This document shows positions 1 to 58,052 of a stretch of 58,052 nucleotides of DNA, piece by piece (within the stretch, counting starts at the first letter, position 1; every line of letters starts with the position of its first letter). Source of the stretch: an uncultured Lachnospiraceae bacterium (GTDB lineage: Bacteria; Bacillota; Clostridia; Lachnospirales; Lachnospiraceae). Location: contig CAKNHF010000019.1 in NCBI GenBank assembly GCA_930972465.1, positions 1 through 58,052 on the forward strand. The letters run 5' to 3'. A model generated the notes under the pieces. It was not told the origin of the DNA. It made no database searches and saw only the letters and a list, made by a program, of their open reading frames with translations. Both the position numbers and the translations under genes were made by a program.

Positions 1-1131
1 ACAAATATCAACCTTCCGTTCATCACAGCAACATCTGAGGGACCGAAGCACTTTGATATGAACCTGACAAGAGCAAAATTCGACGAGCTGACAAGAGATC
101 TTGTCGATAAGACAGCAGAACCGGTAAGACGTGCTCTTTCCGATGCAGGTATCACAGCTGCAGATCTGGGCCAGGTACTTCTGGTAGGCGGATCTACACG
201 TATCCCGGCTGTACAGGAAGAGGTTAAGAGACTGACAGGCAAAGAGCCGAGCAAATCTCTGAACCCGGATGAGTGTGTTGCACTCGGGGCTTCCGTACAG
301 GGCGGCAAGCTTGCAGGCGATGCAGGCGCAGGCGATATCCTTCTTCTGGATGTTACTCCGCTGTCACTTTCCATCGAGACGATGGGCGGTGTCGCTACAA
401 GACTGATCGAGAGAAATACAACGATCCCGACAAAGAAGAGCCAGATCTTCTCCACAGCTGCTGATAACCAGACAGCCGTTGATATCAACGTAGTACAGGG
501 CGAGAGACAGTTCGCAAAAGACAACAAGTCACTCGGTCAGTTCAGACTGGACGGAATTCCGCCGGCTCCGCGTGGAGTACCGCAGATCGAAGTTACATTC
601 GATATCGATGCAAACGGTATCGTAAATGTTTCCGCTAAGGATCTTGGTACAGGCAAAGAGCAGCACATCACGATCACAGCAGGATCAAACATGTCTGATG
701 CAGATATCGATAAGGCTGTCAAAGAGGCGGCTGAGTTCGAGGCTCAGGATAAGAAGCGCAAAGAGGCGATTGATGCAAGAAATGAAGCTGACGCAATGGT
801 ATTCCAGACCGAGAAAGCTCTGAAAGATGTAGGAGACAAACTGGACGCCAACGACAAGGCTGCAGTTGAGGCTGATGTGCAGGCGCTGAAAGATGTCCTT
901 GCAAAATCTACTCCGGAGACAGCGGCAGACGCTGATGTAGGAGAGATCAAGGCAGCAAAAGAGAAACTGATGGAGAGCGCTCAGAAGCTGTTCACTAAGA
1001 TGTATGAGCAGGCTGGCGCAGGCGCCGGAGCAGGAGCAGCAGGCGGCCCGAATCCGGGAGCAGGAGCAGGCCCGGCACCGGACGGATATCAGGGAGATGA
1101 CGTTGTAGACGGAGATTATAAAGAAGTCTAA
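1..1131 (+). CDS. dnaK: Chaperone DnaK (Hsp70), 3' part
   Basis: This is the C-terminal part of an Hsp70 chaperone; the frame is open to the left edge, so the start lies outside the window. Visible are the end of the nucleotide-binding domain ([24 protein letters not shown]), the linker ([16 protein letters not shown]), the substrate-binding beta domain and the helical lid. It ends in a Gly/Ala/Pro-rich flexible tail and an acidic terminus ([11 protein letters not shown]), as expected for bacterial housekeeping DnaK. It works with DnaJ and GrpE in ATP-driven refolding in the cytoplasm. dnaJ follows in the same direction, so this is the usual dnaK-dnaJ unit; any CIRCE operator would lie upstream of the window. 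Confidence 0.97.
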
Positions 1132-1185
1132 ACGACATGAGAAGATAAAACTGCTACAGAAAGTAATGTTGCGGACATAATATCT

Positions 1186-1205
1186 GCCGGAGAGGATTCT
1201 CCGGC
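1186..1205 (+). other. Hairpin in dnaK-dnaJ spacer
   Basis: A perfect 8-bp stem (GCCGGAGA / TCTCCGGC, 4-nt loop) lies in the 225-bp spacer between dnaK and dnaJ. No T-run follows, so it is not a standard terminator. It may be a processing or attenuation element that sets the DnaK:DnaJ ratio; that role is inference. The spacer also holds a frame open from 1141 to 1344, in the dnaK frame after two stop codons, with no convincing start. Confidence 0.5.
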
Positions 1206-1356
1206 GGAGAAGTCCGTGGCTGAAGATTCTACGGAACCGCATAAAAGGCGGCTGCGTAGAATTTTTAGGTTTGAGTTCAGCGGAAAAAGAAGGCCTGAAC
1301 GGACAGAAATCTGTGCAGCAGGTTCAGTGAAAATAGAAAGGTAGAGTTGTAAAGTT

Positions 1357-2544
1357 ATGGCAGAGTCAAAGAGAGATTACTATGAAGTGCTCGGTGTCAG
1401 CAGAAATGCCAGTGACGCGGAGATCAAAAAAGCATATCGTACCCTTGCCAAGAAATACCATCCGGATATGAATCCGGGGGACAAAGAGGCGGAGAAAAAG
1501 TTTAAGGAAGCCTCAGAGGCATATGCTGTATTGAGCGATGCTGACAAACGGCGCCAGTATGATCAGTTCGGTCATGCTGCGTTTGAAGGCGGCGCGGGCG
1601 GTGCCGGCGGATTCGGCGGCTTTGATTTTAACGGCGCGGATTTCAGTGATATTTTCGGCGACATTTTCGGCGATTTGTTTGGCGGAGGCGGCGCGCGAAG
1701 AGGACGCGGCAACGGCCCGATGAAGGGCGCCAACATAAGGAAAAGCATCCGTATCACGTTTGAGGAGGCTGTCTTCGGATGTGAAAAAGAACTTGATCTT
1801 GTGCTGAAAGATCCGTGTGATTCCTGTCACGGGACAGGAGCAAAGGCCGGAACCTCACCGGAGACATGTCCGAAGTGCGGAGGAAAAGGCCAGGTTGTAT
1901 ACACTTCACAGTCCTTCTTCGGCACTGTCCAGAATGTTCAGACATGTCCGAACTGCAACGGTTCAGGAAAGATCATAAAAGAAAAGTGCCCGGATTGTTC
2001 CGGAACAGGATACACTTCCAGCAGAAAGAAAATCAAGGTTACGATCCCGGCCGGTATCGACAATGGACAGAGTGTCCGCATCCGTGATAAGGGAGAACCG
2101 GGAGTGAACGGCGGACCGAGAGGCGATCTTCTCGTGGAGATCAATGTGTCCAGACATCCGATCTTCCAGAGACAGGATGTGCATATCTTCTCAACTGTGC
2201 CGATCTCTTTCGCGGTTGCGGCACTTGGCGGCGACGTGAGGATCCCGACGGTGGACGGCGACGTGATCTATACTGTGAAGCCGGGTACAAAGACCGATAC
2301 GAAGGTGCGCCTGAAAGGCAAAGGTGTACCGTCTCTGCGCAATTCCCAGGTCAGAGGCGACCATTATGTAACCCTGGTCATCCAGACGCCTGAACGCCTC
2401 AGCCCGGAGGCAAAAGAGGCGCTGAAGCGGTTTGATGAACTGACAGGAAATACGCTTCATCAGAATGACCAGGCGCCGGAGAAAGGCGAGAAAAAGAAGA
2501 AAAAAGGATTCATGGAGAAGATGAAAGAAGCTTTTGAGGAGTAA
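1357..2544 (+). CDS. dnaJ: Co-chaperone DnaJ (Hsp40)
   Basis: A 395-residue type I J-protein that delivers unfolded clients to DnaK and stimulates its ATPase. The order is canonical: J domain with HPD at residues 35-37, a Gly/Phe-rich linker (about 70-115), four zinc-binding CxxCxGxG repeats ([32 protein letters not shown]), then the client-binding C-terminal domains. A lysine-rich tail ends the protein. Length is normal for the family (about 375-395). The ribosome site is weak (GAAAGG about 14 bases before ATG). It follows dnaK and is closed by a terminator. Confidence 0.97.
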
Positions 2545-2553
2545 TCCTGAACA

Positions 2554-2609
2554 GGAGGAGTGCTTCCGGCTGTATGGACGTGATGTCCGGCCGGGAACGC
2601 TCCTTTTTT
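2554..2609 (+). terminator. Terminator after dnaJ
   Basis: GGAGTG pairs with CGCTCC, with further pairing around a small bulge, and TTTTTT follows directly. It sits 10 bases after the dnaJ stop and ends the dnaK operon. Confidence 0.7.
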
Positions 2610-2672
2610 GTGTGTTTTTGGAATGTAACATATTCGAAAATGTCACATCCGCGTCATTCTTCTTTCCAGGCC

Positions 2673-4808
2673 TTATTTTGAATTGTCTGTCGGACTCTGA
2701 ACCTTTTCTCCTGTAAACACAATTATCGATCTCTCGCCCAGCAGCAGGTTCTTTTCTGCGACAGGCATTTCTTTTTCAGCAAATGTCTGCTGTTTCGGGT
2801 CGCCTGTATTGACGGCAATCCTCCAGCAGTATCCGTCAGGAAGGTCGGGCAGACACATTTCTGCCGCATCCCAGTGTGCGTTCACCGACACATAGACCAG
2901 ATCCTCCCGTTCATTCTCTTCATCGTATCCTGAGAAGAGGACACAGGTGACATAAGCGCTCTCCGGCGCGTCCGGCATCCAGGGAGTCAGCCCGTGAATG
3001 CTCATGGAGGGGAATCCGATATAACTTGGCTCCAGATCCCTGCGGATGGCGGGATGATCCATGCGGAATGCGATCATATAACGGAAGAATTCAAACATTT
3101 CTTTATTTCTGTCAAGAAGACTCCAGTCCAGCCAGGAGATGGCATTGTCCTGGCAGTAGGGATTGTTGTTTCCGAAACGGGTATCACAGAATTCATCTCC
3201 GGAGAGGAACATGGGAGTTCCCCGGCTGCACATGAGTACTGCGCAGGCATTCATCATCATTTTTCTGCGAAGAGCCAGGATATCAGGATCATCCGTATCA
3301 CCTTCCACGCCGCAGTTCCAGCTGTTGTTGTCGTCGAATCCGTCGGTGTTGTCCCAGCCGTTGGCCTCGTTATGCTTCTGGTTATAGCTGTACAGGTCGT
3401 TCAGAGTGAAGCCGTCGTGACAGGTCAGAAAGTTGACGGATGCATTGCCGCCCCGGTAGACCGGGTCATAGAGATCCAGGGAACCGGTCATTCGCTGCGC
3501 CGCGATACCGGCCATTCCGGGATCCCCTTTCAGGAAGCAGCGCATGTCGTCACGGTAGCGGCCGTTCCATTCCGCCCATCGTTTCCAGGAGGGGAAGGAG
3601 CCGACCTGATAGAGTCCGCCTGCGTCCCAGGCCTCTGCGATCAGCTTGACATTTCCCAGGATGGGGTCAAAAGCCAGGCTCCGCAGAAGAGGAGGCTGAT
3701 TCAGCGGTGTTCCGTTCTCACTACGCCCCAGGATGGAGGCGAGGTCAAACCGGAATCCGTCCACCCGGTAATCTGTGACCCAGTAGCGCAGGCAGTCCAG
3801 AATCAGCTCCTGCACCACCGGATGATTGCAGTTCAGCGTATTGCCGCAGCCGCTGAAATTGTAGTAGTTCCCGTCCGGGGTGAGCATATAGTAGATATTG
3901 TTGTCAAAACCCTTGAAGCAGAAGGAAGGTCCCATCTCATTTCCTTCTGCCGTGTGATTGAATACCACATCGAGAATCACGTCGATCTCATTGTCATGGA
4001 GCGCCTTGATCAGGTGTTTCAGCTCCATTCCCTCCCGGTTGTATTCAACCCCGGAAGCATAGCTTGTGTTGGGCGCGAAGAAGCAGACCGGATTGTATCC
4101 CCAGTAGTCCAGAAGTTCATTTTCATCGATCAGCCGGGCGTCCCGCATTTCGTCGAACTCAAAGACCGGCATCAGCTCAACTGCATTGATCCCAAGCTTT
4201 TTCAGATAGGGGATTTTTTCTTCCAGTCCCCGGAAAGTTCCGGGACAGGCCACGTTTGAAGTGTGGGACTTGGTAAATCCCCGGACATGGAGTTCGTAGA
4301 TTACAAGATCCTCCATCGGGATCGGCTCGCTGCGTTCCAGTCCCCAGTCAAAGTTGTTCTGTACGACCCGGGCACGGTAGCTGTGCTGGGGATTGTTCTT
4401 GCATCCCCACTGGCTCTGACCGGTGACGGCTCTGGCATAGGGGTCCAGCAGAATCTTTGTCTTATCAAAACGAAGCCCTTTCTTCTCGTCATAAGGGCCG
4501 TCCAGACGGTAGGCGTACTCGAATTCCTCCACATCCAGACCGAACACGATCATGGAGTAAACAAAGCCGATCTTATAGTTGTCAGGAAATTTCAGAGCAG
4601 CGAAGGGCTCCTCGGCTTCTCTGTGGAAGAGGAGCAGCTCGCAGGACGTTGCCCCGTGGGACTGGATGGTAAAATTCACTCCGCCCGGGATGATGGTAGC
4701 GCCGAAGAAACGGAAAAATCCGGGACGTACCTGGAATCCGGATATGTTGTCCAATGGTTTTAACTGGCGACCGGGAACGAGCACCAGATCAGATGTATGC
4801 AGTGACAT
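2673..4808 (-). CDS. glgX: Glycogen debranching enzyme, isoamylase type (GlgX)
   Basis: A GH13 enzyme that hydrolyses alpha-1,6 branch points of glycogen or limit dextrins. An N-terminal CBM48-like domain (about residues 1-140) precedes the TIM barrel. The three catalytic signatures are visible: GFRFDLA (nucleophile Asp), LIAEAWD (acid/base Glu) and FLTCHDG (His-Asp). The 711-residue length fits GlgX/TreX. The frame opens at 4817, but AAGGAG abuts that ATG; the ATG at 4808 (MSLHTSD) has correct 9-base spacing and is taken as start. It lies 76 bases downstream of the response regulator on the same strand and may be partly co-transcribed. No other glycogen gene is in the window. Confidence 0.93.
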   Translation of the reverse strand: MSLHTSDLVLVPGRQLKPLDNISGFQVRPGFFRFFGATIIPGGVNFTIQSHGATSCELLLFHREAEEPFAALKFPDNYKIGFVYSMIVFGLDVEEFEYAYRLDGPYDEKKGLRFDKTKILLDPYARAVTGQSQWGCKNNPQHSYRARVVQNNFDWGLERSEPIPMEDLVIYELHVRGFTKSHTSNVACPGTFRGLEEKIPYLKKLGINAVELMPVFEFDEMRDARLIDENELLDYWGYNPVCFFAPNTSYASGVEYNREGMELKHLIKALHDNEIDVILDVVFNHTAEGNEMGPSFCFKGFDNNIYYMLTPDGNYYNFSGCGNTLNCNHPVVQELILDCLRYWVTDYRVDGFRFDLASILGRSENGTPLNQPPLLRSLAFDPILGNVKLIAEAWDAGGLYQVGSFPSWKRWAEWNGRYRDDMRCFLKGDPGMAGIAAQRMTGSLDLYDPVYRGGNASVNFLTCHDGFTLNDLYSYNQKHNEANGWDNTDGFDDNNSWNCGVEGDTDDPDILALRRKMMMNACAVLMCSRGTPMFLSGDEFCDTRFGNNNPYCQDNAISWLDWSLLDRNKEMFEFFRYMIAFRMDHPAIRRDLEPSYIGFPSMSIHGLTPWMPDAPESAYVTCVLFSGYDEENEREDLVYVSVNAHWDAAEMCLPDLPDGYCWRIAVNTGDPKQQTFAEKEMPVAEKNLLLGERSIIVFTGEKVQSPTDNSK

Positions 4809-4884
4809 AAAGGTCATCTCCTTTTCAAATCAACAGGTCGGTTCCGTGAAGCCTGATGTGGGGACGGGGCGCCAAGCGCCGCCG

Positions 4885-5508
4885 TCATTTTCTTTCCAGA
4901 TAAAATACTGCAACCTGGGTGCGGTCCCGCAGATCAAGTTTGTCAAGAATCATACTTAAATAGTTTCTCACAGTTCCCTCGCTTAAATACAGCCGGACTG
5001 CGATCTCTTTGTTGCTTAAGCCTTCGGCGATGAGACGGATTACGTCCAGTTCCCGTCCGCTGATGCCGTGAGCCGCATAATCGTAAGTAGGCTTTTCCCG
5101 GTTCATCAGTCCGGGAAGCCGTGAGACGATCTCATCTCCGAAGACGGACTGCCCGGAGGCAGCGGCGCGGATGGCGGGAACGATATTCTGATAGTCCTGC
5201 TTCAGAAGATATCCTGCGGCTCCGAGTTTTAATGCTTTGATAATATATTCGTCGTCGGAGAAAGTGGTGAGGAGCAGGATACGCGCGTCCGGAAATTCTT
5301 CAAGAACGTTTTCTGCCGCCTTGAGCCCGTCCGTACCCTGCATCCGGATATCCATGAGAAGGACGTCGGGACGGTGCTCACGGAAGAGAGGCAGGGCTTC
5401 TTCTCCGTCTGAGGCTGAGGCTGCCACCTCAAAGTCAGGCTGTGCCTCCAGAATCATTTTCAGCGCGCTTACCACAAGGCAGTCGTCATCGATCAGTATC
5501 AGTTTCAT
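4885..5508 (-). CDS. Response regulator, NarL/FixJ (LuxR-HTH) family
   Basis: A 207-residue two-component regulator. The receiver domain (about 1-120) begins MKLILIDDD with the acidic pocket; the phospho-acceptor Asp is in DVLLMDIR, with the conserved T (LLLTTFSD) and K (LKLGAAGYLLK). A LuxR-type HTH (about 140-205) has GRELDVIRLIAEGLSNKEIA and LYLSEGTVRNYLS. The frame is open further upstream, but AAGGAG eight bases before the ATG at 5508 fixes the start. It overlaps the upstream histidine kinase by 23 bases, which implies coupled translation. The probable target is the divergent ABC-2 exporter operon at 6814; this is inferred from position. Confidence 0.95.
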   Translation of the reverse strand: MKLILIDDDCLVVSALKMILEAQPDFEVAASASDGEEALPLFREHRPDVLLMDIRMQGTDGLKAAENVLEEFPDARILLLTTFSDDEYIIKALKLGAAGYLLKQDYQNIVPAIRAAASGQSVFGDEIVSRLPGLMNREKPTYDYAAHGISGRELDVIRLIAEGLSNKEIAVRLYLSEGTVRNYLSMILDKLDLRDRTQVAVFYLERK

Positions 5509-6640
5509 CGTCTTGTCTCCTTTTCGGTATAGTAGCCAGGATCCGGAAGCCGTTCTCTGAAGAAAAATGGATATTTCCTCCCAGCTTTTCCACCCGGTCC
5601 CGCATGTTGGCAAGTCCCATGCCGTTTCCTCTTTTTTGTATCCGGGTGCCGTTATCTTCGATGAAGAGCTGATACAGCGCGGGATGTTCCCGGATCGTGA
5701 GGACAGCCTTCGTTGCATTGCTGTGCCGCATAATGTTGGAAAGAGCCTCTTTGGAAATGCTGATAAAGGCGTATTTCACATCTCTTGGCACGGTCCTTCC
5801 CGCATCATATTGAAAAGTGACAGGGCAGAAGGTGAAATCGCCGGTCAGGGAACGGACAGCTTCCTCCAGGTTCACTGCCTCGTCCCTCAGGTCGTGGACA
5901 CTGGCGCGGATGCTGTCCATCGCAGAGTTCAGCGTTGTGTCCAGGGAATCCAGTGTGGGAGCAAGGGACTCTTCTCTGCTGACTGCTTTTGCCGCTCCGA
6001 CTAAAAGGATAGAGCGGGAGAGAAGGTGTCCCACATTGTCGTGGATCTCACGGGCAATCCGGTTCCTCTCCCGAAGTGTGGCCGCATAGATCTCGTAGTC
6101 CTGCTTTTCCTGTATGGAGCGGTTTTTCTCTGTCAGCAGAAGATCCCGTTCTGTGCTGTCATCCTGGGTACGCCGGAGCGCTGCCTCAAGCTCTTCGCGT
6201 GTGCGGGTCTCTTCCGCCAGAAGAAAAGCCGTGAGAAACCCGAAAAGATCCAGACAGAGCAGAAGCATGGGAAAATCTCCGCCGCCGGGAAACGATGAGC
6301 CCGTCGATGTCAGTTCCCATCCTGCACGGAATAAAATGATGCAGAACAGAAGGACACCCGCAGCGGCAGCGGGGTACAGTTTCCGTCGAAACAGTCCGTA
6401 AGATGCCGCCGGAAAGAATAGGGCGGAATCGGGATTTGCCAGTCCTGTGAGAAAGAAAAACAGACAGAACAGTCCGAATATCCTGCCGTTCTCCGCGATA
6501 CAATCTGCACAGAAAACAATCACAGCGCATAGAAATGCTGCTATATATGGAAGATCCGGCTGTACGAAAAACAGGGAGAACATACATAAAAGCATGACTG
6601 CCGCAGGATTGAGTACATGTTTCATAACGTATACGGACAC
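5486..6640 (-). CDS. Sensor histidine kinase, NarL-partner (HisKA_3) type
   Basis: A membrane sensor kinase of about 384 residues. The N-terminal half has several hydrophobic segments (for example AAVMLLCMFSLFFV and MLLLCLDLFGFLTAFLL), then a helical linker rich in Glu/Arg. The dimerisation/phospho-acceptor box is RNRIAREIHDNVGHLLS, typical of DesK/NarX-like kinases. The ATPase domain shows NIMRHSNATKAV, EDNG and GNGMGLANMRDRVE. The start chosen is GTG at 6640, eight bases after AAGGAG; the longer frame to 6754 lacks a ribosome site. It is translationally coupled to the regulator downstream and divergent from an ABC exporter, as in bacterial peptide- or drug-sensing modules. The signal is unknown. 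Confidence 0.92.
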   Translation of the reverse strand: MSVYVMKHVLNPAAVMLLCMFSLFFVQPDLPYIAAFLCAVIVFCADCIAENGRIFGLFCLFFFLTGLANPDSALFFPAASYGLFRRKLYPAAAAGVLLFCIILFRAGWELTSTGSSFPGGGDFPMLLLCLDLFGFLTAFLLAEETRTREELEAALRRTQDDSTERDLLLTEKNRSIQEKQDYEIYAATLRERNRIAREIHDNVGHLLSRSILLVGAAKAVSREESLAPTLDSLDTTLNSAMDSIRASVHDLRDEAVNLEEAVRSLTGDFTFCPVTFQYDAGRTVPRDVKYAFISISKEALSNIMRHSNATKAVLTIREHPALYQLFIEDNGTRIQKRGNGMGLANMRDRVEKLGGNIHFSSENGFRILATIPKRRQDDETDTDR

Positions 6641-6719
6641 AAAGTCCGCTCCTTTCCGATGCTGTATGACTCCATTATAGACCAAAAAAGAAAGAAAGCA
6701 AAGAAAAACAATGGTGATG

Positions 6720-6746
6720 TGACATTTGTCATGCTGCTTTATGACA
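6720..6746. promoter_or_regulatory. TGACA repeats between kinase and exporter
   Basis: The divergent region holds the palindrome TGACATTTGTCA (6720-6731) and a further TGACA half-site at 6742-6746, 22 bp from the first. Two-turn phasing of half-sites is usual for NarL-type response regulators. It is a candidate operator for the adjacent regulator; not proven. Confidence 0.4.
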
Positions 6747-6813
6747 CCGGGCACTACAGAATAAGAGGAAGATGAAGTATCATAAAATTACAAAATAACA
6801 GGAGGGATATCAC

Positions 6814-7743
6814 ATGATAAAGATAGAGAATCTTGTGAAGCGATATGGCGATAACGTGGCGCTGGACCACTTTAATCTGAATGTAGAAGAAGGAGAGATC
6901 TTCGGCCTTCTTGGTCCGAACGGCAGCGGAAAGACTACAGCCATCAACTGCATGCTGGCGCTCCTGAAGTTTGACAGGGGCAGCATTAAGATCATGGGAG
7001 AGGAGATGGCGCCGGATAACTATAAGGTGAAAGAACAGATCGGAATCGTCATGCAGGACGTGGCGGTGTTTGAGGAGCTGAATGTGCAGGAGAATATTGA
7101 TTATTTCTGCAGCCTGTATGTGAAAGACCGGAAAAAGCGCAGAGAACTTGTGGAGGATGCCATCCGGTTCGTCGGACTGGAAGAGTACAGAAAATCTTAT
7201 CCGAAGAAACTTTCCGGCGGACTTCTTAGAAGACTGAACATTGCCTGCGGAATCGCACACAGGCCGAAGCTGATCATACTGGATGAGCCGACCGTGGCTG
7301 TGGATCCTCAGAGCAGAAATAAGATCCTCGAAGGGATCTGTGAGCTGAACCGGCAGGGTTCTACCATCATATATACATCTCACTATATGGAAGAGGTGGA
7401 ACAGATCTGCACCCGGATCGCCATTATGGATCACGGCAGGAGCATTGCCGTGGGAACGAAGGAGGAGCTGAAGGGGATGATCAAGACCGGAGAGACTGTG
7501 ACCATCGAGGCGGTGATCCTGAGCGAGGGAGATCTCTCTGAAATCCGGACTCTGCCCCATGTGTTTGATGTGCAGTACAGTGATCAGAAGCTTGTGGTGA
7601 GGTGCACCGGCGCAAAGCACAACCTGATCCACATCCTGAACTGTCTGCAGGAGAAGGAAATCCCCTTCGGGAGAGTATTTTCCGAACTGCCGACACTGAA
7701 CGATGTATTTCTTGAGATCACAGGAAAACAGCTCAGAGATTAG
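6814..7743 (+). CDS. ABC-2 exporter ATP-binding protein
   Basis: The 309-residue ATPase of an ABC-2 type exporter. Walker A is GPNGSGKTT, the signature is LSGGLLRRL, Walker B is LIILDEPTVAVDP and the H-loop is SHYMEEVEQ. The C-terminal extension (about 220-309) resembles that of CcmA/DrrA/NatA-type ATPases. It is the first gene of a three-gene operon; the first permease starts 11 bases downstream. The ribosome site is AGGAGGG before the ATG. Substrate unknown; peptide, drug or lipid export are family possibilities. The divergent two-component pair is the likely regulator. Confidence 0.93.
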   Translation: MIKIENLVKRYGDNVALDHFNLNVEEGEIFGLLGPNGSGKTTAINCMLALLKFDRGSIKIMGEEMAPDNYKVKEQIGIVMQDVAVFEELNVQENIDYFCSLYVKDRKKRRELVEDAIRFVGLEEYRKSYPKKLSGGLLRRLNIACGIAHRPKLIILDEPTVAVDPQSRNKILEGICELNRQGSTIIYTSHYMEEVEQICTRIAIMDHGRSIAVGTKEELKGMIKTGETVTIEAVILSEGDLSEIRTLPHVFDVQYSDQKLVVRCTGAKHNLIHILNCLQEKEIPFGRVFSELPTLNDVFLEITGKQLRD

Positions 7744-7754
7744 GAGGAGACAAT

Positions 7755-8903
7755 ATGTGGGATATGATACGGTACAGTTTTCTTACGAAAATCAGAAACA
7801 GAGACCTGATCTTCTGGCCCCTCGTATTTCCCTTTGTTCTGACCACTGCCATGTACTTTTCCATCGGCCAGGTGGGAGAAGCGGACTTCGAGACCGTGGA
7901 GGCAGCGATTGTCACAGAGGAAGGGCAGAACGAAGGAGATATACAGAACAGCGGGGAAGAAATGTTTTCGCAGTTTCTGGAAGGCGTGGAAGAGGATTCG
8001 GATCTGATCCGGACCATGGAAATGACAGAAGCAGATGCAGTAAAGGCCCTTGAGAACGGAGAAGTGGACGGGATATTCTACAGTGGGGAGGATCCGTCGC
8101 TGACGGTCAGCGGGAGCGGGTTCCCTCAGAGTATCCTGCAGATGATTCTGGAGAATTATACGGAGGGAAAGCAGACGCTGGAGGATGTGGCGCGGCTCCA
8201 TCCGGAAGGAATGGAGGCAGCAGTGGAAGCCATGTCGGATTATGGAGACGCAGTGGAGCAGGTTTCCCTGGGCGGAAGGACAACGGACGGGACAGCCCAG
8301 TTCTTTTATGCCCTGCTTGGGATGGCGTGTCTGTACGGCTGCTTTATCGGCTACAACTCCGCGATGGAACTGCAGGCAAACCTGACCCCGCTTGCCGCAA
8401 GACGATGTGCGGGCCCGGTGAACCGGCTGAGTCTGGTGCTCACGGAAACCCTGGTGTCCTTTGGACTTCATTTTGTGAACATGGTGCTCCTTCTTGCCTA
8501 TATGAAATACATCCTGAAACTGGAGTTCACGGGATCCTATGCAGAGATGCTCCCGGCGCTGTTTCTCGGCAGCATGATCGGTGTGACCATGGGAATGTTC
8601 GTCACAAGTGTCGGGAAAGCGGGCGAGGGCGTGAAGATCGGGATCATGGTCGGGGTCTCTATGGCCTTAAGTTTCCTGGCGGGACTGATGAACGCGGACA
8701 TAAAAAACGTGGTGGACAAAAATGCGTCGCTGATCAACCGGATCAACCCGGCTGCTCTGATCTCGGACGCCATGTACTGTATCAATGTGTACGACGCCCC
8801 GGAGCGTTACGCGCAGGATATGCTGATCCTTGCGGTGATGTCCGTGATTCTCATTGCAGGAACATTTCTGATCATAAGGAGGGAACGCTATGTCAGTATT
8901 TAG
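7755..8903 (+). CDS. ABC-2 type permease 1
   Basis: A 382-residue membrane protein with the ABC-2 permease layout. One N-terminal helix (FWPLVFPFVLTTAMYF, about 18-40) is followed by a large extracytoplasmic loop (about 45-180). A cluster of helices fills the C-terminal half (around LGMACLYGCFIGY, FVNMVLLLAY, LGSMIGVTMGMFV, VGVSMALSFLAG and LAVMSVILIAGTFLII). It overlaps the next permease gene by 14 bases, which suggests coupled synthesis of a heterodimer. The ribosome site is AGGAGG before the ATG. Confidence 0.88.
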   Translation: MWDMIRYSFLTKIRNRDLIFWPLVFPFVLTTAMYFSIGQVGEADFETVEAAIVTEEGQNEGDIQNSGEEMFSQFLEGVEEDSDLIRTMEMTEADAVKALENGEVDGIFYSGEDPSLTVSGSGFPQSILQMILENYTEGKQTLEDVARLHPEGMEAAVEAMSDYGDAVEQVSLGGRTTDGTAQFFYALLGMACLYGCFIGYNSAMELQANLTPLAARRCAGPVNRLSLVLTETLVSFGLHFVNMVLLLAYMKYILKLEFTGSYAEMLPALFLGSMIGVTMGMFVTSVGKAGEGVKIGIMVGVSMALSFLAGLMNADIKNVVDKNASLINRINPAALISDAMYCINVYDAPERYAQDMLILAVMSVILIAGTFLIIRRERYVSI

Positions 8904-10032
8904 GGCTTATATGAAGATCGCAAAGAGAAATATGTGGATGATCCTTCTTTATCTCGTGATTTTCTTTGGCATCACGGTCATGTTTCAGAGCTTTGCCGGA
9001 GGCGGAGCGCAGGACTATCAGGCGGAGAATGTTCCCGTGGGGATCGTGGACGAGGACCAGGGCGAGGCTGCGGCCGCTCTCATCGGATATATCGGGAAGA
9101 CAAACAAAACGGTCATGCTGGAAGACGACAGGGAAGTCCTTCAGGAAGAACTGTTTTACCGGAATGTGGACTATATTGTTCGGATTCCGGAAGGCTTTAT
9201 GGAAAAATGTATCCTGGGCGGTGAGAATCTGCAGGTGACTACTGTGCCGGGGACCTATGCCGGATACTATGTGGAACAGCAGATCAGCAGTTTCCTGAGC
9301 TTTGCACGCAGCTATGGCGCGGCGGGATTTACGGAGTCGGAGATCGCCTCCGCCATGGCAGACAGAGAGACGGCGGAGGTGACGCTCCTTGATCTTGGCG
9401 GGAATACGGGGGAGACCCCTTCCTACGTCTTTTTCTTCCGGTATATGCCCTACCTGTTTTTAAGCCTGCTGTGCTATGTCCTTGGCTATATCCTGATGGG
9501 ATTCCGGAGAGGGAGTCTGCCACAGCGGATGAGGGCCTCCGCCGTGCCTGTCCGCCGCCAGAGCATGGAAGGGCTGGCAGCAGCCGGCGTGATCGCTTTC
9601 GCTCTTTGGGGCATCTGTGCTGTTGCCGCGCTGACGGTATACGGGAAAGAATTTTTAAGCAGCGGAAGGGCAGGATGGCATCTGCTCAATTCCTTTACTC
9701 TGCTGGCGGCGTCCCTGGCGCTGGCATACCTGGTGGGGACGCTGGTGAAGACATCCACCGCCCTGAACGGGATCGTAAATATCCTGGCTCTGGGGATGTG
9801 CTTTCTCTGCGGCGTGTTCGTGGAGATGGACTATCTGAGCAGCGGCGTCAGGAAGGCGGCTCAGTTTCTTCCGGTGTACTGGTATGAGACTGTGAACAAC
9901 CTTCTGGCGGAGCACGGGAACATAGTCGGGAATGTGAGAACAGAAGTGCTGGAGGGAATCGGAATTCAGCTTGTGTTTGCGGCGGCGTTTGTGTGCGTGA
10001 CGCTGGCGGTGTCGAGAGAGAAAAAACTTTGA
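8890..10032 (+). CDS. ABC-2 type permease 2
   Basis: A 380-residue partner of the preceding permease with the same architecture. One N-terminal helix (MILLYLVIFFGITVMF) is followed by an extracytoplasmic region to about residue 175, then five or so helices (YLFLSLLCYVLGYILMG, GVIAFALWGICAVAAL, LLAASLALAYLVG, ILALGMCFLCGVF, LVFAAAFVCVTLAV). AAGGAGG lies in the end of the upstream gene before the ATG. A long inverted repeat lies 23 bases after the stop. Substrate not determined. Confidence 0.88.
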   Translation: MSVFRAYMKIAKRNMWMILLYLVIFFGITVMFQSFAGGGAQDYQAENVPVGIVDEDQGEAAAALIGYIGKTNKTVMLEDDREVLQEELFYRNVDYIVRIPEGFMEKCILGGENLQVTTVPGTYAGYYVEQQISSFLSFARSYGAAGFTESEIASAMADRETAEVTLLDLGGNTGETPSYVFFFRYMPYLFLSLLCYVLGYILMGFRRGSLPQRMRASAVPVRRQSMEGLAAAGVIAFALWGICAVAALTVYGKEFLSSGRAGWHLLNSFTLLAASLALAYLVGTLVKTSTALNGIVNILALGMCFLCGVFVEMDYLSSGVRKAAQFLPVYWYETVNNLLAEHGNIVGNVRTEVLEGIGIQLVFAAAFVCVTLAVSREKKL

Positions 10033-10055
10033 TAGAAAACCCTGAATTAATAAAT

Positions 10056-10102
10056 AATGTCTTCCGATCATGTTACAGCACGGTAAATACACGGAAGACA
10101 TT
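10056..10102 (+). terminator. Long hairpin after exporter operon
   Basis: A perfect 11-bp stem (AATGTCTTCCG / CGGAAGACATT) with a 25-base loop is followed by TTAAT. The T-run is weak, so termination is likely but not certain. Confidence 0.55.
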
Positions 10103-10120
10103 TAATCTCTGACAGCCGGG

Positions 10121-10180
10121 CAGGGGGAAAAGAAATACCAGCATTGGTTATTGACTTTTCCCCCTGTCCTACTTTATGCT
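10121..10180 (+). promoter_or_regulatory. Promoter with overlapping 12-bp inverted repeat
   Basis: A promoter reads TTGACT (10151-10156), 18-bp spacer, TATGCT (10175-10180). A perfect 12-bp inverted repeat (CAGGGGGAAAAG 10121-10132, CTTTTCCCCCTG 10155-10166) has its right arm over the -35 and spacer. The arms could hold a looped repressor or form a hairpin in upstream read-through RNA. It serves the PurF-like gene at 10263. Confidence 0.55.
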
Positions 10181-10262
10181 GTATGAGTATGAATGGATAT
10201 GTAAAGAATGCGAAGCGGCTTTTCAGCAGAGCAGTATGGTATGAGAAGGAGGACATGCTTTT

Positions 10263-11678
10263 ATGGGTGGATTTTTCGGTGTGGCATCGAAGAAAGATTG
10301 CGTTTTGGAACTTTTCTATGGGGTTGACTATCACTCTCATCTTGGAACAAGACGAGGAGGTATGGCAGTTTATGGAGCCGGCGGATTCAACCGGGCAATC
10401 CATAATATAGAAAATTCACCGTTCCGGACAAAGTTCGAACGGGATGTGGAAGAACTTCAGGGAAATCTCGGGATAGGCTGTATCTCGGACTATGAGCCCC
10501 AGCCGCTGCTTCTGCAGTCTCATCTGGGAAGCTTTGCGATCACCACAGTGGGAAAGATCAACAATCAGGATGAGATTCTGAGGAAGGCGTACAGTGACGG
10601 GAGAACGCATTTCCTTGAAATGAGCGGCGGACAGATCAATGCGACGGAGCTTGTGGGCTCTCTGATCTGCCGGAAGGAGTCGATTACAGAAGGAATACGT
10701 TATGTGCAGGAACTGGTGGACGGCTCAATGACTGTTCTGATCATGACAAAGGAAGGAATCTATGCGGCGAGAGATCTGCATGGAAGAACTCCGGCAGTTA
10801 TCGGAAAAAAAGAAGGAGCATACTGTGTTTCTTTTGAAAATTTTGCCTATCTGAATCTGGGATACGAGCACTACAGGGAACTGGGGCCGGGCGAGATCGT
10901 TTACATCACACCGGAGGGGGTGGAGACGCTTGTGGAGCCTCAGGAGAATAAGATGAAAATATGCTCTTTCCTCTGGGTATATTACGGGTATCCCACCTCT
11001 TCCTATGAGGGAGTAAATGTAGAAGAGATGCGCTACCGGTGCGGAAGTATGCTGGCAAAGAGAGACGGAGATTCCGTACATCCTGATATCGTGGCAGGAG
11101 TTCCGGACTCCGGTGTGGCACATGCGATCGGATATGCCAACGAGTCAGGAATTCCCTATGCAAGACCGTTTATTAAATATACACCTACATGGCCGAGATC
11201 ATTTATGCCGACAAACCAGAGCCAGAGGGACCTGATCGCCAGAATGAAACTGATCCCGGTTCAGGCACTTATTGAGAACAAGCGTCTGCTCCTTATTGAT
11301 GATTCTATCGTCCGGGGAACTCAGCTGCGCGAGACGACAGAGTTTCTGTACAGGAGCGGCGCAAAGGAAGTTCACGTGCGTCCGGCGTGTCCGCCTCTGG
11401 TGTATGGCTGCAGATATCTGAATTTTTCCAGATCAAAGTCTGAGATGGAGCTGATCACAAGAAGGGTGATCAGGGAGAATGAAGGAGAAAACTGTACGGA
11501 AGAGGTTCTGGAAGAATATACGAATCCTGACACCTGCCGCTATGCCCGGATGATCGAAGAGATCCGAAGACTGCAGAACTTTACCACACTTCGATATCAC
11601 CGGCTGGATGACCTTCTGGCGTCTATCGGACTGGAACCGTGCAAAGTATGTACTTACTGTTTTGACGGAAAAGAGTGA
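10263..11678 (+). CDS. PurF-like protein without the glutaminase cysteine
   Basis: A 471-residue relative of amidophosphoribosyltransferase. The C-terminal phosphoribosyltransferase half is well kept: PDIVAGVPDSG, and the PRPP loop LLLIDDSIVRGTQ. The Fe-S ligand cysteines of PurF appear present (YGCRYL and the terminal CKVCTYC). The N-terminal Ntn-glutaminase half is altered. The protein starts MGGFFG instead of MCGVFG, so the Cys nucleophile is Gly, and the usual AHNGNL region reads TTVGKINN. It should be unable to hydrolyse glutamine; ammonia use or a non-purine role is possible. AAGGAGG sets the start. No purine genes are nearby and it is closed by a terminator, so it is a single-gene unit. 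Confidence 0.85.
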   Translation: MGGFFGVASKKDCVLELFYGVDYHSHLGTRRGGMAVYGAGGFNRAIHNIENSPFRTKFERDVEELQGNLGIGCISDYEPQPLLLQSHLGSFAITTVGKINNQDEILRKAYSDGRTHFLEMSGGQINATELVGSLICRKESITEGIRYVQELVDGSMTVLIMTKEGIYAARDLHGRTPAVIGKKEGAYCVSFENFAYLNLGYEHYRELGPGEIVYITPEGVETLVEPQENKMKICSFLWVYYGYPTSSYEGVNVEEMRYRCGSMLAKRDGDSVHPDIVAGVPDSGVAHAIGYANESGIPYARPFIKYTPTWPRSFMPTNQSQRDLIARMKLIPVQALIENKRLLLIDDSIVRGTQLRETTEFLYRSGAKEVHVRPACPPLVYGCRYLNFSRSKSEMELITRRVIRENEGENCTEEVLEEYTNPDTCRYARMIEEIRRLQNFTTLRYHRLDDLLASIGLEPCKVCTYCFDGKE

Positions 11679-11714
11679 GAAGAAAATCTGAGCCTTTGCT
11701 GACAGGCTGACATA

Positions 11715-11768
11715 AACGGCTGAAATACGGCGTAATATGAGAAAAAGACCGTATCTCAGCCGTTTTTT
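11715..11768 (+). terminator. Terminator after PurF-like gene
   Basis: AACGGCTGA-ATACGG pairs with CCGTAT-CAGCCGTT around one small interruption, followed by TTTTTT. Confidence 0.88.
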
Positions 11769-11810
11769 GTGAAACATTTCTAAAGCCTTATAAAAGAAGT
11801 GTGAACTCTA

Positions 11811-11838
11811 TTGACTCCGGATGAATATATAGTATTAT
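11811..11838 (+). promoter_or_regulatory. Promoter of the second DnaK gene
   Basis: TTGACT (11811-11816), 16-bp spacer, TATTAT (11833-11838). No CIRCE element (TTAGCACTC inverted repeat) is visible, so this copy is probably not HrcA-controlled. Confidence 0.5.
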
Positions 11839-11919
11839 TTTATATTAGGGCTGAAATTCAGGGGTGTCAGGCAGATCCCTGAATATGATAAGGCAGAAGA
11901 GGAAGGAGCAGTACAGAAC

Positions 11920-13677
11920 ATGGGAAAAGTAATCGGGATCGACCTCGGGACGACAAACAGCTGCGTATCGGTGGTGGAGAATAATGTCCCTGTCATCATA
12001 CCGGGAGCATCCGGAAGCATGACTACTCCGAGTGTAGTGGCATTTACGAAAAAGGGTGAACGGCTGGTGGGCGAGAGCGCCCGCAGACAGGCAGTCACGA
12101 ATCCGGACCGGACGATCAGCTCGGTAAAAAGGCATATGGGGACGAACTGGAGCGTGAAGATCGACGGAACCGAGTATAAGCCGCAGACGATCAGCGCGAT
12201 GATTCTGAGGCAGCTTAAGAAAGACGCGGAAGAATTCATCGGAGAGGAAGTGACCGATGCGGTTATCACCGTCCCTGCTTACTTTAATGACATTCAGAGA
12301 CAGGCCACGAAGGACGCAGGGAGGATCGCAGGGCTCAATGTAAAGAGGATCATCAATGAGCCGACCAGCGCGGCACTGTCCTACGGACTGAATCACGGAG
12401 AAGCGCAGAAAGTCATGGTATATGATCTGGGAGGAGGAACCTTTGACGTCTCGATTATCGAGATCGGCGACGGTGTTGTGGAGGTTCTTGCGACTGCCGG
12501 GGACAATCATCTGGGAGGCGATGATTTTGATGACAGGATTGTCAGATGGATCACAGAGAATTTCAGAAACGAGTATCATACAGACCTGAACAAGGATTTT
12601 GCCGCCATGGAGCGCGTGCGGGATGCGGCGGAGCGGTCAAAGAAAGAACTTTCTTCTTCCGCAACATCCCATATTGTCCTGCCCTATCTTACGCAGATAA
12701 AAGGGGAGCCGGTTCATCTTGATATGACGCTGACCCGGGCAAAGTTTGAAGAACTGATCGATGATCTGATCGCAAGGACAGAGGCGCCGGTCAGGAATGC
12801 CCTAAGCGATGCCAGAATCAACCCGGCTCAGCTCGGCAGAGTGCTTCTTGTAGGCGGCTCCACCCGTATTCCGGCAATTCAGGAAAAGGTGCGCCAGATG
12901 ACGGGGAAAGAACCATCAAAAAACATCAACCCGGACGAGTGCGTCGCAAAAGGAGCCGCAATTCTCGGGAGCACGCTCCAGGGCAACGGGCTTGTCGCCG
13001 CAGGAACCGGAAAAGACCTGCTTCTTCTCGATGTGACGCCGATGAGTCTCTCGATTGAGACGGTAGGTGGAGTGGCTACCCATCTCGTAGAGCGGAATAC
13101 CGCACTTCCCACACGATATTCAAGAATCTTTTCTACTGCCGCACCTTATCAGAGAACTGTAGAGATCCATGTACTTCAGGGAGAACGGGCCATGGCAAGA
13201 GACAATAAGACCATCGGAAAGTTCAAGCTGAAGGGAATCAAGTCAGCACCGGCAGGAGTGCCGCAGATTGAAGTCACTTTTGATATCGATGCAAATGGTA
13301 TTCTGAAAGTATCGGCAAGAGATCTGGATACGGGAAAGGAACAGTCTATTACGATCACTGCAAATGACAGGATGTCCGAGGAAGAGATCAGACAGGCTAT
13401 GGCGGACGCACAGCAGTATGCGGGACAGGATCAGGTCCGCAGAGAAGCAATGGAAGTGCTGAATGATGCCCAGAGTCTGCTGGCCAGGACAGAGCAGGCC
13501 GTGAAGAATAAAGGAAAGCAGCTCGACAAATCCGTGAAAAAGCAGGTGAAGGCGGACATCGGACGACTCAGAAAACTTGTGGTGAAATGCCGCCTTGATA
13601 AGGTGACGGAAGAAGAGATTGCGCAGATGCGCTCGGCGAAAGCAGCGCTTGAAAACAGCGCGGCAGGGATTTTATAA
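11920..13677 (+). CDS. Second DnaK-family Hsp70 chaperone
   Basis: A complete 585-residue Hsp70 paralog. The ATPase domain has [25 protein letters not shown] and [14 protein letters not shown]. The linker is [16 protein letters not shown], and the substrate domain has the usual [18 protein letters not shown]. It is shorter than the dnaK at the left edge and ends NSAAGIL, with a basic helical lid ([18 protein letters not shown]) and no Gly/Ala tail or acidic terminus. No J-protein or GrpE gene is adjacent. It has its own promoter and sits alone between a PurF-like gene and an Mrp-type gene. A specialised chaperone (for example HscA-like) or a housekeeping backup are both possible. Confidence 0.93.
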
Positions 13678-13814
13678 GCGTCCGGCTCATACGTCTGCAG
13701 CCATCGGGCTAAAATAATGTACAAGATTCCGAAAGAATATGTTATACTATCGGGGTGAGAAGTCTGCATCAATAAATTCGGCAGACAAAATTATCAGAGA
13801 GAAGGTAACAGATT

Positions 13815-14645
13815 ATGGCAGAAACACAGAATAACAGCGAATGTACGGAAGAGTCATGTGCCGGATGTGCTCATGCAGATTCCTGCAGCAGCAAGAAGAC
13901 GGATTTCCGGGAACCTGCGAATAAGTATTCGCAGATAAAGAGAGTCATCGGGGTTGTCAGCGGCAAAGGCGGGGTGGGAAAATCCCTTGTCACTGCATCT
14001 CTGGCCAGGAAGATGATTGAAAAAGGATACACAGTCGGCATTCTGGACGCTGATATTACCGGCCCGTCCATTCCCAAGATGTACGGGATCCATGACAAGG
14101 CGGCAGGCACAGAAGAAGGCATCCTTCCCTGCATCGCAAAGGACGGAACCAGAATCATGTCGGTCAATCTGCTTCTGGAAGATGAGGCAATGCCTGTTAT
14201 CTGGAGAGGACCTATTATTGCAGGAGTTGTCAAGCAGTTCTGGACGGATGTAATGTGGGGAGACATTGACTATCTGTTTGTTGATATGCCGCCGGGAACC
14301 GGGGATGTGCCGCTGACGGTATTCCAGTCACTTCCCGTGGACGGTGTTGTTATCGTGACATCTCCTCAGGAGCTTGTGAAGATGATCGTAAAGAAAGCCT
14401 ATAACATGGCAAGGCAGATGAACATCCCGGTACTTGGACTTGTAGAAAACTACAGTTATGTCAAATGTCCTGACTGCGGAAAGGAGATCAGGATATTCGG
14501 CGAAAGCCATATTGACGAAACGGCATCGGAGCTGGGCATCCCGGTACTTGGAAAGATGCCGATCGACGCCGGGCTTGCAAGAGTCGTCGAGGAAGAGAAG
14601 TTCTATGAGGCGGAGAACCCCTATCTCGGGGATGCGGAACTGTAA
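13815..14645 (+). CDS. mrp: Mrp/Nbp35-family Fe-S carrier ATPase
   Basis: A 276-residue cytosolic P-loop ATPase of the Mrp/ApbC/Nbp35 class, thought to carry [4Fe-4S] clusters to apoproteins. The deviant Walker A is SGKGGVGKS (about 49-57), followed by ILDADITGPSIPKM and the switch region FVDMPPGTGD. The carrier CxxC is in YVKCPDCGKE. The N-terminus has C10, then CAGCAHADSC (C15-x2-C18-x5-C24), like the N-terminal cluster site of eukaryotic Nbp35 but with a shorter first spacing. A -10-like TATACT lies at 13743. A terminator follows. Confidence 0.92.
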   Translation: MAETQNNSECTEESCAGCAHADSCSSKKTDFREPANKYSQIKRVIGVVSGKGGVGKSLVTASLARKMIEKGYTVGILDADITGPSIPKMYGIHDKAAGTEEGILPCIAKDGTRIMSVNLLLEDEAMPVIWRGPIIAGVVKQFWTDVMWGDIDYLFVDMPPGTGDVPLTVFQSLPVDGVVIVTSPQELVKMIVKKAYNMARQMNIPVLGLVENYSYVKCPDCGKEIRIFGESHIDETASELGIPVLGKMPIDAGLARVVEEEKFYEAENPYLGDAEL

Positions 14646-14668
14646 AACAGAAGAGACAGGATGAATGA

Positions 14669-14703
14669 CAGGCGCCTGCCGTAAGGCAGGAGCCTGCTTT
14701 TGT
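14669..14703 (+). terminator. Terminator after mrp
   Basis: CAGGC-CCTGCC pairs with GGCAGG-GCCTG around a GTAA loop with one mismatch, followed by CTTTT. Confidence 0.75.
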
Positions 14704-14760
14704 ATGACGGACAGAACTGGGGTTAAAGGTCAGCATGACCAAAACTCACATCATAAGAAG

Positions 14761-14790
14761 GTGACAAGAGGATGGATTAACTACTATGCT
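14761..14790 (+). promoter_or_regulatory. Putative promoter of esterase operon
   Basis: GTGACA (14761-14766), 18-bp spacer, TATGCT (14785-14790). The -35 is a one-base variant of consensus. Confidence 0.4.
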
Positions 14791-14840
14791 GTTGGTTCCA
14801 TGAAAACAACAATGCTGTGAATTTACTGCGGTATCGCGTC

Positions 14841-14864
14841 GGACAGGGGGAGCTTCCCCTGTCC
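14841..14864 (+). other. Leader hairpin before esterase gene
   Basis: A perfect 9-bp stem (GGACAGGGG / CCCCTGTCC, 6-base loop) in the transcribed leader, about 30 bases before the start codon. There is no T-run. It may affect mRNA stability or ribosome access. Confidence 0.45.
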
Positions 14865-14895
14865 GGTTAAGATGAGAAATGAGGAGGATATATTA

Positions 14896-15900
14896 ATGAT
14901 CGGACAGAGAACAGAAATATGGAAAAAAGACGAGTACTCTTATCCTGCGGCATATGGCTTTATACCTCTGATGGTAAGCTACGTGCATGAAGACAGGAAG
15001 ATCCGTCCGGCTATGATCGTTGTCCCGGGCGGGGCATACCGCTACGCTTCACCCTCTGAGGGGGACATTGTTGCACGGCAGTTTTACAGCGCCGGATATA
15101 ATGTTTTTGTGCTTGCATATACGGTAAATTATCTGGGAGATGAACCGCTTGGTCTTCAGCCGCTCAGGGATATTTCCAGAACTGTCCGGATTATCCGTCT
15201 TCACGCGGAAGAATGCAGGATCGATCCGTCTAAAATTGTGGTATGCGGATTCTCTGCGGGAGGGCACCTCTGTGCCAGCCTGTGCGTACACTATAAGGAT
15301 ATAGACGACTGCCGGCCTGAATATGACGCTGTGTCGAATCGTCCGGATGCTGCCATCCTGGCATATCCGGTTATTAATTCCGGAAAGTATGCGAACAGAG
15401 AATCTTTTCTTGCGCTTCTGGGAGAAAAAGCGTCCCAGAAAGACCTGGAATACATGTCATTGGAGAATCATGTGACAGAAGATACTCCTCCCTGTTTCCT
15501 CTGGCAGACAGCGACAGACGACAGCGTTCCGGTTGAGAACAGCTGCCTGTTTGCCCGGGCCTGCAAAAAGGCCGGAGTTCCTTATGCGCATCACATATTT
15601 ACGGATGGAGTTCACGGGATGTCTGTGGCGAATGAGGCATGGCTGGAGGGAAAGAACAGGGATTCCTATACACTGGAACAGATCGTAAAACTGGCAGATG
15701 CGATTCAAAACGGGGAGACCGGATATCCGCCGGAAAAAGGAAGTGAGATACTCAGAGAGAGGGGGCTGTCGGGCGAGCTGCGGGAAAAATGGTCCCCGGA
15801 GATGAAAGAATGGCTCAGAACCGTACTGCCCGAGGTGGGAATGTGGCCGGAGATGGCCCTGAGATGGCTGGAAAGAATACTGGATACCGCGGCGGTATAA
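14896..15900 (+). CDS. Alpha/beta-hydrolase, acetyl-esterase-like
   Basis: A 334-residue serine hydrolase resembling acetyl-xylan and feruloyl-type esterases. The oxyanion motif is VVPGGAYRYAS, the nucleophile elbow is CGFSAGGH, the acid is probably Asp in TDDSVPVENS and the base is His in DGVHGMS. No signal peptide is seen, so it is likely cytoplasmic and could deacetylate imported oligosaccharides. The frame opens at 14872, but GAGGAGG eight bases before the ATG at 14896 sets the start (MIGQRTEIW). A histidine phosphatase follows after 27 bases, probably in one transcript. Confidence 0.85.
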   Translation: MIGQRTEIWKKDEYSYPAAYGFIPLMVSYVHEDRKIRPAMIVVPGGAYRYASPSEGDIVARQFYSAGYNVFVLAYTVNYLGDEPLGLQPLRDISRTVRIIRLHAEECRIDPSKIVVCGFSAGGHLCASLCVHYKDIDDCRPEYDAVSNRPDAAILAYPVINSGKYANRESFLALLGEKASQKDLEYMSLENHVTEDTPPCFLWQTATDDSVPVENSCLFARACKKAGVPYAHHIFTDGVHGMSVANEAWLEGKNRDSYTLEQIVKLADAIQNGETGYPPEKGSEILRERGLSGELREKWSPEMKEWLRTVLPEVGMWPEMALRWLERILDTAAV

Positions 15901-15927
15901 GAAAACAGGACTAAGGAGAAACAGATC

Positions 15928-16701
15928 ATGAGAATTTTATTTATCAGACATGGCGATCCCGACTATGTCAATGACACTCTTACGGAAAAAGGACACAGAG
16001 AAGCAGCATTGCTGGCAGAGCGGGCTGAGGATCTGAATCTTGGAAGATGCTTTGTGTCTCCGCTTGGAAGAGCGCGCGACACGGCGGCATACTGTCTGAA
16101 AAAAACGGGATATACGGCCAGGACGCTGGACTGGCTTGAAGAATTCCCGGCCAGACTGGATCTCAACAAAGTGCCGCAGCTGAGAAAAGCCTATCCAAAT
16201 TCCAGGATGAAAGACGGAGAGTATGTACCGCGGGTCGTGTGGGATATGGCTCCTGCATACTGGACGGAACATGAGGAGTATTTTGACTGCAGAAAATGGA
16301 GGGAGACTGAGGTCTGCCGTAATTCGGATGCCGTTGCGACGTACGACAGGGTAACGGAAGCGTTCGACAGATTTCTCGCGGATTTCGGGTATGTCCGGGA
16401 GAAAGCCCATTACAGAGTGGAGAAGGCGAATACGGACACGGTTACATTTTTCTGTCATTTCGGGGTCACATGCGTCCTGCTTTCCCGTCTCTGGAATGTA
16501 TCGCCGTTTATTCTATGGCACAGTCTTGCTCTGGCGCCTACGTCTGTTACAGAGGTTGTTACGGAAGAAAGAGAAGAGGGCACCGCGTACTTCCGCGGTC
16601 TGAAACTCGGAGACGTCTCTCATCTGTATGCGGGAAAGGAACCTGTCTCATTTGCGGCAAGATTCTGCGAGATTTTCAGCGATAGAGAACACAGACACTG
16701 A
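15928..16701 (+). CDS. Histidine phosphatase family protein
   Basis: A 257-residue member of the phosphoglycerate-mutase-like superfamily. The phospho-histidine motif is ILFIRHGDPDY at the N-terminus. A later conserved arginine is in VSPLGRARDTA, and the second histidine is in FFCHFGVTC. These enzymes remove phosphate from small molecules or sugars; the substrate cannot be read from sequence. It starts 27 bases after the esterase behind AAGGAG. Confidence 0.85.
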   Translation: MRILFIRHGDPDYVNDTLTEKGHREAALLAERAEDLNLGRCFVSPLGRARDTAAYCLKKTGYTARTLDWLEEFPARLDLNKVPQLRKAYPNSRMKDGEYVPRVVWDMAPAYWTEHEEYFDCRKWRETEVCRNSDAVATYDRVTEAFDRFLADFGYVREKAHYRVEKANTDTVTFFCHFGVTCVLLSRLWNVSPFILWHSLALAPTSVTEVVTEEREEGTAYFRGLKLGDVSHLYAGKEPVSFAARFCEIFSDREHRH

Positions 16702-16751
16702 CAATCAGCTGCTCATATGCATAGTATAAAAGAAAAAGGAGTTTTTCTGTT

Positions 16752-17231
16752 ATGGCATATGAGACTTTTGAGAAGATAGAGGGAGTCATACAGAGTGTCA
16801 ACAGAGGGGATTCATGCTGCACCATGATGCTTTCCCTGATCAGTAATTCCAATATCGTAAATGTCGTTGTCTCGGGCGACACGATAATCATTGATAATGT
16901 GCGGCTGCGCGCAGGTCTGCGCGTTGCCGTATTTTATGATGCAAATCTCCCTACACCAGCTGTCTATCCGCCGCAGTACCGCGCGGAAATCATTACGTCG
17001 CTGAGACGGGGGCAGCAGGCTGCACTGGCTTATTTTGATGAGAATCTTATATCGGATGACAATACACTGCAGCTCAATATCGGACCGATGACGAATGTGG
17101 TTACACTGAATGGTCAGTCTTACACATGCACTCCGGAAAATTCGGAGCTTCTTGTTTATTACACAAATACAACCTTCAGCATTCCTGCAATGACAACGCC
17201 TCAGAAAATCGTGGTCATGTGCCCGGATTAA
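16752..17231 (+). CDS. Uncharacterised 159-residue protein
   Basis: I do not recognise this family. The protein is predicted beta-rich, with alternating hydrophobic strands (NIVNVVVSGDTIIID, LRVAVFYDA, KIVVMCPD) and no signal peptide or membrane helix. A short proline-rich stretch (PTPAVYPPQY) lies near residue 70. Cysteines occur at GDSCCTM, YTCTP and VMCPD. The ribosome site is AAGGAG ten-plus bases before ATG. It stands 50 bases after the phosphatase and is followed by a strong hairpin, so it may end that transcript. Confidence 0.6.
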   Translation: MAYETFEKIEGVIQSVNRGDSCCTMMLSLISNSNIVNVVVSGDTIIIDNVRLRAGLRVAVFYDANLPTPAVYPPQYRAEIITSLRRGQQAALAYFDENLISDDNTLQLNIGPMTNVVTLNGQSYTCTPENSELLVYYTNTTFSIPAMTTPQKIVVMCPD

Positions 17232-17247
17232 AGGATAGTCTGAATGT

Positions 17248-17304
17248 AAGAATAATCCCTCTGGACAGGATGAAATCCCATGCCGGTTCAGGGGGATTAT
17301 TCTT
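17248..17304 (+). terminator. Strong hairpin after the unknown gene
   Basis: AAGAATAATCCCTCTG pairs with CAGGGGGATTATTCTT, about 16 bp with one weak pair. The downstream T-run is poor, so it may act as terminator or 3'-end stabiliser. Confidence 0.6.
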
Positions 17305-17370
17305 CGGATATGAAAAACATGAAATACTGTCCGGAACAGCTGAAATCGGGAGATCTTCATGCTGAGCATA

Positions 17371-17398
17371 TTCTCGAAAAAGGTTGAAAATAGTCGAA
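17371..17398 (+). promoter_or_regulatory. Two 0A-box-like motifs
   Basis: TTCTCGAAAA (17371-17380) and TAGTCGAA (17391-17398) each differ at one or two bases from the Spo0A box TTGTCGAA. They are 20 bp apart and lie upstream of a gene encoding a Spo0A-type DNA-binding domain. Autoregulation or Spo0A control is an inference. Confidence 0.35.
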
Positions 17399-17475
17399 TG
17401 AAATTTATTGTTTACCAGATATTTACAATTTACCATATTAAAGGGAACAGGGCTCAATATCGGGAGGATATTGTT

Positions 17476-17994
17476 ATGAATTACAGAAGAATTATCATCA
17501 GTATTCTTGATTCTCTGGGCGCGAACAAGTCATATAGAGGTTATGATTACGTTGTATACGGCATGCAGTTAATGCTGGAAGACGAGGAATGTGTGACGTG
17601 CATTACAAAATCCCTCTATATTGATATTGCGAAATATTACCACACTACATGGAATTGCGTGGAAAAGAATATCAGAACACTTGTCAAAGATATATGGAAT
17701 TCCGGTAACAGAGATCTGTTCAGAATCATATTCAGAAAATCGGTTAGAGAGAAAAAGCCGACAAATAAAGAATTTTTCAAATACATCTATGAGTACATTT
17801 CTGAGATGGACAGAAAAGGAGAAAATGAGCGTTCATGGATCTCGGTAATCTGTCCGATTTCAAATCAATACTGCGAGTCGCTTTCGGTCTATTACACAAA
17901 ACTTCTGAGCGTGCTGGATGATACGCAGACAAATATTGTACAGAATGAAAAAAGTGGGAAGTCCGTAAAAGCGGAATTCCCACTTGAGTGCTGA
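17476..17994 (+). CDS. Stand-alone Spo0A C-terminal-domain protein
   Basis: A 172-residue protein that reads as the DNA-binding effector domain of the sporulation master regulator Spo0A, without the receiver domain. Matching segments include KSYRGYDYVVYGMQLM (Spo0A: KGYQYLREAI), SLYIDIAKYYHTTWNCVEKNIR (recognition-helix region), IWNSGNRDLF and KKPTNKEFFKYI. A 50-residue C-terminal extension follows, with no recognised domain. The longer frame from 17359 is rejected because GGGAGG lies eight bases before the ATG at 17476. Its last codons overlap the terminator of the convergent tRNA. Being receiver-less, it would not need phosphorylation. Confidence 0.82.
   Translation: MNYRRIIISILDSLGANKSYRGYDYVVYGMQLMLEDEECVTCITKSLYIDIAKYYHTTWNCVEKNIRTLVKDIWNSGNRDLFRIIFRKSVREKKPTNKEFFKYIYEYISEMDRKGENERSWISVICPISNQYCESLSVYYTKLLSVLDDTQTNIVQNEKSGKSVKAEFPLEC
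17948..17985 (-). terminator. Terminator of tRNA-Ser, inside the convergent gene
   Basis: Read on the minus strand, AAGTGGGAA-CCG pairs with CGG-TTCCCACTT and is followed by TTTTT. It lies wholly within the final codons of the Spo0A-domain gene on the plus strand. Confidence 0.8.
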
Positions 17995-17999
17995 AAGAG

Positions 18000-18085
18000 C
18001 GGAGACGGAGGGATTCGAACCCTCGTGCCCCGGAGGGCAAACGCATTTCGAGTGCGCCCCGTTATGACCACTTCGATACGTCTCC
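18000..18085 (-). tRNA. tRNA-Ser(CGA)
   Basis: An 86-base class II tRNA. The acceptor stem is GGAGACG/CGTCTCC with discriminator G. The anticodon loop CTCGAAA gives anticodon CGA (codon UCG). The T-arm is GAGGG-TTCGAAT-CCCTC, and a long variable arm is present as expected for serine. CCA is not encoded. A rho-independent terminator lies 15 bases downstream. Confidence 0.96.
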
Positions 18086-18230
18086 ATTCTGCTGTGAAAA
18101 GAATGAAAAACAAAAGTTCTCTTTCACAGCTTATTTATTATATCAGACTTTCCTGCAAAAGAAAAGCACGAATTAAAAAAAGTTTTTTCGCTGAATAACA
18201 GAACAATGGAAAAAAATACCTGATATTCTC

Positions 18231-18258
18231 TTGTATTTCCGGGAAAATATACTATAAT
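18231..18258 (+). promoter_or_regulatory. Promoter of ldh
   Basis: TTGTAT (18231-18236), 16-bp spacer, TATAAT (18253-18258). The leader is about 85 bases. No Rex-type operator is seen here, unlike the other dehydrogenase gene at 56831. Confidence 0.6.
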
Positions 18259-18349
18259 ATAGACATGGATAAATCCTACTAAAATACTAGGAACAAAATA
18301 TGTGGGGGATATCCGGGATAATATGGAAATGGAAGAGGAGGAACAGCAC

Positions 18350-19291
18350 ATGATAAATATACAGAAAGTGGCCGTAATAGGCTGTGGATTTGTGGGATCA
18401 ACGATTGCGTATACGCTGATGCAGAAAGGAATATTTTCAGAGATGGTTCTTCTGGATGCAAATCAGCCAAAGGCAGAAGGAGAGGCAATGGATATCAGCC
18501 ACGGACTGCCCTTTGCGCACGCCATGGAAATATCGGCGGGTACGTATGAAGATATTGCTGATGCAGCGGTGGTGATCATCACGGCGGGAGCGAATCAGAA
18601 ACCGGGGGAGACGAGACTTGATCTGGTCCAGAAGAATTCACGGATCATGAGATCTATCATCGGGGAGATCAAACGGGTGAAATGCGAGGGAATCCTTCTT
18701 ATTGTGTCAAATCCGGTGGATATCCTGACACAGGTAGCGCTTGTTGAATCCGGATTTCCGAAAGAACGGGTAATCGGTTCCGGGACTGTTCTGGATACGG
18801 CAAGGCTGAAATATCTGATAAGTGAAAAACTGAATGTAGACAGTCGGAATGTTCACGCCTTTATTGCCGGTGAACACGGCGACAGCGAACTTGCAGTGTG
18901 GAGCTGCGCCAATATTTACGGGATCGGACTGGAAGACTTTGCCAGAATGAAGGGATTCGGAGACTTTGAAAAAGAAAAGGACGAGATCTACCATGCGGTG
19001 AGAGACAGTGCGTATGAGATCATTGAAAGGAAAGCCGCAACATATTACGGAATAGGAATGGCAGCGGCGAGGATCGCGGAAGCTGTTGTAAGAGACAGTC
19101 ATACGGTAATGCCGGTGTCGGTTTCGCTGAACGGGGAATACGGGCTTGAAGGGCTTTGTCTCAGTATTCCTTCCATTGTCGGAGGAAGAGGCGCGGAACA
19201 GATTCTGGAGATAGATTTCAATAACGATGAAATGGAAAAACTGAGGAATTCTGCCGAGGAACTGAAAAAGGTGCTGGGGCAGATCAGGTAA
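18350..19291 (+). CDS. ldh: L-lactate dehydrogenase
   Basis: A 313-residue NAD-dependent L-lactate dehydrogenase that regenerates NAD+ by reducing pyruvate. The Rossmann motif is VIGCGFVGSTIA. The substrate loop is AGANQKPGETR, with Gln83 at the position that sets lactate against malate specificity. Later come SNPVDILT and the catalytic GEHGDSE. The frame opens at 18302, but GAGGAGG eight bases before the ATG at 18350 fixes the start (MINIQKV). It is monocistronic, with a promoter 90 bases upstream and a terminator shared with the convergent dtxR-type gene. Confidence 0.93.
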   Translation: MINIQKVAVIGCGFVGSTIAYTLMQKGIFSEMVLLDANQPKAEGEAMDISHGLPFAHAMEISAGTYEDIADAAVVIITAGANQKPGETRLDLVQKNSRIMRSIIGEIKRVKCEGILLIVSNPVDILTQVALVESGFPKERVIGSGTVLDTARLKYLISEKLNVDSRNVHAFIAGEHGDSELAVWSCANIYGIGLEDFARMKGFGDFEKEKDEIYHAVRDSAYEIIERKAATYYGIGMAAARIAEAVVRDSHTVMPVSVSLNGEYGLEGLCLSIPSIVGGRGAEQILEIDFNNDEMEKLRNSAEELKKVLGQIR

Positions 19292-19329
19292 AGCGGAAAA
19301 ATCCGGAGTTTCTGTTCTGATGAATTGAA

Positions 19330-19364
19330 AACGGATGCAGGTCAGTTGTCTGCATCCGTTTTTT
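19330..19364. terminator. Bidirectional terminator between ldh and the DtxR gene
   Basis: A perfect 11-bp stem (AACGGATGCAG / CTGCATCCGTT) is followed by TTTT on the plus strand, with T-rich sequence on the minus strand as well. The stop codon of the minus-strand gene lies in the loop. Confidence 0.85.
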
Positions 19365-19728
19365 CTTTAATATGCTTTTTGATTGCTTCAAAACTTTCTG
19401 CGCTGATCACATGTTCAATACGGCATGCATCATCTACGGCGACTTGAGGGTCAACCCCAAGGCGCTTCAGCCAGGAGGAGAGCAGAGTATGCCGTTCGTA
19501 AATCCGATCGGCGATCTCTTTTCCGGATTCTGTCAGTGTGATATATCCCTCGGGAGACACAACGATATGGTGATTCTCTCTCAGCTTTTTCATTGCTACA
19601 CTGACACTTGACTTCTTAAAGTTAAGTTCTGTTGCAATATCTACAGAACGGACAACCGGAAGAGTCTGACTCAGCATGAGAATCGTCTCAAGATAGTTTT
19701 CAGCAGATTCATTTACATGCACAGGCAT
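19342..19728 (-). CDS. DtxR/MntR-family metal-dependent regulator
   Basis: A 128-residue iron- or manganese-dependent repressor. The winged-helix domain spans about 1-70 (SAENYLETILMLSQ, VDIATELNFKKSSVSVAMKKLRE, with wing GYITLTESGKEIA). The dimerisation and metal domain follows, with ligand-like residues in ERHTLLSSWL and DDACRIEHVISAESFEAI. There is no SH3-like third domain, so it resembles the short MntR/IdeR class. It is divergent from feoA, which suggests control of ferrous-iron uptake. GAGGTGAG precedes the ATG, and a minus-strand promoter with TTGACA is present in the shared region. Metal identity cannot be told from sequence. Confidence 0.9.
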   Translation of the reverse strand: MPVHVNESAENYLETILMLSQTLPVVRSVDIATELNFKKSSVSVAMKKLRENHHIVVSPEGYITLTESGKEIADRIYERHTLLSSWLKRLGVDPQVAVDDACRIEHVISAESFEAIKKHIKEKTDADN

Positions 19729-19839
19729 AGATTCTCACCTCGATTTTACATATTTTTCGCATGATTACTGTCAACAAGTATAACATAACTCAAAAGTAAC
19801 ATCAAATAAATTTTCTGCACAAATATTATCGTAAAAGGA

Positions 19840-19871
19840 TTGACAAATGGAAAATGTTAGTTTAAACTTAC
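19840..19871 (+). promoter_or_regulatory. feoA promoter with GTTAG-type operator
   Basis: TTGACA (19840-19845), 17-bp spacer, TAAACT (19863-19868). The palindromic box GTTAGTTTAAACTTAC (19856-19871) covers the -10, a classic repressor position. The same box recurs at feoB, at the gene at 34198 and at enolase. The adjacent DtxR-family protein is the likely binder (inference). Confidence 0.65.
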
Positions 19872-19944
19872 AGTCGTTAGATGTGACGAGCGAGCTGGAG
19901 CATAAGCTCCCGCCGGGATATAAAAATGAGAGGGCTGAATTAAA

Positions 19945-20157
19945 ATGACTTTACTGGACGCAAAAGAAGGCGAAGAGTACATCGTAAAAGATATCACGAC
20001 AGATGACGAGGAGCTGGAAGCGTTCCTGTTTTCTCTGGGCTGTTACAGCGGGGAACCGATCACTGTGGTTTCGAGAGTGAGAGGCGGCTGTGTGGTATCC
20101 ATCAAAGATGGAAGATATAATATTGATACTGATTTAGCGAAAGCTATTTCAATATAA
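19945..20157 (+). CDS. feoA: Ferrous iron transport protein FeoA
   Basis: A 70-residue SH3-like FeoA protein, the small cytoplasmic partner of the FeoB ferrous iron transporter. Typical features are the start MTLLDAKEGEEYIVKDI, LFSLGCYSGEPITVVSR and the final GGCVVSIKDGRYNIDTDLAKAI. The ribosome site is weak (AGAGGG some 14 bases upstream). The leader contains a small GGAGC/GCTCC hairpin. A terminator separates it from feoB, so feoA can be expressed alone. Confidence 0.93.
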   Translation: MTLLDAKEGEEYIVKDITTDDEELEAFLFSLGCYSGEPITVVSRVRGGCVVSIKDGRYNIDTDLAKAISI

Positions 20158-20165
20158 AATAAAAG

Positions 20166-20198
20166 AAAAAAATAGCGATTCGGTTTGCTATTTTTTTT
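20166..20198 (+). terminator. Terminator between feoA and feoB
   Basis: AAATAGC pairs with GCTATTT around a 10-base loop and is followed by more T residues (eight in the run). Its place inside the iron operon suggests feoA transcripts mostly end here. Confidence 0.8.
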
Positions 20199-20224
20199 GA
20201 AACAGGGTTAGTTTATTCTAATCC
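20197..20224 (+). promoter_or_regulatory. Putative feoB promoter with second GTTAG-type box
   Basis: TTGAAA (20197-20202), 16-bp spacer, TAATCC (20219-20224). The box GTTAGTTTATTCTAAT (20207-20222) overlaps spacer and -10. It shares its first nine bases with the feoA box. Confidence 0.55.
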
Positions 20225-20247
20225 GGATAAAGGAGGAGATTTGTAAG

Positions 20248-22245
20248 ATGAGAATTGCTTTTGCAGGGAATCCGAACAGCGGAAAAACCACCATGTACAA
20301 TGCTCTGACGGGAAGAAATGAACGCGTTGGAAACTGGGCCGGTGTTACGGTAGAGCGAAAGGAAAGCCTGATCAAAAAGGCTTATTATGACGGGACGGAG
20401 GAACTGGTTGCGGTAGACCTTCCGGGGGCGTATTCCATGTCACCTTTTACTTCGGAGGAGAGCATCACCAGCAGCTATGTAAAGAATGAACATCCGGATG
20501 CGATCATCAATATCGTGGATGCGACAAACTTAAGCAGAAGCCTCTTTTTCACAACACAGCTTCTGGAACTCGGAGTTCCTGTTGTAGTGGCTCTCAACAA
20601 GAGTGACATAACCGATAAGAAGCAGACAAAGATCAATGAAAAACTTCTTTCGGAAAAGCTGGGGTGTCCGGTAATAAGGACGATTTCCACATCATCGGGG
20701 CATGTTGGTCTGAAAGAAGCTGTTGAAGCGGCCGCTTCCTTAAAGGGAAAGGGACAGAAAGCTCCATATGTTCAGGCGGACATTGATCTGCATGATAAAA
20801 ATGCGGTTGAGGCTGCTGACAGAAAGCGTTTTGATTTCGTCAACAGTATTGTAAAGCAGGTAGAGAAGAGAAAAGTCTTTACAAAGGATAAGAATGTACA
20901 GGATAAGATCGACAGCATCATCACACACAAGATCATAGGTATTCCGATTTTTGCAGTTGTGATTTTCCTCGTGTTCTACATATCTCAGACTACTCTGGGA
21001 ACCTGGATCGCCGACTGGCTTGTCGGATGGATCGAGACATTCCAGGGATGGGTCGGCGGAATGATGGAAAATGCAAATCCGCTGTTGTATGCGATCCTGG
21101 TTGATGGTATCATTGGCGGTGTCGGAGCAGTTGTGGGCTTCCTGCCTCTTGTAATGGTAATGTATTTTCTGATTGCACTCCTGGAAGACTGCGGATATAT
21201 GGCACGTGCAACTGTTGTGCTGGACCCGATCTTCAAGAGAGTGGGACTTTCCGGCAAATCCGTTATCCCTATGGTAATCGGTACCGGATGCGCAATCCCG
21301 GGCGTTATGGCTTCCCGTACGATCCGCAACGAGAGAGAGCGCAGAACAACTGCGATGCTCACACCGTTTATGCCGTGCGGTGCGAAGATTCCTGTTATTG
21401 CACTTTTTGCAGGAGCGTTCTTTGCGGATGCATGGTGGGTATCAGCTACGATGTACCTGGTAGGAATTGTTCTGGTCCTTCTCGGAGCACTGCTTGTTAA
21501 GAGAATCACAGGACAGAAGTACCGTAAATCTTTCTTTATCATTGAACTTCCGGAGTATAAGATCCCGAGCCTGAAGCGGGCATGCGTCTCCATGCTGGAA
21601 CGTGGTAAGGCATATATTATCAAGGCGGGAACGATCATCCTGGTCTGCAACACGGTTGTACAGATTATGCAGAGCTTTAACTGGCAGTTCCAGCTTGTGG
21701 AAGAAGGTGCGGAGAGTACTTCTATCCTGGCAAGCATCGCGCATCCGATTTCCATTCTGTTCATTCCGCTGGGATTCGGCGTATGGCAGCTTGCGGCGGC
21801 AGCAGTTACAGGATTTATTGCAAAAGAAAACGTAGTTGGTACGCTGGCTGTTGTTTACGGTGTTACAAACCTGATAGATACAGATGCACTGGCTCTGGTC
21901 GGAAGCGGAAATGAAGTTGCTACGATCATGGGGCTTACAAAAGCGGCAGCTCTTGCATACCTGATGTTCAATCTTTACACTCCGCCGTGTTTTGCGGCTC
22001 TCGGAGCAATGAATTCGGAGATGAAGAGTGGAAAATGGCTGTTTGGCGGTATCTGTCTCCAGCTTGCGACCGGTTATACAGTGGCGTTCTTTGTATATCA
22101 GATCGGAACTCTGGCTACGACAGGGGCTCTTGGAACTGCCTTTGTTCCGGGACTCATCGCGATTCTGGTATTCGCGGCTGTCATCATATGGAGAATTCGC
22201 AGGTCCGATCAGGAATTTGCGGCAGAATACAGCCTGCATGCGTAA
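20248..22245 (+). CDS. feoB: Ferrous iron transporter FeoB
   Basis: A 665-residue membrane transporter for Fe2+ with an N-terminal G domain. G1 is GNPNSGKTT (7-15), G3 is VDLPGAYSM, G4 is LNKSD. The membrane part begins at about residue 230 (IGIPIFAVVIFLVFYI). It carries the two Gate-type repeats, including ATVVLDPIFKRVGLSGKSVIPMVIGTGCAIPG split over residues about 330-360, and FMPCGAKIPVIALFAGAFF. The start follows GGAGGAG. The length is at the short end for FeoB. Two Cys-rich/HMA genes and a Fur-type gene follow in the same direction. Confidence 0.96.
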   Translation: MRIAFAGNPNSGKTTMYNALTGRNERVGNWAGVTVERKESLIKKAYYDGTEELVAVDLPGAYSMSPFTSEESITSSYVKNEHPDAIINIVDATNLSRSLFFTTQLLELGVPVVVALNKSDITDKKQTKINEKLLSEKLGCPVIRTISTSSGHVGLKEAVEAAASLKGKGQKAPYVQADIDLHDKNAVEAADRKRFDFVNSIVKQVEKRKVFTKDKNVQDKIDSIITHKIIGIPIFAVVIFLVFYISQTTLGTWIADWLVGWIETFQGWVGGMMENANPLLYAILVDGIIGGVGAVVGFLPLVMVMYFLIALLEDCGYMARATVVLDPIFKRVGLSGKSVIPMVIGTGCAIPGVMASRTIRNERERRTTAMLTPFMPCGAKIPVIALFAGAFFADAWWVSATMYLVGIVLVLLGALLVKRITGQKYRKSFFIIELPEYKIPSLKRACVSMLERGKAYIIKAGTIILVCNTVVQIMQSFNWQFQLVEEGAESTSILASIAHPISILFIPLGFGVWQLAAAAVTGFIAKENVVGTLAVVYGVTNLIDTDALALVGSGNEVATIMGLTKAAALAYLMFNLYTPPCFAALGAMNSEMKSGKWLFGGICLQLATGYTVAFFVYQIGTLATTGALGTAFVPGLIAILVFAAVIIWRIRRSDQEFAAEYSLHA

Positions 22246-22333
22246 ATATAGCAGATGAGAATATAGTCAGTGGTGGACAGAGAAAAGGTGCTTTGTCCAC
22301 CGCTTGACGTTAAAGCAGAGAGGACGGTATTTC

Positions 22334-22708
22334 ATGGCAAATGTTATAGCAGTGATTATTCTTGTGATTTTAGTCGGAAGCGCGGTCGCATATATAATAA
22401 ATGCGAAGAAAAAAGGCGTAAAGTGTATCGGATGTCCTGCCGGGGGAAACTGCCCCGGAAGCGGGAAAATGCCGAAGAAGAAACTTGAAGGTCGGGTGAT
22501 CGGCAGAAAGATGATGAAGATCTCTGGAATGAACTGTGCACACTGCGCGACGGACGTGACGATGATTCTGAATCAGATAGACGGTGTCCGGGCAGAGGTG
22601 AATCTTGCAAAGGGCAGTGCGAAGATATCATATGACAGGACAGTAGGAGATGATGTTCTGAGAAATGCAGTGGAGAAAATAGGATATCATGTGACCAGCA
22701 TATCCTAA
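22334..22708 (+). CDS. FeoB-associated Cys-rich membrane protein fused to HMA domain, copy 1
   Basis: A 124-residue two-part protein. The N-terminus (MANVIAVIILVILVGSAVAY, then IINAKKKGVKCIGCPAGGNCPG) matches the small FeoB-associated Cys-rich membrane protein family: one helix, then clustered Cys31, Cys34 and Cys40. After a basic linker (KMPKKKLEGR) comes a heavy-metal-associated domain with the metal loop GMNCAHC (Cys68, Cys71) and the usual end AVEKIGYHV. The start is ATG 22334, preceded by AGAGG; the frame open from 22304 lacks a site. It could tether a metallochaperone next to FeoB. That role is inferred. Confidence 0.85.
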   Translation: MANVIAVIILVILVGSAVAYIINAKKKGVKCIGCPAGGNCPGSGKMPKKKLEGRVIGRKMMKISGMNCAHCATDVTMILNQIDGVRAEVNLAKGSAKISYDRTVGDDVLRNAVEKIGYHVTSIS

Positions 22709-22743
22709 AGTTTTAAAATCGGGAAGATGAAAGAAGGAACGTT

Positions 22744-23118
22744 ATGGAAAACGTGATCATTATACTTATTCTGGTCGTTTTACTCAGTTTTGCGGTAAAA
22801 AATTCCATTAAACATTTTAAGGGGGAGGGCGCCTGCTGCGGAGGCGGTTCCGGATCCGTCAGAACAAAAAAACCAAAGAAAAAGAAGCTTGACGGTCCGG
22901 TGATCGGAAAGCGGACCATAGAGATATCCGGAATGCACTGCCGGAACTGTGTCAACAGTGTGACGAGAGCTCTGAACAGCATAGACGGTGTGGCGGCAAA
23001 GGTAAGTCTGCGTGACAGCAGGGCGGACGTGCTGCTGGACCGTATGGTCGATGAGAATGACCTGAGGCATGCTGTGGAGGGAGCGGGATTCAAGGTTATC
23101 AGCATAAAATCGTCATAA
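22744..23118 (+). CDS. FeoB-associated Cys-rich membrane protein fused to HMA domain, copy 2
   Basis: A tandem paralog of the preceding gene, also 124 residues. It has an N-terminal helix (MENVIIILILVVLLSFAV), a Cys pair (GACCGGG, Cys31-Cys32), a strongly basic linker (KKPKKKKLDGP) and an HMA domain with GMHCRNC (Cys66, Cys69). The short motif PVIGK before the HMA is shared with copy 1 (RVIGR). Compared with copy 1 it has lost the CxGCP...C pattern for CC, so the two may bind different metals. It is 35 bases after copy 1 and 30 before the Fur-type gene. Confidence 0.85.
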   Translation: MENVIIILILVVLLSFAVKNSIKHFKGEGACCGGGSGSVRTKKPKKKKLDGPVIGKRTIEISGMHCRNCVNSVTRALNSIDGVAAKVSLRDSRADVLLDRMVDENDLRHAVEGAGFKVISIKSS

Positions 23119-23148
23119 CGGCCGTGGGAAGGCTGATGGGAGGTAGCT

Positions 23149-23571
23149 GTGAGCAAGAAGGAACAGATTATTGAAAAACTGAAAGAAAACGGATGCCGTA
23201 TCACAAAGCAGCGTCTCATGTTGATTGATATTATTCTTGAAAATGACTGCTCGAGCTGTAAGGAGATCTTTTATAAAGCATCAAAGTGCGATGCTAAGAT
23301 CGGCGTGGCTACTGTGTACCGCATGATCAATGCGCTGGAGGAAATCGGAGCGATCAGCCGCAGGAATATGTATAAGGTGGAGTGCTCGGAAGACTGCCAG
23401 CCTGAGTATGGATGTCTGATTGTTCTGGACGATGATACTACATACCATCTGTCGCCGGGAAACTGGAATCAGGTGATTCAGGAAGGGTTGAAGCGGTGCG
23501 GCTATCTGAAGAATCAGAAGATTGCGAAAATTGAAGTACAGAATCCTCCGCAGGGGTCTGCGAAGGTTTGA
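23149..23571 (+). CDS. Atypical Fur-family regulator
   Basis: A 140-residue protein with a Fur winged-helix domain at the N-terminus (GCRITKQRLMLIDIIL, IGVATVYRMINALEEIGAISR). The C-terminal half is unusual for Fur. There is no HxH motif and only one histidine (His100), and the structural-zinc CxxC pairs are not in place. Instead there are eight cysteines (16, 34, 37, 47, 79, 83, 89, 117). It may sense something other than Fe2+ through His/Asp/Glu ligands, such as thiols, an Fe-S centre or another metal. The start is GTG behind GGGAGG. It closes the feoB cluster and is followed by two hairpins. Confidence 0.85.
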   Translation: MSKKEQIIEKLKENGCRITKQRLMLIDIILENDCSSCKEIFYKASKCDAKIGVATVYRMINALEEIGAISRRNMYKVECSEDCQPEYGCLIVLDDDTTYHLSPGNWNQVIQEGLKRCGYLKNQKIAKIEVQNPPQGSAKV

Positions 23572-23597
23572 CCGGACTGTTTGGAGGTCCGGTTTTT
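23571..23597 (+). terminator. Terminator after Fur-family gene
   Basis: ACCGGAC pairs with GTCCGGT around a 9-base loop, followed by TTTT. It starts at the last base of the stop codon. Confidence 0.75.
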
Positions 23598-23643
23598 CTA
23601 TGCAGACATACCGTCGGGAAAAAATAATCTGTCTCCGAGTGTG

Positions 23644-23671
23644 GAATCCTGTGCAGCAGGATTCTTTTTTT
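23644..23671 (+). terminator. Second terminator before the fru promoter
   Basis: GAATCCTG pairs with CAGGATTC and a run of seven T follows. It insulates the fru promoter from upstream reading. Confidence 0.85.
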
Positions 23672-23680
23672 GCGTATTTA

Positions 23681-23778
23681 TGAACGAAAATGAACGATTA
23701 TGAATTATGCATAAAAATTAAACTCTCAATTTGTGAACTATTATGATTGAAAATGAATGAATATGAATGTATAATGAA
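23681..23778 (+). repeat. Phased ATGAA repeats in fru promoter region
   Basis: Imperfect repeats of the form ATGAACGA/ATGAATGA occur with TGA at 23681, 23691 and 23701, then 23734, 23744, 23754 and 23764, with a weaker one at 23775. Within each group the step is exactly 10 bp, and the groups are 33 bp apart. This fits binding of several DeoR-family subunits to one DNA face, so it is a likely operator for the fruR product. Confidence 0.65.
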
Positions 23779-23803
23779 ATCATCAAGAGGAGGTAAAACA
23801 AAG

Positions 23804-24706
23804 ATGATCTACACAGTTACATTTAACCCTTCACTGGACTACATTGTTGAAACAGAGGGATTCAAACTGGGAAATACGAACCGGACCGTATCGGAGCGGA
23901 TCCTGCCGGGAGGAAAGGGAATCAATGTCTCCACTGTCCTCAAGAATCTTGGGATAGAGAGCACGGCGCTGGGGTTCGCCGCAGGCTTTACAGGGGATGA
24001 GATCCGGCGCAGAGTAGAGGAACTGGGATTCCGAAGCGAGTTTATCGAAGTAGATAATGGTTTCTCCAGGATCAATGTAAAAATGAAGGAATTTGACGGG
24101 ACAGAGATTAACGGGCAGGGTCCGGTTATCGGCAGCGGCGCCATTAAGGCTTTGATGCAGAAGCTGGATAAGCTTGGAGAAGGCGATACACTTGTGCTGG
24201 CAGGAAGCATTCCTTCCAGTATGCCGGATTCGATTTACAGTGATATCCTTGCCGCACTCCAGGACAGAGGCATCACTTTCGTGGTGGATGCGACGAAAGA
24301 TCTGCTGCTCAATGTCCTTGAGTATCATCCGTTTCTGATTAAGCCCAATCACCATGAACTGGGAGAGATTTTCGGGGTGACTCTGGAAGAGAGAGAGGAT
24401 GTGATCCCATATGCCCGGCAGCTTCAGGAGAAAGGCGCGGAGAATGTTCTTGTCTCTATGGGAGGAAGAGGCGCGGTTCTTCTCGATGCCGGACAGCAGG
24501 TGCATATGCTCCCTGTTCCGAAAGGAAAGCTGGTAAATGCTGTTGGTTCCGGTGACTCCATGGTAGCAGGATTTATCGCAGGATGGACAGAGAGAAAAGA
24601 TTATGAACACGCATTTAAGATGGGGATCGCGGCGGGAAGCGCAAGCGCATTCTCAGAGCTTCTGGCGACAGAAGAGGAGATCAGAGCGCTTTATGAAAAA
24701 CTGTAA
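23804..24706 (+). CDS. fruK: 1-phosphofructokinase
   Basis: A 300-residue PfkB-family kinase converting fructose 1-phosphate to fructose 1,6-bisphosphate. The motifs are YTVTFNPSLDYIV, LPGGKGINVSTVLKNLG (substrate site) and NAVGSGDSMVAGF (ATP site and catalytic Asp). The identity as 1-PFK instead of tagatose-6-phosphate kinase rests on its partner, the fructose PTS gene 42 bases downstream. GAGGAGG before the ATG at 23804 sets the start; an earlier in-frame ATG at 23747 lies inside the operator repeats. Confidence 0.94.
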   Translation: MIYTVTFNPSLDYIVETEGFKLGNTNRTVSERILPGGKGINVSTVLKNLGIESTALGFAAGFTGDEIRRRVEELGFRSEFIEVDNGFSRINVKMKEFDGTEINGQGPVIGSGAIKALMQKLDKLGEGDTLVLAGSIPSSMPDSIYSDILAALQDRGITFVVDATKDLLLNVLEYHPFLIKPNHHELGEIFGVTLEEREDVIPYARQLQEKGAENVLVSMGGRGAVLLDAGQQVHMLPVPKGKLVNAVGSGDSMVAGFIAGWTERKDYEHAFKMGIAAGSASAFSELLATEEEIRALYEKL

Positions 24707-24748
24707 AAGCGATCGGTTAAAATAAGTTGTGAAAGGAAGGAAACCAAG

Positions 24749-26665
24749 ATGAAGATTACAGAACTGCTGGACAGACGGAGCATTTCACTGAATGGCGCGC
24801 CGGCTTCAAAGAAGGAAGCTCTGGATCAGATGGTCGCGCTGATGGTGAAGAGCGGAAAGATCAGAGATGAGGAGGCATACAGAGAAGAGGTATATCACCG
24901 GGAGGAGGAAGGCACTACCGGGATCGGGGAAGGAATTGCGATCCCGCACGGTAAATGCGACGCCGTCATTCGTCCGGGACTGGCGGCTATGGTTATAAAG
25001 AAAGGCGTGGATTTTGATTCGCTGGACGGTGAGCCGGTCAATCTTATTTTTCTGATCGCCGCACCGAACACGAAGGACAACGTCCATCTTGATGTGCTGA
25101 GCAAACTTTCCATGCTCCTCATGGATGAAAAATTCGTGGAAGGTCTGAAGAATGCGGCCACAGTGGATGAGTTTCTGGAAGTGATCGACAGGGCGGATCA
25201 GGAGAAGCCGGATGTAGACGATCAGCTGGCGGCCCAGGCGGAAGCCGGCACATCGAAAAATACATGCCGCATCCTTGCTGTTACGTCCTGCCCCACGGGA
25301 ATCGCCCATACATATATGGCCGCGGAAGGAATCGAGAAAGCGGCAAAGGCTGCCGGATGTTTTGTGAAAGTGGAGACAAGAGGATCCGGAGGAGCGAAAA
25401 ATGTACTGACTGATCAGGAAATCAAAGACGCAGACTGCATTATCGTGGCAGCCGACGCGCAGGTGCCCATGGACCGGTTTGACGGGAAAAAGCTGATTGA
25501 ATGTGCGGTGACGGACGGAATCAGCAAAGCGGACAAGCTGGTCGAGCGGGCGATGAATGGAGAGGCCTCTGTGTACCATGCGGATAATCCGGCCTCAGAA
25601 AAGGAAAAGGACGGCTCCGGCGGCGCGGGGCACAAGATCTATACGCAGCTTATGAACGGTGTTTCCCACATGCTTCCCTTTGTTGTGGGAGGCGGTATCC
25701 TGATCGCACTCGCTTTCCTGATCGACGGACTTGCGGTTGACGTAAATTCGCTCTCGGATGAGGCACGCTCCAGTTTCGGTACGATTACTCCCGTTGCTGC
25801 TGCGCTGAAGGGAATCGGTGATCTTGCGTTTGGGTTTATGCTGCCTGTACTCGCCGGATTTATTGCCATGAGTATCGGTGACAGGCCGGCGCTTGCAGTG
25901 GGATTTGTGGGAGGAATGATCGCGGCAAACGGAAACTCCGGATTCCTCGGGGCCCTGCTTGCCGGATTTATTGCCGGATATCTGGTCCTGCTGCTCCGGA
26001 AAGTGTTCAGCAGTCTTCCTGAGTCGATTGAGAAGATCGCCCCCGTTCTGCTCTATCCAGTATTTGGGATCCTGCTGATCGGACTGATCATGATGTATAT
26101 TGTGGAACCGCCGGTCGGCGCGCTGAACACAGCGCTGAATACGGGGCTTACAAATATGAGCGGAAGCAGCAAGATCCTTCTCGGAATCATTGTAGCGGGG
26201 ATGATGTCGATCGATATGGGAGGCCCGTTCAACAAAGCTGCATATGTATTCGGTACGGCTTCCATAGCGGCGGGAAATTATGACATTATGGCAGCAGTTA
26301 TGATAGGCGGTATGGTGCCGCCCTGTGCAATCGCCCTGGCAACGCTTCTTTTCAAAAACAAATTTACGAAACAGGAAAGAGAGTCCGGACCGGTTAACTT
26401 TATCATGGGACTTGCATTTATCACAGAAGGCGCGATCCCGTTTGCAGCATCAGATCCGCTGCATGTACTGCCGTCCTGTATCGCTGGTTCGGCCCTGGCT
26501 GGAGCTCTTTCCATGGCGTTCGGCTGTACGCTGATGGCTCCTCACGGTGGAATCTTTGTATTCCCCGTGGTGACAAATCCGCTGATGTATCTTGCAGCGT
26601 TGGTTATCGGGACGGCCGTCGGCGCGCTGCTCCTCGGCGTACTGAAGAAAAGAGTTCGTGAATAA
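24749..26665 (+). CDS. fruA: Fructose PTS enzyme IIABC
   Basis: A 638-residue fused permease that imports and phosphorylates fructose at C1. The IIA domain (about 1-150) has phospho-histidine 67 in GIAIPHGKCD. The IIB domain (about 172-270) has phospho-cysteine 181 in AVTSCPTGIAHTYMAAE. After a charged linker the IIC membrane domain starts near residue 290 (HMLPFVVGGGILIALAF) and runs to the basic C-terminus. The A-B-C order is usual for Firmicute FruA. It depends on EI and HPr encoded elsewhere. A terminator separates it from fruR. Confidence 0.95.
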   Translation: MKITELLDRRSISLNGAPASKKEALDQMVALMVKSGKIRDEEAYREEVYHREEEGTTGIGEGIAIPHGKCDAVIRPGLAAMVIKKGVDFDSLDGEPVNLIFLIAAPNTKDNVHLDVLSKLSMLLMDEKFVEGLKNAATVDEFLEVIDRADQEKPDVDDQLAAQAEAGTSKNTCRILAVTSCPTGIAHTYMAAEGIEKAAKAAGCFVKVETRGSGGAKNVLTDQEIKDADCIIVAADAQVPMDRFDGKKLIECAVTDGISKADKLVERAMNGEASVYHADNPASEKEKDGSGGAGHKIYTQLMNGVSHMLPFVVGGGILIALAFLIDGLAVDVNSLSDEARSSFGTITPVAAALKGIGDLAFGFMLPVLAGFIAMSIGDRPALAVGFVGGMIAANGNSGFLGALLAGFIAGYLVLLLRKVFSSLPESIEKIAPVLLYPVFGILLIGLIMMYIVEPPVGALNTALNTGLTNMSGSSKILLGIIVAGMMSIDMGGPFNKAAYVFGTASIAAGNYDIMAAVMIGGMVPPCAIALATLLFKNKFTKQERESGPVNFIMGLAFITEGAIPFAASDPLHVLPSCIAGSALAGALSMAFGCTLMAPHGGIFVFPVVTNPLMYLAALVIGTAVGALLLGVLKKRVRE

Positions 26666-26778
26666 CAAACATCGGTAAGTCACTGTTTGCCGAAACGTCT
26701 GAAATATCGGAGAAAAGACTCTTACCGGAACTGCTTGCCGAAGCAGAAATTTCGAGGTAAAATAAGCAGTAAGTAGAA

Positions 26779-26811
26779 GGAAAGCGGATTCCCGGAATCC
26801 GCTTTCCTTTT
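26779..26811 (+). terminator. Terminator/attenuator between fruA and fruR
   Basis: GGAAAGCGGATT pairs with AATCCGCTTTCC, 12 bp with a 5-base loop, followed by TTTTC. As no clear promoter precedes fruR, some read-through is needed for its expression. Confidence 0.75.
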
Positions 26812-26838
26812 CAGAATTGCTTCGCGGAGGAAAGAATA

Positions 26839-27582
26839 ATGCTGACAGAAACAAGACAGGACGAGATATTGCAGATGCTGGAGGAGAAGGGAAGCGTGAC
26901 CGTGCAGGAACTGACGGAAAAATTTCGCACGTCAGAATCTACAATCCGGAGAGACCTGAACGCACTTCACAAGAAAGGAGCCCTCATAAAAGTGTTCGGC
27001 GGGGCAGTGCAGGCGGAAAGCAGGCTTGCCACGAAGGATGAAAAGGTCGCTCTGCGAAAAGAACAGAACAGGGATCAGAAGATACGCATTGCCAGATATG
27101 CCGCTTCTCTGATTAAGGCGGGGGATTTCGTCTACCTGGATGCGGGGACAACGACTGGCTATATGATTCCCTTTCTGCAGGAACGGGCGGTAACGTTTGT
27201 GACAAACGCGGTGTCTCATGCGCTGAAGCTCTCGGAGAACGGTTTCCGGGTCATACTCATAGGAGGGGAACTGAAGGCTGCAACGGAAGCTATTGTCGGA
27301 AATGAGGCCTATGCAGCGCTTCAGAAATACAATTTTACGAAGGGGTTCTGGGGAACAAACGGTGTCAGCGAACTGTCAGGGTTTACCACTCCGGATATCA
27401 ATGAGGCCATGATCAAGGAGTGCGCCATGCGGCATACGCAGCAGAAATACGTGCTGTGTGACAGTAGCAAGTTTCATCAGACAAGTCCGGTAAGTTTTGG
27501 AGAATTCCTGTCGGCATCCGTTATAACTGACCGGATCCCGGAGGGCGTTCGGGAAACAGGTAATATCATTGTGGCCGAATAA
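26839..27582 (+). CDS. fruR: DeoR-family regulator of the fructose operon
   Basis: A 247-residue sugar-phosphate-responsive repressor. The N-terminal DeoR HTH reads RQDEILQMLEEKGSVTVQEL and FRTSESTIRRDLNALHKKGAL. The C-terminal ISOCOT-fold sensor domain has FVYLDAGTTTGYMI, TFVTNAVSHAL, ILIGGELKAATEAIVG, GTNGVSELSGFTTPDINEA (over about 170-190) and VLCDSSKFHQTS. The expected ligand is fructose 1-phosphate or fructose 1,6-bisphosphate, by family and context. GCGGAGG precedes the ATG. The gene lies at the end of the fru operon here, instead of the more common first position. Confidence 0.93.
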   Translation: MLTETRQDEILQMLEEKGSVTVQELTEKFRTSESTIRRDLNALHKKGALIKVFGGAVQAESRLATKDEKVALRKEQNRDQKIRIARYAASLIKAGDFVYLDAGTTTGYMIPFLQERAVTFVTNAVSHALKLSENGFRVILIGGELKAATEAIVGNEAYAALQKYNFTKGFWGTNGVSELSGFTTPDINEAMIKECAMRHTQQKYVLCDSSKFHQTSPVSFGEFLSASVITDRIPEGVRETGNIIVAE

Positions 27583-27615
27583 ACAGATATGAGATTCGGG
27601 CCGGTTATCCGGGTG

Positions 27616-27644
27616 GGGATCCTGCGCAGCAGGATCCCTTTTTA
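27616..27644 (+). terminator. Terminator of the fru operon
   Basis: A perfect 10-bp stem (GGGATCCTGC / GCAGGATCCC) with a 3-base loop is followed by TTTTT. Confidence 0.92.
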
Positions 27645-27771
27645 TTTAATTAGGGAACTTTGTTCTCCATGCAATAAAAGCACTTCAGGTCTTTCCGGAG
27701 ACTCTGCATGTACCGGACTCATCCCTGAAAAAGCAGGTAGTGAGAATATTTATCAATAGACTCTGTTAGAA

Positions 27772-27801
27772 TTGACTTCCTTAAACTACGGTTGCTATGA
27801 T
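27772..27801 (+). promoter_or_regulatory. Promoter of the P1B cassette
   Basis: TTGACT (27772-27777), 18-bp spacer, TATGAT (27796-27801). The 125 bases between the fru terminator and this promoter show no gene or clear repeat. Confidence 0.6.
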
Positions 27802-27852
27802 GTGTCAGTAAGCAGAAGCCTACATATATTTAGTATAAGGAAGTGGTAAGGT

Positions 27853-27933
27853 ATGAAACAGCACAGATTCTGGGCATGGGCTGCGGTCTTTTGCTTTGTG
27901 ATGGTATTTTATACAGGCTACAGACACAAATAA
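27853..27933 (+). CDS. 26-residue membrane peptide
   Basis: A short reading frame, MKQHRFWAWA followed by AVFCFVMVFYTGYRHK, preceded by AAGGAAG and starting about 45 bases after the promoter -10. It is one hydrophobic segment flanked by basic residues at both ends, a typical single-span membrane micropeptide. It lies 16 bases before the next gene and so looks co-translated with the cassette. The family is not certain; a regulatory subunit for the P1B ATPase is a guess from position. Confidence 0.65.
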   Translation: MKQHRFWAWAAVFCFVMVFYTGYRHK

Positions 27934-27949
27934 ACAGGAGGTAATCGTG

Positions 27950-28252
27950 ATGATGGACATTTTTAAACTGAAAAGACTTGGAATTTTTGCAGGAGGCGTT
28001 CTGTTCGGAACAGCGGGAATCAAAATCCTTTCAAGCAGGGACGCAAAGAAAGTTTACACGAACTGTACGGCGGCTGTTTTAAGGGCAAAGGAATGCCTTA
28101 TGAAGACGGCGACAACGGTTCAGGAGAATGCAGAGGATATCCTTGCGGAGGCGCAGCAGATCAATGAAGAGAGAGCGGCTCGGGAGGCGGCAAACGAGGA
28201 GGAAACTGCAGAAGTAAACGCCGGTGCGGATGAATTTAAAGAAGTAGAATAG
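27950..28252 (+). CDS. Small membrane-anchored protein (DUF6110-like)
   Basis: A 100-residue protein. A glycine-rich hydrophobic segment (LGIFAGGVLFGTAGIKIL, about 9-27) precedes a stretch that reads DAKKVYTNCTAAVLRAKECLMK. A long charged amphipathic helix and an acidic tail (EEETAEVNAGADEFKEVE) follow. I believe this is the DUF6110 family, which I recall beside P-type ATPases; the name is from memory. AGGAGG is eight bases before the ATG at 27950; a GTG at 27947 is the alternative. The acidic tail could bind metal, which is inference. Confidence 0.75.
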   Translation: MMDIFKLKRLGIFAGGVLFGTAGIKILSSRDAKKVYTNCTAAVLRAKECLMKTATTVQENAEDILAEAQQINEERAAREAANEEETAEVNAGADEFKEVE

Positions 28253-28258
28253 CCGGCC

Positions 28259-30373
28259 ATGAAATTTATCATAAAGCATGAATTGAAAGGCCGTCTTCGT
28301 ATCCATGCCGTCCAGAGGAGGATGACATGTGCGGAGGCGGATACTCTTTCCTGGTTTCTTGAAAGGCAGGAGAACATAACGAGTGTCAAAGTATATGAAC
28401 GCACCGCGGACGCTGTTATCTGCTACACGGGAGAGCGGGAAGATCTGATCATGCTGCTGAAGCGGTTCTGCTACAGCGAGGTGGAAGTGCCGGAAAATGT
28501 ATCTGCAAGTTCCGGCCGCAGGATGAATGCGGAATATAAGGATAAGCTGATTACAAAAGCTGTGCTTCATTACGGCAGTAAATTTTTCCTGCCCTACCCC
28601 ATAAGGGCGGTGTACACAGTTCTGAAATCGGTGAAGTATATCTGGCAGGGAATCCAATGTCTGAAACAGGGAAAAATCGAAGTGCCGGTACTGGACGCCA
28701 CGGCGATCGGGGTGTCTGTGCTGCGGGGAGATATCAATACGGCGGGATCTGTCATGTTTCTGCTGGGCGTAGGAGAGATACTGGAAGAGTGGACTCACAA
28801 GAAATCGGTAGGAGACCTGGCGCGCAGTATGTCCCTGAATATAAAGAAAGTATGGCTTGAGAGAGACGGACAGGAGGTTCTGGTAAAAACCCCGGAGATC
28901 ATGCCCGGAGATACGGTTGTGGTTCACATGGGAAATGTGATCCCCTTTGACGGAGAAGTGTCTGCAGGAGAGGGAATGGTCAATCAGGCGTCGCTCACAG
29001 GAGAATCTATGCCGGTACGAAGGACGGCGGGACAGACCGTGTATGCGGGGACCGTTCTGGAGGAAGGAGAACTTAAGATCCTGGTGAAAGCGGTTTCCGG
29101 CTCCACGCGATTTGAAAAGATTGTTACCATGATTGAGGATTCCGAGAAGCTGAAGTCCTCTGTTGAGAGCCGGGCGGAACATCTGGCTGACAGACTTGTC
29201 CCCTATACGCTGCTGGGGACCGGGATCGCGTGGCTTGTCACAGGGAATATCACAAAAGCATTGTCTGTGCTTATGGTAGACTTTTCCTGCGCGCTGAAAC
29301 TTGCCATGCCGATCTCTGTACTTTCCGCGATCCGCGAAGCCGGACAGAGGAATATCACTGTGAAGGGCGGAAAATTTCTGGAGGCGGTAGCAGAGGCGGA
29401 CACGATTGTGTTTGATAAGACGGGAACCCTCACGAAGGCAAAACCGACAGTGAAGGAGATTGTCCCGTTTGGAGATTATCCGGAGGAGGAGTGTCTTCGG
29501 ATCGCAGCCTGCCTGGAGGAACATTTTCCGCATTCCATGGCCAAGGCTGTTGTGGATGCGGCAAAGAAACGCAACCTGTATCACGAGGAAATGCATTCGA
29601 AAGTGGAGTATGTTGTCGCTCATGGAATTTCGTCCTATATTGACAGCAGAAAGGTTGTGATAGGGAGCAGCCACTTTGTATTTGAGGACGAGGGATGCCG
29701 CGTGCGCCCTGAATATCAGGAGAGATTTGAACGACTTCCGACGGAATATTCCCACCTGTACCTGGCCATTGATCAGAAACTGACTGCGGTGATCTGTATC
29801 GAAGATCCGCTTCGGGATGAGGCGGGAGAGATGGTGAGGGAACTGCGGGCGGAAGGAATACGGAAGATTGTAATGATGACGGGCGACAGTGAGCGGACCG
29901 CGGCTGCAATTGCCAGGAGAGTGGGCGTGGATGAATATTATGCGGAAGTTCTGCCGGAAGATAAGGCAGGGTTTGTCGAGAGGGAGAAAGCAGCCGGAAG
30001 AAAGGTTATCATGATCGGCGACGGCATCAATGACTCGCCCGCGCTTTCCGCGGCTGACGCGGGAATCGCGATCAGCGACGGCGCTGAGATCGCGCGGGAG
30101 ATCGCGGATATTACCATTGCGGCAGATGACCTCAGGGAGATTGTGACACTGAAGAGGCTGTCTGACGGGATGATGAAGCGCATCCATCGCAATTACAGGG
30201 GGATTGTGGGAATTAATTCCGCCCTCATCCTTCTGGGAGTTGGGGGCGTGATCCAGCCAACAACCTCAGCTCTGCTCCACAACACCTCGACGCTTGCAAT
30301 CAGCCTGAGAAGTATGAGCAGTCTGCTGCCCCAGGACAGCAGAGAAAAAGCGGCCGGCACTGTCCGGATCTGA
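28259..30373 (+). CDS. P1B-type metal ATPase with FSC in place of CPC
   Basis: A 704-residue heavy-metal P-type ATPase. TGES (248-251), the phosphorylation site FDKTGTLT (Asp386) and GDGINDSPAL are intact. In the transmembrane metal site the usual CPC is FSC (residues 342-344, FSCALKLAMP). The SEHPL motif is replaced by EEHFPHSMAKAV. The N-terminus (about 1-75) looks like an HMA fold without CxxC. The last helices carry PTTSALLHNTSTLAISLRS. The substrate is therefore unclear and need not be Cu, Zn or Cd. No ribosome site precedes the ATG six bases after the upstream stop, so translation is probably coupled. Confidence 0.9.
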   Translation: MKFIIKHELKGRLRIHAVQRRMTCAEADTLSWFLERQENITSVKVYERTADAVICYTGEREDLIMLLKRFCYSEVEVPENVSASSGRRMNAEYKDKLITKAVLHYGSKFFLPYPIRAVYTVLKSVKYIWQGIQCLKQGKIEVPVLDATAIGVSVLRGDINTAGSVMFLLGVGEILEEWTHKKSVGDLARSMSLNIKKVWLERDGQEVLVKTPEIMPGDTVVVHMGNVIPFDGEVSAGEGMVNQASLTGESMPVRRTAGQTVYAGTVLEEGELKILVKAVSGSTRFEKIVTMIEDSEKLKSSVESRAEHLADRLVPYTLLGTGIAWLVTGNITKALSVLMVDFSCALKLAMPISVLSAIREAGQRNITVKGGKFLEAVAEADTIVFDKTGTLTKAKPTVKEIVPFGDYPEEECLRIAACLEEHFPHSMAKAVVDAAKKRNLYHEEMHSKVEYVVAHGISSYIDSRKVVIGSSHFVFEDEGCRVRPEYQERFERLPTEYSHLYLAIDQKLTAVICIEDPLRDEAGEMVRELRAEGIRKIVMMTGDSERTAAAIARRVGVDEYYAEVLPEDKAGFVEREKAAGRKVIMIGDGINDSPALSAADAGIAISDGAEIAREIADITIAADDLREIVTLKRLSDGMMKRIHRNYRGIVGINSALILLGVGGVIQPTTSALLHNTSTLAISLRSMSSLLPQDSREKAAGTVRI

Positions 30374-30410
30374 GTTGAGGATTATCGCGAAGCGGGGCGC
30401 AAATATTGCC

Positions 30411-30439
30411 TTGAAAAATGTGTATATATTTGCTATTGT
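30411..30439 (+). promoter_or_regulatory. Promoter of the 74-residue gene
   Basis: TTGAAA (30411-30416), 17-bp spacer, TATTGT (30434-30439), 24 bases before the start codon. Confidence 0.5.
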
Positions 30440-30462
30440 ATCATATAGGAAGGTGATGCAGT

Positions 30463-30687
30463 ATGTCTTTTATTCGAGGTGATTCCTGTTATATTTTAGA
30501 TGATGAGAATAAGATAATCAGGGCAAAAGTCGTTGGACGGAAAGGCTCGGGATATCTGCTGGAACGTGTCGGCGTCTGCGGAACACTTTTCAGAGAAGAA
30601 AAATCCATGTTCCGCACCGAAGAGGAGGCCGAGATTAACAAGAAGCCGCTCCCGCCCAAGATTAAAGTACAGCTTTCGGATTATTAA
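30463..30687 (+). CDS. Uncharacterised 74-residue protein
   Basis: A small basic-to-neutral cytoplasmic protein, not recognised. It has short strand-like segments (DSCYILDDE, IIRAKVVGRKGSGYLLERV) and a C-terminal PLPPKIKVQLSDY. It has its own promoter, an AGGAAGG ribosome site and a strong terminator, so it is a real single-gene unit. Confidence 0.65.
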   Translation: MSFIRGDSCYILDDENKIIRAKVVGRKGSGYLLERVGVCGTLFREEKSMFRTEEEAEINKKPLPPKIKVQLSDY

Positions 30688-30695
30688 TCAGAATT

Positions 30696-30742
30696 AAAAA
30701 GGACCTCCCAGCCGGTTGCATGCCGGCGGGGAGGTCCTTTTT
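30696..30742. terminator. Strong bidirectional terminator
   Basis: AAAAAGGACCTCCC-GCCGG pairs with CCGGC-GGGAGGTCCTTTTT, about 19 bp. It serves the 74-residue gene on the plus strand and the GNAT gene on the minus strand. Confidence 0.92.
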
Positions 30743-30770
30743 AATCTGATTTCATTCTGTGTCAGTCCTG

Positions 30771-31241
30771 TTATAATATAACTTCCATTCCGACTTTCTG
30801 CGGCTTCAGTCCACGGGCTAGATAGAATTTCATGGCGCTTTCATTGCAGCTCCATACATTCAGTGTGACGTTATAGCATCCGTTCTCTCGCGCAAAATCA
30901 AGAACAGCATCATAAATCATGGTGCCTATATGAGAGCCCCTCATATTTTCGTCGACACAGAGGTCATCGATATACAGAGTTCTGATATCGGTCAGGATAT
31001 TATCATTCATATGCTGCTGAAAAATGCAGAATGCGTATCCCATCAGACGGTCATTTTCGTCTACCGCGGCAAAAACAGGTCTTTTCTTATCTATCAGAAT
31101 TTCTTTTAACTGATTGTCGGTATATTTGCGCTGACCGTATTTGAACAGATCCGGCCGGCCGTTGTGGTGTACCATGGCTACCTGCAGCAGCAGCTCATGG
31201 ATTCTGGCAATGTCTTTTTCTGATGCCATACGTATTTTCAT
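30771..31241 (-). CDS. GNAT-family N-acetyltransferase
   Basis: A 156-residue acetyl-CoA-dependent acetyltransferase fold. It starts MKIRMASEKDIARIHELL. The acetyl-CoA loop region is LCVDENMRGSHIGTMIYDAV (motif A), followed by GCYNVTLNVWSCNESAMKFYLARGL split across motif B, which is typical of the family. The substrate is unknown. AAGGAG eight bases before the ATG at 31241 selects this start over the one at 31286. Confidence 0.88.
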   Translation of the reverse strand: MKIRMASEKDIARIHELLLQVAMVHHNGRPDLFKYGQRKYTDNQLKEILIDKKRPVFAAVDENDRLMGYAFCIFQQHMNDNILTDIRTLYIDDLCVDENMRGSHIGTMIYDAVLDFARENGCYNVTLNVWSCNESAMKFYLARGLKPQKVGMEVIL

Positions 31242-31369
31242 GTTCAAGTCTCCTTTTCTTTTCGTTTCACGGGAAAATTGTAGCATATTTTCTTCAGATG
31301 TGTAAAGGTTATTACGGGTGTTGTTAATATCTGAACTTTACAGATTGTAAAAATTAAAAATTTAACAGT

Positions 31370-31436
31370 TTGACTTTTCACAGAAGTTGGAGATATAATT
31401 ATTCTCTGGAATAGGGCCGCCGAAAATTTCCGGCGG
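31370..31436 (+). promoter_or_regulatory. Promoter and leader hairpin of cfa
   Basis: TTGACT (31370-31375), 18-bp spacer, TATAAT (31394-31399). The leader is about 120 bases and begins with a CCGCCG/CGGCGG hairpin (31417-31436). No known riboswitch pattern is seen. Confidence 0.65.
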
Positions 31437-31528
31437 AGGTATTCCGGTATGTTTTATTGTCAATGCTGAAAATACAGGCCTGTAATCCATACCATTGTGC
31501 CTGAAAGGAAAGAAAGGAATGGTGAAAA

Positions 31529-32692
31529 ATGATAGTAGAACATGGATTGATTTCTTTTTTGCGGAAATTTGATGAACAGCCTTTTCTTGTAAAACTTGGA
31601 GGAAAGGAGTACAGGATCGGTGAAGGTGAACCGACTTTCACGGTGAAATTCAACAGGTCGATTCCTGTAAGTGATCTTCTGACCAGTACTTCAATCGCTC
31701 TGGGAGAAGCCTATATGAACGGGGATCTGGAGATCGAAGGAGATCTCTATGACGCTCTGGATCATTTCCTCGGACAGATGGGAAAATTCTCAACGGATCA
31801 GAATGCGCTGAAAAAGCTGATTTTCACTTCTTCATCGAAAAAGAATCAGGAAAAAGAAGTGCGCAGCCATTATGATATAGGAAATGATTTTTACCGGCTG
31901 TGGCTTGACGATACGATGAGTTACTCATGCGGATATTTTATGAATGAAGACGATACACTGTATCAGGCTCAGGTCAACAAGGTGGACTATATTTTGAAAA
32001 AGCTGTATCTGAAAGAAGATATGACGCTTCTGGACATAGGATGCGGCTGGGGATTCCTGCTGATAGAAGCGGCGAAAAAATACAAAGTCCGCGGAACAGG
32101 AATCACACTCAGCGAGGAACAGTATAAAGAGTGCCAGAAAAGGATTAAAGAAGAAGGTCTTGAGGATTATGTAAAGGTGGAGTTGATGGATTACCGGGAT
32201 CTTCCGAAGCTTGGCGAACAGTTTGACCGTGTTGTCAGTGTGGGAATGGTAGAGCATGTCGGACGCGACAATTATAAACTTTTCCTTGAATGTGCGAACA
32301 GAGTGATGAAAAAGGGAGGACTTTTCCTGCTCCATTTCATCAGTGCACTGAAGGAGCATCCCGGTGACGCATGGATCAAAAAATACATCTTCCCCGGCGG
32401 AATGATACCCAGTCTGCGCGAGATGGTGAATGAGATGGCTGAATTCGATTTCCATACCATGGATATTGAGAATCTCAGACTTCACTATAACCGTACACTG
32501 AGGTGCTGGAGAAAGAACTATCTCGAGCATCTCGATGAAGTGCGCGCCATGTTTGATGAGAAATTTGTCCGTATGTGGGATCTCTATCTTGCAGCATGTG
32601 CCGCGACATTTCACAATGGAATCATCGATCTTCATCAGATATTGATGACCAAAGGAATCAACAATGATCTCCCGATGGTTCGTTGGTATTGA
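31529..32692 (+). CDS. cfa: Cyclopropane-fatty-acyl-phospholipid synthase
   Basis: A 387-residue SAM-dependent enzyme that adds a methylene bridge to unsaturated acyl chains of membrane lipids. An N-terminal lipid-binding region (about 1-100) precedes RSHYDIGNDFYRLWLDDTMSYSCGYF, read over about 110-137. The SAM motif is LLDIGCGWGFLLIEAA, and later come VGMVEHVGRDNY and FIFPGGMIPSL-type (YIFPGGMIPSL). All are family hallmarks. Cyclopropanation usually hardens membranes against acid. It is transcribed alone from a strong promoter. Confidence 0.94.
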   Translation: MIVEHGLISFLRKFDEQPFLVKLGGKEYRIGEGEPTFTVKFNRSIPVSDLLTSTSIALGEAYMNGDLEIEGDLYDALDHFLGQMGKFSTDQNALKKLIFTSSSKKNQEKEVRSHYDIGNDFYRLWLDDTMSYSCGYFMNEDDTLYQAQVNKVDYILKKLYLKEDMTLLDIGCGWGFLLIEAAKKYKVRGTGITLSEEQYKECQKRIKEEGLEDYVKVELMDYRDLPKLGEQFDRVVSVGMVEHVGRDNYKLFLECANRVMKKGGLFLLHFISALKEHPGDAWIKKYIFPGGMIPSLREMVNEMAEFDFHTMDIENLRLHYNRTLRCWRKNYLEHLDEVRAMFDEKFVRMWDLYLAACAATFHNGIIDLHQILMTKGINNDLPMVRWY

Positions 32693-32711
32693 TTGTCAGA
32701 ATTTTCTGAAA

Positions 32712-32739
32712 ACAGGGGCCAAAGGGGTCAGGCCCCTGT
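32712..32739 (+). other. Inverted repeat after cfa
   Basis: A perfect 9-bp stem (ACAGGGGCC / GGCCCCTGT, 10-base loop) 20 bases after the cfa stop. There is no T-run; it is a probable 3'-end hairpin between convergent genes. Confidence 0.55.
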
Positions 32740-32763
32740 GATATCAAATTATCAGAATTGTTT

Positions 32764-33900
32764 CTACAATATTGAGAAAAGCGTCTCAAGACCAAATCTT
32801 TCATTGCTTTCAAGCATCTTTTCCATTTTAATTTTATTTGTATCTGAATGTTCTATTTCGCGGGAACAGCTGCAGGCCGTACTGACAACATAATCAAAAG
32901 ATATGTCTCCTCGGGTTTTCAGCCATTCGGCCCGGACAAATTCTCGGATCAGAACCAGTCCGGCCAGAGCAAACTTCATTTTTCCATAGGCATTGCCGTT
33001 GTAGACAGCTCCGCAGAAATATGTATAAATAAAATATGCCATAAGCTGTTCGGATGTTATGTCAGAGAAGAGCCGGTGAAAAGAATTGTAGATGTCATCG
33101 GAAGGAACCGGCGCATCTGAGAGGATCTCCCGGGCTTCCCGTGTGTGTGGCTTCCAGTCGGGGCGCAGCACTTCAAGATGATCAAGAATCACAAAAAGAT
33201 TCCCCACAGTACGCGCGGCGAGGATGTCATTCTGACCGGCTTTTTTCAGACGCTGTTCAAACCATGTCCAGACAGAAGGAGAAGAATATCTCACCATGAG
33301 AGTGTCCGTGTCGAATAATGCATGATGATCAATCCTCTGCTGAAGATCATGGACAAAAGCAAGGATAATGGCAGCCCTGAGCCTGAATGGATGACTGCGG
33401 TCCTGCAGTATTCTGAAAATCAGGTTCCGGGAGTCCATGAGTTTTGTAAAAAGAAAGAAATCAAAGTCCTGATAGGATTCGGTACGGGATGGTATCTCAG
33501 CATGAAGGAAATGCAGGGGATCACGGCTCTTCAAAATGAGTTCTGCTGCTGACGGACATGAAAGCGAAAGAGATATCTCCCTCAGCCCTTCAAATTCTTC
33601 AATGTGGCGGGGGTAGAGCCGGCAGGTGCGGCAGAAAGCCTTTTCTCCTCCGCCTTCCAGATAGAGATCACAGAGATTTTCGTCATTTAGAAATGCACAG
33701 CGTCCGTTATGCTGACGGAAACACTTGTTTTCCCAGTCGATTTCGTTTTTCAGTCGGCTGCCGAGACGCCCTTTTGTTCTGTGATATTTTTTTATGGAAG
33801 CCGGATCAATCTGAATCTGCCACCCGGCACAGCAGGTGTCAGGGCATGCTTCTGCGGTACATCTGAATTTTCTGTAATAATGTGGTACTGTATACTGCAA
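32764..33900 (-). CDS. FliB-like Cys-cluster protein (lysine-N-methylase family)
   Basis: A 378-residue protein of the flagellin lysine-N-methylase (FliB) family. The Cys cluster is at the N-terminus (FRCTAEACPDTCCAGWQ, CFRQHNGRCAFL, LCDLY, FCRTCRLYPR, SLSCPSAAELIL). FliB methylates flagellin in enteric bacteria, but no flagellar gene is in this window, so the substrate may differ. The start codon is TTG at 33900, eight bases after AGAGGA; no better ATG lies near. A minus-strand promoter is at 33943-33971. Confidence 0.82.
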   Translation of the reverse strand: MQYTVPHYYRKFRCTAEACPDTCCAGWQIQIDPASIKKYHRTKGRLGSRLKNEIDWENKCFRQHNGRCAFLNDENLCDLYLEGGGEKAFCRTCRLYPRHIEEFEGLREISLSLSCPSAAELILKSRDPLHFLHAEIPSRTESYQDFDFFLFTKLMDSRNLIFRILQDRSHPFRLRAAIILAFVHDLQQRIDHHALFDTDTLMVRYSSPSVWTWFEQRLKKAGQNDILAARTVGNLFVILDHLEVLRPDWKPHTREAREILSDAPVPSDDIYNSFHRLFSDITSEQLMAYFIYTYFCGAVYNGNAYGKMKFALAGLVLIREFVRAEWLKTRGDISFDYVVSTACSCSREIEHSDTNKIKMEKMLESNERFGLETLFSIL

Positions 33901-33942
33901 TTTATAATTCCTCTTTTCCTCTTCATTCTTTAACAGTTAAAT

Positions 33943-33971
33943 ATTATAGACGTAAAATCAGACTGATACAA
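33943..33971 (-). promoter_or_regulatory. Promoter of the FliB-like gene
   Basis: On the minus strand TTGTAT, 17-bp spacer, TATAAT, about 43 bases before the TTG start. Confidence 0.6.
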
Positions 33972-34105
33972 TGAAAAAAACTTTGGCATCGGATTATTTC
34001 CGGCGTATGAAATCGTTTATGCCGGAAGCCGACAGTTGAAGATGCCGGATTTTTAATAGAATCAGAAAATTAGAACAGACTGATAAAAAATATCAAAAAC
34101 AGATA

Positions 34106-34160
34106 TTGATATTGGTTCTCAATTATAGTATTATACAAATACGAGTTAGATATAACTAAC
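34106..34160 (+). promoter_or_regulatory. Promoter with Fur-box-like and GTTAG-type operators
   Basis: TTGATA (34106-34111), 17-bp spacer, TATTAT (34129-34134). TTGATATTGGTTCTCAATTA (34106-34125) resembles a Fur box. GTTAGATATAACTAAC (34145-34160), a perfect 5-6-5 inverted repeat, lies just downstream of the expected transcription start. Both are repressor positions, so the gene at 34198 is probably iron-responsive. The rest of the 297-base gap 33901-34197 shows nothing else besides the FliB-like promoter. Confidence 0.6.
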
Positions 34161-34197
34161 AAAAGCGGATAAACTTATACTCTACAGGAGGTCAGAT

Positions 34198-34479
34198 ATG
34201 AGCGTTGTGATCATCGGCGGACATGACAGAATGGTCTGCCAGTATAAAAGAATTTGTAAACAGTATAACTGCAAGGCAAAAGTATTTACGCAGATGTCGG
34301 CAAATCTGAGCAAACAGATCGGAAGTCCGGATCTTATCGTGCTTTTTACCAATACAGTCTCGCACAAAATGGTACGCTGTGCGGTAGAAGAAGCGGGCAG
34401 GTGCAACGCGGATGTGGTGAGATGTCACACCAGCAGTAAGAACGCGCTGGAGGAAATCCTTGAGAATGCCTGTGCATAA
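34198..34479 (+). CDS. DUF2325-family protein
   Basis: A 93-residue Rossmann-like protein of the DUF2325 type. It starts MSVVIIGGHDRMVCQYKRIC and contains LIVLFTNTVSHKMVRCAVEEA and VVRCHTSSKNALEEIL. Function unknown in the family as far as I know. Five cysteines and a conserved GGHD suggest metal or nucleotide binding, but this is a guess. AGGAGG is the ribosome site. The promoter carries two metal-regulator-like operators, which links it to the iron genes. A terminator follows. Confidence 0.8.
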   Translation: MSVVIIGGHDRMVCQYKRICKQYNCKAKVFTQMSANLSKQIGSPDLIVLFTNTVSHKMVRCAVEEAGRCNADVVRCHTSSKNALEEILENACA

Positions 34480-34514
34480 GAAAACGGATACAGCAGATTA
34501 TGAAAAACAAACAG

Positions 34515-34541
34515 GGCGGGTGCCGCAGCACCCGCCTTTGT
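34515..34541. terminator. Terminator between convergent genes
   Basis: GGCGGGTGC pairs with GCACCCGCC around a CGCA loop, followed by TTTGTT on the plus strand and by a T-rich stretch on the minus strand. Confidence 0.85.
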
Positions 34542-34579
34542 TGTCCGTTAAATCTTCTATTGCGTCAATACATCCGGAT

Positions 34580-35284
34580 TTACAGCTTCAGATTTTTGAA
34601 AAGCTCACCCAGGTTTGTTCCGATGCTTTCACTCTTCGGAATAACCACTTTTTCTTCCGGCTCTTCCTTAACCTCTTCGAGAGCTTTCATGCTCAGACTG
34701 ACTTTTCCGTCTTTGATGCCGATAACTTTCACGTCAACCGTATCGCCTACACTCAGCACGTCAGAGGGAACTTTTACACGTTTCTGTGAGATCTGAGACA
34801 CGTGAACAAGTCCGGACAGCCCGTTCTCCATCTTGACGAATGCGCCGTAGTTCTGCAGTGTTTCCACTGTGCCTTTCATCACGGTTCCGACTTTCAGGTT
34901 TGCAATCTGCTCTTCCCGCGCCTTGCGTTCTTTCTCCTTAAGGATCTCCCGCGCAGAGAGAACGAGACGGTTGCTGGCCTGATCAACATCAATGACCTGT
35001 ACTTCGATATCTTTCAGGAGATATGTCTCGAGGTCTTCAATGTAACTGAGAGACAGCTTGGAAGCAGGAACAAAGCCTCTTAACCCCTCTACCATGACGA
35101 TAACACCGCCGTTGACGACACCTTCTACTTTGACAGGAAGAACAGTCTTATTGTCCATATATTCCTGAACTCTGTTCCACGGATTGGCATCATCAAAATG
35201 TTCTTCATAATCAGCCATGGATTCAGCTGTGTCCGCTCCGGCAGTTTCATTTGTCTGTAATTCTTCTTTCATTTCTTCGCTCAT
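34580..35284 (-). CDS. S1 RNA-binding domain protein (ribosomal S1-like)
   Basis: A 234-residue protein with two S1 domains. After an acidic N-terminus (about 1-45) come domain 1 (VKVEGVVNGGVIVMVEGLRGFVPASKLS) and domain 2 (VGTVMKGTVETLQNYGAFVKMENGLSGLVHVSQIS), each described here by landmarks and not in full. A KSESIGTNLGELFKNLKL tail ends it. Short S1-like proteins of this kind serve as ribosomal S1 substitutes in Clostridia. GAGGTG seven bases before the ATG at 35284 fixes the start. Confidence 0.88.
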   Translation of the reverse strand: MSEEMKEELQTNETAGADTAESMADYEEHFDDANPWNRVQEYMDNKTVLPVKVEGVVNGGVIVMVEGLRGFVPASKLSLSYIEDLETYLLKDIEVQVIDVDQASNRLVLSAREILKEKERKAREEQIANLKVGTVMKGTVETLQNYGAFVKMENGLSGLVHVSQISQKRVKVPSDVLSVGDTVDVKVIGIKDGKVSLSMKALEEVKEEPEEKVVIPKSESIGTNLGELFKNLKL

Positions 35285-35326
35285 TGTGCAGCACCTCAAT
35301 TTACTTTCTTTTTGTTCAACAGCAAC

Positions 35327-35356
35327 AGTATACCATAAATTTACCGTAAAAAACAA
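35327..35356 (-). promoter_or_regulatory. Promoter of the S1-domain gene
   Basis: On the minus strand TTGTTT, 18-bp spacer, TATACT, about 45 bases before the start. Confidence 0.5.
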
Positions 35357-35462
35357 CTGGTATAAGCATTTCTGAAATATAAGGTTGACGAAACTGCAAA
35401 AAAATGGCAACCTATCTATTAGACGAATGGCTTATACATCACAGGGATTGGAGAATGAAAGG

Positions 35463-37112
35463 ATGAACAGAGAAAAAGAAAGAAAAATATATGTGATAGG
35501 ACATAAAAATCCGGATACAGATTCAGTGTGCTCGGCGATCGCTTATGCAACGCTTAAGACAAAGATAACAGGAAAACATTACGAAGCCCGCAGAGCAGGA
35601 CAGCTGAACGAAGAGACTCAGTATGTGCTGGAACATTTTCATGTAAAAGCGCCGAGACTTCTGACGGATCTGAGGGAACAGATCAAAGACGTGGAACTGA
35701 AAGAGGTAGAGGGACTTCGGAGCAGCATCTCTATCCGTACAGCATGGGAGAAAATGCGCGAGTCCAACATACATACCCTTCCGGTAACCAGGGATGGAAA
35801 ACTGGAGGGAGTCATCACGATCGGAGATATTGCGAAGACATACATGGAAGTATACGACAGTACGATTCTCTCCAAGGCAAGAACTCAGTACAGAAATATT
35901 GCCAGGGCGGTGGAAGGCGAGGTGGTGACAGGAAACGAACATAGTTATCTTCTGAACGGAAAGGTCGCTATCGCCGCATCCAGCAGAATTCTTATGTCTG
36001 ATTTTATTGATCAGGATGATCTCGTGATCATGGGAGACAGAAAGGACGCGCAGCAATGCGCAATAGATAAAGGAGCAAGCTGCATGGTCGTGTGTCAGAA
36101 TGCACCGATATCCGAACACATCATCCGCCAGGCAGAAGAAAAGCAGATCGTGATTATAAGAACACACCACGATACTTTTACAGCCGCTCAGCATATCAAT
36201 CAAAGTATTCCGGTGAAATATTTCATGACAAAGGACAATCTTGTAACATTTAAGCTGAAAGACTATGTTGATGATGTGAAGGAAGTTATGGCGAAAAAGA
36301 GATTCCGGGATTTCCCGATTGTAGATAATAAAGGAAAATTTCTCGGGCTGATTTCAAGGCGTCGTCTTCTCAATGTAAAGAAGAAGCAGGTTATCCTTGT
36401 GGACCATAATGAAAAAAATCAGGCAGTTGACGGGGTTGAGGAGGCAGATGTTCTTGAAATCATCGATCACCACAGACTGAGCAGTATAGAGACGATGGGA
36501 CCGGTATTTTTCCGCAATCAGCCCGTCGGATGCACGGCTACGATTATCTGGCAGATGTATCAGGAAGCAGGAGAGGATATTGATCCCATCAACGCAGGAC
36601 TGTTATGTTCGGCTATCATATCCGATACACTGATGTTCCGGTCGCCTACATGCACACCTCTTGATGAAGCAGCTGCGCGAAGACTTGCGGAGATCGCCGG
36701 AATTGAGATAGAAGAGCTGGCTCAGGAAATGTTTAATGCGGGCAGCAATCTGAAAGGAAAGAGCGCTGAGGAGATATGTTTCCTTGATTTCAAGCAGTTT
36801 ACAGTGAATGATACTGTATTCGGCGTAGGGCAGGTCAATTCCATGAGTTCGGAGGAACTGAAAGAACTGAAGAAGATCGTAAAACCGCATCTTGAGAAAG
36901 CCCGCCAGAATCACGGCCTGGATATGATCTTTTTCATGCTGACCAATATTATTGCCGAATCATCCGAGCTTCTCTGCTGCGGAGAAGGCGCGCGGGAGAT
37001 GATCATAGGGGCATATGATCTCAGGGAGGATACAGAAGATATCATGCTGAAAGGCGTAGTGTCGAGAAAAAAACAGCTTGTGCCGACTCTTGTCGGGGCG
37101 CTGCAGCAATAG
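35463..37112 (+). CDS. CBS-domain Mn-dependent inorganic pyrophosphatase (family II)
   Basis: A 549-residue DHH-type pyrophosphatase with a regulatory insert. It hydrolyses PPi to two phosphates in the cytoplasm. The N-terminal metal motif is VIGHKNPDTDSVCSAIAYA. The insert has a first CBS motif (RTAWEKMRESNIHTLPVTRDG, about 85-125), a DRTGG-like region (about 170-240) and a second CBS (MAKKRFRDFPIVDNKGKFLGLISRR). The DHH motif is LEIIDHHRLSS and the DHHA2 domain closes the protein. CBS insertion gives adenine-nucleotide control in known relatives. The ATG at 35463 follows GGAG; the longer frame lacks a site. Confidence 0.93.
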   Translation: MNREKERKIYVIGHKNPDTDSVCSAIAYATLKTKITGKHYEARRAGQLNEETQYVLEHFHVKAPRLLTDLREQIKDVELKEVEGLRSSISIRTAWEKMRESNIHTLPVTRDGKLEGVITIGDIAKTYMEVYDSTILSKARTQYRNIARAVEGEVVTGNEHSYLLNGKVAIAASSRILMSDFIDQDDLVIMGDRKDAQQCAIDKGASCMVVCQNAPISEHIIRQAEEKQIVIIRTHHDTFTAAQHINQSIPVKYFMTKDNLVTFKLKDYVDDVKEVMAKKRFRDFPIVDNKGKFLGLISRRRLLNVKKKQVILVDHNEKNQAVDGVEEADVLEIIDHHRLSSIETMGPVFFRNQPVGCTATIIWQMYQEAGEDIDPINAGLLCSAIISDTLMFRSPTCTPLDEAAARRLAEIAGIEIEELAQEMFNAGSNLKGKSAEEICFLDFKQFTVNDTVFGVGQVNSMSSEELKELKKIVKPHLEKARQNHGLDMIFFMLTNIIAESSELLCCGEGAREMIIGAYDLREDTEDIMLKGVVSRKKQLVPTLVGALQQ

Positions 37113-37127
37113 CAGGGGGAGGAGATT

Positions 37128-37736
37128 ATGGGAAAACAGATCTGGAAACCGGGAAATATGCTTTATCCTCTTCCTGCCGTAATGGTCAGCGTCGGAGACA
37201 GGGACGGAAACAGAAATATCTTTACCGTGGCCTGGACGGGGACGGTATGTACAAATCCGCCGATGGCATATATTTCTGTCCGCCCTGAGAGGTATTCTTA
37301 TCATATGATTGAGGAAAGCGGAGAATTTGTTATCAATCTTACTACGGAGAAGCTGGCGCAGGCTGCGGATTTCTGTGGCGTCCGTTCGGGCCGGGATCTG
37401 GATAAATGGAAGGAATGCCGGCTGACAGAGCGGATGGCGCATTCTCTGCGGTATGCGCCATGCATTGAAGAGTCTCCGGTTAATATCGAGTGCCGTGTGG
37501 TGAAAACAGAAAAACTGGGAAGTCATCATATGTTTCTCGGGGAAGTCACAGCCGTACAGGTGGATGACGCCTATATGGATGAAAATGGGAAGTTTGATCT
37601 GAACAGGACCGGACTTATTGCCTATTCTCATGGGGAGTATCTGGGAATGGGCAGGAAGCTGGGGACGTTCGGCTGCAGCGTAAGGAAAAAGAAAGGTGCC
37701 GGAAATCCGGGAAAACGAAAAAAAAGAAAAGTATAG
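37128..37736 (+). CDS. Flavin reductase-like FMN-binding protein
   Basis: A 202-residue split-barrel flavoprotein. Landmarks are YPLPAVMVSVGDRDGNRNI, TNPPMAYISVRPERYSY, GEFVINLTTEKLAQAADFCG and HHMFLGEVTAVQVDD. Such proteins bind FMN and act as flavin reductases or electron carriers. A basic tail (RKKKGAGNPGKRKKRKV) is unusual and could bind nucleic acid or membrane. It starts 15 bases after the pyrophosphatase stop behind GGGGGAGGAG, so the two are likely one operon. Confidence 0.88.
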   Translation: MGKQIWKPGNMLYPLPAVMVSVGDRDGNRNIFTVAWTGTVCTNPPMAYISVRPERYSYHMIEESGEFVINLTTEKLAQAADFCGVRSGRDLDKWKECRLTERMAHSLRYAPCIEESPVNIECRVVKTEKLGSHHMFLGEVTAVQVDDAYMDENGKFDLNRTGLIAYSHGEYLGMGRKLGTFGCSVRKKKGAGNPGKRKKRKV

Positions 37737-37784
37737 CATTGTAAAAAAGGGAAAGAATATCAGAGAGCAATATATCATGACAAA

Positions 37785-37868
37785 ATGATAATCAATCTCA
37801 ATAAATGACTTGAATCCGAAACCTGATTCTGATAAGATACATATAGTTAGTTAAAGCTAACTATATGT
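37785..37868 (+). promoter_or_regulatory. eno promoter with Fur-box-like and GTTAG-type operators
   Basis: TTGAAT (37810-37815), 17-bp spacer, TAAGAT (37833-37838). ATGATAATCAATCTCAATAA (37785-37804) resembles a Fur box and shares TGATA and TCTCAAT with the element at 34106. GTTAGTTAAAGCTAAC (37846-37861) sits at the expected transcription start and extends to a perfect 12-bp inverted repeat over 37839-37868. Confidence 0.6.
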
Positions 37869-37870
37869 GA

Positions 37871-39247
<1,377 letters not shown>

Positions 39248-39272
39248 AATGAATATGCGGGCGAAGACGGAA

Positions 39273-39304
39273 GGGGCTTCTGACAGGTGTCAGAAGCCCC
39301 TTTT
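39273..39304 (+). terminator. Terminator of eno
   Basis: A perfect 12-bp stem (GGGGCTTCTGAC / GTCAGAAGCCCC) with a 4-base loop, followed by TTTT. Confidence 0.93.
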
Positions 39305-39326
39305 GCGTCGGCTTTATTCAAGTGAA

Positions 39327-39355
39327 TTGACTGACGGGCAATTATGAAATATGAT
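39327..39355 (+). promoter_or_regulatory. Promoter of the MATE gene
   Basis: TTGACT (39327-39332), 17-bp spacer, TATGAT (39350-39355). The first possible start codon is only about 20 bases after the expected transcript start. Confidence 0.65.
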
Positions 39356-39382
39356 AATGGATAGACAGATTAGAAAAAATAT

Positions 39383-40777
39383 ATGAAGAACAGGATTTGG
39401 AAAGAAATGAAAAGACAACAGACAACAGACATGACACACGGACCGGTGTTCAGACAGATGGCGGTCTTCGCCCTGCCTGTCCTGCTGGGAATGCTGTGCC
39501 AGAGGATTTATAATTTTGCGGATGTATATATTGTAGGAAAGTTCCTGGGGGATCAGGCTCTTGCTGCGGTCAGCATTTCAGGATCAGCTATGTATATGAT
39601 GACTTCTGTCATGATGGGAGTGACGACCGGCGTAAGTGTTGTGGTCTCTCAATTCTACGGGGCAGGTCAGAACGAAAGAATCAAAGAGACTTTTGCTGCG
39701 GGAGTGCATGTTTCTGTGTGGGTAACGGTAATTATTACGGCCGTCGGCGCGGCTACGGCACGGCCGCTTCTGGAACTGCTCCAGACAGGGGAGGATCTGA
39801 TGCCTCAGGCACTGGAATATCTTCTGATCATCTATCTGGGAAGCGGGGCTACAATGCTCTATAATTTTGCGTCTGCCGTAATGCGTGCTCTGGGAAATTC
39901 TGTTGTTCCCCTGATTTTCCTGATCATATCCAGTGTGCTGAATGTAGTGCTGGATGTTGCATTTGTGTCATGGATCCCGATGGGAGTGGGAGGCGCTGCT
40001 TTTGCAACGGTTCTTTCCCAGCTTATATCAGGTGTGCTCTGTCTTCTGTATGCCGTGAAACACCTTCCCATGCTGCGCCGGACGGGAACAGAACTGAGAA
40101 AGCCGGACATACGGCTGGCCGGGGAAATTTTACGGTATGGCCTTCCGACAGGATTACAGATGAGCATTATCTCTATTTCTGATATGACACTGCAGGCAGT
40201 GATAAATACTTACGGCACGGCTATGATTGTGGCCTATGGAGTCTGTATGAAAGTGGAAGGGCTCGGATTTCAGATTGCAGATGCCATTGGCTCTTCCATG
40301 GGAACATTTGCAGGACAGAATGCCGGGGCAGGGAATCTTGCAAGAGTGAAGAAGGGGGTAAACAGTGCGTATCTTCTTAATCTGATAAGTTATGGGATTT
40401 TCTGCCCGGCGGTGTATTTCCTTGCAGGGCCCATAATGAAGGCGTTCACGGATACACCAGAATCAATCAGATATGGAACAGAGTATATGAGAATTTTTAC
40501 GATATTCTTTCTTGCAGGGGGAGTGCTTGTTGTGTATCATAATATTCTGAGGGCATCAGGAGACGTGGCGGTTACAGTGCTGATGGGAGTCAGTGAGGTG
40601 ATCACGCGGATCGGCTGTGCTTTCCTTCTTCCGGCTTTATTCGGCTACAGAGGTCTGTGGTATGTCTCGCCGCTGACATGGGTCTGTGCGGCCGGGGTAG
40701 GTGCTGTCCGCTATTATTCCGGAAGATGGAAGAATAAGGCAATCCGTCTGGCAGCAGACTGCAGAGAACAACAGTAA
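39383..40777 (+). CDS. MATE-family efflux transporter
   Basis: A 464-residue multidrug and toxin extrusion protein with about 12 membrane helices in two similar halves. The first helix begins MAVFALPVLLGMLCQRIYNFADVYIVGKF, read over about 25-53, and the second half restarts near residue 245 (LRYGLPTGLQMSIISISDMTLQAVI). MATE pumps export drugs or metabolites against Na+ or H+. The start is uncertain: the ATG at 39383 has no ribosome site, and the ATG at 39407 (MKRQQTTDMTHGP) has only a weak GGAAAG. An AraC gene starts five bases after the stop. Confidence 0.92.
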   Translation: MKNRIWKEMKRQQTTDMTHGPVFRQMAVFALPVLLGMLCQRIYNFADVYIVGKFLGDQALAAVSISGSAMYMMTSVMMGVTTGVSVVVSQFYGAGQNERIKETFAAGVHVSVWVTVIITAVGAATARPLLELLQTGEDLMPQALEYLLIIYLGSGATMLYNFASAVMRALGNSVVPLIFLIISSVLNVVLDVAFVSWIPMGVGGAAFATVLSQLISGVLCLLYAVKHLPMLRRTGTELRKPDIRLAGEILRYGLPTGLQMSIISISDMTLQAVINTYGTAMIVAYGVCMKVEGLGFQIADAIGSSMGTFAGQNAGAGNLARVKKGVNSAYLLNLISYGIFCPAVYFLAGPIMKAFTDTPESIRYGTEYMRIFTIFFLAGGVLVVYHNILRASGDVAVTVLMGVSEVITRIGCAFLLPALFGYRGLWYVSPLTWVCAAGVGAVRYYSGRWKNKAIRLAADCREQQ

Positions 40778-40782
40778 GGTGG

Positions 40783-41739
40783 GTGACGTATTATTTGAGC
40801 AGAAGAAAAAGAAAGCCGAAGATGGAATACCGGTACTACAGGATGCCTGAAGGCAGAAAGGTTTTTGCGCTTCTCGGAGAAAAATGGGTTCAGCATTATG
40901 GGAGAGATATTGATTATCTCCATTTTCACAATTATATGGAAATCGGATACTGCTATGAAGGAACCGGTACGCTGACGCTGGGGAAAAAGAACTACAGATT
41001 CAGCGGAGGAGAATTTACGGTGATCCCTCAGAATTATCCCCATACGACGAACAGTGATGATGATACGGTTAGCCGCTGGGAATATCTCTTTGTAGATGCG
41101 GAGGGTATCCTTCAGGAAACATGCGGACATAATCCGATCCGGCAGGAGAGGATGTCGAGAAGACTGAATTCGCGGGCTCTGTTCCTGAAAGAGAAAGACT
41201 ACCCGTCACTTGGAGGGAAGGTCAGAAGAATTCTTGATATTATGAGAAATACCGAGGAGTTCTATCAGGAAGAGGCGGCAGGGCTTCTGACGGCGCTGCT
41301 CGCCGGTATAGCGCGAAATAATCAGGAGACATCAGAGAAAGAAGAAAGCGGTCTGGAAGATAGCAAATTCTCTGTTATGATCGCACAGACACTGCAGTAT
41401 ATCAGCACCCATTATGCAGAACCTATCAAAGTGAAGGAACTTGCTTCTATATGCCATATAAGCGAGACTCATTTCAGGCGAATCTTTTCTTCCTATATGA
41501 ATATGAGTCCGCTGGAGTACATTAACCAGGTCAGAATACGGATGGCCTGTGAACATCTGAAAAGAACGGATGAACCCATTGCGGAAATCGCAGTAAAATG
41601 CGGGTTTTCCACAAATTCTACTTTTAACAGGAATTTCAAGCAGCTGCTGGGGGTTACCCCCATGGAATGGCGGAAACGCCCGGAAAATTATGAGAGGCAG
41701 CTGCTTAAATTTGAAATACACTCAGAGGAAGGATGGTAA
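40783..41739 (+). CDS. AraC-family regulator
   Basis: A 318-residue regulator with an N-terminal cupin-like sensor domain (HFHNYMEIGYCYEGTGTLTL, EFTVIPQNYPHTT) and a C-terminal pair of HTH motifs (IKVKELASICHISETHFRRIFSSYM, then EPIAEIAVKCGFSTNSTFNRNFKQ over about 265-290). It is paralogous to the AraC protein at 49997. The start is probably GTG at 40783 or TTG at 40795, both behind AAGGTGGG; an ATG at 40822 would remove only a basic leader. Its target may be the sugar operon at 42575, inferred from proximity. Confidence 0.88.
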   Translation: MTYYLSRRKRKPKMEYRYYRMPEGRKVFALLGEKWVQHYGRDIDYLHFHNYMEIGYCYEGTGTLTLGKKNYRFSGGEFTVIPQNYPHTTNSDDDTVSRWEYLFVDAEGILQETCGHNPIRQERMSRRLNSRALFLKEKDYPSLGGKVRRILDIMRNTEEFYQEEAAGLLTALLAGIARNNQETSEKEESGLEDSKFSVMIAQTLQYISTHYAEPIKVKELASICHISETHFRRIFSSYMNMSPLEYINQVRIRMACEHLKRTDEPIAEIAVKCGFSTNSTFNRNFKQLLGVTPMEWRKRPENYERQLLKFEIHSEEGW

Positions 41740-41746
41740 ATGAAAT

Positions 41747-42259
41747 ATGATAGACTATAAAATCGTGGCTCAGGTAAAGAAAAAGAAGAAACGGCTGACA
41801 GGGATTCTGAGAAAGGTGATGGTGATTCTTGGCGTTATTTTCATATTGATGGGGATCATGCTGTCGCGTGGATTTATGCTTCCGGGCTTCCTTATGATAG
41901 TTCTCTACCTTGTCTACGATATTTTCGGTGAGAAGGAGTATGAATATACTATGGAGAACGGAAAAATGAGTATTGATGTGATCTATGGGAAGAGATACCG
42001 CAGACACAAGCATGATCTGAATCTCCGGGAACTTGAGGTTGTGGCTCCGAACTGGCATGAGGCGGTCGCTAAATACCGAATAAAGGGAGGAACTGTCCGG
42101 CTTCCGAAATATGACTATACATCATACGAAGATGATATTCCCTATTATACCATGATCATCATGGATGGAAGAAAAAAGATCAAGCTTTTGCTTGATCTGA
42201 CAGACGAAATGCTTCAGGCGTTGAAACGAATGTATCCTGACAAGGTTTATTTTGCATAA
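41747..42259 (+). CDS. Uncharacterised membrane protein (DUF6106-like)
   Basis: A 170-residue protein. A basic N-terminus (QVKKKKKRLTGILRK) precedes two hydrophobic helices (about 24-58, VMVILGVIFILMGIML and GFLMIVLYLVYDIF). A cytoplasmic C-terminal domain follows, with RYRRHKHDLNLRELEVVAP, KYDYTSYEDDIPYYTMIIMDG and LLLDLTDEMLQALKRMYPDK. I recall this pattern as DUF6106 of Clostridia; no function is known to me. It starts seven bases after the AraC stop, so it is probably co-transcribed. Confidence 0.75.
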   Translation: MIDYKIVAQVKKKKKRLTGILRKVMVILGVIFILMGIMLSRGFMLPGFLMIVLYLVYDIFGEKEYEYTMENGKMSIDVIYGKRYRRHKHDLNLRELEVVAPNWHEAVAKYRIKGGTVRLPKYDYTSYEDDIPYYTMIIMDGRKKIKLLLDLTDEMLQALKRMYPDKVYFA

Positions 42260-42424
42260 AAAGTTTATTTTCTTGCAAAAAACAGATGCTGCGGCCCGCT
42301 GAACGATGTGATTTTATGTCTGAGAAGCGGAGAAAATGTCAAATTTGAACATTTTTTTTTCAATCTGTTGTGAATTTAACAATGTAAAATGAATAAAAAA
42401 GTAATGCTGTCAGTGTGAAAATAG

Positions 42425-42505
42425 TGCAAACTCCATAAAATTGGTTGAAAATGCAAACTATATGAACGGTTATGCAAACAATTATAGGGATGATTTTGCT
42501 ATAAT
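42425..42505 (+). promoter_or_regulatory. Activator-type promoter with three TGCAAAC repeats
   Basis: TGCAAAC occurs at 42425-42431, 42452-42458 and 42473-42479, the last two 21 bp apart (two helical turns). A -10 TATAAT is at 42500-42505, but its -35 position is poor and overlaps the last repeat. This is the layout of an AraC-activated promoter. The rest of the 315-base gap 42260-42574 is AT-rich with no gene. Confidence 0.6.
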
Positions 42506-42526
42506 AGCTTCATAAGCATTAAGACG

Positions 42527-42551
42527 AAAGCGGATAGAAAGCCGCTTTTTG
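42527..42551 (+). other. Terminator-like hairpin in the sugar operon leader
   Basis: AAAGCGG pairs with CCGCTTT around 8 bases and is followed by TTG after two more T. It lies between the promoter and the ribosome site of the binding-protein gene, so it could attenuate transcription. Confidence 0.5.
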
Positions 42552-42574
42552 TTAAGAAAAGGAGGACAAGCATT

Positions 42575-43885
42575 ATGAAGAGAAGAGTACTTGCAGCATT
42601 AATGGCAGGAGCAATGGCCCTGTCACTTGCAGCTTGTGGAAGCGGAGGAGGAGACAAATCATCAGGTGGCGGCTCAGCGTCAGGCGGAGATGACAACACA
42701 TTGACAGTGTTCGCATGGGATCCGGCGTTTAATATCCCGGCTCTGGAGGCAGCAGCAGCGGATTACAAAGAGAACGTGAATCCGGATTTCAATCTTGAAA
42801 TTCTTGAGCAGGCTGCTTCAGCTGACGTTGAAACAGCAGTTACAACAGCAGCTTCCGCAGGTGATTTCAGCAACCTCCCGGATCTGGTTCTGTTCCAGGA
42901 TCACTACATTCAGAGATATGTAGCAGATTATCCGGACACATGGACTCCGCTGGGGGACATCGATATCAACTGGGATGATTTCTCAGCTGAGAAATTGGAC
43001 TACTCCACAATCGACGGCGAGCACTATGGAGTGCCGGTAGACAACGGTACTGTTATCTGCGCATACCGTACAGATATTCTGGAACAGGCTGGATATACCA
43101 TCGATGACCTTACAGGATGTACATGGGATGAGTTCATGAAGATCGGTAAGGATGTTCATGACAAGACAGGCAAAGCTCTTCTTTGTATGAACAGTGACGG
43201 TAATGACCTGCCGTATATGATGCTTCAGGCAGAGGGTGTATCTCAGTTCAAAGACGGCAAACCGTACATTACAGAGAATGAGACTCTTGTAGAGATTGTT
43301 GAGAAGTTAGTTCAGATGGCAAAAGACGGCACACTGCTTATGCCGAACAGCTGGTCTGACTATACAGACAAGGCAATCCAGGGTGACCAGGTTGCTGGTG
43401 TTATGAATGGTAACTGGATCATCCCGACAATCGAGAAAGTTGAAGCAAACAGTGGTAAATGGGAGATCACATCAATGCCGACACTTTCTGGCGGAGAAGG
43501 ATATGCAAGTAATGGCGGTTCCTCACTGTACATCACATCCAATTGCCAGAACGTTGACCTTGCAAAAGATTTCCTTGCAAAGACATTCGGCGGCAGCACG
43601 ACTACATATGACAACGCCCTGAGAGACGGCGGCGTTATCGCAACATATGCTCCGGCAGGCGAGACAGAGGTTTATCAGGAAGGCGTTGAGTTCTTCAATG
43701 ATCAGCCGATCTATGCTGATATCGTTGAGATGGGTACACATGTACAGATTGTTGAGCAGAGTGACTACCATTATTCAGCACGTAACTATGTCGGAACTGC
43801 GATCGTAAATATTATTAACGGCGCGGATACGATGGAAGCTCTTCAGGAGGCAGAAGATCAGCTGAACTTCGAGATGGGCAACTAA
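42575..43885 (+). CDS. ABC sugar-binding lipoprotein
   Basis: A 436-residue extracellular solute-binding protein of the MalE/family 1 type. The lipoprotein signal (MKRRVLAALMAGAMALSLAAC) ends in the lipobox LAAC with Cys21, followed by a Gly/Ser linker (GSGGGDKSSGGG). The mature part starts TLTVFAWDPAFNIPALEAAA. Typical family motifs include PDLVLFQDHYIQRYV, YGVPVDNGTVICAYRTDILEQ and ALLCMNSDG. It feeds the two permeases downstream. The beta-galactosidase nearby suggests a galactoside or galacto-oligosaccharide ligand (inference). Confidence 0.92.
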   Translation: MKRRVLAALMAGAMALSLAACGSGGGDKSSGGGSASGGDDNTLTVFAWDPAFNIPALEAAAADYKENVNPDFNLEILEQAASADVETAVTTAASAGDFSNLPDLVLFQDHYIQRYVADYPDTWTPLGDIDINWDDFSAEKLDYSTIDGEHYGVPVDNGTVICAYRTDILEQAGYTIDDLTGCTWDEFMKIGKDVHDKTGKALLCMNSDGNDLPYMMLQAEGVSQFKDGKPYITENETLVEIVEKLVQMAKDGTLLMPNSWSDYTDKAIQGDQVAGVMNGNWIIPTIEKVEANSGKWEITSMPTLSGGEGYASNGGSSLYITSNCQNVDLAKDFLAKTFGGSTTTYDNALRDGGVIATYAPAGETEVYQEGVEFFNDQPIYADIVEMGTHVQIVEQSDYHYSARNYVGTAIVNIINGADTMEALQEAEDQLNFEMGN

Positions 43886-43925
43886 ATCTTTCAACAACTG
43901 AAGAAACGCTAGAGAGATGAGACAA

Positions 43926-43956
43926 GGCGGGGGACGGAGAGATCCGTTACCCTGCC
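43926..43956 (+). other. Intercistronic hairpin after binding-protein gene
   Basis: GGC-GGG-ACGGA pairs with TCCGT-CCC-GCC around GAGAGA-type loop bases, with small bulges and no T-run. Such hairpins often protect the binding-protein mRNA and lower permease expression. Confidence 0.5.
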
Positions 43957-44003
43957 CTGTTTATCAGATGAGAGTTAGTCTTGAATAAAAGGAGGGGCTC
44001 TAA

Positions 44004-44906
44004 GTGAAGCAGAAAAAGAAAATGTCGCTGCTTGCGAAGCAGTCAGTGGCCGGCTGGGTTTTTCTGACCCCGGCTACGATCCTGATCGCCGTCATGGCTT
44101 TCTGGCCGATGATTCAGGCGTTCATCATGTCACTTCAGACCGGGTCCAGTGCAAACTTGCAGTGGAATGATCCGATCTTTAATAACTACACAAGGATGTT
44201 CGCAGATAAAGTATTTTTAAGATCTGTTGGAAATACATTCCTGTATCTGATTATTCAGGTGCCGATTATGCTGATTCTGGCAATCCTGCTGGCACAGCTT
44301 CTGAACAACCAGCACCTGAAATTCAAAGGATTTTTCCGTACGTGTGTATTCCTTCCGTGTGCGACTGCCCTTGTATCCTACTCGTTGATCTTTAAGTCTC
44401 TGTTTGCAACAGATGGTCTAGTTAACGCGGTTCTTGTAAATCTTGGTATTTTCGAAGAAAACTATAATTTCCTCGGTCATTCCGCAAGTGCAAAAGCAAT
44501 CATTATCATTGCACTGATTTGGAGATGGACAGGATACAACATGGTATTCTATCTTGCCGGACTGCAGAACATCGAGTATTCTGTATATGAGGCTGCCAAG
44601 ATTGACGGCGCTAACGGCTGGAATACGTTCTGGAGAATTACAGTTCCGCTTCTGAAACCGACGATTATTATGACATTTATCATGTCAATCAACGGTACAC
44701 TGCAGCTGTTTGATGAGTCTGTCAACCTGACAAACGGAGGACCGGCAAACTCAACAATCACTATGTCACACTATATTTTTAACAATTCATTTGGTCAGGG
44801 TGGCGTTTCCAACTTTGGATATGCGACGGCGATGTGCTTCTTTGTATTTATCATCGTTGCGATTCTGGCATTTATCAATATGAAAGTAGGTGATACACGT
44901 GACTGA
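44004..44906 (+). CDS. Sugar ABC permease, MalF type
   Basis: A 300-residue inner-membrane permease with six helices. It begins QSVAGWVFLTPATILIAVMAF, and the cytoplasmic EAA loop reads EYSVYEAAKIDGANGWNTFWRITVPLLKP over about 191-219, which contacts the ATPase. The start codon is GTG behind GGAGGGG. It pairs with the next gene. No ATP-binding subunit is in the cluster, so a shared MsmK-type ATPase encoded elsewhere is needed. Confidence 0.92.
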   Translation: MKQKKKMSLLAKQSVAGWVFLTPATILIAVMAFWPMIQAFIMSLQTGSSANLQWNDPIFNNYTRMFADKVFLRSVGNTFLYLIIQVPIMLILAILLAQLLNNQHLKFKGFFRTCVFLPCATALVSYSLIFKSLFATDGLVNAVLVNLGIFEENYNFLGHSASAKAIIIIALIWRWTGYNMVFYLAGLQNIEYSVYEAAKIDGANGWNTFWRITVPLLKPTIIMTFIMSINGTLQLFDESVNLTNGGPANSTITMSHYIFNNSFGQGGVSNFGYATAMCFFVFIIVAILAFINMKVGDTRD

Positions 44907-45729
44907 GAAAAAGAACAGAAGTATGATTCAGCGCCGTCTGATTCCTACGTACATATTTTTGATTATCGTGTCGCTTATATCCGTCTTTCCGTTTTACTGG
45001 ATGATTTCTGCGGCAACGAATACGTCGTTTGAAGTTGCCAGTGGTAAAATTACGATCGGCACTCATTTGATCGAAAACTTCCAGAACCTGCTTGCCAATT
45101 ATGATCTCTGGCGTGCGATGGGAAACTCATTCCTGTACGCGATTGTGCAGACGGTTCTTGCTATTCTGATCTGTTCCCTGGCCGGTTACGGATTCGAGCT
45201 GTATCATGACAAGGGAAAAGACCTCGTATTCTCAATCCTGCTGCTGGCTATGATGATTCCTGCGGTTGCTACGATGATCCCGCTGTTCAAGCTCCTGTCA
45301 TCGGCAAAACTGCTGAACAGTGTGTGGGGATTCATTCTCCCGTCCATTTCGACGCCATTCCTGATCATGATGTTCCGACAGAATTCCAGGAACTTCCCGA
45401 TCGATACCATGGAAGCAGCTCGTATTGACGGTCTGAATGAGTTCCAGATCTTTTATCGTATGTACATGCCGATGATGAAAGCTACTTATGCGGCAGCCGG
45501 TGTTATCACATTCATGAATGCATGGAATGCATACCTGTGGCCGAAGGTAATCATGACAATGCCAGAAGCACAGACAATGCCTATGCTGATTGCAAACATG
45601 TCCTCCGGTTATACAACGGATTATGGTATGTTGATGGTCGGCGTCCTGTTCTGTTCAGTGCCTACGATGATTGTATTCTTCGTACTGCAGAAACAGTTTG
45701 CAGAAGGTATTACAGGTGCAGTTAAATAA
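44899..45729 (+). CDS. Sugar ABC permease, MalG type
   Basis: A 276-residue partner permease. It begins MTEKKNRSMIQRRL and a first helix (YIFLIIVSLISVFPFYWMI), and has the EAA loop DTMEAARIDGLNEFQIFYR with the following MPMMK. The preferred start is GTG at 44899, six bases after AGGTG; a GTG at 44890 is in frame but poorly spaced. It overlaps the upstream permease by eight bases. A terminator follows 17 bases after the stop. Confidence 0.92.
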   Translation: MTEKKNRSMIQRRLIPTYIFLIIVSLISVFPFYWMISAATNTSFEVASGKITIGTHLIENFQNLLANYDLWRAMGNSFLYAIVQTVLAILICSLAGYGFELYHDKGKDLVFSILLLAMMIPAVATMIPLFKLLSSAKLLNSVWGFILPSISTPFLIMMFRQNSRNFPIDTMEAARIDGLNEFQIFYRMYMPMMKATYAAAGVITFMNAWNAYLWPKVIMTMPEAQTMPMLIANMSSGYTTDYGMLMVGVLFCSVPTMIVFFVLQKQFAEGITGAVK

Positions 45730-45746
45730 GGTAAGCCTAGAGAATA

Positions 45747-45777
45747 AAAGAGCTGTCGCGCTGCGGCAGCTCTTTCT
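45747..45777. terminator. Bidirectional terminator after the permeases
   Basis: AAAGAGCTG-CGC pairs with GCG-CAGCTCTTT with one mismatch; T-rich tails occur on both strands. It serves the sugar operon and the convergent AraC gene. Confidence 0.85.
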
Positions 45778-45789
45778 GTATATCATTTT

Positions 45790-46605
45790 TTAAACAGTGC
45801 GATTAAGCTTTCGGAATTCAAGAGGAGTTACACCGGCAATTTTCTTGAAAACGGCAATAAAGTGACTTGTATCGGAGAATCCGGTCATACGGGCGATTTC
45901 CTGTACTTCCAGGCGCACGTCTGTAATAAGCAGTTCTTTTGCCTTGCTCAGACGGAAAGAAGTAAGATATTCATAAGTAGAACAGTTAAGAAACCGGCGA
46001 AAGAGCCGTGAAAGATACTGGGGAGTGATGTAGACCAGACCGCTCAGGCCGTCTACGGTGAGCTCCATGTAATAGTGCCTTTCGATTTCTTTTATCACAG
46101 GAAGCACATATCGCTGGTAGAGCGGATCTTTTTCCGTTCTGCGAGTATTTACTCCTTCCATAAAATTCATAAGAATGCTGTAGCAGCTTATGGAAACTGC
46201 CTTCTCATCTACCGGGTGTTCCTGGTATCTGTCGATGCAGTCGGAAAGCAGACGGGCAATGCGCGCCCCCTGCTCCTTTTCGGTCAGGATCACCTGTCTG
46301 TTTTCAAGCATCTGGGGAAGTATACTTTCAACCGTGCCCGTAAAGGATGCGAAAAGAGTATACCATTCTCTGCTTTCAGGGGTGTAGGAATGACGGATAA
46401 AAGGAGCGATCAGAATCCCCTCATCTTCATGGAGAATGTATGTATGCCCGGCGGCTTCGACCCGGCCTGTCCCCCGTTCTGTCTGAAGATAATGATAGAA
46501 TGGATATCCTCTGGGACGTACTACCGGATCCTGATTCCATTGATTCCCAAGAGAATCAAATGTGAAGGGTTCATTGATGGGAGTGCTGCGAAATATTATG
46601 GGCAT
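45790..46605 (-). CDS. AraC-family regulator of galactoside genes
   Basis: A 271-residue regulator. The N-terminal cupin region (GYPFYHYLQTERGTGRVEAAG, ILIAPFIRHSYTPES; described by landmarks) senses sugar. The C-terminal double HTH has LTVDGLSGLVYITPQYLSRLF and VQEIARMTGFSDTSHFIAVF. It lies between the sugar transporter operon and the divergent lacZ, so it is a likely regulator of both. The ATG at 46605 is eight bases after AGGCGG and is preferred to a GTG at 46614. It is not a close paralog of the other two AraC proteins in the window. Confidence 0.9.
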   Translation of the reverse strand: MPIIFRSTPINEPFTFDSLGNQWNQDPVVRPRGYPFYHYLQTERGTGRVEAAGHTYILHEDEGILIAPFIRHSYTPESREWYTLFASFTGTVESILPQMLENRQVILTEKEQGARIARLLSDCIDRYQEHPVDEKAVSISCYSILMNFMEGVNTRRTEKDPLYQRYVLPVIKEIERHYYMELTVDGLSGLVYITPQYLSRLFRRFLNCSTYEYLTSFRLSKAKELLITDVRLEVQEIARMTGFSDTSHFIAVFKKIAGVTPLEFRKLNRTV

Positions 46606-46738
46606 ATATGTCACCGCCTGTTTCGAAATATTATATTGTTTAGTTTAACATATGATACACAGAAATGTCTATTTATATTATACTGATAGTAAAGGTGAAG
46701 GCCAGATTACTTAAATTATGAACAGGAGGAATTAAGTT

Positions 46739-49700
46739 ATGGGCGTATTTAACTATGAAAACGTGAAGGATCCCAGGTATTTCCGTGACGGCAGGCTGGA
46801 TGCACACTCTGATCATGAATATTATGCTTCCAGAGAAGACGCGCATGAAAGAGAATGTACCTTCAGAGAATCACTGAATGGTCTGTGGAAATTTCACTAT
46901 GCAAAGAATTACAATTCTGCGATTCATGGATTTGAATCAGAGGGATACGACTGCAGAGACTGGGACGACATCCATGTTCCGGCGCATATCCAGCTGGAGG
47001 GATATGATATTCCACAGTATGCAAATACCCAGTATCCCTGGGAAGGACATGAGGAGATCGGCCCCGGTGAGATACCGACACATTTTAATCCGGTGGCAAG
47101 CTATGTGAAGTACTTTGAAGTGCCGGAAAGGATGAAAGGCAGGAGGCTGTTTATATCTTTCCAGGGGGCAGAGAGCGGACTTGCACTTTGGCTTAACGGG
47201 CAGTTTGTCGGATACAGTGAGGATACGTTCACACCGTCGGAGTTTGAACTCACCGACTTCCTGAAAGAAGGAGAGAATAAGCTTGCAGCTCAGGTTTTTA
47301 AGTGGACAAGCAGCAGCTGGTGTGAGGATCAGGATTTCTACAGATTTTCAGGAATCTACCGTGATGTATATCTGTATACTGTTCCGGATGTACACATCCG
47401 CGATCTCAGGATACGGGCTCTTCCGGATGCGTCTCTCACGAAAGGCACACTGGAGATCTGCACAGAGACATGGGGAGAAGGAAAAGCTGTCTTCACACTG
47501 ACGAACGGAAATGTATCTTTTGAAGGCGAGTGGAATCTTGCAGACGGCAAATATACAATGGAGATTGCCAATCCTGTTCTGTGGAGTGCGGAAGATCCCC
47601 AGCTCTATGACCTGTACATTGAGGTGCATGACGCCGAGGGCGTACTCCAGGAAGTGATTCCGGAGAAGGTAGGTTTCCGGAGATTTGAGATGAAAGACAG
47701 TATCATGACTCTGAACGGAAAGAGAATCGTGTTTAAGGGCGTAAACCGTCATGAATTCAGCTCTGTGACTGGACGCCATGTATCAGAGGAAGAACTTGTA
47801 AAAGATCTTGTTACAATGAAGCAGAACAACATCAATGCAATCCGTACATGCCACTACCCTGACGCATCTCCGCTCTACAGGCTCTGCGATGAATATGGTC
47901 TGTATCTGATCGATGAGACGAATCTTGAATCTCATGGCTCATGGGATACTGTTGAGGGAACCGGAGATTATTCCGGAGTAGTACCGCACGATAAACCGGA
48001 ATGGCTTGATATGATGCTTGACCGTGCAAATTCCATGTATCAGAGAGATAAGAATCATCCTGCGATTCTGATATGGTCATGCGGAAACGAGTCCTTTGGC
48101 GGAAGGGATATTTATGAGATGTCCCAGTTCTTCAGAAAAGAGGATCCTACACGCCTTGTTCATTATGAAGGTCTCTTCCATGACCGCAGCTACAATGACA
48201 CAAGTGATATGGAAAGTCAGATGTATCCTTCGGTGGAATCGATCAAAGAATTCCTGGCAAAAGACAGGAGCAAACCGTTTATCTGCTGCGAATATACACA
48301 TGCTATGGGAAATTCCTGCGGTGCGATGCACAAATATACGGATCTGACAGACACAGAGCCGCTTTACCAGGGAGGATTCATCTGGGATTATATTGATCAG
48401 ACACTTTACAAAAAGGATCGATACGGAAAAGAATTCCAGGCTTACGGCGGAGATTTCGGTGAACGTCCGACAGACTACGAGTTCAGCGCAAACGGAATTG
48501 TCCATGGCGGAGAGAGAAATCCTTCTCCGAAGATGCAGGAGGTTAAGTTCAACTACCAGAATATCACTGCGGAAGTCAGAAAAGACGAAGTGCTTATAGT
48601 AAATAAAAATCTGTTTGTGAATACAGATAAGTACGATTGTGTCATAATGGTACAGCGGGACGGAAAGCTGATCCGTCAGACAATGCTTGAAACAGATGTC
48701 AAGCCTCTGAGCGAAAAACTGTACAGGCTTCCTTTACCGGAGGAGAAAAAAGCGGGAGAATACACTGTGACTGTTTCTTTCCGGCTGAAAGAGGCCGAGG
48801 TATGGGCTCCGGCAGGACATGAAATAGCCTTTGGACAGTATGTCTATTCCGTGGAGGGAAAGAAGAACGTCTGCACGAAACCGATCGATGTGATAAAGAG
48901 CGCGCATAATATCGGGGTTCGCGGAGAGAATTTTGAAGTCCTTTTCTCATTCCTGAACGGCGGACTTGTCTCCTACAAATATGCCGGAAAAGAGATGATC
49001 GAATCCATACCGAAGCCGAACTTCTGGAGAGCACCTACGGACAATGATAACGGCAATCATATGCCGGCCAGATATGCGCAGTGGAAAATCGCAAGTCTCT
49101 ATCCTGCTCATAAGGATTACCACGAGAGCACATATGGCAGAATTATTGCTCCGGAGCTTGAAGTGGAGGACGGAAAGGCAACTGTAACATTTACATATCT
49201 TCTTCCGACGATACCTGCAAGCCGTTGCAGTCTTTCCTACGAAGTGTCCGGTGACGGAAGAGTCCGCACAACACTTTCTTATGATCCTGTGAAAGAGCTC
49301 GGGGATATGCCGGAGTTCGGTGTAATGTTTAAGCTCAATGCCGATTATGATCATCTGGAGTGGTATGGCATGGGACCTGCGGAAACGTATGCAGACCGTC
49401 AGAAAGGAGCAAAACTGGGAATCTACAGGAATCTTGTCAAAGATAATATGGCCGCGTATATTGTTCCCCAGGAGTGCGGCAGCAAAGTGGGAGTACGCTA
49501 TGCCAAGGTAACGGACCGCAAGGGCAGAGGAATGCTTTTTGAGATGGATGAGAAGAGCGGACCGATGATGTTCTCAGCCCTTCCGTATACGCCGCACGAA
49601 CTTGAAAACGCGAGACATCCGTTTGAGCTTCCTGAAGTACATTATACGGTAATCCGTGCGGCTCTCGGACAGATGGGAATTGCGGGCGATGACAGCTGGG

Positions 49701-49777
49701 GTTCTCCGACACATCCGGAATATCTGCTTAAAGCTGATGAGAAGATGGAGTTCTCTTTTGTATTCAAGGGAATTTAA
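46739..49777 (+). CDS. lacZ: Beta-galactosidase, GH2 (LacZ type)
   Basis: A 1012-residue GH2 enzyme of the size and layout of E. coli LacZ. It has an N-terminal sugar-binding domain with RESLNGLWKFHYA, immunoglobulin-like domains, a TIM barrel and a C-terminal beta-sandwich. The acid/base Glu451 is in IWSCGNES and the nucleophile Glu518 is in CCEYTHAMGNS. The NRHEF and CHYPDASPLYRLCDEYGLY regions are also typical. It cleaves lactose and related galactosides. There is no signal peptide, so the substrate is imported first. AGGAGG precedes the ATG. A terminator lies about 120 bases downstream. Confidence 0.96.
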   Translation: MGVFNYENVKDPRYFRDGRLDAHSDHEYYASREDAHERECTFRESLNGLWKFHYAKNYNSAIHGFESEGYDCRDWDDIHVPAHIQLEGYDIPQYANTQYPWEGHEEIGPGEIPTHFNPVASYVKYFEVPERMKGRRLFISFQGAESGLALWLNGQFVGYSEDTFTPSEFELTDFLKEGENKLAAQVFKWTSSSWCEDQDFYRFSGIYRDVYLYTVPDVHIRDLRIRALPDASLTKGTLEICTETWGEGKAVFTLTNGNVSFEGEWNLADGKYTMEIANPVLWSAEDPQLYDLYIEVHDAEGVLQEVIPEKVGFRRFEMKDSIMTLNGKRIVFKGVNRHEFSSVTGRHVSEEELVKDLVTMKQNNINAIRTCHYPDASPLYRLCDEYGLYLIDETNLESHGSWDTVEGTGDYSGVVPHDKPEWLDMMLDRANSMYQRDKNHPAILIWSCGNESFGGRDIYEMSQFFRKEDPTRLVHYEGLFHDRSYNDTSDMESQMYPSVESIKEFLAKDRSKPFICCEYTHAMGNSCGAMHKYTDLTDTEPLYQGGFIWDYIDQTLYKKDRYGKEFQAYGGDFGERPTDYEFSANGIVHGGERNPSPKMQEVKFNYQNITAEVRKDEVLIVNKNLFVNTDKYDCVIMVQRDGKLIRQTMLETDVKPLSEKLYRLPLPEEKKAGEYTVTVSFRLKEAEVWAPAGHEIAFGQYVYSVEGKKNVCTKPIDVIKSAHNIGVRGENFEVLFSFLNGGLVSYKYAGKEMIESIPKPNFWRAPTDNDNGNHMPARYAQWKIASLYPAHKDYHESTYGRIIAPELEVEDGKATVTFTYLLPTIPASRCSLSYEVSGDGRVRTTLSYDPVKELGDMPEFGVMFKLNADYDHLEWYGMGPAETYADRQKGAKLGIYRNLVKDNMAAYIVPQECGSKVGVRYAKVTDRKGRGMLFEMDEKSGPMMFSALPYTPHELENARHPFELPEVHYTVIRAALGQMGIAGDDSWGSPTHPEYLLKADEKMEFSFVFKGI

Positions 49778-49899
49778 ATGCCTGATAAAGACATGACAGG
49801 ATCATAAAATGAGGAGCGGTATCCATGGTGCATGCGGTTCCTTCCGGTATGTCGGTGATTCTGAGAGACAGAAAAACTCAGTGATATGGTAAGCATGAG

Positions 49900-49931
49900 G
49901 CAGGGGGTTCATATGAGGCCCTCTGCTTTTT
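49900..49931 (+). terminator. Terminator after lacZ
   Basis: GCAGGGGG pairs with CCCTCTGC (one G-T pair) around an 11-base loop, followed by TTTTT. The bases between the lacZ stop and this point show no gene. Confidence 0.7.
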
Positions 49932-49996
49932 AATGGAAGGAAGCATAAAATAATGTTAGAATAATATATAGCATATATTGTGTACCGGAGAGAAGA

Positions 49997-50941
49997 GTGA
50001 AAATGGAACAGGATGTTTTACAGAAGGAAAATGAGAAAAAGGTTGAGTACAGGTATTATGAAATGCCTGTAAATTCGTATGTACTGCCGCTTTTAGGAGA
50101 ACGGTGGATAACAAATTACGGGAAAGACTCCCTGCATTTCCACAATTATCTTGAAATCGGATACTGTTATTACGGAAAGGGACGCATCGTCACAGAGGAT
50201 CAGGTTTTTGAATATGAAAATGATACATTTACGATCATTCCCAAAAATCTTATCCACCGCACATGGAGCAATCCGGAGAGGGTCGAAAAGTGGGAATATC
50301 TTTTTATTGATGTAGATGGATTTCTCACTCATTTTTATCAGAATGACCTAACTGCGGCTGCGGCCTCTCTGAAGGAAAAAAGCGAAAAGAAAATCCAGGT
50401 TTATACTGCCTCTCAGAAACCTGAAACTGCCGCTGTAATTCGCTTTGCCCTGGATGAGGCGCGGGGAAGAAAAAAGTTTTACAAAGAGAGTATGAAGGGC
50501 TGCGTTCAGACTCTCCTTGCCATGATAGCCAGGAATGCAGGTGCTGAGACGGAAAGCCCGGAGGAGTCTGAAAGAGGAAGAAAAGAAAATCGTCTTGGGG
50601 TCGTACTGGAGTATATCTCGACGCATTATCCTGAAAATATTCGGATTTCAGATCTGGCCCGATTGTGTCACGTAAGTGAGACCCACCTCAGAAGGCTTTT
50701 TCAGGATGTCATAAATATAACACCTCTCGAATACATCAATCTTGTGCGGATACAGGCGGCCTGCCATGAACTTTATAAGACTGATAAACCGGTCGATACA
50801 ATCCGTTCGGAAACAGGTTTCGACACTGCGTCCACATTCAATCGGAATTTTAAGAGGCTCGTCGGCATGTCGCCGATTGAGTGGCGGACAAAGAAGCGGG
50901 AGAAAGCGGATTATAATATTTCGATATATAAAGGATGGTGA
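49997..50941 (+). CDS. AraC-family regulator, paralog of the one at 40783
   Basis: A 314-residue regulator. The cupin-like domain starts VEYRYYEMPVNSYVLPLLGERW and contains LHFHNYLEIGYCYYGKG. The double HTH has IRISDLARLCHVSETHLRRLF and PVDTIRSETGFDTASTFNRNF. It shares the motifs EYRYY.MP, LLGE.W, HFHNY.EIGYCY and a terminal GW with the protein at 40783. The start is GTG at 49997, six bases after GGAG, or ATG at 50003. It sits between lacZ and the nucleotidyltransferase/galE pair. Confidence 0.88.
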   Translation: MKMEQDVLQKENEKKVEYRYYEMPVNSYVLPLLGERWITNYGKDSLHFHNYLEIGYCYYGKGRIVTEDQVFEYENDTFTIIPKNLIHRTWSNPERVEKWEYLFIDVDGFLTHFYQNDLTAAAASLKEKSEKKIQVYTASQKPETAAVIRFALDEARGRKKFYKESMKGCVQTLLAMIARNAGAETESPEESERGRKENRLGVVLEYISTHYPENIRISDLARLCHVSETHLRRLFQDVINITPLEYINLVRIQAACHELYKTDKPVDTIRSETGFDTASTFNRNFKRLVGMSPIEWRTKKREKADYNISIYKGW

Positions 50942-51068
50942 GTCCAACAGTAATGCTCTGTGAGGTATCATTTCTGTTTTCTCATGCCCGGCTATGGATT
51001 TTTTCAGCTTTTTATCATACAATGGAACAGGAAAACGAAAGCTCTTGAGATCAAAGGAGGAGGAAGAT

Positions 51069-52007
51069 ATGAAGAAACCGGTTCTGGTTATTATGGCTGC
51101 GGGGATGGGTAGCAGATACGGAGGCCTGAAACAGATTGATCCTGTGGATAAAGAAGGACACATTATTATGGATTTTTCAATCTATGACGCGAAACGTGCA
51201 GGTTTTGAAAAGGTCGTCTTCATTATCAAAAAGGAAAATGAAGAAGACTTTAAGAAAGCTGTGGGACGCAGAACGGAGCAGATAATGGACGTGGCATATG
51301 CGTTTCAGGATCTCCATAATATTCCTGAGGGATTCAGTGTACCGGAAGGACGTGTAAAACCGTGGGGAACAGCTCATGCTGTTTTAAGCGCCATAAATGA
51401 AGTGGATGGTCCTTTTGCGGTGATTAATGCAGATGACTATTATGGATGCCATGCTTTTGAGGCGATATATGATTACCTGACCACGCATGAAGATGATGAA
51501 AAGTATCGTTATACAATGGTTGGCTACAGATTGAAAAATACGGTTACAGATAACGGACATGTAGCCAGGGGAATCTGCGAGCTTAATTCAGAGAAGGAAC
51601 TGGTGGGAATAAAGGAGAGGACAAGGATCGAGAAAAGAGACGGCGGCATCGCCTACTCTGAGGATGAAGGCGAGACCTGGACCGGACTGGATCCCGACAC
51701 TCTGGTTTCAATGAATATGTGGGGATTTACAAGGAGCATTCTGGACGAGATCAGCGCAGGATTTCCTGAATTCCTGAGAAAAGGTCTGGAAGAAAATCCG
51801 TTGAAATGCGAGTATTTTCTCCCGTCAGTTGTAAGCGGCCTCCTTGAAGAGGGACGAGCGTCTGTGAAAGTGCTTGAGTCGGAGGATAAATGGTATGGAG
51901 TGACTTATAAAGAGGATAAACCTGTTGTTGTCGCTGCCATACAGGCGCTGAAAGATTCCGGAGTCTATCCGCAGAAGTTATGGGAGGATGCAACATTTTT
52001 ACCATAA
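51069..52007 (+). CDS. Sugar-phosphate nucleotidyltransferase-like protein
   Basis: A 312-residue enzyme of the NTP-transferase fold. The nucleotide loop is VIMAAGMGSRYGGLKQID, and later landmarks are KPWGTAHAVLSA, FAVINADDYYG (metal Asp) and SMNMWGF. These enzymes transfer NMP to a sugar 1-phosphate. The next gene is UDP-galactose epimerase, so a UTP:hexose-1-phosphate uridylyltransferase role is plausible but unproven. AGGAGGAGGAAG before the ATG at 51069 sets the start; the frame open from 50994 lacks a site. Confidence 0.85.
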   Translation: MKKPVLVIMAAGMGSRYGGLKQIDPVDKEGHIIMDFSIYDAKRAGFEKVVFIIKKENEEDFKKAVGRRTEQIMDVAYAFQDLHNIPEGFSVPEGRVKPWGTAHAVLSAINEVDGPFAVINADDYYGCHAFEAIYDYLTTHEDDEKYRYTMVGYRLKNTVTDNGHVARGICELNSEKELVGIKERTRIEKRDGGIAYSEDEGETWTGLDPDTLVSMNMWGFTRSILDEISAGFPEFLRKGLEENPLKCEYFLPSVVSGLLEEGRASVKVLESEDKWYGVTYKEDKPVVVAAIQALKDSGVYPQKLWEDATFLP

Positions 52008-52141
52008 GATGGGATAAAAGTATAAAGAAGTTTCCTGGTTGTTGTGCTATACTGTAATTGTAGGCGAGAGATGATACTTTGAGTATCGGCATGCGTCAGC
52101 AGAAGAACTCAAGCGGAGCAAAAGTTGAAGGAGGAAATGAT

Positions 52142-53158
52142 ATGTCAATTTTAGTAACCGGAGGAGCCGGATTCATCGGAAGTCACACATGCGTAGAACT
52201 GCTCAACGCAGGATATGATGTAGTCGTAGTGGATAATCTGTATAATGCTTCCAGAAAAGCACTTGAAAGAGTGGAAGAGATTACTGGAAAAAGCCTGAAG
52301 TTTTATGAAGTGGACATACGTGACCGTGAAGCATTGAGTGAAGTATTTGACAAAGAAGAGGTAGAGTCTGTGATTCACTTTGCAGGTCTTAAGGCAGTGG
52401 GTGAATCTGTAGTTAAGCCTCTTGAGTATTATGAGAACAACATCGGCGGAACACTTACTCTCTGTGACGTGATGAGAAAACACGGTGTGAAGAATATCAT
52501 TTTCAGTTCTTCAGCTACTGTTTACGGAGACCCGGCATTTATACCGATTACGGAAGAGTGTCCGAAGGGAACATGTACCAATCCGTATGGATGGACAAAA
52601 TGGATGCTGGAGCAGATCCTGACAGATCTTCATACGGCAGATCCGGAGTGGAACGTAGTGCTTCTCCGTTACTTTAATCCGATCGGAGCCCATAAGAGCG
52701 GAAAGATCGGGGAGGACCCGAAGGGAATCCCGAATAACCTGATGCCGTATATTACACAGGTGGCAATCGGCAAACTTGAGTGTCTCGGCGTGTTTGGAGA
52801 TGATTATGACACACCGGACGGAACAGGCGTACGTGATTACATCCATGTAGTGGACCTGGCTGTCGGACATGTTCGTGCGGTAGAGAAGCTGAAAGAGAAA
52901 GCCGGAGTTTCTGTATACAATCTTGGAACAGGAAAGGGATATTCCGTTCTTGATATGGTGAAAGCATTTGAGAAAGCATGCGGGAAGAAGATCCCTTACC
53001 AGATCAAGCCGCGCCGTGCAGGTGATATCGCAACATGCTACTGTGATGCCACGAAGGCGAAAGAAGAACTTCACTGGGTAGCTGAGAGAGGACTTGACGA
53101 GATGTGCGAGGACTCCTGGAGATGGCAGAGCCAGAATCCGAACGGATATAACGACTGA
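52142..53158 (+). CDS. galE: UDP-glucose 4-epimerase
   Basis: A 338-residue NAD-dependent epimerase interconverting UDP-galactose and UDP-glucose. The Rossmann motif is [13 protein letters not shown]. The catalytic Ser and YxxxK are in [11 protein letters not shown] and [12 protein letters not shown]. The C-terminal half has [18 protein letters not shown] and [14 protein letters not shown], all standard GalE features. GGAGGAAATGAT precedes the ATG at 52142. It completes galactose use after LacZ. A strong hairpin follows. Confidence 0.97.
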
Positions 53159-53196
53159 TCAGATCCGAGGTTCCGGAATTGAAAAAGCAGACTTGA

Positions 53197-53241
53197 GAAA
53201 GCTTCCTGTCACGCAGGTATTCTGTGTGACGGGGAGCTTTC
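53197..53241 (+). terminator. Hairpin terminator after galE
   Basis: GAAAGCT-CC-GTCAC pairs with GTGAC-GG-AGCTTTC with two G-T or mismatched positions. The tail is T-poor. Confidence 0.65.
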
Positions 53242-53409
53242 GTTCTGCAGGAGAGTGCGGAGAATTTTCCTGAGGCTGAAAACAGAAAATATTCTGCGTC
53301 TTTTAAGATGGCATAGCGCTGATTGTCACAGGATAATGAATATGCTACACTGTGAATGAAAACTGCGGTGATAAACAGGTATTATACAGAATCAGACAGG
53401 GGGAAGTAT

Positions 53410-54084
53410 ATGAAACGGAATATTGACCTGAGTGAAATCTCGGATGGAAAGCTGTATACGGCTGAGGATTTGGTGCGTGCAGACTGTCACGACTGTCAGG
53501 GCTGTTCTGCATGCTGTCATGGTATGGGAAATTCAATCATTCTGGATCCTATGGATATCTGGCGGCTGTCCCGCGGAACAGGGATGAACTTTGACGGGCT
53601 TGTGAATGGAGGATATGTGGAACTCGGCATTGTGGACGGTATGATTCTGCCCAACATCAGGATGAGTGAGGATACGGAAACATGCGGGTTTCTGGATCAG
53701 AACGGACGATGCTCCATACATGGATACCGCCCCGGAATCTGCCGTCTTTTCCCCTTGGGGCGGTATTATGAGAAAGAGGGATTCCGCTATTTTCTTCAGG
53801 TTCATGAGTGCAGAAATAAGAACCGGAGTAAGGTCAGGATAAGAAAATGGCTGGGAATCCCCAACATAAAGGAATACGAGAGTTATATCAGAATGTGGCA
53901 TGATTTTCTGCTGCAGTGTGAAAACGGGCTGGCACATCTGGACGACCGGAATGCACGGATATTGAGGATCTATGTGCTGCGTGTCTTTTTCCAGACTCCC
54001 TATGAAGGAGAAGAGAAAGAATTCTATCATGAATTCAAGGCAAGGCTGAATGAGACAAAAGAAAAACTGCAGTTGGAAAGTTGA
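53410..54084 (+). CDS. YkgJ-family Cys-cluster protein
   Basis: A 224-residue protein with the zinc- or iron-chelating CxxCxxCC cluster: CHDCQGCSACCHGM near residue 27-40, then ETCGFLDQNGRCSIHGYRPGICRLFPLG and HECRN. Proteins of this family are poorly understood; the cluster is thought to bind metal. The start is ATG 53410 behind GGGGGAAG. It is convergent with the P1B ATPase gene. It shares a Cys-cluster style with the FliB-like protein at 32764 but is a different subfamily. Confidence 0.82.
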   Translation: MKRNIDLSEISDGKLYTAEDLVRADCHDCQGCSACCHGMGNSIILDPMDIWRLSRGTGMNFDGLVNGGYVELGIVDGMILPNIRMSEDTETCGFLDQNGRCSIHGYRPGICRLFPLGRYYEKEGFRYFLQVHECRNKNRSKVRIRKWLGIPNIKEYESYIRMWHDFLLQCENGLAHLDDRNARILRIYVLRVFFQTPYEGEEKEFYHEFKARLNETKEKLQLES

Positions 54085-54141
54085 ACCATGAATCGTTTTC
54101 TGCAGTGCAGCCGCCCTGCCTTGAGTTTTACAAACGGAAAA

Positions 54142-56031
54142 TCAGCGCTCTGTCCCGGTTTTATTTTTTTTCTTCCATGTCAGCAGAAGCGCAGAATTGA
54201 TGATGACCAGGACAGAGCCTGCGTTATGTACAAGCGCTCCCACAACCGGATTCAGGACTCCTGTTATAGCCAGGACAATGGCAATAAAATTCAGAGTCAT
54301 GGAAAAGGTGAGATTCAGTTTAATAGTGGTTATCATACGTTTTGACAGTCTCAGAAGATGCGGCAGCTCCCGGATTTCATCATCTACCAGCGCAATATCT
54401 GCCGCATCTACCGCTATGTCGCTTCCTACTTTCCCCATTGCAATTCCAACATAAGATTTCTTGAGTGCAGGTGCATCATTGATCCCGTCGCCGATCATAC
54501 ATACATGACCGCCGTCTTTCTGATAAGAATCGATCCAGTGAAGCTTATCTTCGGGAAGGCACCCGGCATGCATATCGGTTATTCCGATCTGCTCTGCAAT
54601 AAATTCGGCGGCGTTCTGGTGATCTCCGGTGAGCAGCACCGGAGAGACACCCGTCTGACGGATGCCGTCGATCATTTTTCCCGCATCCGGGCGGAGTGTA
54701 TCGGAAAGGACGATAAATCCTGCGGCTTTCCGGTCAATGGCAAGCCAGGAGACAGTGCTGCCCTTGTCTATAAAAGTTTCGGCGCGGCGGGAAAAATGTT
54801 CCGGGATCGCGGCTCCGTAATCCGCCAGCAGTTCCGGGGTGCCGGTGAGAATCTCTTTTCCCTCCAGGAGGGCATATACTCCGCGCCCGGGGATCATGCG
54901 GAATTCTTCCGGCCTGGAAAGAGAAGATCCGTTCTGGTTTCTGCGGCAGCGTACAATAGCCTTTCCGAGGGGATGTTCTGAATTCAGTTCGGCAGATGCA
55001 GCGCAGTCGTAGAGCTGATCCTCAGTGAACTCCGGAGCAAGGCTTACAACAGCAGTTACCTGAGGCGTGCCGAAAGTCAGTGTTCCGGTTTTGTCAAATG
55101 CGATATGTGTTACGGCGGAGAGGCGTTCCAGCGCATCTCCCTCCCGGACAAGAAATCCATGTTTTGCAGCATTCCCGATGGCTGCCATTATGGCGGTCGG
55201 CGTGGCGAGGACCAGAGCACATGGACAGAAAACGACAAGGATGGTCACTGCGCGTATGATTTCTCCGCTGATCAGCCAGGTAAGTGCAGCGGCGCTTAAA
55301 GCAATCACAACGATCCAGGTGGCCCATCGGTCTGCAATACCCACGATCCTGGCTTTTCCGGCGTCTGCCGACTGTACAAGACGGATCATCCGCTGGATGG
55401 AACTGTCTTCACCGACTTTAACGGCTTTCATTTCAAAGGAACCAAACTGATTTACAGTCCCGCTGGACACTTCGTCTCCGGGACCTTTGTCTACAGGCAT
55501 TGACTCACCTGTCATGACAGCCTGGTCCACAGAGGTCATACCGGAGAGAATGACTCCGTCTACGGGGATTGATTCACCGGGAAGCACCCGGAGAATATCT
55601 CCTACGGCAACATCCCCGGCAGGAATGACACTTTCAACGGTGCCGTCGATTCGCCGGGCTGTCCGCGGAGTGAGGTGAACAAGACGCTCTATGCCGGCAC
55701 GTGCCTTTGAGACGGTCAGATCTTCCAGAAGTGATCCGATCTGCATGATAAAAGCAACTTCGCCGGCGGCGAAATCCTCACCGATGATAATCGAGGCGAT
55801 CAGGGCGATGGAGACGAGCACATCCGCCTTGATATCAAAAGCGGTTATCAGTCCTATGACAGCTTCCAGTATGATCGGAATACCGCAGAGAATAACAGCG
55901 ATCCATGCCATATCAAATGAAAAAGGTCTGAATCCGACAATACTGCTCAGAAGAGAGAGGGCGGAAAGAATAAGAAAAGCAATGTCGCGCCTTGTCCCGC
56001 CCAGCTCCAGCAGCTGTTCAATTTTTTTCAT
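54142..56031 (-). CDS. P1B-type metal-exporting ATPase with CPC motif
   Basis: A 629-residue heavy-metal P-type ATPase. It has no N-terminal HMA domain and starts directly with membrane helices. Landmarks are TGES, the transmembrane metal motif CPC (269-271, FCPCALVLATP), the phosphorylation site FDKTGTLT (Asp313), SEHPLGKAI and GDGINDAPAL. The last helices carry NPVVGALVHNAGSVLVIINSALLL. CPC fits Cu+, Zn2+ or Cd2+ transport, and the CsoR-type repressor upstream favours copper. GGAGG five bases before the ATG at 56031 sets the start. The gene has its own promoter with CsoR-like boxes. Confidence 0.93.
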   Translation of the reverse strand: MKKIEQLLELGGTRRDIAFLILSALSLLSSIVGFRPFSFDMAWIAVILCGIPIILEAVIGLITAFDIKADVLVSIALIASIIIGEDFAAGEVAFIMQIGSLLEDLTVSKARAGIERLVHLTPRTARRIDGTVESVIPAGDVAVGDILRVLPGESIPVDGVILSGMTSVDQAVMTGESMPVDKGPGDEVSSGTVNQFGSFEMKAVKVGEDSSIQRMIRLVQSADAGKARIVGIADRWATWIVVIALSAAALTWLISGEIIRAVTILVVFCPCALVLATPTAIMAAIGNAAKHGFLVREGDALERLSAVTHIAFDKTGTLTFGTPQVTAVVSLAPEFTEDQLYDCAASAELNSEHPLGKAIVRCRRNQNGSSLSRPEEFRMIPGRGVYALLEGKEILTGTPELLADYGAAIPEHFSRRAETFIDKGSTVSWLAIDRKAAGFIVLSDTLRPDAGKMIDGIRQTGVSPVLLTGDHQNAAEFIAEQIGITDMHAGCLPEDKLHWIDSYQKDGGHVCMIGDGINDAPALKKSYVGIAMGKVGSDIAVDAADIALVDDEIRELPHLLRLSKRMITTIKLNLTFSMTLNFIAIVLAITGVLNPVVGALVHNAGSVLVIINSALLLTWKKKNKTGTER

Positions 56032-56089
56032 AATATCCTCCATTCTGCTGACATTGAAGAGCAATGCCGGCGTATAAAAAAAACATTTA

Positions 56090-56139
56090 TACCCATGTGG
56101 GTATGGATATAGTATACCTATAGGGGTATGGGTTGTCAA
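56090..56139 (-). promoter_or_regulatory. P1B promoter with two CsoR-like boxes
   Basis: On the minus strand TTGACA (56139-56134), exact 17-bp spacer, TATACT (56116-56111): a near-consensus promoter. ATACCTATAGGGGTAT (56114-56129) fills the spacer and -10. TACCCATGTGGGTA (56090-56103) lies at the expected transcript start, 25 bp centre to centre. Both match the TACC-N-GGTA style of CsoR operators. Confidence 0.75.
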
Positions 56140-56145
56140 GAGCGC

Positions 56146-56176
56146 AAAAAAAAGGTACGCGCATGAAGCGCATACC
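56146..56176 (-). terminator. Terminator after the CsoR-type gene
   Basis: On the minus strand GGTATGCGC pairs with GCGCGTACC around TTCAT, followed by eight T. It separates the repressor gene from the ATPase gene. Confidence 0.85.
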
Positions 56177-56245
56177 TGAAAAAGAGCTGAAGTTTTTTTT
56201 GCCCGATATTAATTAACCCGATATTAAATTAATATGAAGCAGAAA

Positions 56246-56521
56246 TTATTTCATATTCGCAAAACGTTCTACAGCTTTTGTAAAGCTGGCAATTGTCTGT
56301 TCAACATCGCCGTGTTCGATGCCGTCTTTTACACAATGATTAATGTGTCCTTCAAGAACAATCTGACCGACTTTGTGAAGGGCGGATTTCGCCGCATTGA
56401 TCTGAGAGAGTATGTCTTCGCAGGGAATATCCTCATCAATCATACGGTCGATTGCCTGAACCTGTCCGATGATCTTCTTCAGTCGGCGGTGAAGGTTATC
56501 AGAATCCATACATTGTCTCAT
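56246..56521 (-). CDS. csoR: CsoR/RcnR-family metal-sensing repressor
   Basis: A 91-residue all-helical repressor. It begins with the basic first helix (LHRRLKKIIGQVQAIDRMIDE). The metal triad Cys34 (DIPCEDI), His59 (VLEGHI) and Cys63 (NHC) is the C-H-C set of copper-sensing CsoR, not the His set of RcnR. Cu+ binding should release it from the boxes at 56090-56129. The ATG at 56521 is nine bases after AAAGGAGG. It is transcribed from a TTGACA promoter on the same strand. Confidence 0.9.
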   Translation of the reverse strand: MRQCMDSDNLHRRLKKIIGQVQAIDRMIDEDIPCEDILSQINAAKSALHKVGQIVLEGHINHCVKDGIEHGDVEQTIASFTKAVERFANMK

Positions 56522-56553
56522 AAGAAAATGCCTCCTTTATAGACGTAATTTCA

Positions 56554-56581
56554 TTATTAATCATTCAGCCTGCTTTGTCAA
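56554..56581 (-). promoter_or_regulatory. Promoter of the CsoR-type gene
   Basis: On the minus strand TTGACA (56581-56576), 16-bp spacer, TAATAA (56559-56554). No CsoR-like box is seen here, so the repressor may not autoregulate. Confidence 0.55.
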
Positions 56582-56649
56582 GAAAGCAGCTCTTTCTTGC
56601 GGATTGAATGATAATTGTCGAAAATAGTAAAGATGAACAAAATCATAAC

Positions 56650-56678
56650 TTGGCAAATTATTAACAATGTGTTATTAT
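56650..56678 (+). promoter_or_regulatory. Promoter with Rex-like box
   Basis: TTGGCA (56650-56655), 17-bp spacer, TATTAT (56673-56678). TTGGCAAATTATTAACAA (56650-56667) matches the Rex consensus TTGTTAA-N4-TTAACAA at all but two of 14 fixed positions, and overlaps the -35. It implies control by NADH/NAD+ ratio. The rest of the 309-base gap 56522-56830 shows no gene. Confidence 0.6.
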
Positions 56679-56830
56679 AAAAAAAGCGAAATCTGATTAA
56701 ACCATGTGAGGAGTCACGACCAATGGATAAATGCATGAAACGGGAAAAACAGTTTATGTAAAAGACAATGGCAGTTTAATCATGGTTTCTTTTTTAATTC
56801 AGAAAAAAAGAAAGGTAAGAGGTGGAAAAA

Positions 56831-57778
56831 ATGAGCAGTAAAATTACTATCATCGGCGCCGGAAGTGTAGGAGCAACAATTGCGTACAAACTTTCCTATG
56901 AAGATATCGCATCAGAGATCGTAATGATCGATATCAACAAAGACAAGGTAGAAGGAGAAGTTATGGATATCAAGCAGGGAACCTGCTTCAGAAGTCCTAT
57001 CTCCATTATCGCAGGGGATTATGAGGACGCTGCCGGATCTGATATCGTTATTATTACATCCGGTATCGCGCGCAAGCCGGGCCAGACAAGAATCGAGCTT
57101 GCACAGACTAACGTCAATATCATTAAATCTATCACACCGGAGATCGTGAAAGCAGCACCGAATGCAAAATACATTATCGTCAGCAACCCGGTTGATGTTC
57201 TGACATATGTATTTACGAAGATTTCCGGACTTCCGGAGAATCAGGTGATCGGTTCCGGTACGCTGCTTGATACAGCACGTCTGCGCTATGGCCTTTCCGA
57301 GCATTTCAAAGTTGCACAGAAAAACATTCATGCATACGTATTCGGCGAGCATGGAGACTCCTCATTTGTTCCGTGGTCAGGAGCAGATATTTCCAGCGTG
57401 AATATCGATGACTACTATGAGTCTATGAAAGCTCACGGAGTTGATCTGGGAGAGCTTGATAAAGATGCAATGGAGGAATATGTACACAAATCAGGCGGAC
57501 AGGTGATTGCAAAGAAAGGTGCTACATTCTATGCGGTTTCCATCGCTGTCTGTGAATTGTGCAATATCGTTCTTGCGGCTTCCGACTCTGTGGCAACTGT
57601 TTCATCCATGCTTCACGGGGAATACGGAATTGAGGATGTCTGCCTGAGTGTTCTGACACTGGTAGGACCGAACGGTGTTCAGGGGAAAGTTCCGATGCGC
57701 CTGACGGACGAGGAAGTGGCAAAACTTCAGAACAGTGCCAATAAGCTGAAAGAAGTTATCGCTCAGCTCGATATCTAA
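56831..57778 (+). CDS. Malate/lactate dehydrogenase family enzyme with malate-type arginine
   Basis: A 315-residue NAD-dependent 2-hydroxyacid dehydrogenase. Landmarks are IIGAGSVGATIAYKL, SNPVDVLTYV and the catalytic FGEHGDSSFVPW. In the specificity loop it reads SGIARKPGQTR, with Arg81 where the LDH at 18350 has Gln. Arg at this place is the malate-dehydrogenase residue, so oxaloacetate/malate is the likely substrate although many databases may call it LDH. The ATG at 56831 follows AGAGGTGG; a GTG at 56822 is in frame but badly placed. An HdrB-like gene follows 86 bases later. Confidence 0.9.
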   Translation: MSSKITIIGAGSVGATIAYKLSYEDIASEIVMIDINKDKVEGEVMDIKQGTCFRSPISIIAGDYEDAAGSDIVIITSGIARKPGQTRIELAQTNVNIIKSITPEIVKAAPNAKYIIVSNPVDVLTYVFTKISGLPENQVIGSGTLLDTARLRYGLSEHFKVAQKNIHAYVFGEHGDSSFVPWSGADISSVNIDDYYESMKAHGVDLGELDKDAMEEYVHKSGGQVIAKKGATFYAVSIAVCELCNIVLAASDSVATVSSMLHGEYGIEDVCLSVLTLVGPNGVQGKVPMRLTDEEVAKLQNSANKLKEVIAQLDI

Positions 57779-57786
57779 TCCCAAAT

Positions 57787-57812
57787 TTCCCTGGCGTTCC
57801 GCGCCGGGGAAT
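57787..57812 (+). other. Intercistronic hairpin
   Basis: TTCCC-GGCG pairs with CGCC-GGGAA with a T-G pair inside, and no T-run. It lies between the dehydrogenase and the HdrB-like gene and looks like a processing or stabilising hairpin. Confidence 0.45.
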
Positions 57813-57864
57813 GATCAAGTAACAGGGCGGATCATTTCCGCCTGACAGACGAGGAGGTAATACT

Positions 57865-58052
57865 ATGAAATACAGCTATTTTCCCGGCTGTACTCTGAAG
57901 AACAAGGCACAGGATCTTGATCACTATGCCAGAATTTCCGCAGAAGCTCTGGGATTTGAACTGGAAGAGATCAGCGAGTGGCAGTGTTGCGGCGGTGTTT
58001 ATCCCCTGGGAACCGATGAGATCGCAACAAAGCTTGCCTCCGTCCGCGCGCT
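57865..58052 (+). CDS. HdrB-like CCG-domain protein, 5' part
   Basis: The first 62 codons of a protein that runs past the right edge. It begins MKYSYFPGCTLKNKAQDLDH and contains EWQCCGGVYPLG, the PGCT and CCGG signatures of the cysteine-rich CCG domain found in heterodisulfide reductase subunit B and related quinone or electron-transfer subunits. GAGGAGG precedes the ATG. Its place behind a malate/lactate-type dehydrogenase suggests a redox complex; what follows is outside the window. Confidence 0.85.
   Translation, partial: MKYSYFPGCTLKNKAQDLDHYARISAEALGFELEEISEWQCCGGVYPLGTDEIATKLASVRA

Follow-up and report, generated by a model that had tools for sequence, protein, structure and literature searches.

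The box and its neighbours in the window

Two inverted half-sites, GTTAG-N6-CTAAC, recur ahead of genes as different as ferrous iron uptake and enolase in an uncultured Lachnospiraceae bacterium, and a DtxR-family gene lies next to one of them. Is this box the operator of a single metal regulon, which protein would read it, and for which metal? We addressed these questions in the window, the whole stretch of 58,052 nucleotides that was analysed, in the rest of its genome (the own genome) and in relatives.

The original prediction had listed four box sequences, and all of them are present: exact copies at 34145 and 37846, and copies with one mismatch at 19856 and 20207. Besides these four, we found a second, degenerate feoA box (19876) and a fifth target (27765). 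The boxes and the genes around them are:

19342..19728, minus strand: DtxR-family regulator, 128 aa, putative box binder (PF01325 and PF02742)
19840..19868, plus strand: feoA promoter, TTGACA-17-TAAACT, the -10 TAAACT lying inside the box
19856..19871, plus strand: box 1 (feoA), GTTAGTTTAAACTTAC, 1 mismatch
19876..19891, plus strand: second, degenerate feoA box, 20 bp downstream, GTTAGATGTGACGAGC, 2 mismatches
19945..20157, plus strand: feoA (from the translation)
20207..20222, plus strand: box 2 (feoB), GTTAGTTTATTCTAAT, 1 mismatch; a possible terminator hairpin of feoA precedes it
20248..22245, plus strand: feoB, ferrous iron transporter (from the translation)
27765..27780, plus strand: box 3, GTTAGAATTGACTTCC, 2 mismatches, overlapping the -35 TTGACT
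27947..28252, plus strand: DUF6110 protein, 101 aa (PF19605)
28259..30373, plus strand: heavy-metal P1B-type ATPase, 704 aa (TIGR01525, PF00122, PF00702)
34145..34160, plus strand: box 4 (DUF2325), exact
34198..34479, plus strand: DUF2325 protein, 93 aa (PF10087, E 8e-36)
37846..37861, plus strand: box 5 (enolase), exact
37952..39247, plus strand: enolase, boxed copy (TIGR01060)

We take feoA and feoB to be such from their own sequences and, for feoA, from its place ahead of feoB. The regulator gene on the minus strand is divergent from feoA on the plus strand with the box between them, as predicted, and the same holds in relatives, where the intergenic box (at most one mismatch) is present at all 24 loci in which feoA was found beside dtxR. 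Among 26 feoA promoters compared (feoA identity at least 75%, box with at most one mismatch), TTGACA lies 10 bp upstream of the box, and the GTTAG half-site of the second feoA box is found in 21.

The claim that every box overlaps or directly follows a -10 held for feoA, DUF2325 and eno, three of the four promoters. The -10 of the DUF2325 gene ends 10 bp upstream of box 4, and a -10-like TAAGAT, seen by eye and similar in relatives, ends 7 bp before box 5, where the promoter scanner gave no such -10. For feoB the claim failed, as neither a convincing -10 nor a convincing -35 was found when both were sought.

Spacing and operator geometry

The window holds two exact boxes against 0.013 expected, a number reached by none of 300 dinucleotide shuffles, and four boxes when one mismatch is allowed, where 0.72 are expected and 4 of the 300 shuffles reach that number. 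Once two mismatches are allowed, the excess disappears (13 found, 13.0 expected), and that list was set aside as mostly noise. The own genome (2.81 Mb) has eight exact copies of TTAG-N6-CTAA, three of them inside the window; all spacings from N0 to N20 together give 60 copies, so that the remaining 20 spacings average 2.6. Throughout the genus (37 genomes), the exact box occurs 213 times with a 6-bp spacer against 13 times with an 8-bp spacer, while the reversed-letter control is imperfect, counting 50 for N6 but 124 for N8. Around 56 loci of relatives (900 kb), chosen for the presence of the regulator, TTAG-Nk-CTAA was found 56 times at k=6 and 0 to 10 times at each other k between 0 and 20.

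Random scatter or a location away from promoters, which would have spoken against a regulon, was not what we found: the excess is specific to one spacing, and the sites lie mostly outside frames. That the boxes are chance palindromes, arising where TTAG and CTAA cluster in AT-rich intergenic DNA, would fit the missing two-mismatch excess and a one-mismatch site inside an ecfA-like frame of the own genome (C39:7234, itself set aside as a chance match within a coding frame), but the excess is limited to a single spacing and the box is kept in orthologous promoters across species, and with the spacing controls we reject chance with near certainty.

The spacing had also been said to differ from the 19-bp DtxR/IdeR consensus. 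This distinction falls away, since one half of the 19-bp site, the part that a single dimer occupies, is itself TTAG-N6-CTAA, the proposed one-dimer IdeR target being TTAGGNNNNCCTAA (PMC8464063, available excerpt). We therefore rejected a spacing foreign to DtxR; the IdeR-type one-dimer spacing is present, and spacing 6 is strongly preferred. The full two-dimer IdeR box of 19 bp, TTAGGTTAGSCTAACCTAA, is absent, as each window site is a lone palindrome, joined at feoA by a degenerate second copy 20 bp off. Whereas IdeR boxes read TTAGG and consist of two interleaved sites, here the flanking G lies outside (GTTAG) and the boxes are single or paired at a 20-bp pitch. The paired feoA boxes resemble the situation in B. 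subtilis MntR, whose dimers are neighbours on the DNA at 18-bp sites 1 bp apart (PMC11275975, preprint, available excerpt). A literature search, which covered open-licence papers and left most subscription papers outside, found no description of the box or the regulon; four of the papers listed mention DUF2325.

The probable regulon across relatives

The gene content of the sites was read in G001-G011; in G012-G036 sites were counted only, save for some enolase loci. The 62 exact sites of G001-G011 precede a few recurring families, several of them iron- or redox-linked, with each site assigned to its best-scoring neighbour only; because many class names derive from proteins beside boxes, the closeness of sites to named genes is in part built in. 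Most sites (57/62) lie outside any ATG-started frame of at least 100 aa, and the other five lie just ahead of an irtABC-like, DUF2325 or eno start. The box is conserved at feoA, feoB, DUF2325 and eno, with DUF2325 boxed in 11/11 and enolase in 9/11 of these genomes. Box-linked classes without an established iron role are DUF2325, GNAT, methyltransferase, AraC and Trep_Strep. When 16 boxed loci were read in eight individually chosen genomes, ten fitted this picture (feo, dtxR-DUF2325, DUF2325, Trep_Strep, irtABC-like) and six were unfitting or ambiguous (L209, L212, L213, L218, L219, L222).

The box also tends to occur together with the regulator. Across the order, with kinship uncorrected, boxes average 4.51 per genome in the 72 genomes that have the regulator (1.72 in the reversed-letter control) and 1.82 in the 44 that lack it (control 2.73). 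Clostridium beijerinckii HUN142 and Clostridium sp. C2-6-12 have DUF2325 as the divergent neighbour of dtxR, and the region separating the two genes holds two exact boxes; in G008 dtxR adjoins a Fur-family gene, again with a box between. No box with at most one mismatch was found within 700 bp of 24 of the 56 dtxR relatives; three of these (L021, L039, L074) lie at most 140 bp from a contig end. The sites, how they are spaced and placed, the genes beside them, their conservation and their link to the regulator were all observed, and the predicted metal regulon (of the iron type), reaching from iron uptake to glycolysis, is well supported by genome comparison through the spacing specificity, gene content, conservation and regulator co-occurrence. 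A truncated-looking ABC gene was seen at C3 (L005).

The DUF2325 protein and the ferrosome-like operon

Residues C14, C20, C25, C61 and C76, as well as H9, H56 and H77, are invariant among five aligned DUF2325 sequences. The best of five models of the predicted fold has a mean pLDDT of 88.6 (range 57.5 to 88.6), and a fold search returned generic Rossmann-like matches alone, which indicate no function.

At the fifth target, we take the DUF6110 protein to be a FezA-like candidate and the P1B ATPase a FezB-like candidate; the likeness to the Clostridioides difficile proteins is one of architecture alone (DUF6110 plus P1B ATPase). Box 3 has one mismatch in 13 of 17 relatives, and the other four have none within two mismatches. 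Both operons join a membrane protein and a transporter, under iron-type control in C. difficile and putatively so here. According to a review, fezA and fezB of C. difficile are both Fur-repressed (PMC12574912, available excerpt), whereas here, alongside a Fur-like site, a GTTAG box lies over the -35.

Fur-like sites beside the box

The Firmicutes Fur box is a 7-1-7 repeat with a TGATAATNATTATCA-like consensus. Sites of this kind, and a Fur-family gene, are found in the window:

23149-23571: third, short Fur-family protein, downstream of feoB
27741..27755, plus strand: Fur-like 7-1-7 site, TGAGAATATTTATCA, 1 mismatch
34107..34121, plus strand: Fur-like site between the -35 and -10 of the DUF2325 gene, TGATATTGGTTCTCA, 2 mismatches
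37786..37800, plus strand: Fur-like site whose start lies 60 bp ahead of that of box 5, TGATAATCAATCTCA, 1 mismatch

The DUF2325 gene has a further Fur-like site at 34081-34095, and the word at 34107..34121 scored likewise in relative L111. Against the Fur consensus, the boxed eno promoters have 0-2 mismatches in 10/10 cases (G001-G009 and the window), while shuffles average 4.2-4.6, with 1 as the lowest. The LCM-type methyltransferase, GNAT and Trep_Strep targets showed no Fur-like site better than shuffles. Some box targets, enolase above all, also bear a Fur-like site and may be under dual control; since such sites accompany some boxes, the regulator is probably not acting alone. The Firmicutes Fur regulon overlaps with the box targets in genes (feo, flavodoxin), and Fur-like sites occur in some shared promoters, but the GTTAG box is distinct from the Fur site and differs from it in geometry.

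Alternatively, the reader of the box could be another protein, with the short Fur-family protein as the best candidate and dtxR as a mere neighbour or another target. A homologue adjoins the box in G008 and L027, and one was found in the own genome. However, the palindrome has the one-dimer geometry of DtxR/IdeR and not the 7-1-7 of Fur, which is found separately in some of the same promoters, and the two Clostridium genomes place dtxR and DUF2325 on either side of a boxed intergenic region. We consider such a different reader very unlikely.

A DtxR-type regulator with an iron-type cysteine

The DtxR-type protein carries the Fe_dep_repress wHTH and Fe_dep_repr_C domains of its family (PF01325 44.8 bits, PF02742 56.4 bits, both over cut-off), and it is the sole PF02742 match found in the own genome (86% complete). 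It shares the wHTH and dimerisation domains and the Cys102-type ligand with actinobacterial IdeR/DtxR. The ligand set N11/E14/H80/C102/E105/H106 is kept in 55/56 relatives, and the iron-subfamily trait, a Cys at the Cys102 position with Glu105/His106, in 56/56 (C/E/H); Cys102 has a role in IdeR/DtxR iron sensing (PMC10317159, available excerpt). In contrast to IdeR/DtxR, the SH3-like C-terminal domain is absent (the protein ends at residue 128, and Pfam matches the two N-terminal domains only), the Met10 ligand is replaced by Asn in the window and 55/56 relatives (Asp in L074), the reading-helix residues are others, and the host is a low-GC Clostridium relative. The closest solved structures are of MntR, and the short two-domain architecture is that of Bacillus subtilis MntR; unlike MntR, it has Cys in place of Glu99 (by alignment, also in 56/56 relatives), iron-type targets and another box. 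Its DNA-reading residues differ from those of both IdeR and MntR. As read from its sequence, the regulator combines an MntR-like architecture with the iron-type cysteine of IdeR, and it likely binds the box.

The Asn at position 11, which is Met in DtxR/IdeR and Asn in some MntR, may mean manganese or mixed sensing. The regulator could be a manganese sensor and the boxes a manganese regulon, in line with MntR as the best solved-structure match, with NCBIfam MntR models that match below cut-off, and with the Asn given for MntR at the Met10 position (PMC10317159, available excerpt). Against this stand the cysteine that replaces the MntR glutamate in every relative, the named targets, which include feoAB, flavodoxin, ferredoxin and a ferric-reductase-like gene, and the 62 sites read, among which no manganese transporter was recognised. 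We regard a manganese regulon as unlikely.

Proposed iron switch

We consider it quite probable that the palindrome is a clostridial iron-regulon operator, bound by one dimer of a small DtxR-type protein for Fe2+-dependent repression; that the regulator binds, that Fe2+ is its co-repressor, that it represses instead of activating and that Fur binds as well are what we infer here. With plentiful Fe2+, the metal-loaded dimer would sit on the -10/start region of feoA, DUF2325 and eno, or on the -35 of the fez-like operon, and block RNA polymerase. The degenerate feoA box, 20 bp off, may seat a second dimer side by side. A drop in iron would release ferrous uptake, ABC transporters and flavodoxin or ferredoxin genes, together with the ferrosome-like pump, DUF2325 and an enolase, and the Fur-like sites, present at eno, fez, DUF2325 and some further targets, would form a second iron-responsive layer. 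This suggests that one iron-sensing switch could jointly control iron uptake, a metal pump, DUF2325 and enolase in this bacterium and its relatives.

Going further, we tentatively propose that gut Clostridia sense iron by Fur plus a DtxR-type sensor, the latter governing enolase and the Cys/His-rich DUF2325. DUF2325 might then represent a new kind of protein that handles iron or iron-sulfur, and enolase a valve turning carbon from ferredoxin-dependent fermentation at low iron. For low-GC Gram-positives, a review assigns iron to Fur and manganese to proteins of the DtxR type (PMC10317159, available excerpt), a picture that would be altered if gut Clostridia widely have an iron regulon of the DtxR type. 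The regulon would yield defined, testable targets, including a glycolytic enzyme and a family of no known function, and the box would be a simple DNA word for mapping iron-responsive genes in gut bacteria.

Enolase as a target

The own genome encodes a second, unboxed enolase with the checked active-site residues present (G000:C29). Within the boxed clade, 3/20 enolases have no box (G010, G038, G041). We rejected a pure paralog story, as the single enolases from two further families within the order (L203, L205; both without a box) fall together with the boxed clade. The copies with 56-60% identity make up a separate group whose active-site residues are intact. The branches of the enolase tree are very long, so only its two main groups were used.

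At this promoter, the bound regulator might activate or modestly tune transcription instead of repressing it. It would be surprising for iron-rich cells to shut off their only glycolytic enolase, and in G025, G031, G033 and G039 no enolase other than the boxed one was found to have all nine of the active-site residues checked; furthermore, B. subtilis MntR acts as both repressor and activator (PMC11275975, available excerpt). However, with a completeness of 88 to 99% in these four genomes, a second enolase may lie in the part that is lacking, and a box 7 bp after the -10-like hexamer, similarly placed in aligned relatives, is in a repressing position. Activation is a somewhat doubtful reading, and we favour repression at enolase as well. 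Partial enolase pieces were seen in G016 and G037.

A probable metal regulon that includes enolase

The originally predicted metal regulon reaching from iron uptake to glycolysis holds, and the finding is real. Judged from sequence, it is best described as a DtxR-type iron regulon of gut Clostridia, with single-dimer boxes (GTTAG-N6-CTAAC) as putative operators, which are partly layered on Fur-like sites, and with enolase and DUF2325 among its members. The four boxes first reported are all present, and a fifth target was added:

19342..19728 (-), DtxR-family regulator, 128 residues, putative binder
19856, feoA box, one mismatch
20207, feoB box, one mismatch
27765, fifth box GTTAGAATTGACTTCC, two mismatches, 5' of DUF6110 and P1B-type ATPase genes (27947-30373)
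34145, DUF2325 box, exact
37846, enolase box, exact

The two exact boxes compare with a mean of 0.013 in dinucleotide shuffles (two reached in 0/300), and the four with at most one mismatch with a mean of 0.72 (reached in 4/300). Boxes with two mismatches showed no excess in the window (13 observed, 13.0 in shuffles). Therefore, exact and near-exact window boxes are meaningful, while the two-mismatch list is mostly noise.

The window is one entire contig of a 2.81 Mb genome (86% complete), whose closest named relative, judged by the regulator (95% identical), is Mediterraneibacter glycyrrhizinilyticus. This genome holds eight exact TTAG-N6-CTAA sites, three inside the window and five outside. 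The latter adjoin a 4Fe-4S ferredoxin gene (contig C12, domain confirmed), an ABC transporter gene (C38, ABC domain confirmed, IrtAB-like by reading), a TetR/ABC-fragment pair (C3, both domains confirmed), ahpC-trxB (C3, names read from translations), and the gene of an unnamed 77-residue protein beside nrdJ (C25, nrdJ read from translation). A further one-mismatch site, within an ecfA-like frame, is probably due to chance. The boxed ABC transporter gene beside ahpC (L005, G000:C3, 1014-1463 (-)) is a 149-residue piece of the transmembrane half and looks truncated.

Spacing and promoter layout

The spacing had been thought to differ from the DtxR/IdeR site. This does not stand, as TTAG-N6-CTAA is the proposed target of one IdeR dimer (PMC8464063); relative to the classical site, the box represents one dimer's half, with the flanking G shifted outside. 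Across 900 kb around regulator relatives (56 loci), TTAG-Nk-CTAA had 56 matches at k = 6 and 0 to 10 at each other k (0-20), a count enriched by design because the loci were picked for the regulator. The genus is the fairer control, and has 213 exact boxes, present in 37/37 genomes (own genome included), and 13 exact GTTAG-N8-CTAAC, in 10/37. Reversed-letter motifs (50 for N6, 124 for N8) are thus a poor yardstick in the genus. Six of the 13 N8 matches are the 18-bp palindrome GTTAGTTACTCAACTAAC, identical in G001, G004, G013, G025, and G034, and by this identical recurrence probably a separate element, unrelated to the box.

At feoA, the -35 TTGACA lies 10 bp 5' of the box in the 26 promoters listed (feoA identity at least 75%, box with at most one mismatch), which with a 17-bp spacer places the -10 inside the box, as checked in the window. 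Twenty-one of these 26 carry a second GTTAG half-box 20 bp further downstream (19876 in the window), and comparable 20-bp pairs occur at feoB of three loci (L032, L053, L073). This pitch is close to the 19 bp of MntR dimers at mneP, where a preprint describes 18-bp sites with 1 bp between them (PMC11275975). The DUF2325 box starts 10 bp after the end of the -10, and 7 bp separate a -10-like hexamer (by eye) from the enolase box. At all three genes, a protein bound at the box would block transcription. A hairpin and T run that may form an intrinsic terminator (20170-20199 (+)), seen by eye and not listed by the scanner, separate feoA from the feoB box and suggest a separate regulated start for feoB.

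Genes behind the boxes in the genus

All 62 exact sites of G001-G011, eleven genomes of the genus, were fetched and their neighboring genes read. DUF2325 is the most constant member (11 sites, 11/11 genomes). C38-like ABC transporters have 10 sites in seven genomes, a 5' fragment and a different ABC ATPase have one site each, and enolase has nine sites (9/11 genomes). DUF454 has four sites, with a further one (L122) assigned to a divergent MarR gene, and Trep_Strep-type membrane proteins have four, one of them by eye; both AraC sites are flanked on the opposite side by another Trep_Strep-type gene. GNAT has three sites, and LCM-type methyltransferase, feoA (by eye), and a ferric-reductase-like 120-residue protein (score just below the Pfam cut-off) two each. 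Single sites belong to flavodoxin, dtxR itself, a Fur-family gene, an ahpC-like gene, DUF3793, a GPP34-domain gene (methyltransferase-like gene across the box), and a lipoprotein-like gene, whose G003 homolog has two more boxes, assigned to a distant opposite-side gene. Site L110:7412 has nothing nearby except a distant secreted-protein gene. Since class names were often taken from boxed neighbors, recurrence across genomes, known domains, and position are informative, rather than mere closeness. Outside every ATG-started frame of at least 100 residues lie 57/62 sites; the other five are just 5' of irtABC-like, DUF2325, or eno starts, which suggests that the frames covering them are spurious or too long.

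Five Cys and three His of the DUF2325 protein are invariant across five aligned sequences. In models, the protein forms a small domain of alpha/beta type (mean pLDDT of the best model 88.6), and we predict a metal-linked role.

The own genome encodes two enolases, one of them boxed. In the tree, the boxed clade comprises 20 sequences, 83-95% identical to that of the window, 17 with an exact box; those of G010, G038, and G041 are without one. More distant copies in the genus had no exact or one-mismatch box. Six enolases at 56-60% identity keep nine of nine checked active-site residues, and five enolase-like proteins at 35-38%, from G010 (L148, L149), G025 (L153), G031 (L155), and G033 (L157), have lost at least two. 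By this check, G025, G031, G033, and G039 (88 to 99% complete) yielded no complete enolase other than the boxed one, and the only complete one of G010 is unboxed. A sensible reading is that iron shortage would hamper ferredoxin-dependent pyruvate oxidation, and more glycolytic flux to lactate would be needed.

The putative binder

The regulator has both DtxR-family domains, and no other protein found in its genome (86% complete) matched PF02742. Among solved structures, MntR proteins are the nearest. However, at Glu99 of MntR the regulator and all 56 relatives carry Cys, as in IdeR, and at the Met10 position the regulator and 55/56 relatives carry Asn and one relative Asp, which makes the regulator a hybrid. 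Low-GC Gram-positives are said to use Fur for iron and keep DtxR-type proteins for manganese (PMC10317159), a picture from which the apparent feo control departs.

In all 24 loci where feoA was found beside dtxR, the region separating the two genes holds a box with at most one mismatch. Two other genomes, those of Clostridium beijerinckii HUN142 and Clostridium sp. C2-6-12, have DUF2325 in place of feoA as the divergent neighbor of dtxR, and two exact boxes separate the pair. Against the link, 24/56 relatives have no such box within 700 bp. Eight genomes were searched, six with such a box-less copy, and all had exact boxes (1 to 14 each). Of 16 boxed loci read there, some overlapping and thus representing fewer independent places, ten fit (feoA/feoB in Schaedlerella and others, DUF2325, dtxR-DUF2325, Trep_Strep, irtABC-like) and six do not or are unclear, including both of G166. 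Across the order, 72 genomes with a regulator relative (E <=1e-25) average 4.51 boxes (reversed-letter control 1.72) and 44 without average 1.82 (control 2.73; rank test p 3e-7, kinship uncorrected).

Fur-like sites and the fez-like operon

The repeat TGAKAATNATTMTCA, which we take to be a Fur-like consensus, was sought from 90 bp before to 30 bp after the box in 61 promoters, five of the window and 56 of G001-G011 (6/62 sites without assigned gene excluded), with 40 shuffles each. The best match averaged 3.0 mismatches versus 4.8 in shuffles. Matches with 0 to 2 mismatches lie 60 to 62 bp 5' of the box in 10/10 enolase promoters (window included), where the lowest shuffle, in one promoter, reached one mismatch. 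They also occur in 7/12 DUF2325 (window included), 4/4 DUF454, 2/2 ferric-reductase-like, 1/1 flavodoxin, and 2/10 ABC promoters, and at the window's fez-like operon. GNAT, methyltransferase, AraC, Trep_Strep, and the window's feoA and feoB stay at shuffle level (4 to 6 mismatches). At the remaining sites of the own genome, the best match has two mismatches for ferredoxin and for the C38 ABC gene, and 3 to 5 for the others. Three Fur-family genes are present in this genome. One, short and 3' of feoB (23149-23571 (+)), matches about half of the PF01475 profile; a box precedes its homologs in L027 and L133.

The box of the fez-like operon overlaps the -35 TTGACT and has one mismatch in 13/17 relatives; the other four have no box within two mismatches before these genes. 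The DUF6110/P1B-type ATPase pair presumably resembles the ferrosome genes fezAB. In Clostridioides difficile, fezAB is Fur-repressed, according to a review (PMC12574912). The interval from the boxed promoter to the DUF6110 gene contains a 26-codon open frame (27853-27933 (+)), preceded by a purine-rich stretch, that could encode a small hydrophobic peptide.
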